From Umbilicaria muhlenbergii (taxonomy: Eukaryota > Ascomycota > Lecanoromycetes > Umbilicariales > Umbilicariaceae): a stretch of DNA of 64,000 nucleotides. The stretch covers positions 4,900,927-4,964,926 of the forward strand of contig KK106981.1 in NCBI GenBank assembly GCA_000611775.1. Direction: 5' to 3'. Shown piece by piece: positions 1-64,000 of the stretch; positions within the stretch are counted from its first letter, which is position 1; every line of letters starts with the position of its first letter. Both the position numbers and the translations under genes were made by a program. The notes beneath the pieces are model-generated. The model searched no databases and was not told the DNA's origin. It saw nothing but the letters and a program-made list of their open reading frames with translations.

Positions 1-524
1 GAATAAGCTGTTTAAGAGTTTTCTTATACAAACTTTCTTTTTATGTGTTGTTGTTGTTAAGTTATTCAAAAAGTCATTAAAAGTCGGTTTATTAATGTTG
101 TGATTTTCATCACTGAAAGTTTAAAATCAATGTAACTTTTTAACAACAACAGTTATAAAAAAACTTTAAATTATAAAACTGTTTAATAGCTTCTTCTCTA
201 CAACTTATAAACTAAAAGTTATATCATAAGTATAAAAGCGCAATAGTTATTCAATATGCTAATATATTTATAATTAGTTAAAAGTTTTTTAATTCATAAC
301 TATTGCAAATTAAAACTTATGAAGAAATCTTTAGTTTGTAAAGTGTACAGAATAAAGAGATCTAAAACTTTTCAATAAAAAGTTTTTTATTATTCATGAA
401 GGTATAATAGTTATTTAAAGTGTAAGATTTGTATGAGCTCATTTACTGCTCAGAGAGTGCTCTGAGCGCATAAAGTATTATTAACTAAAACCTTATTTTT
501 GAGCGGGCTGCCAAGTTGCGGATG
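1..524. mobile_element. Fold-back TIR element (family E), one end
   Basis: This is the right part of a non-autonomous element whose other end lies outside the window. Bases 1-196 match the central spacer, and 197-524 match the terminal arm, of the copies at 52890-53858 and 57305-58183. The arm ends in gagcgggctgccaag then ttgcggatg at 524, the inverted complement of the catccgcaa start at 52890. No protein is encoded. The boundary with the Gypsy relic at 525 is abrupt, so the element probably inserted into it. Confidence 0.75.
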
Positions 525-3500
525 TTATGAGGTATCATTTCACTGAAGAAGTTCACAGGAAATGTCTTTTTTATTAAAGTATTCATCAAAGTCTCTTGTA
601 TCAGTGTGAAAGTAATTACTTCATCAGCCAATTCAGCTACTGATATCAGGACAGGCTATGACTTCAGAAATTAATATTACATTACAACAGAGGTCAAGTT
701 AGTGCTTGATATGCTTATGAAAGCAGTTTGTCTGAACATCAGGTGTTCATCACCTTGATTAATTAAACTTTTCTGCACAATCAACTACCTACAGTCCTCA
801 TATGTACTATGACATCATCAATCTCAGTATGAGGTATTGGTTTCAACAAACATTCAATTAATGAATATGTCATACTACTCATCTATCTAGTGAGCAAGAA
901 TGATAATGAGGATACTGTGAATGCCCTGATTATGAAAAAGGCTCATATCATTGATGAGCTAAAAGTGAAAATACTAATCAGAATGAACATTATGAGGCTG
1001 AAGCACATGAATATTATAACATTTAAGAAGTCAGCTTACATTGACAGCTGCAAGATAATTATAGTCATCAGTACTCAATCACAAAAACCTTTGATTCAAT
1101 GAACAGTTCATGTAAAATTCATTATGAATATTTCATCAAATACTCAGCTGATTATTTCAGTGCATCACATCATTTTACCTGAAAGCAGAGACTTTCTTTT
1201 TAAGCTGAGTGAGAACATGCATCTGTCCTTATACACTCACTTAATTGATGCCACCTTCAGCGGCATAGTGATCAAAAATGACTTCAGTAAGACCGTGACA
1301 ATACCTCACAACTCACGGCTGAGTATTGTTCATGAAATCAACTATGATAATTGTTATCATGTGAAGAAGGACATGTCTGATCTGACTGCTTAAACACTTA
1401 AATTTATGCATTAAAAGAGTTGAATAAGAAAGATGTTCATCATCTGCAGAATTACTTTATTGACCACAGCAGTATCCTCATTAACAATTGAGTCAAAGTC
1501 AACTAAAGTCAACTTGAACTCAATTATGCTGAACAGAGTCTTCAAGATCATCTTACTTAATGAGGTCATCATGCAAGTGATTGATGATTATTTTATCTTA
1601 TGAAAGGACTCTGACTTCTTTGTTGATCTTTCAGAAGAGCATTAAATGAAGATATCATTAAAAGCAGACTGAGAGTTCAAAATCTCTGACAGAGTGAAGA
1701 TCTACTCACTTAAGATTTAAGATAAGAAAGTGATGAATAAAATGTTTAACACTTTACATGAACAAGGCAGGATGAACTGAATTGAGATTAACATCTCATT
1801 TAATTACTCTGTCTTCATTGTGTGAAAGACCCTACCAACTGAGGAAAGAAAAAGTCAGACAGTCATGAATATTTAAGAGCTAAATTAAATTATTCAGTTA
1901 AATGTTTATCCTCTTCTTCTATAATCTGATATAATAGCTGCAGTAAAGGGCTGTAAATATATCATCATCATGAATTGTGTTTCTTTCTTCTACCAGTGAA
2001 GAGTCTGTTCAGAGGACAGACACAAGTTAACAGTGATTAATCACTGAGATTAAAAGTCATTTAATGTTGCTGTCATGAGCTACAAGAATTCCTCAGCTTA
2101 TGTTTAATGACAAATTAATAAACTATTGTGATTATACCTTTACATCAAAGTTTATGTTGATGATGTGATCATATTCTTAAAGATGCTTGAAGAATATTTA
2201 TCTCACTTATGAAGTGTCTTCTTCATGTTTATCAAATCTGACATATTTATTCAGCTCATTAAGGCTTATTTAGCCTACTTGTCAGTTCAGTTACTAAAGC
2301 AAAAAGTCAGCTTCTTGAGGCTTGCAACATCAGAAGAAAAGCTCCTCACAATCTTTAAACTGAATTTCTCATGAAGTCTTCATGAGTTAGAAACTTATTT
2401 AAGTTTTATTAAATGACTTCAAGAATATGTCCTGCACTATGCAGCTGTCATTAAACTCTTATAAGAGTGAAAAACTGAGCTATTAAAGCCTTCACTGAAG
2501 ATAAAGAATTAATGAAGATCTTTTGCTTTCAGGATCTGATTAAATGAATTAATCACAACAGAGATAATCTCATTCTGTACACTTCAAGATTTACTCTTTA
2601 AACTTAACTACCTCATTCATTTTGATTCTACTAAGCAACTATACATCAACCTCAATGAAAGCAAAGAATTCAGATTTAGTGTCATGATTTATCATGTTAA
2701 AGTGAGGTGAAATCATGATACTGAAAATTATTCTTCATGAACTCAAGTCAAACTGATCTTGTTTCTGAGCAGACTGCTTAATGTTGCTGAAATAAAATAT
2801 TGACCTACAGAGCTAAAAATAACTGAAATGATATGAGTGATAAAGAAAATCAGGCATATAATTAAATCATTGCAATTCAGTACTGTGATTTATACAGATC
2901 ATGATGCTTCTTTAAGTATTATGAAGCAGATGATCTTGTTCATCACATTAATTAATAAGCTCAATCTTCAGCTTGTGAGGGCTTCAAATTACTTGCAATG
3001 ATTTAACCTTAAGATTCAGCATAAGCTGAGTAAACAACATATCATCTCAGATGCTCTATTCAGACTAGTCAGCATGAATGATGAATCATTAAATCATGAA
3101 GAAGAGTTAAATGTGCTGTATGCTTATATGACCTCCCTGATAAAAATGAGCTCAGAATTCAAGAATAACTTAATGAGAGAATACTCTGAGGACCTTGCCT
3201 GAAAGCAGATATTTAAAATACTTGATGACAATAAAAAGCTCAGCATCAAGGATGCTGCTAAACTTTCTTTTATGTGAGAGAAGAATGATCTCATCTTTTA
3301 CCTTGATGATTATATCAGCATCAGTGATCATACCTTTTAGCTTCACTGGCTATGCATTCTTAAAAATCAGGTTAAAGAGATATGTGTCATCAGTCACATC
3401 AGGGATGAGCACTCAGGATTTGCTCACACTTTTGAATGAATATCCTCATCATGATACATTCACGGCTTATTTAAGCACCTCAGAGACTATTTGAAACACT

Positions 3501-4970
3501 GCTCTGAATGTCAGATGTATTAAACTTGATGACATTAATTATATGAGAGCCTGCAGCTCATAGAAACACCTCTGATCTCATTTCACATTATTACAATTGA
3601 CTTTATCCTCACTCTACTGATTATCAATGAAGGCTTTGATATGATACTGTCAGTGACTGATAAATTCAGTAAACAGATTATGTTGATATCAGGGAAATCA
3701 ACATGAACAGTCAAACAGTGAGCTATCATCTTACTTGATCAGCTACAATTAACTGATTGAGGTTTACTTAAAATAATACTCTTAAACAGGGACTGAAAGT
3801 TCCTCTCAGAGATGTGAACAACAATGTTTAATCATCTAGGGGTGCATTTACTTTATTTCATCACTTATCATTCACAAACTGATGAACAGAGCAAGTGTAC
3901 AAACTAAATCATCAAAATAACACTACAGTTTTATATGATAACTTTAAATGAGTCTAGCAAATGACCTGCGGTTTTATCATGCCTTCAGACTAGTATGAAC
4001 AACTTCACTAATTCTACAGAGAAGTCATCAAATGAAACTGTTTATGAATTCACATTGAATTAAACTTTGAGCTTGACAGGACCTGAGTCAGCTGATGTGT
4101 TTTTAATTCATGCATGAGTGAAAGTCTGAGATGTCATTAATTTTGTCAACATGAACATCAAACATCATTATGACTGTCAACATCAATTGTTATTTCTTGT
4201 TGTTAAAAACTGAGCTTTACTACGCCTGCATCATGATTATGTCATATCATCAATAACTAGCAAGAAGCTAGGCCAGCAATATGTAAACTCTTTTCAAGTA
4301 AAGGAATGCATAAGTTGTTTAATTTATTAATTTAACATACTCATCAACTGATAAATTTATCCTGTTTTCATGATGACACAGCTGAAACCATGCCCGCTGC
4401 TTGATTCAGACTCATACAATAAATCATGATCAGATCACTCATCATCAGTTTTCATTAAAAAAGACACTGATAATTGAAAGTCATGAGAACTAAAGAAGAT
4501 CCTCAATAAGCAAGTATTCAAATGAAGTCATGACATGATCACAAAGTACTTAGTCAAATGAAAGAGGTATGAGCTTGAGTTTAATCACTGAATAAATGTA
4601 AAGAATCTGCAGGACGCTTCAGAGCTTGTGAAAGATTATAAAAAGATCATTGCAAGTCAAATTAACTTAACATCACTGATGAAATTCAGTTCAATAAAAG
4701 TCAGTTCATGAAGTGATAAGTTGCCTAGACAGGGCTGATCAAGGAAAGAGATCATTATCATGATATTAATCATCATTATAAAGATCTCTGTGCTCAACAC
4801 AACACCTGTGATGCTGACAACTGATATGAAAGCACTACCCGCGCTGATGATGTCACTAGTGCTTATCAGATTGAGGCCTAGAAAGGGTTAATTCTCAACT
4901 TAATGATGAGAGCATCACCTTCTTTCTTTCATTAAGGACAGGTTGTTATGACATGATTATGAGTTTATTA
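525..4970 (+). mobile_element. Ty3/Gypsy chromodomain retrotransposon relic
   Basis: A fossil LTR retrotransposon body in the plus direction. Recognisable parts in order are a protease/linker zone near 1124-1400, reverse transcriptase with its active-site region near 2150-2200, RNase H about 2480-3000, integrase about 3050-4200, and a chromodomain near 4540-4660. The order protease, RT, RNase H, integrase, chromodomain is that of fungal chromoviruses. It is badly broken, with many breaks throughout, and no matching LTR pair was found in the window. The left side is cut by the E element. The end coordinate is approximate. Confidence 0.8.
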
Positions 4971-5106
4971 AATTACTTTTTTCTTTACTTCATAAGCGCC
5001 TTCCTTTGCTACGCGTCACTTATACTAATAATGTACTTATATAGTCACAGTTCTATGAGAATGATTCATATAATACACACACTCATAACTTGATCAGACC
5101 GTTGCA

Positions 5107-5290
5107 AAATCAAGAAGTAAAGTGAAGAGATATTAAAAAAAATGTTTAAAAATGTGCAATTCTGACATCAATAACAGTCACAAAAGAAATTGATAAAATA
5201 AGTTAACTTGAGGTAATAAATACCTCACATATGTAAACTACACAGTGTCATAGTCTTAGACTGCATACACTTAATAAAGAAAAAAAAAAT
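5107..5290 (+). mobile_element. LINE 3' end (5'-truncated Tad1-like copy)
   Basis: This stretch matches the 3' ends of the LINE copies ending near 47235, 50708 and 51785. It shares the words aagtaaagtgaagagatatt, acctcacatatgtaaactac and cagtgtcatagtcttagact and ends in an A-rich tail at 5278-5290. Only the last ~180 bases are present, as expected from a 5'-truncated LINE insertion. It has no coding capacity. Confidence 0.8.
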
Positions 5291-7200
5291 TAATACATGC
5301 TTTAATTACTTTATCAGAGGTATTTATTTCAATTGTTATTTTCTTAACTGAGTTAAATATTCACAGTATCAGTTTAAATATAAATACTTCTTTTAATTTT
5401 TAAAATGTATTCTGAGCTTTATTTATTTATTTAAATAATGAGTTCTTTTTTGTAAAATCTATTATTGATGAAATTATCTTCAAGTATTGTTTGATAAATC
5501 ATCAATAGAAATTTGTGAATTTTAAGAAAGTTTAAGTTTTTTAAATCATAATAAGTTCTGATCATTTTCTGATGATTTAAATTTTTATTAAATTTATCTT
5601 GAGTTCTTTAAGCATAATTATATACTTTAAAAACTTCACTTTTTATATATAAAATTAACTCTTCTTTAATTTCACCTGAAGGTTAACATTCTTTATTATT
5701 TACAAAAAAATTTATATATATTGTATATATTCCTTTATTATTTCTGAATATATGAAAATGTCATTCAAGTATATTATTTCTAAATATATGAAAATGTCAT
5801 TCAAGTATATTATTATGAAGATATTAAGGTATTATTGAAGAATATTATTAATAAATACTTAAATCATTATTAATGTATTGATAAGCTCAAATAATATCAT
5901 CAGATATTTATAATACTTTACTTAAATGCAGAAAGCTGTTTTTTATTCATCACTTTTTTTAATGTATATCTTATTATATGCTTTAAGTATGTTGAATTTT
6001 GTAAATTGTTTTACTTTTTAAAGTCAATCCTAAAGTTTTAATATTAACAGCAGTGAGTAGTTATTTTTAATTATAATATTATTTAACTTTTTATAATTAG
6101 CATATAATTATTGATTTTTATTTTTTTTAAAATATAAACAGTATGAGATATTTTACTGATAATTATAATTCTTTTATAAGATTTTTTTATTGATTCTCTT
6201 TGATGTACTTTTATAAAGTATTAAGTTTTTTTGTAAATAATGAATATATTATCTTCTTGAAGGGTGGCTTTTCTTTTATAAAAAATATTTTATAATCTTA
6301 AAGTTGATGCTTTAATAAAATATTTAACTTTATTTCTTCTTTAAATAATCTCTTAAAATTTTAATACTTCTCAGACATTGTAACTTCTGTAATAATAAAT
6401 ATATTATATTTTTATTATATTTTTTGTCAGCTCTTGTAAGAGTAATTCAGTTTTAATTAAAATCAAGTTGTTAAGTACTTCAATTGATACTTAAGTTAAC
6501 CTCTTTCAATCAAGATATACTTAATATAATATTATGTTTTAATACTTTCATGATATTTAAAGTTACTGTTTTTAAGTATATTTTTATTTTTAACTTTATA
6601 ATGATTTTATGAGTAATTTATCCTTTATTATAAGTGATTAATATGTCATTAATTATATTCAAGAGTATAAACTTTACTTTCATTATTAATTTCCTCTTTA
6701 TCTTAATTATAAACTTTAATGATATGAAGTTGCTTGTAATTTTAAAGTTAATCATAATTTGAGCCTTTTGTTATATTAACTTTACTTTGATTACAAAGTA
6801 TGCTTTATGAAAGTGAGTTGCATATAAAGTTATTTTATTATTATTTTTAAAAAAATTAATAATTTAAAGGCTTAATATTAAGCATTAATAATTGATTATT
6901 ATTATTATAATTTATTCTTTTTTAGAAAGAAATTTAATATATTAAAACTTCTTTGAATTAACTTATATTGTAAAGTATCATTTTAGATCTCTTTACTTAA
7001 ATTTTATTTATATTATTTATGCTTTTGTTTATAACTCTCTTATAATATGTTTTTCATTAAAAGTAATATATTTTTCTTGTATTATGAAATAGCTTCTCAC
7101 TGATAAGTGTTGAACATGTTTCATTTATTTAATGTGAGAAGATTAATTTTTATTAGTGATGTTGAAGCCTGCTATATATGAACTAAATTAAGTTAAGCCT
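5291..7200. other. Very AT-rich stretch, no gene recognised
   Basis: About 1.9 kb of sequence visibly poorer in G and C than its neighbours, rich in TTAA, TATT and poly-T, and without an open frame or a recognisable motif on either strand. It follows the LINE tail directly. It could be an old repeat in which CpA sites were also converted to TpA, but no homologous stretch was found in the window. One short tandem duplication lies inside it. Confidence 0.5.
5737..5808. repeat. 36-bp tandem duplication
   Basis: Two adjacent 36-base units, each containing aatatatgaaaatgtcattc, differ at one position (ctg versus cta). The sequence around them is unique in this window. The near identity points to a fairly recent duplication. 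Confidence 0.8.
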
Positions 7201-8196
7201 GAACAGGTGACTAAAGAAGTTAATATGTTAATAATACATTAATGAAATCATGATATAATCATAACATTCTGTTATTAATGAAGAAAAGTCATCACTTTGA
7301 TGAATGATACATTATTAAAATAGTGCTTCTTTCTGCTTTTTAACAATATACTTTTTATACTTCTTAATTAACTTCTTCACCTCCTTTAAGTTCTTAATGT
7401 TATATTAAATGTTAAACTCTGACTCATAATCTTTTCATCATATTAAATATTAAGTGATGTAATCATGATCTCAGTGATTCACTTGTTTTCAAAGTAACTT
7501 TTTAATCTCATAATGATCATCAGCGCTGTTCATCATTATTAAAGAAGAGTGCATAAGTTTAAGTTAATTATAAAAATCATTGAAGTTAACTGACTTCAGA
7601 TGAGTTATAAAGATGATGTCATGAATCTTTCATGTAAAAGGTAAATTTAAGCAGTAAGCAAGGTGTTTTATTCATTTAATGACTTTAAATGAATTGATGA
7701 ATTGTCATTTAATCTTTTTATTTATAATTTCTGAAAGCTTATATTCCTGATGCAGGCGTAGTAGAACTTCATCACTGATAATAAAAAATTAAAGCTGTTG
7801 ATTTAAATCATAATAATACTTGACTTGCATGACTGCTCAAGTGATAGCATCTTTCACATTTATATAACTCAGCTGGTAATCAGACATCATAAGTAAAAGA
7901 TTATTTTTTTGAGTTTTTTGAAGTCTTACTCATTCAGAGGCCTGTTCAGCAACTCATTTAATGACATGTTTAAAGATTCATTCTTCTTTGCTGTGTTCTT
8001 CTTGTGTAAGATGTGCTTTGACTGTGATAAAATCATGATCAGGCTCATGAGTTTCAGCTGTTATGATGAAATCATGATCATGCTCAGTAAAGCAGCTCAT
8101 TTGAAGTAAATTAAGTGCTTCACTTGATCAAAAGCTGTAAAGTACCTCATTCAAGGTCTGATGAGTCAAGGATTGATACATGTTATTTGAGATGAT

Positions 8197-8367
8197 TATC
8201 AGGATCATGCAGAGCTCATTATGCAAATATGATGATCAAGAGATTAATTTTAAAGAGTCATTAAGTGGTGAGCAAAACTACATATGTGAGTGTTGCAGAA
8301 TTAACTGAACGCGCTAAGCTCAATCAGAAGTTAATGTAAATTGCTTAATTTTATCATGCTTTTAACA
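8197..8367 (-). repeat. 3' LTR of the nested Gypsy
   Basis: A 171-base long terminal repeat matching 13987-14157 over its full length. On the minus strand it begins with TG (tgttaaaagcatgataa) and ends in ctgata. Confidence 0.85.
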
Positions 8368-8459
8368 TTACTCCCTTTTCTGAAAAAGTATCATTCATGA
8401 TGCTGTTGCAAAAACAACATTAAAATGTGACAACCTTGCTCAGCTGTCCTGAATGATTT

Positions 8460-8537
8460 GAACAGTCACTCTGAACAGCCTTTAAACAGTAACTCTGAAC
8501 AGTCTTTAAACAGTGACTCTGAACAGTCCCTGAACAG
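8460..8537. repeat. 24-bp tandem repeat, three units
   Basis: Three consecutive units of about 24 bases start at about 8469, 8493 and 8517 and share ctctgaacag. They lie just inside the 3' LTR of the nested Gypsy, downstream of its integrase, and are not obviously coding. Confidence 0.7.
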
Positions 8538-11500
8538 TTCAAATTTAACATGACTTGTTGAGATATCTGCAGTGAAATTCCTTCAGCACTTTCATTGAGC
8601 TGTTAAACTCACCTTTGTTCACATAATATCACTCATTGTCATGATCAATTTCATGTCATTTGACCTTGTATTGAAGCCTGTCATGATATCATCTTGAATT
8701 TAAAATATCATCAACTTCTTAATGCTCCTCCTCATCTTCTGTTACAATGAGAGTTGATGAGGGTGTATGCTGACCTGAAAGAGGATTCATGACACATGAG
8801 TGAAGCAGCTTGAGGCTGAAAACATCATGAATTCACATGATAACAAATAGCTCTAGTTGATAAGTGACTCTCACTCATTTTTTAACACAGAATGATCTCA
8901 GCTGCTTGTTTTTCAAATCATGACTTAATCATGTGATTTTAATATTACAGCTTGACAGTCATATCATGTTTTTCACCTCATAGCTGACATTTTTCTGATG
9001 TTTATCTACTTGTGCTTTCATAAATTCCCTGCTCTTCTTCAACTGCTGCTTACTGAAATCAAGGATTTTTTACATGTGAGTTGTTATGTCCTCCGCCTTC
9101 ACTGACTGAAGTCATTCACGGGTGAACTCATAGGTAGTGATGTCAGGGCTGAAACTCATGCATGAGTGAAAGCCTTTGTTAAGGTAGAAAGGTGAGAGTG
9201 AGGTTGTTGAAAAACAATTATTATTATCATTGAACTTAATCATAAGCAGTCACTTCACTCAGTCATCTTGCATGTAGTTGCAGTATGTTCATAAACTCTG
9301 TTCAACATCTTGATTGACTTGTTTAGTTTAATCATCAGTCTCTGAGTGATAAGCTGTTGATAGGTTAGCCTTGATTTTCAAATGTTTACACATGCTTCAT
9401 CATAGGTTGAAGATAAACTGAGGGCCTCAGTCTGAGGTAATAAAGCTTGACAGGTCATGTAAATGATAAATGTTTTATAATATAAATTACATTAATTTAT
9501 TTATTGAGGTTCCTTCATCTCTTGAATGATAAAGAACATAATGCCTTTCCTTGAATAATCTGTCAATGAGAATGCAGATGATGTTATAACTCTTTAATAT
9601 TAACAGTTTAATTATAAAGTTCATGACAATGTTCTGTCAGCATTGTTGTGAGATAGGAAGTGAAATCAGGAGTTTATTAATGACATCATGAAGTGACTTG
9701 CTTCACTGACAGTGATGATAGTTTCAGATGTATTACTTCATGATGATCACATGTCCTGATCAGTAGTAGTGTCAGTGAACAAGTTTCACTGTTCAGTGTA
9801 TGCTTGAATATTCAGAAGATGACTGATCATGTATTTCTTAAAAAAGCTCAGTATGTAGAGATTCAGGAACTCATAAAAAATTGTTTTTAAATAAAGTGTC
9901 ATTCATTATTCAACATTCATAAAGGCGGGTGTCATGTAACTTAATGACATTTTTTGTTATAATTAAATAATATTCATCACATAACTCATCTGCTTTATTG
10001 ATTATATGAATCTGCTTAAAAAGACCTTCTTTCACTTCTTTTACTTGAACTTTTACACAGTTCAGAGTAAGAATGATCTGATAAATCAGGTTCTTGTCCT
10101 CAGAGTTAAATATTCAAGTAAGAGTATCAGCTTTGTCATTAATCTTACTTGATCAGAAGATCACCTGAAAGTTGAATTTTAACAAGATGTTTAAATACTT
10201 AATTTATTAATGTGTCAGCTTCTTATTTTTCATAAAGGTCTTCAAGGCCTGATGATCAGTGAAGACTTATATGAGTAAGTCAGTGTGTTCAAGTTCAGGA
10301 TGTTAATGTTTGAAATAATGAATAATGATCAGGAGTTCCTTATCATAGATGTAATAATTACATTTCACTGATATCATGCTTTTGTTGTAGAACATCATCA
10401 GGTGAAGAACTCCTTTATCATCATATTAAGAGAGGATTTCACCTGTCATAAGGTCAGAGGCATTCATCTTTAATATGACTTAACAGCTGAAGTCAAAGTA
10501 CCTTAATATTAAAGCTTCAGTCATGACTTGTTTCAGGCTTTCAAAAGCCTTTGTGCAGTCATCAGTTTAAGCAAATGATACATCTTTCCTAATAAGAGCA
10601 ATGAGAGGTTTGATGATTTTGAAGAAGTCTCATATAAATTGATGATAAAAGTTAATGAAGCTTATGAAGCCTTGAACCTCTTTAAGGTGAGTTAATTTAA
10701 CTCAGTTTATGACTGTTTTAACTTTCTGAAGATTCATTCATAAGCCCTCTTCAGAGATAATGACTCTCAGAAAGACTGTCTCTGAGATATTAAATTCACA
10801 TTTCTTTATGTCAACCTGTAGGCTGACTTCTCAGAGATGTTGAAGCATTTATTTAACATGATGATTATGTTCCTTTCAGGTCTTGCTGTAGATGAGGATG
10901 TCATTCAGATAAGCTTAACAGAAGTCATTAAGAAAGTCTTATAAAGTATCATTTATGTACTGCTGAAAGATACTCAGCCTGTTGATTAATCTGAATGATA
11001 GAACTCAGTATTTGTAGGAGCTCAGAGCAGTAATAAAGGTTATAAAATTCTCATTATCTAAGTGCATACATAACTTGTTGAAGGCGGTGATAATGTTAAG
11101 CTTAATAAGATGTTTGCATTTTAAAATCTTTTCAATCACCTCTTCAATGAGTGATAAGGAATAATGATTTCACTTTGTGAAAGCATTAAGCTTCTGATAA
11201 TTCATGCAGAATCATAAGTCACTGTTTGTCTTTAAGATGAATAATATCAGTGAGAAGTAAATCACCTTGCTTAAGATAATGAAGTTTTTAAAGAGGTTCT
11301 CATTAAGGTACTTCTTAACCTTTTGAAGCTTGTAGAGTGACATGCAGTAAACTCAGCTTTAAGATGAAGCAGCATCACTCATCAACTTAATTTTGTGAAT
11401 GTAGAGGCAGGTCATGACAGGATTTTTGAAGTTATTTAAACAGTTCAAGAAACTGTTCAGGAAGGTGAAGTGAAAAACAGAGATGAAGAAGTAAAATATT

Positions 11501-13986
11501 CAACAGAAGATGAACATTCTCCTTTTATCTTTACCTTTTCTGTAAATAAGGAAGGGAAATCTTCTTTAAAAATAATAAAGTCATTCTTCAGGTTCAGAAG
11601 GAGCTGATTTCAGTTCATTCATGATTTTCTTAAAATGATGTCATGCTGCCTTAAGTCAATTATCAACATAAAGATGATAATCTCTTTATGCTTCTTTTTC
11701 ATAAGCAGACCTGAGTAAATGACGTGAGTGATTTTTTCTTTAATGAGGTTTTCATCAAACTCATGTACATTTTTCAGTTTAAATAATGAAACTGACTTCA
11801 GCCTGAGCCTGTCACAAATCATGAGAATCAATTAAGTGTGAATAAGAGAATATGCTGTATAATCAGTGTTTATCAATGCCTGAAAAGGTATGAGAAAACC
11901 TTGAGAGTAAAAAGAGCAGACTGTAATGAACAGTCATAATGTGAAAAGCTCAAGGTCATCATTCAGATCATTTAAATTATTTGAAATGTTTAAATAAAGT
12001 TCATTGAGGTTCAACAAAGGGTTCATGCTGCACAGAGAAACTAATTCACCCTCAATCATGACTTTAATAAGAGTCATTCATTTTCTGACTCAGAATCAGA
12101 GTCATCATAGTTAATGTGAATCTCACTGACAGACTCATCACGTCTGAAGAAAGAAGACAGTTGTCAGACATGCTGAGAGCATTCATTAACAGAGTGCTTA
12201 AAATGATGACAAATATAACAGTTCTCATTCTTCTCATCAGTTAAATGTTGTGAATCAATTAATGTTCTTCAATTGTTCAAACTGTTCAAACTGTTCAGAG
12301 GTGTGATGAAACGCATTATGAGCTGAGTGACAGGCACTTTAAATGTGACTCATTTATATCTCTTTAAGTAATTTGTTATGATATTGATGTTGACATCTTT
12401 TCAGTCCTTCACTGCTTGAGTGACATGTTGTTCATTGTTCAGGCGTATGAGGTAGGTCCTCATGATTAATAATGAATTAAACTGAATCATTTGAGATAAC
12501 AGAGAGGCTTGAAGATGAGGAGAGATCTTATCTCTGAAGTCATTCATACATTAAGTCTCATCATACTCAAGGAAGGTGAAAAGGTGATGAAACTCAACAT
12601 AAAAGTCTGAAAATCACTTCAATTTCTGAATAAGCTTAATATAAGCCTGATGATAATTTCTCTGTTTATTTAAGTCTTCATAAATCTCCCTCAAGTTCTT
12701 CAAGATTTCATTCATGTTATGATAAGGGTCTGTGACTGAGAGTTCATATGATGAATAAAACTCAGTGTGTTGAGTGACTTTTCTGCTCAATTAAGACAAC
12801 ATGTACCTCATATGAGTAATCTCAGTCAGGTAATGATCTTCATTGATGCTTAATTTGATCTTTATCTTGCCTACTCAATCCTCTCACGTGGGCTCAGAAT
12901 CATCATTCAAAAGAAGAGAATCAAAAAGCTTCTTTGAACACTTATCATCATTTGAACTGTTTGAAATGTTTAAAGAATAAATACTTTCTTAATTCATTCA
13001 TCAGCATTCCTTCAGAAGCTGATATTTGATGTTGAAAATAATGAAGTTGATTTTTAAAGAGATCACATGATCTTGCTGTTCAGTGATGACATTCATAAGA
13101 TCATTCTTTTCAATCAGTAGGTCATGAACATTTTCATTAATTATCATGCTCAAGTCCCTCTGCTCTTGAAGAGTGTTAAGTGTTTTTAAAAACTGCTCTG
13201 ATTTCACCTCTGCTCAACACTGAAGTTGTTTCATGTTGATGATATCATAAAGGGTTTCAGCATCATCTTTGTCAGTTCATTCATGATGTCATGCAGTTGA
13301 AATAAAATACTTTCTTGTCTTTCTGCTCTTCTTGAGTTCTCTGAGAGCTGCATTCAGTTTAAGGTAAATCATCTTCACATTAAGAAGAACTTCTTCTGCT
13401 TCATCTTTCTGCTCATGTTAATGAGATGAGCTTGCCTCAGCAGCTTTTTCTTTTTGAGCTTGACTCAGTGAAATCATGCTCTCTTTTGTCATATTGATGT
13501 GATGTGTTGAAGATGTTTATCTTGCAGCATTCTGCATTTGATGCTTTTCTTAACCTCTGTTCAGTGTTCAGTTCAATGTGTTGTCTGAACAGTTCAGTGA
13601 TTTCTTTTAATTTGAAGTGTCATCCTTTTTGAGGTCTTTATGAGAGGTTCAGCTCAATGATTCTTTTTAATTCAGCTCTTTCACAAGAGCAAGGTGAATG
13701 CAGATTATTTAAATTCAACTTGACTGCTTTATGAGCATTCAGTGATGACAGTGACTGCACACTTATCATAACAAATTCTTTTAACTTGACTGCTTCATGA
13801 GCTTTCAGGTTTTCATATGACTTAAGTAGGCTAATACACATCTGTATGATTTAAAAGGTGTAGTTGCAAAGGGTTATGTTATCAGTGTTTTTCAGAGTCA
13901 TCAACACACACAACTCAATGCCTTTTTAAACAGGTTATTTCAGTTCAACTGTCTCATGAACATTAAGAGAATGAGAATTAATCTAA

Positions 13987-14157
13987 TATCAGGATCATGC
14001 AGAGCTCATCATGTAAATATGATAATCAAGAGATTAATTTTAAAGAGTCATTAAGTGATGAGCAAAACTACATATGTGAGTGTTGCAGAATTAACTGAAC
14101 ATGCTAAGCTCAATCAGAAGCTAATGTAAGTTGCTTAATCTTATCATGTTTTTAATA
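13987..14157 (-). repeat. 5' LTR of the nested Gypsy
   Basis: Partner of the 171-base LTR at 8197-8367. All differences between the two are C/T or G/A transitions. It is followed by atgac, the probable target-site copy. Confidence 0.85.
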
Positions 14158-17100
14158 ATGACTTGAAGATGTGAAAGCACTGTGAGTCATTTCATTAAGT
14201 TATTCATAGTCATTAAGTAATAACATAAAGTGATCTCAGCTTGTTGATTAATGACTTTTAAAGCATCATCAGTTTAAGAGTGATAAGCTGTAGAATAGAA
14301 TAATTCAACATGAAGATGTTTAAATATCACTCTTCACAAGCTTGTTACAAACCTGACATCACAGTCTGATATGATCATGTTTGATAAGCCTCATTCTAGT
14401 AAATTTAACTTAATTAGTAATTGTATCACTCATTCTTAACCTCTTCATGTGAATTTTCTGAGAACAAATGTAACTGCCTTGCTGAACTTATCAGTGACTG
14501 ATATAACAGTGTTATAATCTTCAATTGAGATCAAAAGTTTTAGGATGAAATTGAAAGTCATAATGTGAAAGAGCTGTGATGAAGAGAGTATCAACTGCAT
14601 TAATTCATAAAAAGCGTGCTGAGGTGTTTAATTTAACTGACATTGAGGATAATACTTAATGAACTTATGTAACTGCTTTAATAAGTTGTGAATATAAAGG
14701 CCTTGCATTAAGTGTTCATGTATACAAGTATACCTGAGATGTCTTAATTCATCATGAGTCAGCTGAAAGACTTTCTTGATTTAAATTTTTAAAAATACAT
14801 AAATGAAGACCTTGTTCAAAGTCATTGAAGTAAATGAGCTTTCAAACTAAGTGATAAAGAAGCTTTACAGTGTTTTTCTTTAAAACATCATTGTCTGAAA
14901 TCATCTTTTGAATACAGTTTCACTGTGATTCACTCTCATAAGCTTCAAGCAGCCTGGTTTAAAAAACTTCATTCATTTCAATTAAGGTAGTTGAATATAG
15001 CAGGGCATATTCTGTTAATAAAGCATCTTTAAAAATATTTTTCTTTAATCTTAACTGAGCTGTTCAATCTGTTAATCATGAGTGAATTTCAACAATGAGG
15101 GTGTTGACTGTCAGGTTATTAAGTGACTGATTAATTAAAATAAAGCATTTAAGATTATATTTGTCTTGTCTGCTTTATGTTAAACATCAAGGTGAAACCT
15201 TTGAAGGAATTTGTTAACATGAATTAATCATAAATTTATCTTGTCAATTGAGGTGATTGATGTCAAGATTGACTGATGAACTATGTTTAAGATGATGAAG
15301 TGATTAATATAAATTATAATGAGTTTTTCTGTTGATTTCAATATATAATAAATCTTTTAAATTAATTATATGAGACCTGTGACTTTCAGTTCTGTTGATC
15401 AGTAGCAGGTCTCAATGTTAATTAAAGCTTTATTAAGAAAAAGTATTAATTTCATGCTTTTTTGACTTGTGATAAGATTATAACTTTCCTTCATGTAATA
15501 GATGTAAGCTCTGAAGCTGAATTCTTTTAAAGCATTCATGTCAGCATATAGCTGGCATTTTAAGTTGTAGTGAATAAGTATAATTAATTTAGAAAAGAGA
15601 CCCTGCAGCTGATGAAAGCTGTTTAACTTAAAGAGAATAAATTCTTCAATAACAGTTCTGCTGATCATTAATTTATGAGCATTGCCTTCAATGTTTCTTT
15701 TTTCCCCTGAGTTATGTTTTATTCATTATCTTTGTAAATCATGATTCAACCTTGTCTTTCACTCTTGTAGAGGCTTTATAATGACAGTGTAGTAAAGAAT
15801 ATATTGCTTAAGATATTCAATCATACTGAGGTATTTCTTAAGGGCAGAGAGAGTTTGAGGAAATTTTATATTAATAATAACAATTAATTTATCTTCTGCA
15901 GTAGCAAGTTTTAAAGCATCAACCTGTTAATCAAGAAGTTGAACTGTGAGGTAATCAAGAAAGAACTTTTTTAAGAAGAAGTATATTTTTTTCTTTGCAA
16001 GAGATTTAAAGACCTTGTTTAAGTGTATTAAGTGCTCATTTAAAGACTTAATCTTGATATAAATAATGATGTCATCAATGTGAACTTTAAAGAAATCATG
16101 ATGTAGCTGTAGTATGTGATTAATCATTTGTTAAACATAAGCTGATGAGTTTTTATATTTCATGATAATCACTTTGAATATTTCTTGACTTCAATAAGAA
16201 AAAACTGTGAGTTTATGACAGTCCTGTGATTTAACCCGTCATTGATAAAAGAAGAAGATGCAGTTCACTGTTGATATGAAGTTCACTTTTTATACTGCAG
16301 TGAGAATATCTGCCTGACTAGAGATTAAATAGGCGTCAGGCATGATTATTTAATTTATAACTTAAATATTAACTACAACATGATCTTTTCATTCATCAGG
16401 AGTAATCTTTCAAACAATAAAGCAAAAATATGTAAATAACATAAACTGTGTTGTTCATATCATATGATCTTGTTTATGCAGCTTGTTAAAGGCCTCATTG
16501 ATGACTTCATAATTCTTAATACTTAATGAGTATACCTTGACTTGATCAGGCTTATACAGCTCTTTTCAATTATTTAATAATAATATTTTTATTCATTCAT
16601 CTTCTGAGATGTTAACAATATTGCTGTTATTCTCTCACAGACTTAAGTAACAGTTTGTGATCTCATTTAAAGCTGTAAAAGTGACTGCAGTCTTTTCATA
16701 AACAGTGATGCTGTTTTGTAATTGCTTTTTCAGCTTGATAATGGTACTGAATACTATGTGATAAGTGATAATTGCTGTTAATAGAGTTTAGAAGGTTGCT
16801 TTGACTTAATTAATCAACTTAAAGAAGTCTGATCAAGGTAATAATTTAAAGCTTGCTAAGAAGCATTCATCTGCTTCATATTTAACAATTCAGCCTAATG
16901 ATGTATGACATGATATGATCACAGCTCTGTCAGAGGCGTTTTAAACTTTAATATTTATTAAATTATAATCAATTATTGAGGTATAAATGTCTGTCAACTT
17001 GTAATTCAGCTCAAACAAGAGGTCTTTATCAATGAGTAAGTCATTAAGAGGCTTAATTTAAACAGTGAAGAAATTATAGACAGATATTATTATTATTCAA

Positions 17101-17165
17101 TTGTTTAATAATAAAAGCTGATTTGTATGATTTGAGAGAGTATTAATATTTATGTTCAACTGAAC

Positions 17166-17415
17166 ATTCTCATATCAGGGTCATCATATAATAGTATGAC
17201 AGTACAACACTAATATGACATTATAATACAACATTATAATATGACATTATATAAACATGATGACTCAGCGCCTAGCACCTTGACATCAAGTGAAAACTCT
17301 TCACAAGGAGATTCAAAAACCTGCTTTCTCAGTGATCAGTTTTGTCACTGAATAGAAGATACATATATCACTGCATTAACTTTATCATGATTATATTGCT
17401 TATGACACTTCATTC
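17166..17415 (-). mobile_element. LTR-like fragment
   Basis: This segment is the reverse complement of the LTR-like end at 63023-63272. Both hold ctgatcactgagaaagcagg, the word ggcgctgagtcatcat and a run of short units of the type gtcatattataat. Its orientation fits the 5' end of the minus-strand Gypsy to its left better than the plus-strand fragment to its right, but it could be a solo LTR. Confidence 0.6.
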
Positions 17416-17439
17416 AACATCTATATGACCTCATGTTGT

Positions 17440-19300
17440 AGATCAGTCTTTTACATACTGATCACTCAGTACCTTCAGATGAATGATCATGTCAAAAGCA
17501 TAAAACATGATGACATCAACACTTTAATCTCATCAGGTCAGTGAAACAGTTAATTAAATTGAATCAGAGCCTTCCTTTAGCAGATTTACATTATCAGTCA
17601 TTAATACTCTTACCTACAACAATGATGAACATATTGATGCAAGCAACTTTAATGACTTCATTAATGACCTTGAGGCAGTCACTGCTCACAATCAGGAAGT
17701 CATTAAGTGTCAGTGACTACAATTATAATGTGTATGACAAGAAATTGAGTTTGAGGACAATAAAAGAAAGCTTTAAAAGCTTAATTAATATCTGTAAGAA
17801 AGTTCTTTAATTATGATAAACTTAAGAAATGACACAGGTTCATCACATGAATTATGATGTTGAATTATGACAGATATCACACCTTCACCTTTTCAACATC
17901 TTATAAAGTCATAAGAGCCTCATCTTTATGCAGGAGGCATCAAGGTCACAAGATGAAAACTTTAAAAATATTTAAATAAAATTAATCAGAATCAAGAGTT
18001 GATGTCAGAGTAATTCTTTATTGAATGAGATTTCATCATTTAAGCAGGCATCTAATTAAAGAAAACAGTTATGAGTGACTGATGAAAGTAGAAAAAGCAG
18101 CATGATCACATTTAAATTATTTATAATAATTACTTAAAAGTGCTGAAGAAGAATCTATCCCTCAGTGAAGACATAAATGAATGAAATATCATTATTTTTA
18201 ATGCAGTTGAATTTTATAACAATGATATAATCACCTCTTGATATGACAGATTATCAGAACTTTATTACTTTCTCTTAACTTCACACAAAGAAATCAGTGA
18301 GATGCTCATTCAAGATCATTAATGATCAAGACTTTCACATCACGTCTTGACTGAATTATGACATTGAGATTTGATACAGGTTGCAAAACAATCAGTGCAA
18401 GAAATATTAACACATCTTGATATCATTATCAATTATGAACTGTTCTGAAGCCGCTCAGACACTAAAAAGAATCATCAGAGCAAGATTAATGATATAAACA
18501 AAAGTATGACACAGATGTCATATTATGACAGAAAAGAATCTCTCACTGAATAATAAATAAACTGCACTCAATTCATTCAAGTCAGCTGTAAAAGTGACTG
18601 TAATCAGAGTCAGAATCTCAATCACTTATCAATCACTAAAGAAGCAATTATGATAATAACATGAATATTCACAACCTCCTCATGCTGACAAGGAGACTTC
18701 ATTTCAAGGAATGAAGTAAATGCACACAGATCAACAGGTCTCTGCATTAAATGTAAAGTTGTTAATCATTAAATGAATGAATGTATGACAGGATGATTAA
18801 CAGCAGTCATTATTATAATTAATGTAAATAAATGACTTCACAGACATATTTCAGATGACTGAGAAGCAGTCTCTGCCTGAGAGAGATTCACATGATCATA
18901 TCATTAACTTGAAACTGAGGCAGCTCTGTACTAAAATCAGATGACAACTTATAATTAATCATTGATTATAAGCATTTGAATGATATTATTATTAAGAATC
19001 ACTACTCATTATCACTTATATCAGACATGTTGAATCATCTTTAAAGAGTCAAGAAGTTCATGAAGCTGAATTGCAAGAATGCATATAATTAAATACAAAT
19101 TAAGAGTGAAGATGAGTGAAAGACAACATTTTAAACATGATTCAAGCTGTTTAAATATCTTATTATATTTTTCAGACTCATGAATGCTCCTGCTATGTTT
19201 CAAGCCTTTATAGATAAAGTGCTTGATGAGTTTTTAAATGTCATATGCATGATCTACTTGAATGATATCTTGATCTTTAGTAAAGATGAGTTTAAGTTAA
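17440..19300 (+). mobile_element. Ty3/Gypsy relic, gag to reverse transcriptase
   Basis: A plus-strand fossil fragment. Bases 17541-18700 look like gag, with a CX2CX4HX4C zinc knuckle near 18743-18785. Reverse transcriptase follows at about 18.85-19.29 kb, including its active-site region near 19255. The fragment stops soon after that and passes into tandem-repeat sequence, so RNase H and integrase are missing here. It is broken in many places. The chromodomain fragment at 22.9 kb might be its displaced 3' end, but that is only a guess. Confidence 0.7.
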
Positions 19301-19689
19301 AGAAGAGTTACAACAAGAGAATGTTATATCTGTCACAACAAATACTATCAGTACAATGAATATTAAAGATGATGATCTCATCAGAACATCAACAGTGCAG
19401 AACTTATTAACTTAAGAAGAAGCAAGCTGTAATAAACTGCAGTTAAAATGCTCAGTATGACAGATACGCTGCACCATGGGTTGAGTTTTACCCAGTGGGT
19501 TTGGGTTTGGGTTGGGTTTGGGTTGGGTTTTGGGGTGGGTTATACATGTTGAAACCCAACCCAGAAAAAACCCAACCCATTTAACCCAAACCCAGAAAAT
19601 TCTGGGTTAACCCAGTACATACAAATAGTTATGGTAGTCTTTATGGTAGTCAAAAAAGTCAGTTCAAAAGGCGCCTTCTCAAGTCATTT

Positions 19690-20140
19690 TCAAGGTCATG
19701 TTTTGAGGCCGTCATCAAAGCCATTTTGGAAGCTGTTTTGGAAGCTGTTTTTCAAGGCCGTTTTGGAAGCCGCTTTTTGAGGCCGTCATCGAAGCCGTTT
19801 TGGAAGCCGTTCGCTGAAGCCGTTTTGGAAGCCGTTTTTTGAGGCCGTCATCAAAGCCGTTTTGGAAGCCGTTTTGAAAGCCGTTCTTTGAGGCTGTCGT
19901 CGAAGCCGTTTTGAAAGCCGTTTTTTGAGGCTGTNNNNNNNNNNNNNNNNNNNNNNNNNNNNNNNNNNNNNNNNNNNNNNNNNNNNNNNNNNNNNNNNNN
20001 NNNNNNNNNNNNNNNNNNNNNNNNNNNNNNNNNAAGCCGTTTTGAAAGCTGTTTTGGAAGCTGGTTTTTGAGGCCGTTTTTCAAGGCCGTTGTTGAGGCT
20101 GTTTTGGAAGCCGTTTTGGAAGCTGCTTTGGAAGCTGTTT
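19690..20140. repeat. Degenerate tandem repeat inside element H
   Basis: Short units of the type gaagccgttttg and gaggccgtcatc are repeated many times on both sides of the N gap. The true copy number is unknown because the gap falls inside the array. The open frames that cross this region are a by-product of the periodicity. Confidence 0.8.
19935..20033. other. Assembly gap (99 N)
   Basis: A run of 99 unknown bases inside the tandem array of element H. Its real length may differ, since short reads cannot resolve such an array. Confidence 0.99.
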
Positions 20141-20319
20141 GAATGAGTCATATACGTGAACTTGAACTGGGTTACCCAGTGAAAAACCCAACCCAAACCC
20201 AAAAAAACCCAACCCAGTGTGACCCAACCCAAAAAAAACCCAACCCAGTCTGGGTTGGGTCACAATAGTCAAAACCCAACCCAAACCCAACCCATGGTGC
20301 AGCGTAATGACAGAGATTA

Positions 20320-20880
20320 TAACAAAAGAATGTCATACCTGTTATCATGAATTTATCAGTATGATGAATACTGAAGATGATGATCTCATCAGAACATCAG
20401 TGATGCAGAACATAAATCATAATAAAAATGAAATTAACAGTATCACTGAAACATCAGCAGTGCAGAATTTACTGATATGATGAATACTGAAGATGATGAT
20501 CTCATCAGAACATCAATGATGTAGAATTTATTAACTCAAGAAGAAGCAAGCTGTAATGAAAATAAAATTGTTGATGTCACTGAAACATCAGCAGTGCATC
20601 ACTTATTCAGTACAATAGATATCACTGAAACATCAATAATATATTATTTACTCAATATAATAAATATTGAAGATGACAGTCTCATCAGAACATTAATGAT
20701 GAGGAACTTACCTGCTTATGAAGCAAGTCATAATGAAAATGAAATTAATGATATCACTGAAACATCAGCAGTGTGATATCTATTCAGTACAATGAATACT
20801 GAAGTTGATGATATAATTGAAACATCAGCAGTTCATGACCTATATGCTCAAGAAGCAAGTCATGACTGAATAAGAAAACT
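20320..20880 (+). repeat. Decayed tandem array, acidic coding-like units
   Basis: Degenerate repeats of about 120-135 bases alternate gatgatctcatcagaacatc and atcactgaaacatcagcag. In the plus frame they read as acidic, serine/threonine-rich peptide repeats (for example DDLIRTS and DITETSAV). Part of the array also lies left of element H at about 19360-19450, so H inserted into it. Together with 21960-22440 it looks like the remains of one repetitive protein-coding region of unknown function. Confidence 0.7.
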
Positions 20881-21111
20881 TAAGTGCAGAACTTGAGTAA
20901 CACTCAATTAAGAATAACACAGCAGACATTGTAATTATGAACAGTGATGCAAGCTGTGTTTTTATTAATCTTTAAATTAAGAATAATGCTCTTCTGCTGA
21001 CATTGTTGAAGCACTTCAACTCATGTCTACTCACTCACCCCTAGATGAGGAGATAATAGCTTATACAAGAATATTTATCAAACAACTTGAACATGCAATT
21101 CATGCTGAACA
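20881..21111. other. Short unassigned stretch
   Basis: AT-rich sequence between the tandem array and the 663-bp hAT miniature element. No motif or long frame was recognised. Confidence 0.5.
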
Positions 21112-21119
21112 GTTGAAAG

Positions 21120-21782
21120 TAGGCTGTCATTTGAGTCAGGTCAGGCCAGGTCCATGGTCAAAGACCTGACTCACAGGTTCAGCCCCTCCACGGACCTGGT
21201 ATCCAGTGACCAACCGGGTCGACCCTGAGGTACCCACATGGACACTGAACTAACTCAATGCGGCTAGAAAAAAGCTTAATTTTAAGTGAGGAACTTCAAA
21301 AAGTTGATGAGGCCACAAGGTAATGAGCTTATCAGATATCACATTGTAAGTGATTTTTTTGAGCAACACTTATAAGTTGTAGAGCTCAATGCGCCCGTCA
21401 ATTCTATGCAAAAATCATCAAAAACGGATCGCGGCGCATTGAGTTGTGTGGGTTTGAAGTTCAGGGTGACGAAAATCATCAATCAATCAACTTCACGAAA
21501 GTGTCAACTTTCAAACTCGCATAACTTAATGCGCAGTGATCCGTTTTTGATGATTTTTACACAGAATTGACGGGCGCATTGAGCTCTATAATATCTGAAA
21601 TTATGGAAGGGTTTAGCCCTAATTATTGCGGCTCTCAGTGTCTTAATTACCCTCAGTGTCTGCCTTCAATACCCGCCCTGACCTGACACGCCAAGGTGAG
21701 TTTAAAATCACTGAGACACTGCCACCTGACCCGGCCCGACCCGGCCTGACTCAGTGTCACCCCGACCCGCGGTGACAGCCTA
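21120..21782. mobile_element. hAT-type miniature element K, copy 1
   Basis: A complete 663-bp element with 10-base terminal inverted repeats (taggctgtca / tgacagccta) and a perfect 8-bp target duplication gttgaaag at 21112-21119 and 21783-21790. A second copy of exactly the same length lies at 48344-49006. It is rich in CC, GG and CG compared with its surroundings, so it inserted after most of the local decay. It carries a long internal hairpin and no coding frame. TIR sequence, length and duplication size fit a hAT-derived MITE mobilised in trans; no hAT transposase gene was recognised in the window. Confidence 0.93.
21380..21587. repeat. Internal hairpin of element K
   Basis: Arms of about 49 bases at about 21380-21428 and 21539-21587 are inverted complements with only a couple of mismatches (gagctcaatgcgcccgtcaa against ttgacgggcgcattgagctc). 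The loop is about 110 bases. The same structure is present in the copy at 48344-49006. It could fold in single-stranded DNA or in RNA. Confidence 0.85.
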
Positions 21783-21959
21783 GTTGAAAGACAGTTTGAT
21801 ATGATGAGTATGACAGGAATTAACTACCCCTCTTGAGGATAAAAACAACTTGATCAGGTTCAAGATGACAAACATAAATATAAACATGAACTCAGAGATG
21901 ATCACCTCATGTGACTTTTATACTGTCAGATGTGTGAAAGCGCTGACAGGAAATGAATG

Positions 21960-22440
21960 ATGTCATATATTATGATGAACAGCAAAATTGATGCGGTGAT
22001 CTCATCAGAACATCAGTGATGTGAAATTTATATACTCAAGAAGCAAGCCGTGATGAATGTATTAATATGATGAATACTGAAGCTGATGATATGATTGAAA
22101 CATCAGCAGTTCATGACCTATATACTTAAGAAGCAAGCCATGATGAATGTATCAATACAATGAATACTGAAGTTGATGATATAATTGAAACATCAGCAGT
22201 TCATGACCTACATGCTCAAGAAGCAAGCCGTGACAAATATATTAATATGATAAATACTGAAATTGATGATACAACTGAAACATCAGCAGTTCATAGCCTA
22301 CATGCTCAAGAAGCAAGCCGTGATGAATATATTAATACAATGAATACTGAAATTGATGATACAACTGAAACATCAGCAGTTCATAGCCTACATGCTCAAG
22401 AAGCAAGCCGTGATGAATATATTAATACAATGAATATACA
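21960..22440 (+). repeat. 90-bp tandem array, 30-residue repeat
   Basis: About five units of 90 bases. In the plus frame at 22160-22498 each encodes a 30-residue repeat containing DDTTETSAVHSLHAQEAS. The last two complete units (about 22247-22426) are identical base for base, while earlier units differ by scattered transitions. The frame is open across 112 codons, unusual in this decayed region. It belongs with the array at 20320-20880, split by element K. Function unknown. Confidence 0.8.
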
Positions 22441-22562
22441 TGAGTACAGCAAAAGTATAACAATTACTATGACATTTTGTCATATTAAACAAAAATGAAA
22501 GAGGAGTAGAAAAGATAAATTACAGTGTGCTGTTACTTCTTCTGTTATCATAAACACATGCA

Positions 22563-22830
22563 TGCAGGACATTAAACATGCTGAATAATTTAAACAGTTT
22601 AAACAGAATTTAATTAATGTCATAAGAACACTTTTTCCTGATTTTCCTCAAGAGATTTTACAGGTTTTATTAAGACCTTGCAGGACATTAAACATGCTGA
22701 ATAATTTAAATAATTTAAATAATCTGAACAGTTTGAACAATCTGAATGATTTGAACAGGACTTAATTAATGTCATAAGAATACTCTTTCTTGATTTCCCT
22801 TAAGGGGTTTTACAGATTTTATTAAGGCCT
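22563..22830. repeat. 116-bp direct tandem duplication
   Basis: Two adjacent copies start at 22563 and 22679 with tgcaggacattaaacatgct. They share the later words ttaattaatgtcataagaa and ttttattaag but have diverged in the AT-rich middle, where the second copy carries extra aatttaaat-type units. Confidence 0.75.
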
Positions 22831-22899
22831 TATAAGTGATTTACAGTAAGGATCAAGAGTATCAGGTTTTCTTTATATTAACAGAAAAAAACTTACTAC

Positions 22900-23110
22900 T
22901 CAACTGAGATGATGAGTGAGAAGTCAAGGCAATTGTGAATAATCATGTTTATGATGACAGGCTTCAATACCTCATTAAATGAAAGTTGACAGATCAGGTG
23001 TGAGATGACACATGAGAGTTAACACACTTTATTCACAATGTAAAGGCAAAAATGTGAAAATTTCATGCTGACAATTCTGATAAATTAAAATTCAGGTGAG
23101 TTGTATGATG
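22900..23110 (+). mobile_element. Chromodomain fragment
   Basis: The plus strand reads as a degraded chromodomain around 22905-23050, with the typical order of a valine/tyrosine strand, QYLIK, then DDT, followed by a basic FHADNSDKLKFR-like tail. Such a tail is usual at the C terminus of fungal Gypsy polyproteins, so this is most likely the 3' remnant of a retroelement. It is broken. Confidence 0.55.
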
Positions 23111-23545
23111 TGACTTTTTAAAATTGATTAAGAAGCTGTCACAAAAGTCATGAGTCTTAAAAATTGAAAACTTTATCAGCTTTGTTAACCTGATCTCTTA
23201 TGACAGAGCTTGTGCCTTATGATAAGAATACAACAGAGGTTATGACATTATAATGTTATGATGAGATCTTTAATAGAATTACTGCATGAACTGCATTATA
23301 ACAGACGTGTCACATTGCAGAGAACACTTAAATACAAAAGCATTTCATTTCAGGTCTGAAGATCAAAGTGAATTTAAAATCAACATCTTGCACTTAACCT
23401 TTCATCAGCATCATGTTAAGTCATCCTCATTTATTTACTTGTCTTTCATCATCTTGAATCTTTCTTTATTGCTGTTTAATGAAGCCTCTGACCTCATCTC
23501 CTCAACACGCTGATGCTCACAGAGTTCAATGTACTCATGACAGTG
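23111..23545. other. Unassigned stretch before the LINE
   Basis: No recognisable motif. Short open frames at 23286-23513 and 23479-23730 have no features of known proteins, and the second crosses into LINE and transposon sequence. Confidence 0.4.
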
Positions 23546-23680
23546 ACAAGACATATGCTACAAGGCCTGACTTAATTATAAAGTCAAAAGAATTGTACAA
23601 ATGTGAAAGGTTAACCTTTACAACATTTACACAATTAAAACTAAAACACAGCTATTTTAAATTATATCTTTACAGATTAC
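23546..23680 (+). mobile_element. LINE copy, left piece
   Basis: This matches 50133-50268 in the longer LINE copy (words acaagacatatg, ttgtacaaatgtgaaaggtt, acacagctattttaaat) and stops at cagattac. The sequence that should follow (ctacatatgaaaataat) resumes at 46824, 23.1 kb to the right and on the same strand. The left edge is a normal 5' truncation. Confidence 0.88.
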
Positions 23681-23689
23681 AGTACAGCC

Positions 23690-23900
23690 TGTACAGTAAA
23701 AAGAATAACAGTTGTATAACAGTTGTATAAGGTTGCATAAAGTTGTACAATCTTTGCATAATAATTTCATAACTGCTGCACATCTGTCATGTAAAGGTTG
23801 CACAACTATATGCAACTTTATGCAACTGTCATGCAACCGCTGCATTATAATTACAACGTCAACATCATATTGGTTGCAACAACTCATAACCATTATGTGA
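23690..23900. repeat. Left subterminal repeat zone
   Basis: Many short units of the type gttgcataa, ttgtataac and tgcaac occur here. The right end of the insertion (46600-46815) holds the same kinds of word, including the complement-symmetric gttatgcaa and gcataac. Subterminal repeats of this sort commonly bind transposase in large DNA transposons, but the role here is inferred. Confidence 0.65.
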
Positions 23901-24239
23901 GCATTTATCCACTGAAATTTCAAGTCACGGTTGTAGCAGCAATACTGGTTATGATGTAATTGCAATGTAGAGTAAGTCAGCTTTATTGATTATAAATAAT
24001 GTACTCCTCAGTCACACTCTAATACATAACTCTCATTATCATTCAGCTCATGAGACAATCATGTTTCATTCATATTCACATCAATGTAATATAGACCTTC
24101 ACTCCTCTGTAGAGCAAGCAGTTCATATATGCTCTGTCTTCATGTTACTCAGTGTAACAGAAGATTCAGAACAGGGTCTTTCTCACTCTCTGCACATATG
24201 ACATTCATGATCATGAACATGTATTGTCGCTTGTGATAT

Positions 24240-24430
24240 ATGCAAGCAAAACATTGCATCAGGTGAATGTTGATCATTCAAGTCTTCACCTTTGTCTTTA
24301 CCTCTACCTCTGCTTCTGTCTCCACTTCAGCTTCAGCTTTGATTTGAATTCAGGTTCAGGTTTAAGTTCAGGTTAAGTATTGATATTGATATTAATCATG
24401 ATTGTGATCATGAGCATGAGCGTCAGCTTC
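24240..24430. repeat. Pyrimidine-rich low-complexity tract
   Basis: Runs such as cctctacctctgcttctgtc and ggttcaggtttaagttcagg lie about 590 bases from the left end of the large insertion. The complementary purine-rich tract is about 430-570 bases from the right end (46255-46395), which makes the subterminal layout roughly mirror-symmetric. Confidence 0.55.
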
Positions 24431-24739
24431 ATACCTCACTCAAATGTAATCCTTTGTGTTGTGTACTGTCTGTTGATTCATCATCCTAGTGAAGCCTTCA
24501 TTAGCATACACATTAACTGAATAAAGTGAGGTCTAGATCCTCATGATTATCAGTTAATAAGCTGCTCACTAATCAGTGTATGTCAATTGACATGCTCATT
24601 TGAGTTGTTGAGATCTTATGTCTCACACCTTGCATAGCCTGTAGTTCAAATTGAAGGCCTGAGCCAGGTGTTGTTGAAAGATATGTTGCAGTGACAGATT
24701 AACTGACTTGATCATCTGATGTATGCTATAGAAGTGACG

Positions 24740-27700
24740 TGAGAGCTTAAATCTAAAGACAGACAAACTGACTTTTCAGTGACTGTCATTCTCTACAATC
24801 TGAATTCTCTTCTCCTCCTCATCATCATCCTCATCAAGCTCATGCTCCCTCACTGAAAGAAAGCTGTTGAGGACAGTGAAGCAGTGTTTCTTTAAAACTG
24901 TCAGACACTTCATAACCTCTGAGTGTGTGTGATCTCAAGCACCTGCAAGCTCAAGTCATAAAGACTGCTTGACAACATTCTTGATGAAGATATAATTCAT
25001 AAGGTTTGAGGGTGCAACTGCATCTGCCATTGCCTTTGTCTCCTTATAACTCATCAGTGAGGTATCATAGCAGGTGATAAACAGTTTGTACTTATGCTTA
25101 AGCTCCTCAGCAAGGATGTTATAATTCATGACTGTGATGTACTCTCTTGCAGTGTCTGCTAGGTGCAAGCCGGCATGTATGTTGAGAAGACTTATATACA
25201 TGAAGTCAGTTATGTAAAGACTGATATAGATGTCAAAGGACTTAATAGCTTCTTCAACTTGAATTTTGTCTTACATCAGCTTGAGGTCTCAACATTTAGT
25301 TGCTCACTGATGTTTAATGACTCATCAGCGTCTAATGGCTCTCTGACTTTCAATAATGACTGATCAATGATTGCATCTGACTCATTCAATACTTCTCTGT
25401 CTGCAGGTGATGTCTCAGTGAAGGCTTCATCAGCAGCCTTCATCATGCAATGCATCAGTTGTTGATAACATCTTCAGGTCTTGACAATCAGATGATGTAG
25501 TGTGTTTGAATGTGTATATCATTGACTTTCAACAGTGGTATTGAACTGTGCAATGATTCAAAAAGCGCGGATTATGAGCAGCATGAGGGGAAGTTGTGTG
25601 ATGTTAATGTGATTGAGGTGTTTGTCTGCTGCATGAAGGAATGATAGATGAAATTAATTAACATTGACATGACTGTGTAAAATCAGTGACATCAGGATTG
25701 TAACTCTACCTGCCTCAGAAAGTGATCATGACCAGATGTAATACATTGAACTTTAAATCTTGAGTCATGATGAAGAATACCTGAATGTTTGAAAGACCTT
25801 GAGATAATAAGAGCCCCTCTTCTTTGTGAGGATGACAAAGAACAACAGGCTCTGTAATATTCATTTTAAACCTCATTATTCAGAGTGAGGTGCGTCATAT
25901 TCTGATGAGATGATGAGGTCAAGTGCTGATGTCAACATTATCATGATTGATGATTGTTGCTCCTGCAGGTCATATTTCTTCAGGAATTTCACCTTCTCTG
26001 CATCAATCAACTCAGCAGCCTCATCTCTTAAACTTACAGTCTCTCAGTGATATTAATCACAACTCATAATGTTGTACTGTAAATTAACCTGTTGATCACT
26101 GAGACAGAAGCAGCTTTGACAGCCTGTCTTTACACTGTGATGAAGAAATCCTTCATTGTCAGCTTGTTAAGACATGTCTTTAATAATGATCATGATGAAT
26201 GCACAAATTAGTGTATCTTCTTCATGTATATTGAGAGTACACCCCGTGTCAAGCTGCTGCATTGATGTGATAAATGCCTCAACAACATCACTTATGTCTG
26301 CCTCATGTGAGTTTAGTGTAAGTGAAAAAATGTTGATCACTTTTCATCTCTCTTCATATGAAAGACTGACTGAAATCAGATAGAAGGCTTTGAGGGCTTG
26401 ATAATTATTTTAATGTACACTGAAGTCATTAATAAAGAGAATAAATAGTAGAGAGCATATTGACATGAAAAAAGTGTTGATGACATGATCTCATCTGAAG
26501 TGATTTACCTTCAGCTCTGCTTAAGTTAAATGTAGCTGATTTCAAGCCTGCATTATATTGTTGCTGACAACACGTCTGATGTAGAAGTGATCATCAGAAT
26601 ACATAATTTCCTCATTCATAAACTCTTAATCAAAAAACACATTCAGGTGATAAATAATCATATTTAATGTGAGTTTTAAACATATGTCCTTCATAAGAAA
26701 CAGCTCATGATCATCATGATTTAATAACACTGCTGAGAGAAGGAAGATGAGGTCTGCTAAAATTATCTGCATTGTAAAAACAATCTCACTCACATGCCTG
26801 ACTGTGAATCTATGATCTCAATCAATGAAGGTGATTCAGCCTTTGAAATATTCTTTCATAAGTTGAAATCATATGATGTCCTCTGAAATCAACAGCTCAC
26901 CGGCCTGACTATATGCATTATCATCAGAAGTAGCTTAAATTGATGAACCTCACACTCTGAAGTGTCATAACTCAGTTGACTCATCTTGATATTCAGTCAT
27001 GTCAAAATGCATCTTGTCTCATAGCTGATATGCAGAGAGGATTCAGGTAATCAGATTCAATGAATCATATTAATATTATCAGTTTGTTCATTTCAATATG
27101 TCCTCTCTCTTGTCCTTTGCTTCAGCTGATAGGGAGGGTTGCTTCTCAATGAAGACTGTCAATGACTTTCACATTAATCACAACATTAATAGATGTCATT
27201 GAACCTGACATTTTATGATATCAAGTTTGGCAGGGAGGTGCAAGATGTTAATGTTCAACATAAAAGAATCTGCATCAAGCTCCTCAGGATTAACTTGCTT
27301 CAGTGAAGCCTTCATCAAGTCAAGTGACATATGAAGGACTTCTTAAAGATGTGTATAATTCATTCTGAATATCTCAGACTTCTCACATCATAAACTGAGG
27401 GCAAGAACTTCTGAAGGCAGAGTATATTCAAAGGTAATAATCTCAATGATCTCAAATGATGAAGTTTCAGAGGCTGCTGATCATCTATCAGAGTCATCAA
27501 GATCATCAGAGTCATCAAGAGTGAAGCCTTCAAGATCATCAGAATTTTCAATATTAATGAGATTTAACTCATAATTCATCAAAGGTGCAGATTCTGCTTT
27601 AAAATATAAATATTCCTGATCATCCTGTATGCATCAGTAGATGTTGCTTTGAAGATGAAACATACAATATCATAAAGGTCTTTTCAAACTTCATTGCTCT

Positions 27701-27960
27701 CATTGCTCCCTTGCTCATCTTGACTGTCATTATTGAATTGACTAATATCATCATTCATGCGTTCAGGCTCATGATCATCAGGCTCATGATCATCAGGCTC
27801 ATGTGAATCATTGAGCTCATGTGAGTCATTGAGCTCATGTGGGTTGTTGAGCTCATGTGGGTCATCAAGCTCATGTGGGTTGAGTTCATGTGAGTTGAGT
27901 TCATGTGAGTTGAGTTCATATGAGTCTTTATGATCATATGCTCCTGCTGGTGTTCAGGTC
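24740..27960 (-). pseudogene. KDZ/CACTA-like transposase, decayed
   Basis: A minus-strand coding relic with many in-frame TGA and other stops. In reading order it has an N-terminal acidic repeat region (15-bp units, 27770-27917), an acidic serine-rich linker (27.4-27.6 kb), and a long conserved core. Readable words in the core are DHFYIRRVVSNN (about 26.6 kb), ILFINDFSVH (about 26.43 kb), FYLISVSLSYEER, DVVEAFITSMQQLD, then DM..QADNEGFLHHS and GCQSCF (26.18-26.10 kb). The C-terminal part reads LHLADTAREYITVMNYN followed by LAEELKHKYK (25.2-25.07 kb). The pattern of a DDE-type core followed by a GxLxHS..GCxxC-like element and a late ELKHK block resembles fungal KDZ/Plavaka and other CACTA-like transposases. 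Exact family assignment rests on memory of such proteins. It probably mobilised the large element that contains it. Confidence 0.6.
27770..27917 (-). repeat. 15-bp tandem repeat, acidic peptide repeat
   Basis: About ten units of the type gagctcatgtgagtt/gtca. On the minus strand one frame gives SHELND/PHELDD-type acidic repeats at the N terminus of the transposase relic. Another frame gives methionine/threonine/histidine repeats over 60 open codons and is probably a shadow. Confidence 0.75.
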
Positions 27961-27999
27961 ACTCACTCAAGATGATCAACATTTCTTGAAGTCATGATG

Positions 28000-28829
28000 T
28001 GTGATGAAGCGGGGTAGATGCTATAGGACAGCAGAATAAATAAAAATCAAGAAAATGACAAGTGAGTGACTCATCAAAAAAAGTATGCAAAATTTTAATG
28101 ATTTCTGATTATAGCAGGCGCTCAACATGATAAGCTGAGCACTCATCATGCATCTTTCATTTGTTTAAAAGATACATGTATGAAGGCAGAACTCATCTGA
28201 GACTTGAACTCAGCACTGTTACATTTCACATTATCAATGAGCCACACTGATTTATTTAATTTTCTAAACTAGTTTTTAAAATATATTGTTTAGTTTTTAA
28301 TGAGCAGCTTTGAGTTTTTGAACCTGAAATGAATGTGCTCAAGAAGCTCAAATCAGAAAGTGTGTGTACATGTAAGAACTGAATATTTGATGACTACATG
28401 TAACAGGCTGATTCATCATCATAGAAGACTTATGACTTGAACATTAAGTGATGCATGATGATCCTCTTGATTAATCAACTTCACACACTTTTTAAATCCT
28501 TTCCCTTTTCAGCTTCCTGATCAACAAGCTCCTCATCAAGACTATATTAATCACTCATAAGCAACACATTATATATATCACTAATCATGACAATCACTGA
28601 GAACCGCCAACCGCCAACTGTCAATCATCAATCACAGAAGAAACCATGAAAACTGTTGTGAAACTCATAAAGAGGAAATCACAGAGAGGAATATGAAATC
28701 ACTGAAAAGAACATGAAATCACTGAGGAGAAATCAAGCACTACTGTATGTGTGATGAGCATGTAATGCCTTTAACCACTAGCTAGTTAGCATCAAGCCTT
28801 AATAACATCAAGAAGCTTACATATCATTG
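28000..28829. other. Spacer between transposase and helicase genes
   Basis: About 0.8 kb without a convincing frame, upstream of the minus-strand transposase and downstream of the minus-strand helicase. It should hold the transposase promoter. A tRNA-like relic lies at 28183-28252, and short repeats such as gaaatcactgaaaagaac occur near 28680-28735. Confidence 0.45.
28183..28252 (-). tRNA. tRNA-like relic (A and B boxes only)
   Basis: On the minus strand a B-box/T-arm shape, ctgag-ttcaagt-ctcag (complement of 28197-28213), gives a perfect 5-bp stem with a 7-base loop. It lies about 30 bases after an A-box-like tggctcattgataa. That spacing and order are those of a tRNA or tRNA-derived SINE promoter. 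No pairing acceptor stem and no convincing anticodon stem were found, so it is at best a decayed tRNA or SINE head. Confidence 0.3.
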
Positions 28830-31800
28830 AGAGTCACCCTGATGAAACCTTCATTAAGTTTCAGAAGAATCACTGTCATCCTCAGTCTTCTCCCCTGTCA
28901 CCTCAGACTCAGAATCAGAACTCATGACAACATGCTCACTCTTGATGAACTTGATGATTCACTGAAGGATGTTCTCAGTTTCTGCATGCTTAAAATTCAG
29001 CTTCTCTTGTACCTCAGGTGTGTTCTCCTGATATAGTTTTTCATTGTATATGAGAAAGTCTTCAAGGTCAAGGTCATCATCATAAGCCTTCATATTTCAT
29101 CCTTCATCATGATCATTGAACAACTGTTTGTTCAATTCAGTCATCACAGTGAGGAGAGACTTGTGAATATTATTCTCAACAAGATGATCATTGAATGTAT
29201 TTTTATTATGAATATTAAAAATGTTAATGATCTTGCTTGAGTTCCTCATTCAGCGTGCATGACTGACAGCTTGCATGGTCATTGAATCACTCAGTGAAGT
29301 GTTAAAGTTAACAACATTTCAACATCACTTTTGTAGATTAAGCTCACAGGAGCTGATCATGTAAGACTTAATAAAAATCATGTCAGTTTTGTTACTGTCA
29401 TTAAAGGTTGAGATCACCTTGAATCACTCATCTGATGACATCTCAGTGTAAAAGATGATACAGTTAACTTCAGCAAGCTGCAATGCATCATACAGTAGCA
29501 ATTGAGTGACAGGATACATGCATCATACAATTACTTTCTGTTGATCATGAACAACAACATCAATCAGGAGGATCAATATGATCTGAAGCTTAAAAAAATC
29601 ATGACACAACATGATGAGAAGCTTAAGTCAGTCATTCTGTGAAAAAAGCTCAAAGTCTGATACCTTCTTGAAAATTTCTTTCAGCCATCATCAAATAAAG
29701 ATGAAGTCAGTCACTCATCATCACATTGTTGAGACTCTAATCATGTGCTCAATGTGCAAGAAGTAAACTTAAATACAACATAAAAATATCTTGCACAGTG
29801 TGAGGAAGCTTCACTTTGATTGATGAGTCTTTTGATCAGAGTAGATCAGCTTGTGATAAAGTTAATCTGCTTGTTCTTGATATAATTTTTGTTCAGAAAT
29901 GATGTATTAAGTCTTAATGATTTTAACATTAATGCATGAAAGGTTCTCTCTGATGATCTTTAAGTTATTGAACAGGATTTTAAAAGTATGAGTGCACTGA
30001 AGTATGCACTCAGTTCACAACTTTTGCAGATGAGCTTCAGTGATTGATGTTGATATATAAGGTGAATAAATTCATTGCTTTGCTGCACACATAATCAATT
30101 GTAGAACTGTTGCAGCGTGTTCAGCTGACAGATCATAAGAGTTGAAGGTGTTAAAATTAATGTCAAAGTCAAGTTCATACTCAATAAGCTTAACTGATGA
30201 TCATAGAGACTCAGCGTTAATGAGTTTCAGTAGCTTATGATAACCACTGAAATCTTGAGCTTCAGCCATAGTCATAGACGCAGTTAATGTCATGTAGAAT
30301 GACTTTAATCAGGACAATGAAGTATTAAGCTGAGTCTTATCATTTTTGATAACATGTGCTTCATTCAGAATGATGATGTTGAATTGATCATGCAGATCAT
30401 GTGATCAGTTCAGGTCATATTCCTGCATTTTGCTCTTAATTGCAGCCTTGAAGTAACTATTCTGAAGATGTCAACTTCACTGACCTTGAACCTCATGTCT
30501 TGCTGCTCAGGTCTGATATGTCATGATGATTACATTCTTCTCATTACTGTCATTGTCATTAAACAGGTGATGATTCTTGATCAGTGTTTAAAAAATGATG
30601 TTGAGTAAATCTTTTAACTGTGACTTGACATTTCTTTAATATTTTCAGACCTTAAGACCTGAGGTGACTCAGGCAATCTCCTCAATTCACTGATCAATGA
30701 GGCTGAGTGATATAATGATGATTATAGACTTCACGGCCTCCTGATCATCAGGGTTAACCTTGAATCATGCATTAACTCATTATAATATAGTTAGTCTTGA
30801 GCGCTTCAGTGAAGCCTTCATCAAGGGGGCCAGTTGAGAGTGAGGGCTTAACTTACAGACATGATATATTCAATCACAGTTCATGTTTTATCAAGTTTGA
30901 CACAGTCAGCAATGACACACTCATGAAGCAGACTGAGCTGAAAGATAATAATTGCATGAATGATCATGACTTGCCATATTTGAAGTCAGCAGGCAAAGGG
31001 CATACCCTTTAATTATGATCAGCTGAGGTTGACAATGTTAAAGTTGACACAGGCCTCAGCAACATCCTCTCACTGATAATGTTCATTGTTAAGTCAACTT
31101 TGCTGTTCATCAAACTTCACAGCAGCTGTCTCATCAAAGTCATTGTATGAGATGTTATTCTTTTTCATCATCTTTTGTACTTCATTCTCTCAAGTGATGA
31201 ACTGTGCATCATTGAAGCAATCATCTGCATATATGTGCTGAAGTTTAGTGACAAGATCATGTCAGGTGCTGATAATGTCAACTGCAGTATACAACATCAT
31301 GTGTTGTCATCAGTGATCTGTTATCTTAAGTGTAGGACTGATGTGTTTTAATTTTATATATTTAATGTTATCAATGACAGTACCTGCGTTTGATATAATG
31401 ACCTCAGTCTCATTAATCATCTCAATCTCTTGATCAGTAATTCATTTTTCTGCAGCTAGTGCTTCTTCTGTGATAAATTAACATGTGATTTAAGCAAGCT
31501 TGAAGTTACCTCACTCATCATCTTCTGTCTTGAAGTGAGATCATACTGATTGACTCTTGACTTGAAGTTCACTCTGAAATATGATTCTTTCCTCATCATC
31601 AATAAGCTTCTTTACATTAAATTCTTCCTCAGTCACTGCTGCAATTATCTGAGCTTTCTTCTTTCTCAGGATCTCATTTAAGGTTCATGTCTCATTGAAT
31701 GTCACCTTCCTGAAGTCTGACAGGTCATAGGAGAATCATTTTAATAATAATTAAACTTGATCATCAAGCTCAGAGTTTGTTAAACATTGCTCATAGAATA

Positions 31801-32160
31801 TCCTGTCACAAGAGGTGGTATTATCTTGTTTGATGCAGTAGAGGAAGTATGCATAATGATTAATGATGACTCAGTCTGACTTATCAATATGTCTTGCAGA
31901 GTATTTGACAAGTTTAATCTTCTCATCAGCAATCAGCTGCTTCTGAACAGTGTTTAAAGAGAACATTTTAAATCAGAGGATGCCTTTTTTCTTGACTTCT
32001 TCTCACTCCTTTGTGATGACCTCTTTGTCAAGTTTCATGAAAGCTGACTTGAACAATTTACTCTCTGCTCATGCTTATAACTCTTCTTTTGACTTTATAT
32101 CAAGAAACTTCACTAAGCGTTCTCAGTTCATTCATATGTTGTGAGTATTATGAGTCATGC
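28830..32160 (-). pseudogene. SNF2-like helicase/ATPase, decayed
   Basis: A minus-strand relic of a two-lobe SNF2-family ATPase, the class that moves along DNA or remodels nucleosomes. In reading order: an unrecognised N-terminal region (32.15-31.1 kb); a Q-motif-like region QIWQVMIIHAIIIFQLS ahead of a Walker A zone read as ADCVKLDKT (about 30.9 kb); Walker B/DEAH as LNEAHVIKN (30.33-30.38 kb); motif III as LTAS (about 30.3 kb); motif VI as QAVSHAR..RNSSKI followed by FNIHNKNTFNDHLVENNIH (29.29-29.11 kb); then an acidic tail rich in DSESE (28.87-29.0 kb). Several glycines of the family consensus are replaced as expected from GG decay, and TGA stops interrupt the frame. It lies inside the large transposon next to the transposase, so it is probably an accessory gene of that element, not a host copy. 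Confidence 0.7.
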
Positions 32161-33047
32161 TGATGATTATAAATAAGTTAGTTAACAGAGCTTTAGTGAA
32201 GGCTTCACTGAGGTGCACCTCAACATGTGATTATATTGAGCTGTCACGGAGGGGGTCAAGGTGGAGGGAGCAGATATGAATGAGGAGAAGATGAATGAAG
32301 TTAAGATGACATCATGAAGAAGAAGACTGTCATGAAAGAGAGTGAAGACTTTGATCTCTGAAGTGAGGTTTAATCAGAGGTTTGATGTTGAAAGCTTATG
32401 AATTCAACTTTGTACTTGAGATTGAATTCACCTTCAGTTCAGATTTCAAGGTCAAACTGAACTTCTGATTTAACTTCAGATCTTAAAGATATGATTTAAA
32501 GTTGAATTTAAGATGCACTTGATGAGCTGTAACAATCAACACGTCAATGATACAATCAGCACAAGGTAAGTGGTTGAATTGAAATAAAATGAAGATATTA
32601 ATGAGTTGATTAATGAAAGAGTTGATGAGGGTATTGATTGTTGACTTACACAGTGAATGTTGAGCAGTGAATGACTTGACTCAACATTTAAGTGCAGGCA
32701 TCAAGGGCTTCAAGGAAGACTTCATCAGATCAGAATAAAAACTGATAACAGATTTCTGAACAAAGGAATAAGATGATTAGCATTGATGTATAGATGTGAG
32801 TTGAGACGGCAAATGTGAACTCTTTACTTATGTTAAAATATTAATGACAACAAATTTCTCAAATTATGACTGAATCACAATGATCAATAACCTCTGAATT
32901 GTTCACATCAATGAACATTGCCTGACTAGCTACAAACAGGCCCTGATGTTCAACTTCAGTGACATCATTCATTCATCATTCTTTTGCACAATAGTATTGC
33001 CTCAGCAAGCAAATGTTGTTTAGTTAATCACATCAAGCGCGCAGAAG
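32161..33047. promoter_or_regulatory. Divergent intergenic region
   Basis: About 0.9 kb between the start of the minus-strand helicase relic and the plus-strand coding region that follows. No frame or motif was recognised. By position it should contain promoters for both directions. A short stretch near 32240-32275 keeps ggaggggg and acgg, unusually G-rich for this region. Confidence 0.35.
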
Positions 33048-34138
33048 ATGAAGAAGAAGATTAAGCAGAAGACAGTTATGTATGCTTACAAAGCATTAAA
33101 CATCACTGTCTCAGGCTTGTGTAAGTACCTTAATCAACTTGAGCATGTGTGCATTATTAACTTTCTCATCTCCTTCACAGTTCATCTCCTCTGTGCTGTC
33201 ATATACTTTGTCAGCTGCCTCATCAGCCGCCTTAATTACTTCTGTTGATGAGGCTCAGTTGACAATAGATTTGAAGCTCAGCATATTCAGCACTAACAAA
33301 AGTGTCAACATTAAGAATCAGAAGGAGGATCAGAAGCAGAATAATAAAAACAAGAATAACACAAGAAAGAATCTTGAGGAGAAGACTATGAAAGATAATA
33401 ATGAAGACAACAGTGAAAATGATAAATTTAATCTGAAAGTGACTGATGTTGTGTGACCTCTTTATGAAAGACAATAATGAAGACAACAGTGAAAATGATA
33501 AATTTAATCTGAAAGTGACTGATGTTGTGTGACCTCTTGACTTATAAAGGCCTCAGATGTTGATTTGTTTAATGATGTCATCAAATTCAGATCTGATTAA
33601 GCACTGATAATGAGGCTTTAAAATAAAGTCTCTTGATGGCTGAAGTAATCACTCACTAGTCAACCTCCCTGCATAGTATGATGTAGATACTCAGCACTGT
33701 AGGTTAATATAATCTCTCAGTCAAGAGAGTCACATCATCAAACCTCTGATTAAAATGTCACACCCTCAATGACAGACACATCAAGGGATGAGTTGTTAAA
33801 TTCTTGATCTGAGCAAGATCATCAACGCTGTATCAATCATGCTTTAAATGATGAGAGTGATGAGGACATGATAATCAGTTCACCTCTGAAAAAGGTATGT
33901 TTGCTTGTATCTTTGATAAATGAAAGGGCCTAACATCATTCAGAGGATAAACATCATTCAGAGGATAAACATTATATCATTTATGACTGTAACTGAACAT
34001 AATGCACCTACCTCATCATCACAGAGTTCACAACATTTATCAGCATCTCAACCTCACGGCCTAAGAGCCACTGCTGACGCTCAGTCAAGGAAGAGAGTAT
34101 GAGATGATATTAATGACACTTTGTCTCAATCAGAACTG
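33048..34138 (+). pseudogene. Third gene of the large element, 5' part
   Basis: Plus-strand coding-like sequence of unknown function. It includes an open frame at 33139-33456 with a hydrophobic/serine-rich first half and a charged N/K/E/D-rich second half (for example NQKEDQKQNNKNK). Further on, around 33.85-33.9 kb, an acidic DESDEDMIISSPLKK stretch can be read. The insertion of the 10.6-kb Gypsy at 34139 interrupts it, and the plus-strand coding at 44760-46168 is the likely continuation on the other side. No domain was recognised. Confidence 0.4.
33388..33539. repeat. 76-bp near-perfect tandem duplication
   Basis: Two adjacent 76-base copies begin at 33388 and 33464 (atgaaagataataatgaaga / atgaaagacaataatgaaga), with a single C/T difference seen. 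It lies inside the third gene and repeats the peptide NNEDNSENDKFNLK. Confidence 0.9.
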
Positions 34139-34280
34139 TGCTAAGACTATGTCTTTCATTTATTGAGTTGTAAAAGCTTGCCTTCATTTCCTAGCAAGAT
34201 GTTTAACTTTTATGCTCAAGAAGATTAATTCTACTTGAGAAAGAGCTAAACCTACTTGAGAAAGTAAGTAGTTCATAACA
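34139..34280 (-). repeat. 3' LTR of the 10.6-kb Gypsy
   Basis: 142 bases matching 44618-44759 end to end, beginning tgctaagac and ending cataaca on the plus strand, preceded by the target copy aactg. Confidence 0.9.
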
Positions 34281-36700
34281 TTTCCCTCACTTTTTCAAAC
34301 AAGCTGTCACCCTTGACGCTCAGCAATAAGATGAAGTAGATAGAAGACTTCTTGAGTGTAGAAGTGTAGTACAGAGCTCACACAAAGACATCTTTCAGCC
34401 CTCATCATGCTGCAAAACATTCATGAACTAGAAAGAAGTGAATATTTAAAGTAAAAAACAAAGGCGTCTTGCAAGAGCAATTAAAGTGAAGTTCTTCATT
34501 CAACTGCTGTAAAAACCTCAACTACAATGTCATTTTTCAATCCTGCTTTAGTGTGCTCTTTATTATCAATTCAGCATGTCTTCATCCTTCAGTGAAGATG
34601 TACTCTCACTTCTTTTAATCTTGATCCTCTTCATCAAGGTTTCTTAATCATCACTGATGTTCAGGCCTTCATAACTTCACTTGAGCATTTTCATTTTCAT
34701 ATGACTGTATAGTCAGCTCATGTTCTTTGAGTCTGTCTCATGAGTCACTCTTCTGAAGATGTTTATCAGCATGTCTTTTAGTTCATTCACTTCCTCTTTC
34801 ATTTTCTTTGAGAACTTGATGACTTCATTCATCATGCTGCTTTTCTTCATATCCTTCATCATGTTGATCATTACCCTTAAACATTCAGACAGTCTTTTCA
34901 CCTTATTCATCATACTACTTATTTCTTCACTGAGAATCACTCTCAAGGCCTTTCTTTCTTCTTTATCAGAGTGAGCTTCAATAGAGTTATCAACACTCTG
35001 TCATGATTTATCCTCTGAAGAGGACTTCTCTCATGTCTTATGTTTCTTCATGTTCAGTGTAGCTGATTTGCTCTCATCAACATCCTTCAGACTCTTATCA
35101 GTCATTATCTTGATCACCTTGAAGTCTTCAGCTGACAGCTTTTAACTCACTGATAATTCACTTTATGTTCAAGTTGTTCCTCTTCAATTCTTTTCATTCT
35201 TTCAGAAAGCTGTTTGACCTTTTTCTTTTCCTTCAGAGTTTATGAACTTATATGTCTTCTTTCATATCTTATTGTATAATACTTTCTTGTTCTTTATGAC
35301 TGCTCTGATTTTCACTGCAGGTTTAAAGCTTAATCTTGTTTTTCTCATTCATCTGTTCAAATTGAAGTCTGCGTCTCAACATGCTGCACATTTTGTTGAT
35401 GATATCTCATTTTTTATTATCTTCACAGCTAGGATGTCTGTCAATCTTATGTACTTTAAAAATCAAGTTGAAGTGTCATCCTTCTTGTAGTCTTCTCAGT
35501 TAAATTCTTTCATCATTATTAATCAGTCTGCAAATGCTTCACTTGAAGGTTGAGTTCTCTGTTTTGTTGTTATCTTTATACTGACTGCTTTTCCTACCTT
35601 ATAAACTCTTACTCAGTACTCAAGTCCTGATATTTAAACTCATTCCTCAGAAGACCTCAGATCTTTCTTCTCTGCCTTTGTGAACATCATTTCAGAAGCT
35701 TTGATCAGAAGTGTAAGCTTGTTCATGAGTGTTCACTGTGATGAAAGGTATGAAGGCGTCACGCTTGTGATTATAAAATGATGTTTGATATCTTTGATTG
35801 AAAGTGTAAGCTTGTTCAAGGGTGTTCACTGTGATGAAAGATGTGAAGATGTCACACTTGTGATTGTAGAATAATCTTTGATGTGAGAGGTGAGCTCTGT
35901 GACATTAAGCTTATCTGTTATTATTTTTATCAGAGTGATAGCTTGTCCTGTCTGCTCATGTGAAGATTGCTTAAATATGCTGAAGTCTTCAGCTTTGAAA
36001 CCTTTGAGGTCTGGCAAGTTTAATGTCTTTTGATGTGCTTTGGTTGTCCCCTCCGCTCAACATTCAGTGATTGAACTGAGGAACAGACTGGTAGAAGGTC
36101 TTGCTGATGACAAACCTTATGATTTGTAAGCTTTCAGGCTTTCATAAGCAGGCTGAATCATGATGAAATCAATAATTGCAAGTGATATGAGTGTCATAAA
36201 GACGGGTGCAATTGAGGTGAGTGTGACTGAGGCATGCACATGTGAGGTGAGTGTAACTGAGTTGAGTGAGAATGAGGTGATTTGAGTTTTTCTCTCATTC
36301 CTCTCAATATCATTTTAACTTTATTTTTATTAATTTGCTCTGAATTAGTTCCTTCACTCTTTGATTTCTCTTTCAGAGCAGCCTTTTGACATTTCATATC
36401 ATCTCAATTATTCTTATGATGTTTCTCTGCAGTTAAGTGCTTCACTTCTGTCTTAATGATCTGATCTGCTCTCTTTCTCCTTTCTTCTTCTGAGCTGTCA
36501 CTGTAGTATGTGAATATTGATTCATCCTCACCCTCACTGAGCTCAATGATGTGTGAATGTTTCTTCATAATAATAACCTGAGCTTGAGTCATTCTGACTG
36601 ATGATGATAGAGTTTGTTTAGATCTGAGACTTGATTTGTGTTGTCTTTTCATGTTAAGTAGAGCTTATGAGCTTCTGCAAGGTCATAATTAATATCAAAG
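34281..36700 (-). mobile_element. Extra 3' coding-like block of the 10.6-kb Gypsy
   Basis: Minus-strand coding-like sequence downstream of the integrase region. It includes an acidic/basic protein start near 36652 (words SEGEDESIFTYYSDSSEEE), a lysine-rich stretch near 36.2-36.4 kb, and a heptad-patterned stretch near 34.7-34.95 kb consistent with a coiled coil. No known domain was recognised. It may be an accessory gene of the element or the remains of another element caught inside it. It is treated as part of the fossil. Confidence 0.45.
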
Positions 36701-39700
36701 TTCTCTTCTGTGCTGATAAAGCTGTTTAGTGTGAGGCTTCATTCAAATCTGCCTCACTGATCTCCTTTTGACCTATAGATGTTTGAGTCATGAGGTCAGT
36801 TAAGTCATCATTTCAATCTTTCATGAGGTGATGATAAAGTTCATATAAAATAAGTTGTAAGAGCAGAATTACTAAAGGTCTCTTTCACATAAGTTTTTAT
36901 TATCTATCACTTGTAGTATCTTCTTAATTGAGCAAGATGTCAGGTCTTTCCTCTTCACTTTGTAAATGAGGTCTTTCATTGACAGAATGCTTTCATGTAT
37001 CTCTTATAACATGAAAGCTCCACCTGGTGATGACGGCTCAGCGTTTCACAATTCAGAATCACAGTGATGTATTAAGGAAATTTGCTTACTTGTAAGGTGA
37101 TGATTCTGTGTCTGCTCACTGCTTAATCATTTTTAAGCACTTTTTTTCTGTTATGTCTTGCAATACAACAAGCGCTCTGATATCACAAAACCACTGCGTG
37201 CAAAGAATGAGTAATGTAACATGCAAGCAAAGCTATTATAACCTGTAGATTACTTTCATGAAGGTTTGCCTCTGATTTTATCAGCAGCAATCTTCTCAAT
37301 CAGCTCATGTTCTCTCTTATACTCTTTTATTAAATTCTTTAAATTCCTTAACAGGTCCTCATCATATCATTGATTATGTACAGATGAGTAACTCTTTCAT
37401 CTGATTAAATATTCTGTTATGCTTTTGTTTTTCTTAATCTTTCAGTTTCTTCTACTTATCAGCTTTTCTACCTCATAATCATGTCATTCTGAATTGAACT
37501 CCTTTACTGATGATGAGTTGTTCAGTTGATTTATACACTCATAAAGGTCCTCTCCTTTAGGCGCTGACTTCAACTGAGTTATGAACATTATCAGATGTAT
37601 CTTTCAGTTCACTGATATGTCTAGATGATAAGTGAGGAGGCTTACTTTTTCAGTTATTTTAAGTGAATCAGCCCTTTGATTAAAGAGCTTTCAGTTTGTT
37701 ATAGATGAAAGTGTATACCTCTTATGAAGTTTTATGAAGACCTCATCATCAATCTTCATCAACAACAGTTGATGATGCTTGTTGTATTGTATCTTCACTT
37801 AAAAGTTGATAAAATTCACTGCTTCTTCAGCTTCCTTTCATATGATCACTCTGTCTTTGATGAAATCAGAGTCTGCTGTTTCACTTTCTCCTCTTAACAT
37901 GAAAAGAGTGTCTCTTAACCTGAATCTGTATATCACCTCATCTGATGATAACTTGATTGATGTGTTCTTCTGCTTATTGAGCTCTGATCTTAATCTTGAA
38001 AGATACTTCACTCAATTCACCTCAGGATTTTCAGTTAAAAAGTATCAGAGTGTTATCTTTGCAGTTTAATTAATTCTTTCTGATTGTTCATTCATTTGAG
38101 GATGATATGCTGTTGAGGTTAACATCTTTATCTTCAGTCTCATTGTTAATCCTTTTCAGAAATCTGACATAAACTTAAAGTCTCAGTCTGATATGATGAT
38201 GTCTGAGACTTCTCAGTCTGTGAGGCCTTCTAGCAGGACTCTTGCTCAGTCTTTCATTGTGTACATACTTTTTCCTGAAAGTAAAGTCACCTTCTTGAAG
38301 ACCTTGTCTGTGACTGAGAGCACAACATCAAACCTCTCTTTCATTGTCAGCAAGGCTAGAATGAAGTTTATTGTGATAATTCTGAAGGGGATGTTTTTTG
38401 TAATGATTGACATCATCAATCTGTATACAGCGTGCCTCTTGATTTGGTTGAGCTGACACTGATAATAATGATTGATGTATCTCTTGAGCCGCCTAAATAG
38501 CTTTCTTAGGTAAAGGTTGCTCATCACTGCATCATATGCTTGATGAAATTCACAGTGATGATTATCATCATGTGCTAACTTGAAGATCTTCTTCTTCAGT
38601 GTCTTTGAAATGCACAGTCATCTTCTCTCATCAAGTTCCTGGTAGTAGATTAACCTGTTAATTCAATGAAATTGAATGTTTTTCAGAGGCTCTGACTCTG
38701 CTGTCTCCTTTTGATCCTCAGTGTGCTTCTTCAATGCACTCAGTATCTTGCTTCATTGCTTATCTTCTTCATACATCTTCTTCAGCTTAGCCTGATAGTT
38801 CTGTGACAGTTTCATCAAGCTTACTTAAAAGGTGAACACTTCATCAAGGGTGCCCTCATCTGATGATGTTTCAACTCACTCATCAGCAGTCTTGCTTAAG
38901 AGCTTGAATAATGCATCTGATATGATATGCTGCTTCCCTGATCAGAACCTAATGTCTAGGTTGAAAGTTGACACATATTAAGATGCTCTCATTAAGTGTA
39001 GGTTGACTTTGTCTGTAGATGAGAAGAACAAGATTGTTTGCTTTGCTATGAAGATAATCACTGAGTGATCAGTGTAGATTATGATGAGTTTGACACAACT
39101 CTTCACTATGTGTCTTATTTTTTAAAGTGTTCATATCAAAGCTGTCACTTTCAGTTCTGTAAGTCAGTAGCTTCTCTCCATGTTATTTAATAACTTAAAT
39201 AGGAACATCACCAGTTCAATGCTTTTTTTAGAGAAGTCATTTCCCAAAGGATCTCCCTTAACATGATATATCATTATATCAAACCCTCACTGCTTAAAGT
39301 CATCTAAGTTGATGTATAATTGCCTTAATCAGTTAAAAAAGGTGAGAAAGGTTGACTTCTTAAAGCACTTCTGTAGAAGCTCAAAGAATTCCCTTTTTGT
39401 GACTGTTGAAGTGAGAGTGATCTTCTTTGTATAAGCTCTTCAATCATGATCATTTTTAACTGAGCAGTGTCTGAGGAGTTTTATCTTTTAATGTTGAAGA
39501 GGTTTTACTATCTGAGCGTAGTATGTTATGTATTGCTGAAGTCATTCAGTCAAGCCTAAGTAAATTTCCAATGAATCAAGAGTCTCAGGAAACTTTAAGT
39601 TTTTCAGAGCTGTTATCTTCTCCTTCATGATAAAATAACTGAATTCATTGACCCTTTGTCTTAGCAAAGTCACACTGAGGTATTTTATGAAGGACTTTAT

Positions 39701-42700
39701 TCCTTTTAAGTTTATTCTCATGTCCTGAAATAACTTCAGTATTACTCTGAGGTGAGCTGCGTGTTTTTTTAGCTCTTAAGAGTAGATCATGATATCATTT
39801 ATGTAGCCTTTAGAGAAGAATTTAAATGAGTGTAGTAAGTTGTTCATTTTACACTGTATATAAGGAGGTGAATTCTTGAACCTCATGATTATCATGTTAA
39901 ATCTCTCTGAGCCTTGATGAAAGATTATTGTTAACTTATGTCAGTCTTCTTCTTTTACTGATCATTGATGAAAGAAGCTGATGCAGTTCATAATGCTTAT
40001 GAACTTCAACCTGTGTACTGCTGATATGATTTCACTTTGTAGTGGTATAGAGTAGGCGTTCATGATTGTTATCTTATTCAGATCATGAATGTCAATGATT
40101 ACTCTTTCTTTCCTTGTAAGCTTCTTCTCTGAACTGAAAAACACTGTCTTTCATATCACAAAGACTGAGAAGCTAAAGGGAGTAAATTCATTAAATCAGG
40201 ACATTCTTTCTTGCTCATGCATCTTATTAAACTCCTCATCTATAACCGCTTATTCATTTGAACCCGTTGAATAGACATGATGAGAAAGTTTAGCAGCAGT
40301 AGACATATTTCAATTGATTGTAAGAAGTATCAACAGGTACTCTTCTGACAGAATGTTAATGATATCTTCAGTATCAGTTCAGATTTTAAAGAAAGCATTT
40401 ATGACTTTTGACAGCACAGCTACTGCCTCAGCATCCTTATAAACTGTAACTCTGTTAAGAAGCTTAGTCTCTGACTTATTTAAGTTTACTTTGACTGAAG
40501 TATACTTTGACTGAAGTATACTTTGCTGTCAAGGAATGATCTTTCATGTTGACAGGATAACACTCTTCTTCCTCATATTTAATAATGATTCTCATGTGAG
40601 TGCATCATGATAGTATCCTCTCCTGCTTTGAAGTGTTTTGAACGCATATAAAGGGTATGTTGAAGTTCACTATGTGAGTGTATGCTCCCTCAAGATCAGG
40701 TTTGAAGAGGAAGTCTTTATTTAAAAGTGAAGCATGATCATGAACTTTCACTGAGACCTTGTATGTTGATCTTGAAGGTATGATTAACCTTTTCATTATT
40801 TTAACAACTCATCACATCCTGATGTTGTCTTTCACTGTTACTTGAATTGATGCAACTAGATCTCAACAGCTTCAGATTATCATTCTTTTTTCAGATAAAT
40901 TTAAACAGATTCTTTCAGGCATCAGTATGTTAATTCTCATCAAGAACTTCATCTTCAGGTTATCTACAACATGAGCTTCTCTTCTCATGTGTGCCTTCAA
41001 TGGCTTGTCATTTATCATTTCATCAAGGAACACATTGAGAATGATGTACTCATCACTGATGTAATGAGTTGAGCTGATGCCGTGAACGCTTATGAGTTTA
41101 TTTACTTGAAGCACTTTTATCTCAGGGAGAGTTTCTTTAAGGAAGGATCAGTTTATCAATGATATTATGCAATTGAAGTTTATGCAAATCAGGATGACAA
41201 GACCTTCCATTGAGAAGAATGCTGATGTGATGACATAATGTCACTTGTTGAAGATCATCTCATTTTCAGTGAGCTTTAAGGCGTCTGACTCAATGACTGA
41301 GAAGCTAATCTTGAGTGATGTATCTTCACTCATCATGAGGTTTGCTTCTTGAGCAGATGACTTCACCTTTGATCTTTTCTCTATGAATTTGAAAGACCTC
41401 ATAGTATCAGCTTCTATTGAGTCTTTTGAAATGACTTCATTCATTTGAATAATTATACTTGAAAGCCTCTTTCCTTTGACTCAACATTTACTCACGTGGC
41501 GGTGAAGCTTGTTGTTCAAGGTAAAGGTGAATGCGCATCTCCTATAAGTGTAAGTAGTAGGCTTTGAAGGGCTTTTCATGTAATAAATCTTAATATAATT
41601 CATGTTCACTTAAGATCCTGACAGTCTATTCTTCTGACCTTTGAAGTGTTTCATCTTTAATTGACTGAGTGCTGAGGCTTGATTCTCATTATCTCTGAGC
41701 TGTAGTGAACTGTCAAACTGATTCATTTAAGATGCATGATAATCATAAGCTTTTGATATGTCATAGCTGAGTTCTCAATCATTCTCAGGGTAGAACTCAT
41801 CAGAATACTCATGATACACTGCTTGAGGAGAGCTGTAGTTGTTTCAGTTATCATAACTTCATTGACTCTGATAATTGTTTCAGTTTCCTTGAAACTCTTG
41901 ATTGTTTGACCTTTCATAAAATTAATTCAGAGTCACTTCAGTCATACCTGCAGTGATCTGAAGTTGTTCAGAGCGTGGCTCTGCTTGAATCTGAGTCATC
42001 AACTGAGGTTCAGATGAAGCTCCTTGATTCTGCTGTGAAGAATTGTAAGTGTTGTTCATTGCAAATGAAAGAGACTGATTAGGCGGAAACTGATACTGAT
42101 TAAAAAACAGTGTTTGAATAGGAAATTGAGCTTGATTAAGATACTGAAGCTGATTGAGATGCTGATAGAAAGGTTGATTGTTCTGAAAGATTTAAAAGAG
42201 TAAGAAGAATTATAAAGAAAGTCTTGATCTCTTTGATATTCTTAATATTCTTGTCCTTCTCTATTATAAAAGTTAAACTCATCTTGATTAAAAGATTAAT
42301 TTGTTGATTTGTTATTTCTTTCTTCATATCTTTCTTGTTCTCTATCATTGGCTTGAACTCAATTCATGAAGTTGTTTGACTTATCTTGAGGTTTATTGTT
42401 TTGATCTTGACATTCTGTTGATTTAATAACATTCTGTTTATGCTTCTTCATTGCATTTCACATCTCCCTTCAACTCTTTAATTCTTTAAAGAACTCTTGA
42501 AGTGTGATTCTTGACTTGAGCATTGCTGTGACTGTTTAAAGCTTGATGTCTAGACCTTGTCAGGCTCAAGTGAGTTGAGTTAAGAGATTAATTATGTCTG
42601 CTGCTTGAGCATACCTCATCATGTTTTGCAAATAGCCTTGAGGTTCCCTGATGTTATGAGCATCTGAAAGAGAGTAGTGTTTCTTGTTAAGCTGTTTCAA

Positions 42701-43259
42701 GGCCTTCATCATCATCATCTTGAAGCATTTTGCTAATTTAGAAGTGAACTTCATAAGAGGCATGTTTCTTAAAGCTCATCAAGTGAAGTCATCAAGTTCC
42801 TGTAAGTATCAGTTCAAGACATTGTCTTAAAAACATGTAAACAGATTCTCTGTCACCTTTTCTTCTTCTACAAGGAGGGCATAGTCTTCAACTCATTTAA
42901 TGAAAGTGTAGACTTCTTGATAGATAGTTTCTTTAAAGTTGAAGATAACATCTTCAGTTTCATATGATTCTGAAACATCAAGATGAAAGAAATCAAGGTT
43001 TAAAGCTCAGAAGTTAACAGGAGCTGTTACATGCAGAGTTGAATTTATTGATTTTAACACACCTGAAGGACCTGATGAATCTTGCAGGCTAAGCATCAAG
43101 TGAAGCTTTTCATCAAAAAGTTGAGACAAAACTTGAATTTGCTCTGAAGAAAAGGCTGTGAACATGTGTGAGTTATGAGTTGATGAGCTGAACTCAGAAG
43201 CTTCTGTATTCAACAGTTCATCTTGATTAATCATTTTGATTTGTGTCTGAATTTACTTA

Positions 43260-43480
43260 AGCTGATGTTTAAAATCTAGGTGTTCTCATTCTGCTCATTT
43301 TAACTTTAAGCATACTCATTTTAGACATTCTTGTTTAAATTGTTCTCATTCAAGATGTTGTTATTTACCTTGTTTCAACTTTAAGTGTTCTTGTTTGAGG
43401 CACTCTTGTTGTAGATGTTCTTGTTTCAGATGTTTCAACTTTAAGTGTTCTTCTTTTAGCAGGTGTCATTCCTTCTCAAG
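43260..43480 (-). repeat. Coiled-coil repeat zone upstream of gag
   Basis: Short repeats with gttctcatt/gttcttgttt and caactttaagtg words recur every 15-18 bases. On the minus strand they read as EHLK/QEHL-type units, typical of a charged coiled coil, and they precede the gag start region near 43234. Confidence 0.6.
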
Positions 43481-44617
43481 GTTTCATTCCTCAGAATGTT
43501 GAGCACGCCTCTCACTGCCTCTGTGAGTGAATTTCTTTTGATCATGTTCATCTCTGATCTTGTGTATAAGTCATCATTGAGCGTCTGCCTGATCTTGTGT
43601 TAATATATTTTCTCATGTCAATGATTCTTGTTCCTTCAGAAGAACATTGATTAGCTCTTTTTCTGCAAATATCCTTTCATAATCAAATGCTCTTTATTTG
43701 TCAGCCTGAACTGAAGTTAATTCTGACTCTTTACTCTTTTCTTTCAGCACTTCCTCTTCAATTCTAGTCAATTGAATTATTTCTTCTTTCGCAGAGGACT
43801 CTTCAGAGGGGAGGTTGATGATAAGTTGATATGTTTCAATTAACATGAAGTTTGTAATGAATCAGGCTTCTTCTTCTGATGAAAAGGCTGTTGAGGATTG
43901 AGATGCTTCAGTGATTGCTGTTGCAGACTCTGAAGAAATTTCTGATAAACTTGTAGAGGTTTTATCTTGAGTAGAGAGTGATTTTGTTAAAGCTCATGTG
44001 ATGAAGAGTTCTGTTATCAATGAGACATTGAATGAAGGTAAGTCATCTGCTTGAGAGAATGCAATGAAGTAAAGAGTCTCTCTGAGGGTAGAAGTTCTGA
44101 TATGAAATCTGTTAAGAGTGATGTGAAGAGGATTGCCTCTAGTACAGTTAATTAATTACTTTGAAGAAAATTTAAGCTTTGAAGTTCCTTGACTGAATGA
44201 ACTTCTGATAAAGCTTATGAATATTATTAATGCTTCTTGAAGACTTTTGATAGTTGACCTTGACCTTCCTGTTGGTTCAGGGGACGGCTCATAAGGGTAG
44301 TATCAGTGAACAATTTTCACGCAGAGATGATCAGTCTCTCTTAAAATTCTCACATTTGAAATTTCAGAGACTACAAACCAATGGAACTGATGCCTCAGAG
44401 TTATAACATTATCATCAAGCTCAGGTAATTCTTCTGAATTCAGTTTATCTGTCTCAAGAAGGTAGTAAGAAAGTAGTGATCAATTAAGTAAGTCAACTGA
44501 TGTTAAGTTAACAGGTTCAATAATGTCACCTGAGCTGACAGAGGACTGATTGTTCACTGAAGCAAACTGATTTCTGTCTAAAGACAGAGGACTTGAAAAT
44601 CAGATGTTATTATTAAA

Positions 44618-44759
44618 TGCTAAGACTACATCTTCTGTTTATTGAGTTGTAAAAGCTTGCCTTCATTTCCTAGTGAGATGTTTAGCTTTTATGCTCAAGA
44701 AGGTTAATCCTACTTGAGAAAGAGTTAAACTTACTTGAGAAAGTAAGTAGTCTGTAATA
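44618..44759 (-). repeat. 5' LTR of the 10.6-kb Gypsy
   Basis: Partner of the LTR at 34139-34280, same 142-base length, followed by the target copy aactg at 44760-44764. Confidence 0.9.
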
Positions 44760-46168
44760 AACTGAGTATGCAATCTTCAAGCTGAAGGTCAATAAACCGT
44801 GCCTCAATGAAGACTTCATTAAGTGACAGGTCTCAGCCTTCAGCATCATTGAATATCTGATAAGCTCAGAAATCAGTGAAGGCTTTATTAAGCTGCAGGT
44901 TACAACCTCAAACTCAGTCTTTAAATCAACAACCTCATTCTTTAGCAAGTCAGCAAGCTCAGCCTTCAAGTCAGCAAGCTCAACCTTCAAGTCAGCAACC
45001 TCATCTCTTGACAAGTCAGCAAACTCAGTCTGTGAGTCAACAACTTCATTCCTCATCAAGTCAACAATTTTATTCTTCATCAAGTCAACAATCCTGATCC
45101 TCATCAAGTCAACAACTCTGACTTTCATCAAGTCAACAGCTTCATTCCTCAACCTCATTAAACTTTTAACAAGCTCTATTCAATAAACTGTTAAACATCA
45201 GTTTCACGTCATGATCTGAAGACAGAGACAGCATGTTGAGCAGAAGTCAGAGTGACTCAATAATAACAAATGATACATTTGTGAATCAGAGCATCAATGA
45301 TGTCAAAGAGATGCTGAAGTCATATTCTCAGGCATATGAAGAACTTTTCATCACAGCTTAATGATGATTCTGTGTCACACTTTCTAATCTTAATGTGAAG
45401 CAGTCAGTGATGATGACATTTCTTGATATGTGAAAGAATCATCCTGTGTTCAAAGAAGGAGAAAAGAGGGTGTAAAGTGCATATAAGACTTAAAAAAACT
45501 GTATCCTCAAAGCATCTCTGACGTGAATTGAACACTACATCATCATCAACAACCTTGAAGACATTTGAGCTTTCAAACAGCTCAAGGATGAGGTCAATGC
45601 TGATTATTAAAATCATTGACTTAATTTCATCTTCAAGTTCATCAATGAGGTGATGAACTTTAAGGATGCATCATTCAACAGGCTACTCTTCTTATGTTAT
45701 GTGTTTATACAGTTAATTGTTCACTCTCAGATGACTCAACTGCTCAAGCAGAAGCTCTGAGATGTGATCATCTTAAAATACACTCAACAACATCTGCTGA
45801 ATATGTTTGATGCCTTCTGAAAAAAGGGGGAGTTCAAGGACCTGATCATGATTGATGACTTTTCAGAGAAGATGCTTGAACAGAGTCTGAGAAGAAACAT
45901 TTCTGTTGATCTGAATAATGATTCAGATGCAAGTCTTGATGCTGTGTTTTTTAACACAAGACATGATAAGCTGATGAAGCAGAAGAGGATCATGAAAGAT
46001 CATGATCATGAGAATATACAGAAAAACATGAAGGATGATCTTGAAGAAAAGAACATCAGTGAAGGCTTCATTAACATAAAGAACACTGATGAAGGCTTCA
46101 TTAACATAAAGAATGTCAGTGAAGACTTTGTTAACATAAATGACATCCTCAACAATGATCAGGCCTGA
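44760..46168 (+). pseudogene. Third gene of the large element, 3' part
   Basis: Plus-strand coding relic of unknown function. One reading frame carries, in order, a glutamine/serine-rich repeat (44876-45097, units like SSQQAQP), the segment FVNQSINDVKEMLKSYSQAYEEL (about 45278-45350, given as FVNQSIND then VKEMLKSYSQAYEEL), and an open stretch of 106 codons (45848-46168). That stretch begins MIDDFSEKMLEQSLRRN and ends in three copies of a roughly ten-residue repeat (SEGFINIKN-like, 46060-46150). Several stops interrupt the frame between these parts. No catalytic motif was recognised. It lies at the right end of the large transposon and points outward, as the transposase does on the left. Confidence 0.45.
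44905..45160. repeat. 21-24-bp tandem repeat
   Basis: About ten units of the type caagtcagcaacctcattct. The plus strand reads as a Q/S-rich repeat. The minus strand stays open over 158 codons (44682-45158) and reads as VADLKVELADL-type heptads. Which strand is the gene cannot be settled by periodicity alone; continuity of frame with 45848-46168 favours plus. Confidence 0.75.
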
Positions 46169-46254
46169 TATGATCAGCAATCATCACTCTCACATCAAAG
46201 GTGACAATTCAGTCAAAAGTGACAGCAATTCACAGAAGTTCAGCTGAGACTAAA

Positions 46255-46395
46255 TGATGATAATGACACTGAGGTGAGGGTGAGGTTGAGAGTGAAGCTG
46301 AGGATGAAGCTGTGAGGTGAAGCAGAGGAGGAAGCAGAGCAGTGAGGTGAAGTAAGAGAAAAAAATGAAGGAGGGGGAGAAAATTCAACAAAAAA
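46255..46395. repeat. Purine-rich low-complexity tract
   Basis: GA-rich sequence such as gaggtgagggtgaggttgag and gcagaggaggaagcagag. It mirrors the pyrimidine-rich tract near the left end of the large insertion. Confidence 0.6.
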
Positions 46396-46589
46396 AGTCA
46401 CTGCATTCTCTATTTCAAGTTGTCAGTCATCAGATGAGCTTGAGGATCTTGAGCTACTAAATGAGGAGAAATGAAGTATTATTTACTTGATTCTTATCAT
46501 GTCTCTGCTATATACCTTCAGTCTTCATTGCAACATTACAGTTGCTTTAGCTGCTTGAATCAGTCACTCATTCAAATCTGCAACTGTAA

Positions 46590-46820
46590 ATCAGTTATGC
46601 CCTGTCATTGAACATAATGTACATGTATGCCCTGTCACTGAAATCAGTTATGCCCCGTGTGCATGTATTTGTGATAATTATGTAATCATTGCATAAACTT
46701 TTATGATTGCATAACTTGTATGCAATAGTTATGCAGCTGTTGCATAACTGTATAATAATTGTATAACTGTAATGTAACTGTTGTATAACAGTTATGCAAT
46801 TATCATAGAGGCCCTTACAG
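46590..46820. repeat. Right subterminal repeat zone
   Basis: Repeated gttgcataac, gcataact and gtataactg words fill the last 230 bases of the large insertion before gaggcccttacag. The composition and words match the left zone at 23690-23900. Confidence 0.65.
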
Positions 46821-46823
46821 TAC

Positions 46824-47235
46824 TTACATATGAAAATAATCAATGTTTTCAGTGTAAGGTAAAATAGTCATCAGAGCATTTACTGTTAAATTGCAGGTAG
46901 TATAAACAAGAGCAGCAAGAGTTAAAACAAGAAATGCAAAAAGCAGGATTTACACAATTAACATTACAGTCACTACTTTGTACAAAGGAAGGAATTAAAA
47001 ATACTTTAATATTTTTAAAACACACAAAAATAAATACAGAGGGTTGAGGATGAAAATCAAGAAGTAAAGTGAGGAGATATTGAAAAAAATATTTAAAAAT
47101 GTGCAATTCTGACATCAATAACTGTTACAAAAGAAATTGATAAAACAAGCTGACTTGAGGTAATAAATACCTCACATATGTAAACTACACAGTGTCATAG
47201 TCTTAAACTGCATACACTTAATGAAGAAATAAAAA
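46824..47235 (+). mobile_element. LINE copy, right piece with A-rich tail
   Basis: Continues the LINE interrupted at 23680. It holds the C-terminal zinc motif region (HLLLNC word near 46880) and the common 3' end acctcacatatgtaaactac with cagtgtcatagtcttaaact, then an A-rich tail at about 47224-47237. It corresponds to 50269-50708 of the longer copy. Confidence 0.88.
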
Positions 47236-47249
47236 AAATCATGAGTTAT

Positions 47250-50200
47250 GTTACTTTCAAGTTATTAAAAATGCAAAACAAAAATCCTGAACAACATTTC
47301 TTACAGAAGCAAGTGAAAAAGATGTATTTTAAATATATAAATACATCAAATTATGACTTATAAAGAAAATACCATCAATACAAAATCAAAATAGTGTATT
47401 ATGTCAAGCTTTTCAAGACAAGTGTTAAGCATTTATTACAGCAATGTATTCAGAACCTTTTACAGCTGAAATTAAAAATAATTAAGATGCAATAAATGTA
47501 AATTGATCAGACTTAATAGAAAATGAAGTTAAATAAATTATTTTTACATTCTCTGCAAAAAAAGCATCTGAACCAGATAGTATTTCCTTTGCTATTATTC
47601 AAAAAGCATATCAAGCAATATCAGAATTAATGTTTACAATTTATAAACAATTAATTCAAGCAGGTTTTCACTCAGAATGCTGATGTCAAGACACTGATGT
47701 TATTTTAAAAAAAGTCAAGAAAATCAGATTACTCACAGTTAAAAACTTACAGAATAATTACATTATCAAATTATTTAAACAAAGTAGCAGAGAAAATCAT
47801 GACAACTAAATTATCACACTTAAGTCAAGTCACAGACTTATTAAATCAAGATCAGACAGAAGAAAGAAAGCAAAAATTTACAATTAATGCAATATTAATC
47901 TTAACACATGATATAGAATCAGTTAAAAATAAAAGTAATATTTTATCATGTTTATTACTAAATATCAAGGGAGCTTTTGATTATGTGTCACTACTGCAGT
48001 TAATTTCAATTATGAAGAAATTGAAATTATTAATACAAATATAATCATGAATAAAATCCTTTCTAGAAAATAAAAAATCAGGATTAACCTTTGATGATAA
48101 AAGACAAGAAATACAAAATATTAAAACAGAAATTTCTCAAGAATCACTAATATTCTCAATATTGTTTTTAATATATATAAGGCATTTATTCCCAAAAATC
48201 AAGGCTAAATTCTCAGATATGAAAAAACTCAGCTATATAAATGATGTGACACTATATATCACTGAAAAATCAGCTGCAGAAAATTGCTTAAAGTTATAAT
48301 CAACAGCTGAAACAGCATTTTCATGAGCAGAAGAAAACACAATTAGGCTGTCATTTGAGTCAGGTCAAGTCAGGTTCATGGTTAAAGACCTGACTCATGA
48401 GTTCAGCCCCTCCACGGACTCAGTATTCAGTGGCCAACTGGGTTGACCCTGAGGTACCCACATGGACACTGAGCTAACTCAATGCGGCTAGAAAAAAGCT
48501 TAATTTTAAGTGAGGAACTTCAAAAAGTTGATGAGGTCATAAGGTAATGAGCTTATTAGATATTATATTGTAAGTGATTTTTTTGAGCAACACTTATAAG
48601 TTGTAGAGCTCAATGCGCCCGTCAATTCTATGCAAAAATTATCAAAAACGGATCACGGCGCATTGAGTTGTGTGGGTTTGAAGTTCAGGGTGGTGAACAT
48701 CGTCAATCAATCAACTTCATGAAAGTGTCAACTTTCAAACTCACATAACTTAATGCGCAGTGATCTGTTCTTGATGATTTTTACACAGAACTGACGGGCG
48801 CATTGAGTTCTATAATATCTAAAATTATGGAAGGGTTTAGCCCTAATTATTGCGGCTCTCAGTGTCATAATTACCCTCAGTGTCTGCCTTTATTACCCGC
48901 CCTGACCTGACATGTCAAGGTGAGTTCAAAATCACTGAGACACTGCCACCTGACCCGGCCTGACCCGGCCTGACTCAGTGTCACCCCGACCCGTGGTGAC
49001 AGCCTAAACACAATACAGATTAATAACAGTAAATTTAAATTAATTTACTTTGAAAAGTTTAAAAAACCTGCAGAAAATAGCATTATACTATTAAATAACA
49101 CAGTGGTTAAATCAGTAAAAGAAGTCAAGTGGTTAAAAACTTAACTAAACAGAAAATTAAATTTTAAAACACATATTCAAAAAAAGATTTCTGCAGCAAC
49201 TAAAGTATTACACTTAATAAATAAATTAACAAATTCAGAATGAGGCCTTTCTGCTAAAAATGCAAAACAACTATATCAAGCATGTATAATATCACTCAGT
49301 GCTTATAAATCAGTAATCTGATGAAAAAACCAAAAAAGTTATGTACAGCAATTAGAAAAATTGCAAAACTCAACTTTACACAAGATTTTAAAAGCTTTTA
49401 GAACTTCTCTCAAAGTTGTAATGAAAATTGAAGCAAATATTCAGTCAGTACAGATCAAATTAAACAAAAAATACAGAAAATATGCATTAAAAATTATAAC
49501 CTTGTCAGAAAATTACTGTATCAGATAAAGAATACTCACTTCATTTTCATCAGAATTACAAATAAGTCAAGACATACTTATAAATAATAAATTTCTAAAC
49601 TGAAATTAAAATACATCAGGGAGAAAACACCTTACACAATTAATTAAAATACTAAATAATATATCTATATTAATACTGTCAGGGCAGGTAGAAAAACCTA
49701 TTATAATTTAAAAATCATGATTGCAAATAAATACACAGATTGCAGATATTCATATTTCAACAGAAACAAAAAAATCATAATTAAAAAACACTTTACTCAA
49801 GTAAAGTAATTAATTGCCTGTAAAATATCAGTTTTTTACACTGATGAGTCAAAAATCAATGCAAATACAGAAGTTTTACAACAAATTCAGTCAAATCTGC
49901 AGGAATTACGGCAAAGTCAAAAGTTAATTCATATACACTGAATTCCTAGCCACAGTCAAATACCAGGGAATGAATTAACAGATAAAGCAGCCAAACAAAA
50001 AGCTTTAAACTCAGGAAATGCAGTTATTAATGCAGACTCAAAACATACTTCTTTATCTTATATCAAAAAAGATATTGAGGAAATTGCCAAAGAGGAATGA
50101 TTAATAAAATGGCAAAATGCAAATCAAGGTCAATAATACAAGACATATGTTACAAGGCTTGACCTAGTTATAAAGTTAAAAGAATTGTACAAATGTGAAA

Positions 50201-50708
50201 GGTTAACCTTTACAACATTTACACAATTAAAACTAGGACACAGCTATTTTAAATCATATTTTTGCAGATTACCTACATATGAAAATAATTAATGTTTTCA
50301 GTGTAAGGTAAAACAGTCATCAGAGCATTTACTGTTAAATTGCAGGCAGTATAAACAAGAGCAGCAGGAGCTGAAACAAGAAATGCAAAAAGCAAAATTT
50401 ACACAATTAATATTACAGTCACTACTTTGTACAAAGGAAGGAATTAAAAATACTTTAGTATTTTTAAAACACACAAAAATAACTACACGGAAGTGGCTTT
50501 TAGGGGGGGTTGAGGACAGAAATCAGGAAGTAAGGTGAGGAGATATTGAAAGAAATATTTAAAAAAATGTGCAATTCTGGCACCAATAACAGTCGCAAAA
50601 GAAATTAATAAAACAAGTTGACTTGAGGTAATAAATACCTCACATATATAAACTACACAGTGTCATAGTCTTAGACTGCATACACTTAATGAAGAAATAA
50701 AAAAAAAA
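47250..50708 (+). mobile_element. Tad1-like LINE, RT to 3' end, with a hAT insertion
   Basis: A plus-strand non-LTR retrotransposon missing its 5' part (no endonuclease seen). The reverse transcriptase begins near 47.5 kb. Motif A reads LLNIKGAFDYVS (47.95-48.0 kb), and the active-site motif C reads LSYINDVTLYIT (48.23-48.26 kb), with ND where DD is expected. RNase H shows VFYTDESKIN (49.83-49.86 kb) and IP.HSQIPGNELTDKAAK (49.94-50.0 kb), with a deletion in between relative to the copy at 50713. The C-terminal zinc motif CX2CX7HX4C reads CFQCKVKQSSEHLLLNC (about 50.3 kb). A 663-bp hAT miniature element interrupts it at 48344-49006. In-frame TGA stops are frequent, so it is dead. RNase H plus the terminal zinc motif point to the Tad1 group of fungal LINEs. 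Confidence 0.85.
48344..49006. mobile_element. hAT-type miniature element K, copy 2
   Basis: The same 663-bp length, TIRs (taggctgtca / tgacagccta) and internal hairpin as copy 1. The target duplication aacacaat is perfect at 48336-48343 and 49007-49014. It lies in the reverse transcriptase part of a LINE. Identity to copy 1 is roughly 95% by eye, and nearly all differences are C/T or G/A. Confidence 0.93.
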
Positions 50709-50712
50709 TCAA

Positions 50713-51785
50713 TGTAAATACAACACAAAATACAAAAAATCACATAGAAGCTGAAGTATACTGTATAAAAAATAATTACACAAATACAAAAAGCTATGTT
50801 TTAAGTTGTTACACTGAAGTAATAAATACAGAACTGTATGTTATAATGCAGATTATAAAATAAGCAATTTAAAGACAGTTTTTAAGAAAAAATATTTAAA
50901 TATTTACAGATAGTCAAACTGCAATACAGAAATTATAAAAGTCTGTAAATACTGAAGTGTTACAACAAATTCAGTCAAATCTACAGCAATTATAGCAAAG
51001 TTAAAAGTTAATTTATATACACTGAATTCTCAGTCATAACCAAATACCAGGAAATAAATTAACAGATAAAGCAGTCAAACAAAAAGCTTTAAACTCAGAA
51101 AATACAATTATTAATATAAACTCAAGGCATATTTCTTTATCTTATATCAAAATAAATATTGAGGAAATTATTAAAGAAGAATAATTAATAAAATGACAAA
51201 AGACAAATCAAGAACAATAATACAAGATATATGTTATAAAGTCTGACTTAATTATAAAGTCAAAAGAATTATACAAATGTGAAAGATTAATCTTTACAAT
51301 ATTTACACAAATAAAATTAAAAAATGATTATTTTAAATTATATCTTTGCAGATTACCTACATATAAAAACAATTAATATTTTCAGTGTAAAGTAAAACAG
51401 TCATTAGAGCATTTACTATTAAATTGCAAGTAATATAAACAAGAGCAGCAGGAGCTGAAATAGAAAATGCAAAAAACAAAATTTACACAATTAATATTAT
51501 AATCATTACTTTGTACAAAGGAAGGAATTAAAAATACTTTAATATTTTTAAAACACACAAAAATAACTACATGAAAGTGACTTTTCAAGGGGGTTGAGGA
51601 TGAAAATCAGGAAGTAAAGTGAGAAGATATTAAAAAAAAATTTAAAATGTGTAATTTTGATATCAATAACAGTTACAAAAGAAATTAATAAAATAAATTA
51701 ACTTGAGGTAATAAATACCTCACATATGTAGACTACACAGTATCATAGTTTTAAACTGCATACACTTAATGAAGAAATAAAAAAA
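50713..51785 (+). mobile_element. LINE copy, RNase H to 3' end
   Basis: A 5'-truncated LINE copy directly after the A-rich tail of the preceding one. It contains the RNase H segment missing from that copy (IFTDSQTAIQKL, about 50.92 kb), then HNQIPGNKLTDKAVKQKA (about 51.03-51.08 kb), the zinc motif CKVKQSLEHLLLNC (about 51.38-51.43 kb) and the shared 3' end with an A-rich tail. It is more decayed than the copy before it and has many in-frame stops. Confidence 0.85.
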
Positions 51786-52309
51786 AATTCACTTTTACTC
51801 TGTTCACTGTTTTGTGAATTTTCACAGTTTTTTATTAAACTTTAAATATGCATCTTTGCTGATTGATTTTCCTGTGAGGAAGTGATATTTTTGTATTTTT
51901 TACCTTGCAATATAACTTTTTTGATTTACTTATGTGTTTATGAGAAGGTGAATAAGCTGTTTTAATTATTATTTATAACAAAGTAGTTTTCCTTTGTTAT
52001 AGATGTAAGTATAAATGTAATATATTAATTACTATTTTCAAACTCTGTGTTTGATGTTATATTTATTATAATGTTTTTTCAATGTTTTTGCATTTTAATT
52101 CTGATGATATCTTGAGTTTACCTCAAGTTTAATATCCCTTCCTTTATAAACTCAAGCACAATTAAGAGTTTAAAGGCCTTATTTTTTTATCCTTAGTACT
52201 CAGAATAAATGAGAGACAAAAAACTCACATCTTCACATGATGTTTTTTGTTAATACTTATCAGATGTTGTGCACCTGATAGAGAAGTTAAAATGAGTTTA
52301 AAAAACATT
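51786..52309. other. AT-rich unassigned stretch
   Basis: About 0.5 kb after the LINE tail, with no frame and no recognised repeat. It ends where the minisatellite array begins. Confidence 0.45.
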
Positions 52310-52707
52310 AATTAAACTCATTAAGTTTACAAATATGACTTTGAAAACTTATTATGCATGATTAACCTTCATAAACATTAACCTTAAACATGTGACTTCA
52401 GAAGCTCATTATGCATGATCAGCCTTCATAAACATTAACCTCAAACATGTAACTTTGAAAGCTCATTATACATGATCAGTCTTCATAGACATTAACTTAA
52501 AAAATGTAACTTTAAAAGCTCATTATGCATAATCAGCCTTCATAAACATTGACTCAAAAAATATGACTTTAAAAGCTCATTATGCATGATCAGCCTTTAT
52601 AAACATTGATCTTAAAAATGTGACTTCAGAAGCTCATTATGCATAATTAATCTTCATATACATTATCTTAAATGTTGACTTTGAAAGCTCATTATGCATG
52701 ATTAGTT
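52310..52707 (+). repeat. ~56-bp minisatellite array (M), plus orientation
   Basis: About seven degenerate units of 55-57 bases containing agctcattatgcatgatcag then ccttcataaacatt. The array stops at gattagtt, where the hAT element H end begins. The reverse-complement array lies at 56660-57025. Confidence 0.9.
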
Positions 52708-52889
52708 TACACTGTATCATGAGTTGAGTTTGAGCTGAGTTTTGACTATTGTGACTCAACTCAGACTGAGTTGAGTTTTTTTTAAGTTGAGTCACACTGA
52801 GTTGAGTTTTTTTAAGTTTAAGTTGAGTTTTTCACTGAGTTACTCAGTTCAAGTTCATGTATATGATTCATTTAAACAGTCTTTAAAGT
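52708..52889 (-). mobile_element. Element H, decayed right half
   Basis: The reverse complement of 20125-20306 in the young H copy, with most GGG changed to GAG or AAG and CCC to CTC. The terminus tacactgtatcatgag starts at 52708. The preceding 8 bases gattagtt equal gatcagcc at the other half after three C-to-T changes, so they are probably its target duplication. The E element interrupts H at 52890. Confidence 0.85.
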
Positions 52890-53858
52890 CATCCGCAATT
52901 TGACAGCCCGCTCAAAAATAAGATTTTAGTTAATAGTACTTTATGCGCTCAGAGCACTCTCTGAGCAGTAAATGAGCTCATACAAATCTTACACTTTAAA
53001 TAATTATTATACCTTCATGAATAATAAGAAACTTTTTAGTGAAAAGTTTTAAATCTCTTTATTCTGTACACTTTACAAACTAAAAATTTCTTTATAAGTT
53101 TTAATTTACAATAGTTATGAATTAAAAAACTTTCAACTAATTATAAATATATTAGCATATTAAATAACTATTGCGCTTTTATACTTATAATATAACTTTC
53201 AGTTTATAAGTTGTAGAGAATAAGCTGTTTAAGAGTTTTCTTATACAAACTTTCTTTTTATGTGTTGTTGTTGTTGAGTTATTCAAAAAGTCATTAAAAA
53301 TCTGTTTATTAATGTTGTAATTTTCATCACTGAAAGTTTGAAATCAATGTAACTTTTAACAACAACAGTTATAAAAAAACTTTAAATTATAAAACTGTTT
53401 AATAGCTTCTTCTACAACTTATAAACTGAAAGTTATATCAGAAGTATAAAAGCGCAATAGTTATTCAATATGCTAATATACTTATAATTAGTTAAAAGTT
53501 TTTTAATTCATAACTATTGCAAATTAAAACTTATGAATATTCAGAACTCAACACTTATACAGTGCTTTCAGACTCAACAAATCATGATTTTTTTATTGCA
53601 GAAAAGTGAATTTTAGCAAAAGTTTACTTATTATAAGTTTTACTGTTATTATAACACTGTGTGTGTACTTGTTTAAACAATTGTTTTAATAATTGTTTTT
53701 TTATCACAAAATTTTGATGTTCTGCTCAAGATTTAAGGTTGAGCTCAAAGCGCTTAGAAGGTGCTAAGAGCGGCTGTTAACTGAGACATGAGATCAGAAG
53801 CTCAGAGCGCTCAAAGTGCTAAAAACTAACTCAGAGTTAACTTGCTAAATTGCTGATG
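52890..53858 (+). mobile_element. Fold-back TIR element E, complete copy
   Basis: A 969-bp element with termini catccgcaatttgacagc on the left and ttgctaaattgctgatg on the right, imperfect inverted repeats of each other. Inside, the left arm (52890-53216) is followed by a 196-base spacer and then by an inverted part of the same arm (53413-53536), so much of the element can fold back. The last 310 bases (53549-53858) are a distinct end region shared with 57305-57609. No coding frame. It sits inside the decayed H element. Confidence 0.8.
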
Positions 53859-54540
53859 TGAGTCATCCTGATCTTCACTCTTATTGTCAAGATAATCTCA
53901 AAGAATAAGTTTAAATCAGTTCAAAGCATCTGACCTCAGAAATGAGAAGATGAACAACACTTTCTCTGCTTCAGACATGAATAAAGACTTGTTGAATCAC
54001 AGGTACATGTCAAGCTGAGTGAAGAATAAGTTTAACAATCTTCTCTCATCAAGAAACTTATTTGATAACAGGATCTTAACTTGAATTATTTTGTTAAAAA
54101 AGTGTTCAATGATTAATTCTTCTTTATCAGAGGATTTGAATATCATGAGATCAATGAGTCAGTTCATTGCATGACTGATACTTCATAAGTTGATGCTCAA
54201 AGTGTAACAGGTGATGTCATAATGACTGAAATAATATTATCATTCACTGAATTATTCATATCACAGTTGAATAGAACTTAAAAGATAAAATTAATAAATT
54301 GCCTTCAATACATGAGTTGAGCATGAGCTTTTAACTATGAATCTACCTGTGATTATATAGACTCTAGGAGACTCATGTGATTGAGATGATTATAATGATT
54401 GAATTTTTAATCACTCTGAACAGCTTGATCATCCTGATCAAGATGATCAAGATGTTTGAGTTCTTACTCACCTCAATCACTTCAATCAGTATCAACTGTT
54501 CACTGCAAGTGCATACTTTCAAGTATTATTCTGACTAAGT
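53859..54540 (-). mobile_element. Gypsy gag fragment on the inverted block
   Basis: Minus-strand sequence of Ty3/Gypsy gag capsid type in the part next to 53859. It is broken. Its position and strand are odd, because the matching downstream gag region of a Gypsy starts at 58184 on the plus strand, beyond the inverted block. It is best explained as the 5' portion of the element at 58184-63272, carried on an inverted segment. Confidence 0.6.
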
Positions 54541-54554
54541 CATAACATTCTTGT

Positions 54555-55700
54555 AAGTTTAACTGAATTTGTTGCAGAACTTTTATATTTGCAGATTTTT
54601 ATAATTTTTGTATTACAGTATGATTATCTGTAAATATTTAAATATTTTTTTCTGCAAATTATCTTTAAACTGTTTATTTTATAATCTACATTATAACATA
54701 AAGCTCTGCATCAATTATTTCAGTGTAACAACTTAAAAAGTAACTTTTTGTACTTGTGTAATTATTTTCTATATAATAAACTTTAACTTCTATGTGGGTT
54801 TTTGTGATTTGTGTTGTATTTACACTGATTTTTAACTTATCAGTGTAAAAGACTAATGTTTTACAGGTAATTAATTACTTTACTTAAGTAAAGTATTTTT
54901 TGATTGTGATTTTTTTTATTTCTGTTGAAACTTGAATATCTGCAATTTGTGTATTAATTTGTAATCATGATTTTTAAATTATAATAAGTTTTTCTACCTG
55001 CTCTGATAATATTAATGTAAATATATTATTTAGTATTTTGATTAATTGTGTAAAGTATTTTCTCCTTGATGTATTTTAATTTTAGTTTAAAAATTTATTA
55101 TTTATAAGTATGTCTTGATTTATTTATAATTTTAATAAAAATGAAGTGAGTATTCTTTGCTTGATACAGTGATTTTCTAACAAAATTATAATTTTTAATG
55201 CATATTTTCTGCATTTTTTGTTTAATTTGATCTGTACTGACTGAATATTTGCTTCAATTTTCATTACAGCTTTAAGAGAAGTTTTAAAAGCTTTTAAAAT
55301 CTTGTGTAAAACTGAATTTTACAATTTTTTTAATTGCTGTAAATAACTTTTTTGATTTTTTCATCAGATTTCTGATTCATAATTACTGAGTGATATAATA
55401 TATGCTTGATAAAGTTATTTTACATTTTTAGCAAAAAGTTCTTATTCTGAATTTATTAATTTATTTATTATGTGTAATACTTTAGTTGCTGTGAAATTTT
55501 TTTTTAAATATATGTTTTGAAATTTAATTTTTTGTTTAATTAAATTTTTAATCACTTGACTTTTTTTATTAATTTAATCACTGTGTTATTTGATAAAATA
55601 ATACTATTTTTCACAGGTTTTCTAAACTTTTCAAAGTGAATTAATTCAGATTTATTATTATTAAACTGTACTGCATTTTCTTCTACTTATGAAAATACTG
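54555..55700 (-). mobile_element. LINE fragment, minus strand
   Basis: The reverse complement of the reverse transcriptase-to-RNase H part of the LINE copies at 49.02-49.86 kb and 50.76-50.95 kb, with shared words such as actgatttttaacttatcag and ttacttaagtaaagtatttt. It is more AT-rich than the plus-strand copies and has no usable frame. Confidence 0.75.
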
Positions 55701-56450
55701 TTTTAGCTGTAAAAAAGAATATCACAAAGTTATTGCATGCAAAAACCAAAAGCAATCAAGTCACACATATGATATATCATTGTTATAAGTCTCATAAATT
55801 ACTCAGTTCAGAGACTTAAACTCTTTTTTTTAATTCTCAGAGTCAGCAGTGATTGCAAAAGCACAGTGAATTTAAGAATATTATAAAGTTATCATAATCT
55901 TCACATCAAAAACACTTAAAAATCACAAAAACAATAATATAATAATCACAACACCTTTTTTCTTGACATGTCATGTAAGAATTAAATTGAAATCTATTTT
56001 ACACTGCTTTTACAAATTACAAAACATTAAAAATACATTGTTATTCACTGTTTTCTGTTTTTATTACTTTTTAACACATGTTGAGCTGCAGTTCTTGAGA
56101 ATTTTAATGAAATATAAACACTAAACCTTAAATTAATCACCTTGCAAAATATCATGAAACTTTACTTTTTCTGCATTTTTTTAATGCTTTACAATATTAA
56201 AGGTTCTTCTTTTTAAATTTGACATAAAGAACTGTAAAAAGCTCAGATTAATAAAAAAGCTTATGAAGAAAAGTGCTATTCTGAGTACAAGAAATATAAA
56301 GAACTTTCATTAAACATTTTATATATAAAAAGTAAAGTTTAACAAGTTTATATCATTTTCTACTTGAATAAACTTAGATTAAGCAAGGCTACAAGTGATT
56401 TTAAAGACTTTTATAAAACTTAAATTTTTAAGAATCATAAAAGTTACTTA
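55701..56450. other. Unassigned AT-rich stretch
   Basis: About 0.75 kb without a recognised motif. A weak plus-strand coding-like segment (56220-56400, lysine/isoleucine-rich) could not be assigned. Confidence 0.35.
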
Positions 56451-56655
56451 TTTTGAGTTTTTTTATTTCTTCATTAAATGTATGCAGTTTAAGATTATGA
56501 CACTGACTAGTAATTTAATAATACATTTGTGAGAGTAAACTCTCTGATTAATTTATTTTATTAATTTTTTTGACAGCTGCTATTAATATCAGAATTACAT
56601 AATTTTAAATATTTTTTTAATATTTCCTCAACTTTCTTTTTAATTTTCATCCTCA
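56451..56655 (-). mobile_element. LINE 3' end, minus strand
   Basis: The reverse complement of the common LINE 3' end. It begins with the T-rich complement of the tail and ttcttcattaaatgtatgca, and reaches tttcatcctcaatctctttt about 200 bases on. It is a separate 5'-truncated copy. Confidence 0.8.
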
Positions 56656-56659
56656 ATCT

Positions 56660-57025
56660 CTTTTAATGTTTATAAAAGTTAATCATGCATAATGAGCTTT
56701 TGAAGTCACATGTTTGAGATCAATGTTTATAAAGGCTGATCATGCATAATGAGCCTTCAAAGTCAATATTTTTAAGTCAATGTATATGAAGGCTGATCAT
56801 GTATAATGAGCTTTCAAAGTCATGTTTTTTAATTAATATATATAAAAGTTAATCATGCGTAATGAGCTTCTGAAGTCACATTTTTAAGATCAATGTTTAT
56901 AAAGGCTGATCATGCATAATGAGCTTTTAAAGTCATATTTTTTGAGTCAATGTTTATGAAGGCTGATTATGCATAATGAGCTTTCAAAGTTACATTTTTT
57001 AAATTAATGTTTATGAAGGCTGATC
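56660..57025 (-). repeat. ~56-bp minisatellite array (M), minus orientation
   Basis: About six units of the same minisatellite as 52310-52707 in reverse complement, containing gatcatgcataatgagcttt. It stops at ggctgatc (57018-57025), directly before the terminus of an H element. Confidence 0.9.
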
Positions 57026-57304
57026 TACGCTGCATCATGAGTTGAGTTTTACTCAGTGAGTTTGAGTTGAGTTTTAAGGTGAGTTATACATGTTAAAACT
57101 CAACTCAGAAAAAACTCAACTCATTTAACTTAAACTCAGAAAATTCTGAGTTAACTCAGTACATACAAATAGTTATGATATTCTTTATGATAATTAAATA
57201 AGTCAATTCAAAAGATGTCTTCTTAAGTCATTTTCAAGGTTATTTTTTGAGGCTGTTGTTGAAGCTGTTTTGAAAGTTATTTTGAAAGTTATTTTAAAAG
57301 CTGC
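57026..57304 (+). mobile_element. Element H, decayed left half
   Basis: Matches the young H copy from 19465 inward (tacgctgcatcatgagttga, then atacaaatagttatgat), with GGG and CCC decayed to GAG and CTC. It is cut at 57305 by the E element. With 52708-52889 it makes up one H element once the intervening block is reversed. Confidence 0.85.
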
Positions 57305-58183
57305 CATCAGCAATTTAGCAAGTTAACTTTGAGTTAATTTTTAGCACTTTGAGTGCTCTGAGCTTCTGATCTCATGTCTCAGCTAACAGACACTCTTAGC
57401 ACCCTATGAGCGCTTTGAGCTCAACCTTAAATCTTGAGCAGAACATCAAAATTTTGTGATAAAAAAACAATTATTAAAACAATTGTTTAAACAAGTACAC
57501 ACACAGTGTTATAATAACAGTAAAACTTATAATAAGTAAACTTTTGCTAAAATTCACTTTTCTGCAATAAAAAAATCATGATTTGTTGAGTCTGAAAGCA
57601 CTGTATAAGGATGTGTATAAGAGACAGGTTTAAATATAACTTTTAGTTTATAAGTTGTAGAGAAGAAGCTATTAAACAGTTTTATAATTTAAAGTTTTTT
57701 TATAACTGTTGTTGTTAAAAGTTACATTGATTTCAAACTTTCAGTGACGAAAATTACAACATTAATAAACAGACTTTTAATGACTTTTTGAATAACTCAA
57801 CAACAACAACATATAAAAAGAAACTTTGTATAAGAAAACTCTTAAACAGCTTATTCTCTACAACTTATAAACTGAAAGTTATATCATCAGTATAAAAGCG
57901 CAATAGTTATTCAATATGCTAATATATTTATAATTAGTTAAAAGTTTTTTAATTCATAACTATTGCAAATTAAAACTTATGAAGAAATCTTTAGTTTGTA
58001 AAGTGTACAGAATAAAGAGATTTAAAACTTTTCAATAAAAGTTTCTTATTATTCATGAAGGTATAATAGTTATTTAAAGTATAAAATTTGTATGAGCTCA
58101 TTTACTGCTCAGAGAGTGCTCTGAGCGCATAAAGTACTATTAACTAAAACCTTATTTTTGAGCGGGCTGCCAAGTTGCGGATG
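57305..58183 (-). mobile_element. Fold-back TIR element E, second copy with adapter
   Basis: The reverse-oriented partner of 52890-53858, from catcagcaatttagcaag (57305) to gccaagttgcggatg (58183). About 100 bases expected in its middle, by comparison with the other copy, are absent, and an 18-base sequence matching the Tn5 mosaic end stands in their place at 57610-57627. No coding frame. Confidence 0.8.
57610..57627. other. Tn5 mosaic-end adapter sequence
   Basis: gatgtgtataagagacag is identical to the last 18 of the 19 bases of the Tn5 mosaic end used in tagmentation libraries (agatgtgtataagagacag). A chance match of this length in 64 kb is negligible. It lies exactly where element E loses about 100 bases, so it marks untrimmed adapter and a doubtful join. 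Confidence 0.93.
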
Positions 58184-61100
58184 CAACTAATGAAATCTTT
58201 CATGAGTTGAAGAAATTCAAGAAGCAGATAAGGATAATGTTTAAAACAATTAATGAAAAAAGAACAGCAGAATGAGAAATCTGCAACATTCAGCAGAAAG
58301 AAGCAGCTGCTACATATATAATAAATCTTTAAAGACTCACCTCACATATGAATTAAAATAATATTGCTTTGATGACGCAATATTATAAGAGATTGAAGGA
58401 TGTGATGAAAGATGAAATCTTTAAAGCTGAACACTCTGTCACACTCTCAGAAATGATTGAATGATCAATCATTATTGACAACTGAGCTTACAAATAAAGC
58501 TTGAAAAAGAGTCATAAGATTCTCATATCATAAAGGGCTGAGAAGAATCATGAGCATCAATATAATAATCAACTTTATTATGAATCTTAATTTATGAAAA
58601 TCAATGCAGCTACTCAAGTGAATCAGTTTCAGTGAAGAAAAAGCTCAGGGAAGAACTCAGAAAAGAAAGAAAAATCTTACAGAAATAATTATTACAGCTG
58701 CAGAAAATCAGAACATTTTGTCTGAGATTGTTAAATTCTTGAAAAGATTATTCAATCAAAGAAGACATACACTGCCACGTGAGAAGTGAAGAACAAGAAC
58801 AGTCATAATGTTATATTTTAAACAGCATGTTACAATGATGACTGTCACACACATTAAAGTGATAAAGATGGCTCTGAATGATTTTCATGTCAATTAAAAA
58901 AAACAAGAGAATATGCCACTACCTTTCACTTAAATCAAGTCATGAACTTGAAGAAACAACAAGTTTGATGAGATCAATTCAGTCAAGAAGACAATTATAT
59001 TAACAGTGATAAAATAATGCCCTTATCAAGTGAGGAGGAAGACTTCATAAAAGTAATAAACTCTGAAGACTCAAAGGAACTCATTGAAAAAGATGATGAC
59101 ATTTACTTAAGCATTCATTCATGAAGAACAGTGATTGAAAACTTATGAAGAAGTATTTAAAGTGTTAAAAGAATCTCCTGAGAATTATGAAGATCACATA
59201 ACTCAGTTGCAGAAGTAAATCCTGTGAACAGTTAAAAATGCATTCACTCAGAAAGATGAGATCAAGAATATGAATTATCAAAACATACTCAAAGAAACAC
59301 TGCTGAAAGATTCAAAGTTCATCATGAAAAGAGGATATGTTACCCTTGACAGAGCACATATCTCAAGGAAACTACATATGAAAGTTTAAGAACTCTGAAG
59401 CAAATACTTAAAGTTAAACTTAATATAATACTCAGACAAGAAAGTTGACCTGAAGGATTTTAAATATGTGAGAGAGAATCTGAGATTCCTCTCATTTAGT
59501 TCAAAAAATTAAAAAGCTCTTCAGATCAGAGGCCTCTGAAGATGTTTAAATTAAAATCTTCAGAAGAGGTGATTGCTAAAGAAATCACTGTCACAGAAGA
59601 CATGAGCAACTTTCATGTTTAAATTAAAGTGAAAGGTCACTCAGTCAGACTGTTAATCAACAGTGACTGCACAGGGAATTTCTTGAATTCATGATTTATT
59701 AAATTGAACAGGATAGAAATTTGAAGGAAGTAGAATTCTTATTTACTTCAAGAATTTAATAAAATCCTCATAAAACACAACAACAGTCATGTAAATGAAG
59801 AAACTGTTTCAATATCTGTTTAAATAAGTTGACACTGAGAAAAAATTAATTTCAACATTATGAAGCAGTCAGGAAGTGACATAGTTCTAAGCATATCTTA
59901 ACTTTAAACAATTAATCTTATGATCAATTGAGCTGAGAATAAGATATACTTCATGAGAAACAGTATCTTTATGAAGTTATATTCAATCCTGTACTCACCT
60001 GAAGGAGTGAAAGTCTTTACTATGACAGCAGAAGAGACACATGTGGAATTAAAAAATCCTGATGCAAAGATACTGTGAATTAAGCAAGTCAATGATGACT
60101 GAGACTCTATTATCAAGTTATCTATCTCTAAAGAATATAAAGACTTTGAAGAATTGTTTACAGCAGTTAAGAAACAGGACACCTTACTGAAATATTAAAA
60201 ATAAAATCATAAAATCAAAATCATGAAGAGTTGTAAATTAATGAAGCAACTCATATACCTGTTGTCACCTCAGAAGTTAAATGCATTGTGAGAATACTTA
60301 AAGAAGAACTTATGAAAAGGATTCATTCAAGAATCTCAGTCTTCAGCTGAATATCTGATATTGTTTGTCTCAAAATCTGATGAATCATTGAGGTTGTGTG
60401 TTGACTACAGGGCACTGAACAACATAATGATAAAAAATAATTATTCACTGCCGCTCATGTCAGAACTGCAGGACAGATTTCAGAGAATATAATGATTCAT
60501 GAAATTTAACATTTCAGAGGCATTCAATCAGATATGAATAAAAGAAGGTGATGAATGAAAAACAGCATTTTAAACACATTCAGGACTATATAAGTACTTA
60601 ATAATGTTATTCAGATTAACCAATGCCTCTGCAACTTTTCAGGCTTTCATCAACAACATTTTACAGCAGTATTTAAATCAGTTCATGATCATCTATCTCA
60701 ATGACATACTGATGTACTTAAAAATGAAAGAGCAGCATATTAAACATGTTTATAAAGTCCTGCAAGCGTTAAAGGACACTGACTTGTGAGTTAAGCCTGA
60801 GAAAAGTCTTTTTCATGTCAAAGAAGTTCAGTTCCTTGAATTTATCATCACATCAGAAGGCTTATGAATGAACTTAAAAAAAATCAGATTCATGATTGAA
60901 TAATCAGTTTTAATAAGTATTAAGAAAGTACAGTTCTTTCTAAACTTTGCAAACTTCTATAGAAAGTTTATTGAGAAGTATTTTAAAATTGCAGCACCTC
61001 TAATGAAGTTGATGAAGAAAGACTGAAAGTTCATTTAATTTACTGAAGTACAAAGATCTTTTGAAGAGCTGAAGAAGCACTTCACATTATAATTAATTCT

Positions 61101-63272
61101 CATGAGTTTCAACCCTGAGAAACCTATTACGCTCAAGATGAACACATTAGATGAAGTCATAAAAGCATACATTAATCAGTTAAATGATAAAAGATGTCTG
61201 TGATCAATAACTTACTACTCATGAGAACTGTTAAATGCTGAACAAAGTTATAAGATACATGACAAGGAGCTGTTAATTATTGTTAATGCATTTAAACAAT
61301 GACATGTATATCTCAAAGGATCAAAGTATAAGGTTTAAGTATATTCAGATCATAAGAATTTACTGTACTTCATGATAATAAAAGTCCTGAACTGAAGACA
61401 AGTTTGTTGATCAGAAGAGTTGTCACAGTACAATTTTAAAATTCATTATCAAAAAGAATCAGAGAACATTAAAGTGAATACTTTCAGCAGATGAGCTGAT
61501 TACCTGCAGGAAAAATTAATCATGAATCAAGTCATCCTCTGAAAAGATGAGCAAGAGAGCATAACATATAACAGAGAAGTCAACTTTATGATAAAAGTTA
61601 AAGATGACACTTTCAAAAGTTGAGTTCAAAAAGTGTTGAAGAATAATAAGTTAATGCAACAAGTCTTTCAGAATATCAATGATCATGAAAGCTTTAAAAA
61701 GCAAGAAGGTCTCTTACTTTTTCAAGGCTTAATTTACATATCAATCACCTTACAGGAGACATTAATAGAAGAGTGTCATTTTAGCAAAATGAATGAGCAT
61801 CAAGGAGTTGAAAAAACAGTGAAATGACTCACATGAACATACTACTTCTCATGATTGAGGAAGAAGATTGAAGAAATTATTTAAAAATGTGATACCTGTC
61901 AGAAAAATAAAGCAGAACATCATAAATCATATGAATCATTAAAATCATTATCAACATCATCACAATCATGATTAAGCATCACATTAAACTTCATGATAAA
62001 GCTGTCAAGATCAAAGGAACCCTTGATGAAAGTATTATACAACACAATACTGATTATAACAGACTGACTCACAAAATATAAATACTTTTTGTCATATAAG
62101 GAGTCATCATCAGCAGAAGAATTAATGTACACATTCTTAAAAATTATAACAGTTAATCATGAGTTATCAGAAGAAATAATTTCAGACAGAGATAAACTCT
62201 TCACCTTCAAGTTCTGAAAATCATTAATGAATTAATTGAGAGTTCATCACAAGCTGTTCACTGCATATCATCCTCAAATGAATGAACAGACTGAACACTT
62301 AAATCAAATGTTAAAACAGTACTTATGCTGCTATGTTAATTATCAACAAATCAATTGAGTAGAACTCTTACTGATAGTTCAGTTAATTTATAACACAGCA
62401 GCAATGAAGTCAACAGATGTATCACTGTTTTATATTAATTACAAGTTCAAGTCACTTATGAATGAAGCAAGAGGGTTGATAATGATAACATAAAAAGTAA
62501 AAGTACAGATGAACTGATTAAAGGATCTTCATCAGAAACTTTAATGAAACATAAAATTTACCTCAGAAAAATCAACAGTATATCATAATAAGAAAAGAGA
62601 TAAAGGATTTACTCTTGAAGAAAGAGATAAAATATACCTCCTGCATCACAATATCAAGACAAAGTGATCAAGCAATAAATTGAATCACAAGAAGTTAAAA
62701 CCTTTTCACATTTTAAAGAAGGAAGTGTCAACTATGAGCTTGAACTTTCATCAATTATGTGAATACATTCAGTATTTCATGTATCTCTACTTGAATCAGC
62801 TGATCTGAAAATGCTGTTACAAGACAATTCACCTGAGATCAACTTTGAAAGTCAAGATGCTGAGTTTGAAGTAGAGGAAATTTTAGATCAACAAGAGATA
62901 AATGATAAGTTTCATTATCTGATTAAATAAAAAGGTTATGACACGGCAGGGAACACATGAGAATCAATAAAGATGTAAAGAAGTGAGTGTATGATGATCA
63001 TCATATAAGAGTTGAATGAGGTGTTGTAGACAATATAGTCATGATAGATTAATGCAATGATTATATGTCTTTTATTTAATGACAAAACTGATCACTGAGA
63101 AAGCAGGTTTCTGAACCTCCTTGTGAAGAGTTTTACTTAATGTCAAGGCGCTAGGCGCTGAGTCATCATATTTATATAATGTCATACTATAGTGTCATAT
63201 TATAATGTCATACTAGTGTCATATTAGTATTGTACTGTCATATTATTATATGATGACCTTGACACAGCATTC
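58184..63272 (+). mobile_element. Ty3/Gypsy chromodomain retrotransposon relic
   Basis: A fossil plus-strand element. In order: the later part of gag with a zinc-knuckle region near 58690-58735, protease near 59.6-59.7 kb, reverse transcriptase 60.3-60.9 kb with its active-site region near 60700, RNase H 61.1-61.5 kb, integrase 61.65-62.75 kb, a chromodomain near 62.88-62.98 kb, and an LTR-like end at 63023-63272. It is broken in many places, but its parts are in the usual chromovirus order. Its 5' LTR and the first part of gag are not on this side of 58184; a gag fragment on the opposite strand at 53859-54540 is the likely missing part. Confidence 0.82.
63023..63272 (+). repeat. LTR-like end of the Gypsy
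   Basis: Begins tgttgtagacaatatagt and carries a run of gtcatattataat-type units. The reverse complement occurs at 17166-17415, so the family has at least one other copy in the window. The exact right edge is uncertain. Confidence 0.6.
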
Positions 63273-63766
63273 TCCTTCTCATGACGTCATCTCTGAAGTC
63301 AACTAACCGCTCATAAACTTCATTATGACGTCATAACAGTTGAGGTTATAAGGTGAGCATGTTGAGCTTGTAAGATGATCACATGAGACTGCATTAAAAT
63401 AAGACTGATCACATGCTCTCACTTAATTGTGATGATATCACGCTGACAGTAAGCTTTCTTCATAACATAAACATTAAAAATCATAATGTTTATTATAGAT
63501 TTAAAACACACCTTCTCTTGTGTTTCTTCTTCATCATTTTTATTATAACATGTCATTGTACTTCTCATGACTTTTTCACAGCTCATTGAGTGACCTGATG
63601 ACTTCATGACATCATTCCTCATTGCAGAGGTGTTCACCTCATGAAGGAAGCATTATGAAGCTTGCAGCTCATGCTTCATTTGTGATGTCATACTTCCTGT
63701 CATACCTCATATGAATGCTAACATGATATATAAGCAATTAATACTTGAACTCTTAAACTCACAGTC
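63273..63766 (+). promoter_or_regulatory. Promoter-like stretch with CRE palindromes and TATA box
   Basis: Two perfect tgacgtca palindromes lie at 63282-63289 and 63326-63333, retaining CpG in a region where CpG is rare. A tatataag sequence near 63727 lies about 40 bases before the ATG at 63767. tgacgtca is the binding site of CREB/ATF-type bZIP factors; use as a promoter or LTR regulatory region here is inferred. An open minus-strand frame at 63419-63637 has no recognised features. Confidence 0.35.
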
Positions 63767-64000
63767 ATGAACAACAGTGAAGACTCATCTTCATCAGAGA
63801 AGCCTGTCAATCTCTGAGCTCAGTGTGATGAGAAGAGCTCTGAGTCAGAGTCAGTGAGTGAAACTGTGATGATTGACACCTTCAGAAAGAGATGAAGAAA
63901 CAGAGTGATAAAACTGACTGTTCAGCACCTGAAGAGAGTCAAGCATTTATTTTTAAATGACATCTTCAGCAGCAGTTTCTGCTCTGTGTGATGTCATGAT
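63767..64000 (+). pseudogene. Acidic reading frame, cut by window end
   Basis: Starts with ATG at 63767 after a TATA-like sequence and reads MNNSEDSSSSEKPVNL, then an acidic SSESESVSETV and a basic region with RVIKLTVQHLKRVKHLF. In-frame TGA codons, probably from TGG, interrupt it. An acidic serine-rich start is common in fungal Gypsy gag proteins and in other transposon proteins, so this may be the start of yet another element. Function unknown. Confidence 0.4.

What the first reader, a model, noticed from the sequence alone, without database searches (positions are those of the whole stretch)
23681..46820. A 12.5-kb DNA transposon (23.1 kb with a nested Gypsy) carrying transposase, SNF2-like helicase and a third gene
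The insertion is defined by the two halves of one LINE copy, so its edges are known to within a few bases. It holds a KDZ/CACTA-like transposase relic, an SNF2-like ATPase relic and a gene of unknown function with a Q/S-rich repeat and a SEGFINIKN repeat. An SNF2-type ATPase travelling with a cut-and-paste transposase is unusual. It could help the element open chromatin or resist silencing, but that is inference. The TIR and superfamily are unresolved, which leaves room for a poorly described family.
Basis: partly seen in the sequence, partly recalled or inferred. Interest (0 to 1): 0.75.

Follow-up and report, generated by a model that had tools for sequence, protein, structure and literature searches.

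The report
Decayed transposon carrying an SNF2 helicase
A dead 12.5-kb cut-and-paste jumping gene, probably from a fungus, lies inside another mobile element and carries remains of a transposase, a chromatin-remodelling-type ATPase and a third gene; this pairing is unusual but has been mentioned before, and only one copy could be seen.

Summary
Joined flanks of 23681-46820 match an uninterrupted LINE copy at 73 of 80 bases, leaving a TAC (or TA) duplication. A 10.6-kb LTR element (34139-44759, TSD AACTG) is nested inside, leaving about 12.5 kb. The minus strand holds an SNF2-family ATPase relic (Pfam SNF2-rel_dom E 1.7e-9; Helicase_C E 2e-4, under its cut-off) and a transposase relic. On the plus strand a third gene is interrupted by the LTR element, its frame in phase across it. 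KDZ does not fit: the duplication is 2-3 bp, and the transposase shows the D / D / C(2)C / H(3)H / E order that Kojima 2025 gives for the CACTA/EnSpm-Mirage-Chapaev-Transib (CMCT) clade. Ends are not CAC..GTG and no Pfam transposase model matched, so the lineage stays open. A palindrome, TGAAGSCTTCA, recurs 8 times in the DNA element and nowhere else in the window. SNF2 helicases in 'Inton' and 'Enton' transposons are mentioned in a 2013 paper, so there is precedent. Most likely an extinct CMCT-type transposon with its own remodelling ATPase, perhaps against silencing in a CpG-mutating genome; that function is inference. No host genome is held, so other copies could not be examined.

The parts
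23681..46820 (.). Whole insertion: DNA transposon of about 12.5 kb plus a nested 10.6-kb LTR element
   Evidence: Joined flanks match the uninterrupted LINE copy at 73 of 80 bases
23678..23680 (+). Left target-site duplication TAC (or TA, 23678-23679)
46821..46823 (+). Right target-site duplication TAC (or TA, 46821-46822)
23681..23724 (+). Left terminal inverted repeat (imperfect); may start at the C at 23680
   Evidence: 45-bp ends score 30; 3 of 3987 random window 45-mers as high or higher
46776..46820 (-). Right terminal inverted repeat (imperfect)
23712..23825 (.). Left subterminal cluster, five TTGYATAA/TTATRCAA octamers
46689..46799 (.). Right subterminal cluster, six octamers
24779..27953 (-). 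Transposase relic, CMCT type; outer limits by eye. Core frame 25866-26937 (INDF, KDMS, GCQSC); C-terminal frame 24779-25270 (HAGLH ... AEE)
   Evidence: stops: core 15 of 357 codons against 26-43 in other frames, C-terminal 2 of 164 against 7-18; simulated extremes 9 and 2; motif order; no Pfam hit
28836..32173 (-). SNF2-family ATPase relic. N-lobe profile match 30069-30743; C-lobe within 28836-29702; start near 32.15 kb by eye
   Evidence: Pfam SNF2-rel_dom E 4.6e-8 and 1.7e-9; Helicase_C E 2e-4, 22.1 bits, cut-off 23.5; SMARCA-family and RAD54-like chains in PDB, E 0.0016-0.0079
33920..34138 (+). Third gene, part left of the LTR element (coding may begin further upstream, near 33.1 kb, by eye)
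   Evidence: 1 stop in 73 codons against 6-10 in other frames; in phase with the right part
44765..46165 (+). Third gene, part right of the LTR element: S/Q-rich repeat, then a charged region with the SEGFINIKN repeat
   Evidence: 19 stops in 468 codons against 39-42 in the other five frames; no Pfam family apart from an LPP match at E 1.9
24490..46100 (.). Dispersed palindrome TGAAGSCTTCA: exact starts 24490, 25419, 27304, 27522, 30810, 32197, 46060, 46090; one mismatch at 28843, 44808, 44877 (the LTR element in between has no exact copy)
   Evidence: 8 of 8 exact copies of the window lie in the DNA element; 29 control palindromes of the same letters have 0 exact copies each. With one mismatch 11 in the DNA element; controls mean 0.66, highest 3
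34139..44759 (-). Nested LTR retrotransposon relic, probably Gypsy type; LTRs 34139-34280 and 44618-44759; TSD AACTG 34134-34138 and 44760-44764
23546..23680 (+). Left half of the interrupted LINE copy
   Evidence: 92.6% identical to 50138-50272
46821..47238 (+). Right half of the interrupted LINE copy
   Evidence: 89% identical to 50270-50706; reverse transcriptase of the neighbouring LINE copy at 47709-48041, RVT_1 E 2.2e-6, 28.0 bits, cut-off 29.6

Best explanation
An extinct cut-and-paste DNA transposon of the CMCT clade (CACTA/EnSpm-like in the wide sense), 12.5 kb, that inserted into a LINE with a 2-3 bp duplication and was later hit by an LTR element inside its third gene. It carried three genes: a DDE transposase, an SNF2-family ATPase and a third protein. 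Shown: edges, duplication, nesting, SNF2 domain, third reading frame, element-specific repeats. Motif-level only: transposase class. Inferred: the transposase cut at the inverted ends and, alone or with the third protein, bound the subterminal TTGYATAA clusters; the SNF2 ATPase moved nucleosomes so that the element could be transcribed or cut in silenced, CpG-methylated chromatin, the same need that TET/JBP genes are proposed to serve in other fungal EnSpm and Plavaka elements. CpG mutation has since destroyed this copy.
For: Empty-site comparison and TAC/TA duplication; inverted ends and terminal clustering of the octamer; SNF2 profile match and C-lobe matches; transposase frames with INDF, KDMS, GCQSC, then HAGLH followed 19-20 residues later by E, in that order over about 1.3 kb of one strand, as in the CMCT description of PMC12730594 (passages, outline and sections 16, 22, 26, 34); third-gene frame in phase across the LTR element; CpG observed/expected 0.06-0.14 in the three genes, CpA and TpG raised.
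Against: Single copy; no genome held. No Pfam transposase model at E up to 1 or up to 5 for read-through pieces; no PDB hit at E up to 5. The D..C(2)C plus H(3-4)H..E combination turns up at one other place in the window by chance, so it is weak alone. The ends are not CAC..GTG, and the right end reads ..AG rather than ..TG. Stop counts do not single out the SNF2 frames: 30 of 480 where another frame has 23, 15 of 302 where another has 16, 9 of 252 where another also has 9; only the profile does. No PDB chain matched the N-lobe piece. CpG loss is equal in the nested LTR element (0.10), so it does not show that the genes share one age.
Confidence: 0.62

Rival explanations
1. The SNF2 gene is an accidental passenger: a host SNF2 gene captured once by a CMCT transposon, with no role in transposition.
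For: Only one copy is seen; fungi have many SNF2 genes and DNA transposons often capture genes (general knowledge).
Against: Matches to both ATPase lobes and, by eye, a long N-terminal extension, up to about 1,100 codons, not a fragment; the element-specific palindrome lies in and beside the SNF2 gene (30810 exact, 32197 exact, 28843 with one mismatch) as well as in the other genes, so the SNF2 stretch shares a feature of the rest of the element.
Confidence: 0.25
2. The SNF2 gene belongs to a separate element nested inside the transposon.
For: Nesting and repeats are frequent in this window.
Against: Self-comparison of 23681-46820 shows no direct or inverted repeat pair bracketing 28.8-32.2 kb; an insertion without repeats would be missed. 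The palindrome is shared with the rest of the element.
Confidence: 0.1
3. A KDZ (Kyakuja-Dileera-Zisupton) transposon, as the first reader suggested in part.
For: KDZ elements of fungi also carry chromatin-related cargo, TET/JBP (PMC12730594, abstract).
Against: Duplication is 2-3 bp, Zisupton makes 8 bp (passage); no Pfam hit; motif order is that of CMCT.
Confidence: 0.03

Closest known systems
CMCT clade of DNA transposons, fungal EnSpm and ESTA lineages (Kojima 2025, PMC12730594; outline, passages and sections 16, 22, 26, 34)
   Same: 2-3 bp duplication; DDE transposase with C(2)C and H(3)H between second D and E; some members carry a methylation-related gene (TET/JBP)
   Different: Cargo here is SNF2, not TET/JBP; termini CAGTA/CTGTA, not CAC..GTG; placement within the clade untested
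Inton and Enton transposons with SNF2 helicase (Kapitonov et al., mentioned in PMC3627910; one sentence seen)
   Same: An SNF2 helicase encoded inside a DNA transposon
   Different: Their transposases, termini and hosts are not described in the passage seen, so identity cannot be judged
AcademH and KolobokH (mentioned in PMC10799480, passages seen)
   Same: Helicase-bearing DNA transposons; AcademH occurs in fungi
   Different: Their helicase domains are given there as DEAD and Helicase_C; here SNF2-rel_dom is the best profile. The AcademH paper itself is not held
VANDAL elements with VANC anti-silencing proteins (PMC10398659, abstract and outline seen)
   Same: A transposon that carries its own anti-silencing gene, which acts through repeats in its noncoding parts: a model for how this might work
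   Different: VANC is not an ATPase and VANDALs are Mutator-like (both recalled); Arabidopsis

Membership tests
CMCT clade | target-site duplication of 2-5 bp | tested here: met
   TAC or TA
CMCT clade | C(2)C and H(3-4)H between second D and catalytic E | tested here: met
   GCQSC near 26.1 kb and HAGLH + 19-20 residues + E near 25.15 kb, minus strand; motif level only, the two parts lie in different frames, and one chance pair occurs elsewhere in the window
CMCT clade | 5'-CA..TG-3' termini (most members) | tested here: inconclusive
   Left CA only if the duplication is TA; right end is ..CAG
EnSpm/CACTA proper | CAC..GTG termini with 3-bp duplication | tested here: not met
   Ends CAGTA/CTGTA; a 3-bp TAC duplication is possible
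EnSpm/CACTA proper | transposase matches a curated transposase profile | tested here: not met
   No Pfam transposase hit in six X-masked frames of 23681-34138 or in read-through pieces; heavy decay lowers the power of this test
ESTA | TA duplication and placement in the ESTA branch of the transposase tree | tested here: inconclusive
   TA or TAC; no relatives to build a tree
KDZ | 8-bp duplication (known for Zisupton) | tested here: not met
   2-3 bp
SNF2-family ATPase | SNF2-related N-lobe | tested here: met
   PF00176 E 1.7e-9, 37.6 bits, cut-off 24.9
SNF2-family ATPase | Helicase_C lobe | tested here: inconclusive
   PF00271 E 2e-4, 22.1 bits, just under cut-off 23.5; alignment to a SMARCA-family chain, E 0.0016
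Inton/Enton | their transposase and termini | not testable with these tools
   No description or sequence in the passages found
AcademH | Academ transposase | not tested
   No Academ reference at hand

The most novel reading that the evidence does not exclude
A distinct lineage of CMCT transposons whose standard gene set is transposase + SNF2 remodeller + sequence-specific DNA-binding protein, where the third protein guides the remodeller to the element's own repeats (the subterminal octamers, or the palindrome TGAAGSCTTCA that is spread in and beside all three genes and found nowhere else in the window): a self-contained anti-silencing machine that acts on nucleosomes, parallel to the TET/JBP route on methylcytosine.
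Probability: 0.22. Interest if true: 0.75.

Novelty: new variant of a known kind. Interest (0 to 1): 0.45.

Why it matters
Fungal DNA transposons are known to carry TET/JBP dioxygenases, thought to undo methylation-based silencing. An SNF2-type remodeller carried in the same way would be a second, nucleosome-level means of escape, testable wherever an intact family exists.

Tried and rejected
Whole-genome search for more copies: not possible, no genome held. Viral-contig scans with relic proteins (one search used the wrong frame, 33 the right one) found 1, 2, 9 and 6 pattern stretches, none a relative. Degenerate-DNA motif scans of viral contigs found 0; of genome contigs 5 bacterial stretches, which I take for chance: tblastn of four relic pieces gave only two alignments, of 19 and 28 residues, E 0.06 and 0.24, the first over the motif itself. 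Megablast of 24700-26700 against plasmids: none. AlphaFold2 of the transposase core without relatives: mean pLDDT 35.8, useless, not taken further. PDB search of the transposase core and of the SNF2 N-lobe piece: nothing. In one search six of nine rows (G-protein alpha chains, E 0.07-0.19) were set aside as chance. Rfam on the whole window: nothing. Translated search for the four transposase and SNF2 pieces in 1-23000, 47301-64000 and the LTR element: two alignments, of 27 and 15 residues, at E 0.7 and 1.0; no DNA copies at E 1e-3. X-masked whole frames of the LINE regions gave no Pfam hit at 0.1; the open stretch did. Weak Pfam matches set aside: ResIII 0.048 (same place as SNF2), Dicer_dimer 0.05, EP400_N 0.02, WWE 0.2, UCH 0.56, LPP 1.9, DUF6447, DUF2381 and Snurportin 0.06-0.07. 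A 9-bp repeat TTACAGTAC at both edges was considered as a longer duplication and rejected: both uninterrupted LINE copies lack the extra bases. A PIF/Harbinger-type TTA duplication fails for the same reason. Ten paper searches: 'SNF2 + KDZ + transposon' and 'EnSpm + SNF2 + transposase' gave 0 papers; most subscription journals are not held, so this is no proof of absence. Gene limits, and the resemblance of the transposase to ascomycete proteins, are by eye or memory.

After the filing check I added (palindrome, LTR identity) and raised interest from 0.42 to 0.45 for the palindrome; no other odds were changed.
Full report
What was checked. The window has 64,000 bases, about 32% G+C, with CpG at about a tenth of expectation and CpA and TpG raised, except 19000-23680 where CpG is 0.41. 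Only two stop-free stretches of 150 codons or more exist: this is a graveyard of mobile elements. No host genome is held, so everything rests on this one copy plus libraries and papers.

Edges. A LINE-like element (reverse transcriptase at 47709-48041, RVT_1 E 2.2e-6, 28.0 bits, cut-off 29.6) has copies around 50.1 and 51.2 kb, a tandem pair, that run straight through the place where another copy is interrupted at 23680/46821. Over all junctions tried, the joined 40+40-base flanks match copy A at 73 of 80 (five equivalent junctions) and copy B at up to 68 of 80; TAC (or TA) stands on both sides. A 9-bp duplication is excluded by both uninterrupted copies.

Ends. The two 45-bp termini align with a score of 30; 3 of 3987 random window 45-mers and 0 of 4000 shuffles reach that. 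Taking the C at 23680 with the element, they read CAGTACAGCCTGTA and CTGTAAGGGCCTCTA. Behind them, the octamer TTGYATAA/TTATRCAA occurs 5 and 6 times within about 220 bp of the left and right ends and nowhere else in the DNA element; 4 further copies are in the nested LTR element and 7 outside, of 22 in the window (motif chosen after seeing the ends). Subterminal repeats of this kind are transposase-protein binding sites in plant CACTA elements (recalled).

A dispersed palindrome. In a count of 11-letter words, TGAAGSCTTCA is the commonest word of the DNA element and is absent from the rest of the window: 8 exact copies, all 8 in the DNA element, 0 in the LTR element, 0 outside. With one mismatch there are 18, of which 11 in the DNA element, 3 in the LTR element and 4 outside. 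Twenty-nine control palindromes of the same letters have no exact copy and, with one mismatch, a mean of 0.66 and at most 3 in the DNA element. Similarity fades within a few bases of the core (consensus TCAGTGAAGSCTTCATTAAG). Copies lie in or beside all three genes, and within the third gene's frame they are read in two different phases (SMKTSLS and SVKALLS; SEGFINIKN), so the conservation is of DNA, not protein. A binding site or a small palindromic insert are both possible.

Nested element. 34139-44759 is an LTR retrotransposon: LTRs of 142 bp, 126 of 142 identical, TSD AACTG, with RT_RNaseH (E 1.1e-6) and Integrase_H2C2 (1.1e-4, under its cut-off) on the minus strand, probably Gypsy.

SNF2 gene. 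On the minus strand, SNF2-rel_dom matches 30069-30743 with X at the stops (E 4.6e-8) and with stops read as residues (E 1.7e-9). The following piece matches Helicase_C (E 2e-4, 22.1 bits, cut-off 23.5) and, in PDB, two SMARCA-family chains and a RAD54-like chain (E 0.0016, 0.0045, 0.0079; six further rows are chance). The N-lobe piece matched no PDB chain. By eye the frame extends to about 32.15 kb, with a relic of motif I near 31.0 kb. Stop counts do not pick out these frames. The gene is dead.

Transposase. No Pfam transposase family matched. The frame 25866-26937 has 15 stops in 357 codons against 26-43 in the others, and 24779-25270 has 2 in 164 against 7-18; simulated lowest frames average 19.2 and 6.6, extremes 9 and 2. 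In order they hold INDF (first D, by eye), KDMS (second D), GCQSC, then HAGLH followed 19-20 residues later by E. Kojima (PMC12730594; [quoted passage not shown] A window-wide scan for the paired motif found this pair and one other place, with two overlapping matches taken for chance, so the motif supports but does not prove the class. KDZ is disfavoured: Zisupton makes 8-bp duplications. EnSpm proper is not met at the ends; ESTA (TA duplications) is possible.

Third gene. On the plus strand the frame starting at 44762 has 19 stops in 468 codons against 39-42 in the other five (simulations: mean 30.2 per frame, mean lowest frame 22.2, extreme 13). The stretch left of the LTR element (33920-34138) has 1 stop in 73 codons against 6-10. 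Across the insertion the frame is in phase...NDTLSQSEL|SMQSSS.... So the LTR element hit a coding gene, and the claim of a third gene is strengthened. No Pfam family matched in the frames examined, apart from an LPP match at E 1.9.

Do the genes belong together? They lie between the transposon's ends, no repeat pair brackets the SNF2 gene, and the palindrome runs through the SNF2 stretch as through the others. CpG observed/expected is 0.08 in transposase and SNF2 and 0.06-0.14 in the third gene, but also 0.10 in the nested LTR element and 0.12 in the left flank: saturated, hence no clock. Co-occurrence in other copies is untested.

How it may work. Shown: structure. Inferred: in a genome that methylates and mutates CpG in repeats, an element with its own SNF2 ATPase could keep its promoter and ends accessible. 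The nearest parallels are TET/JBP genes carried by EnSpm, Plavaka and other fungal transposons, which Kojima proposes to counter methylation (not validated experimentally, as he says), and VANC proteins of VANDAL elements, which act on repeats in noncoding regions (PMC10398659, abstract). [quoted passage not shown]). Another SNF2-transposase link, the primate CSB-PGBD3 fusion, was seen in a listing with the start of its abstract (PMC3459987); that CSB is an SNF2-family ATPase is recalled.

Verdict. A real and well-delimited element; class CMCT-like, lineage open; cargo unusual but with precedent; function unproven. New variant of a known kind.

Noticed in passing
52262-58183 (with partial copies at 1-524): Large inverted arms (53034-53413 with 57661-58040, and 53554-53858 with 57305-57609, each 97% complementary), with 57-bp tandem arrays at 52319-52702 and 56665-57025: looks like a foldback-type element or a recent inverted duplication.
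   Followed up: no
19702-20140: Minisatellite of about 12/37 bp (AAGCCGTTTTGG) around a run of N (19935-20033). The stretch 19000-23680 keeps CpG (O/E 0.41) in an otherwise CpG-depleted window.
   Followed up: no
22035-22436: 90-bp tandem repeat, 4.5 copies, 91% matches, open in one frame over part of its length (EASRDEYINTMNTEIDDTTETSAVHSLHAQ), next to the interrupted LINE copy.
   Followed up: no
33387-33538: Near-perfect 76-bp tandem duplication (99%) upstream of the third gene; by its identity younger than the decay around it, and not a multiple of three.
   Followed up: no
24490, 25419, 27304, 27522, 30810, 32197, 46060, 46090: Palindrome TGAAGSCTTCA: 8 exact copies, all in the DNA transposon, in several reading phases; binding site or small palindromic insert unresolved.
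   Followed up: partly
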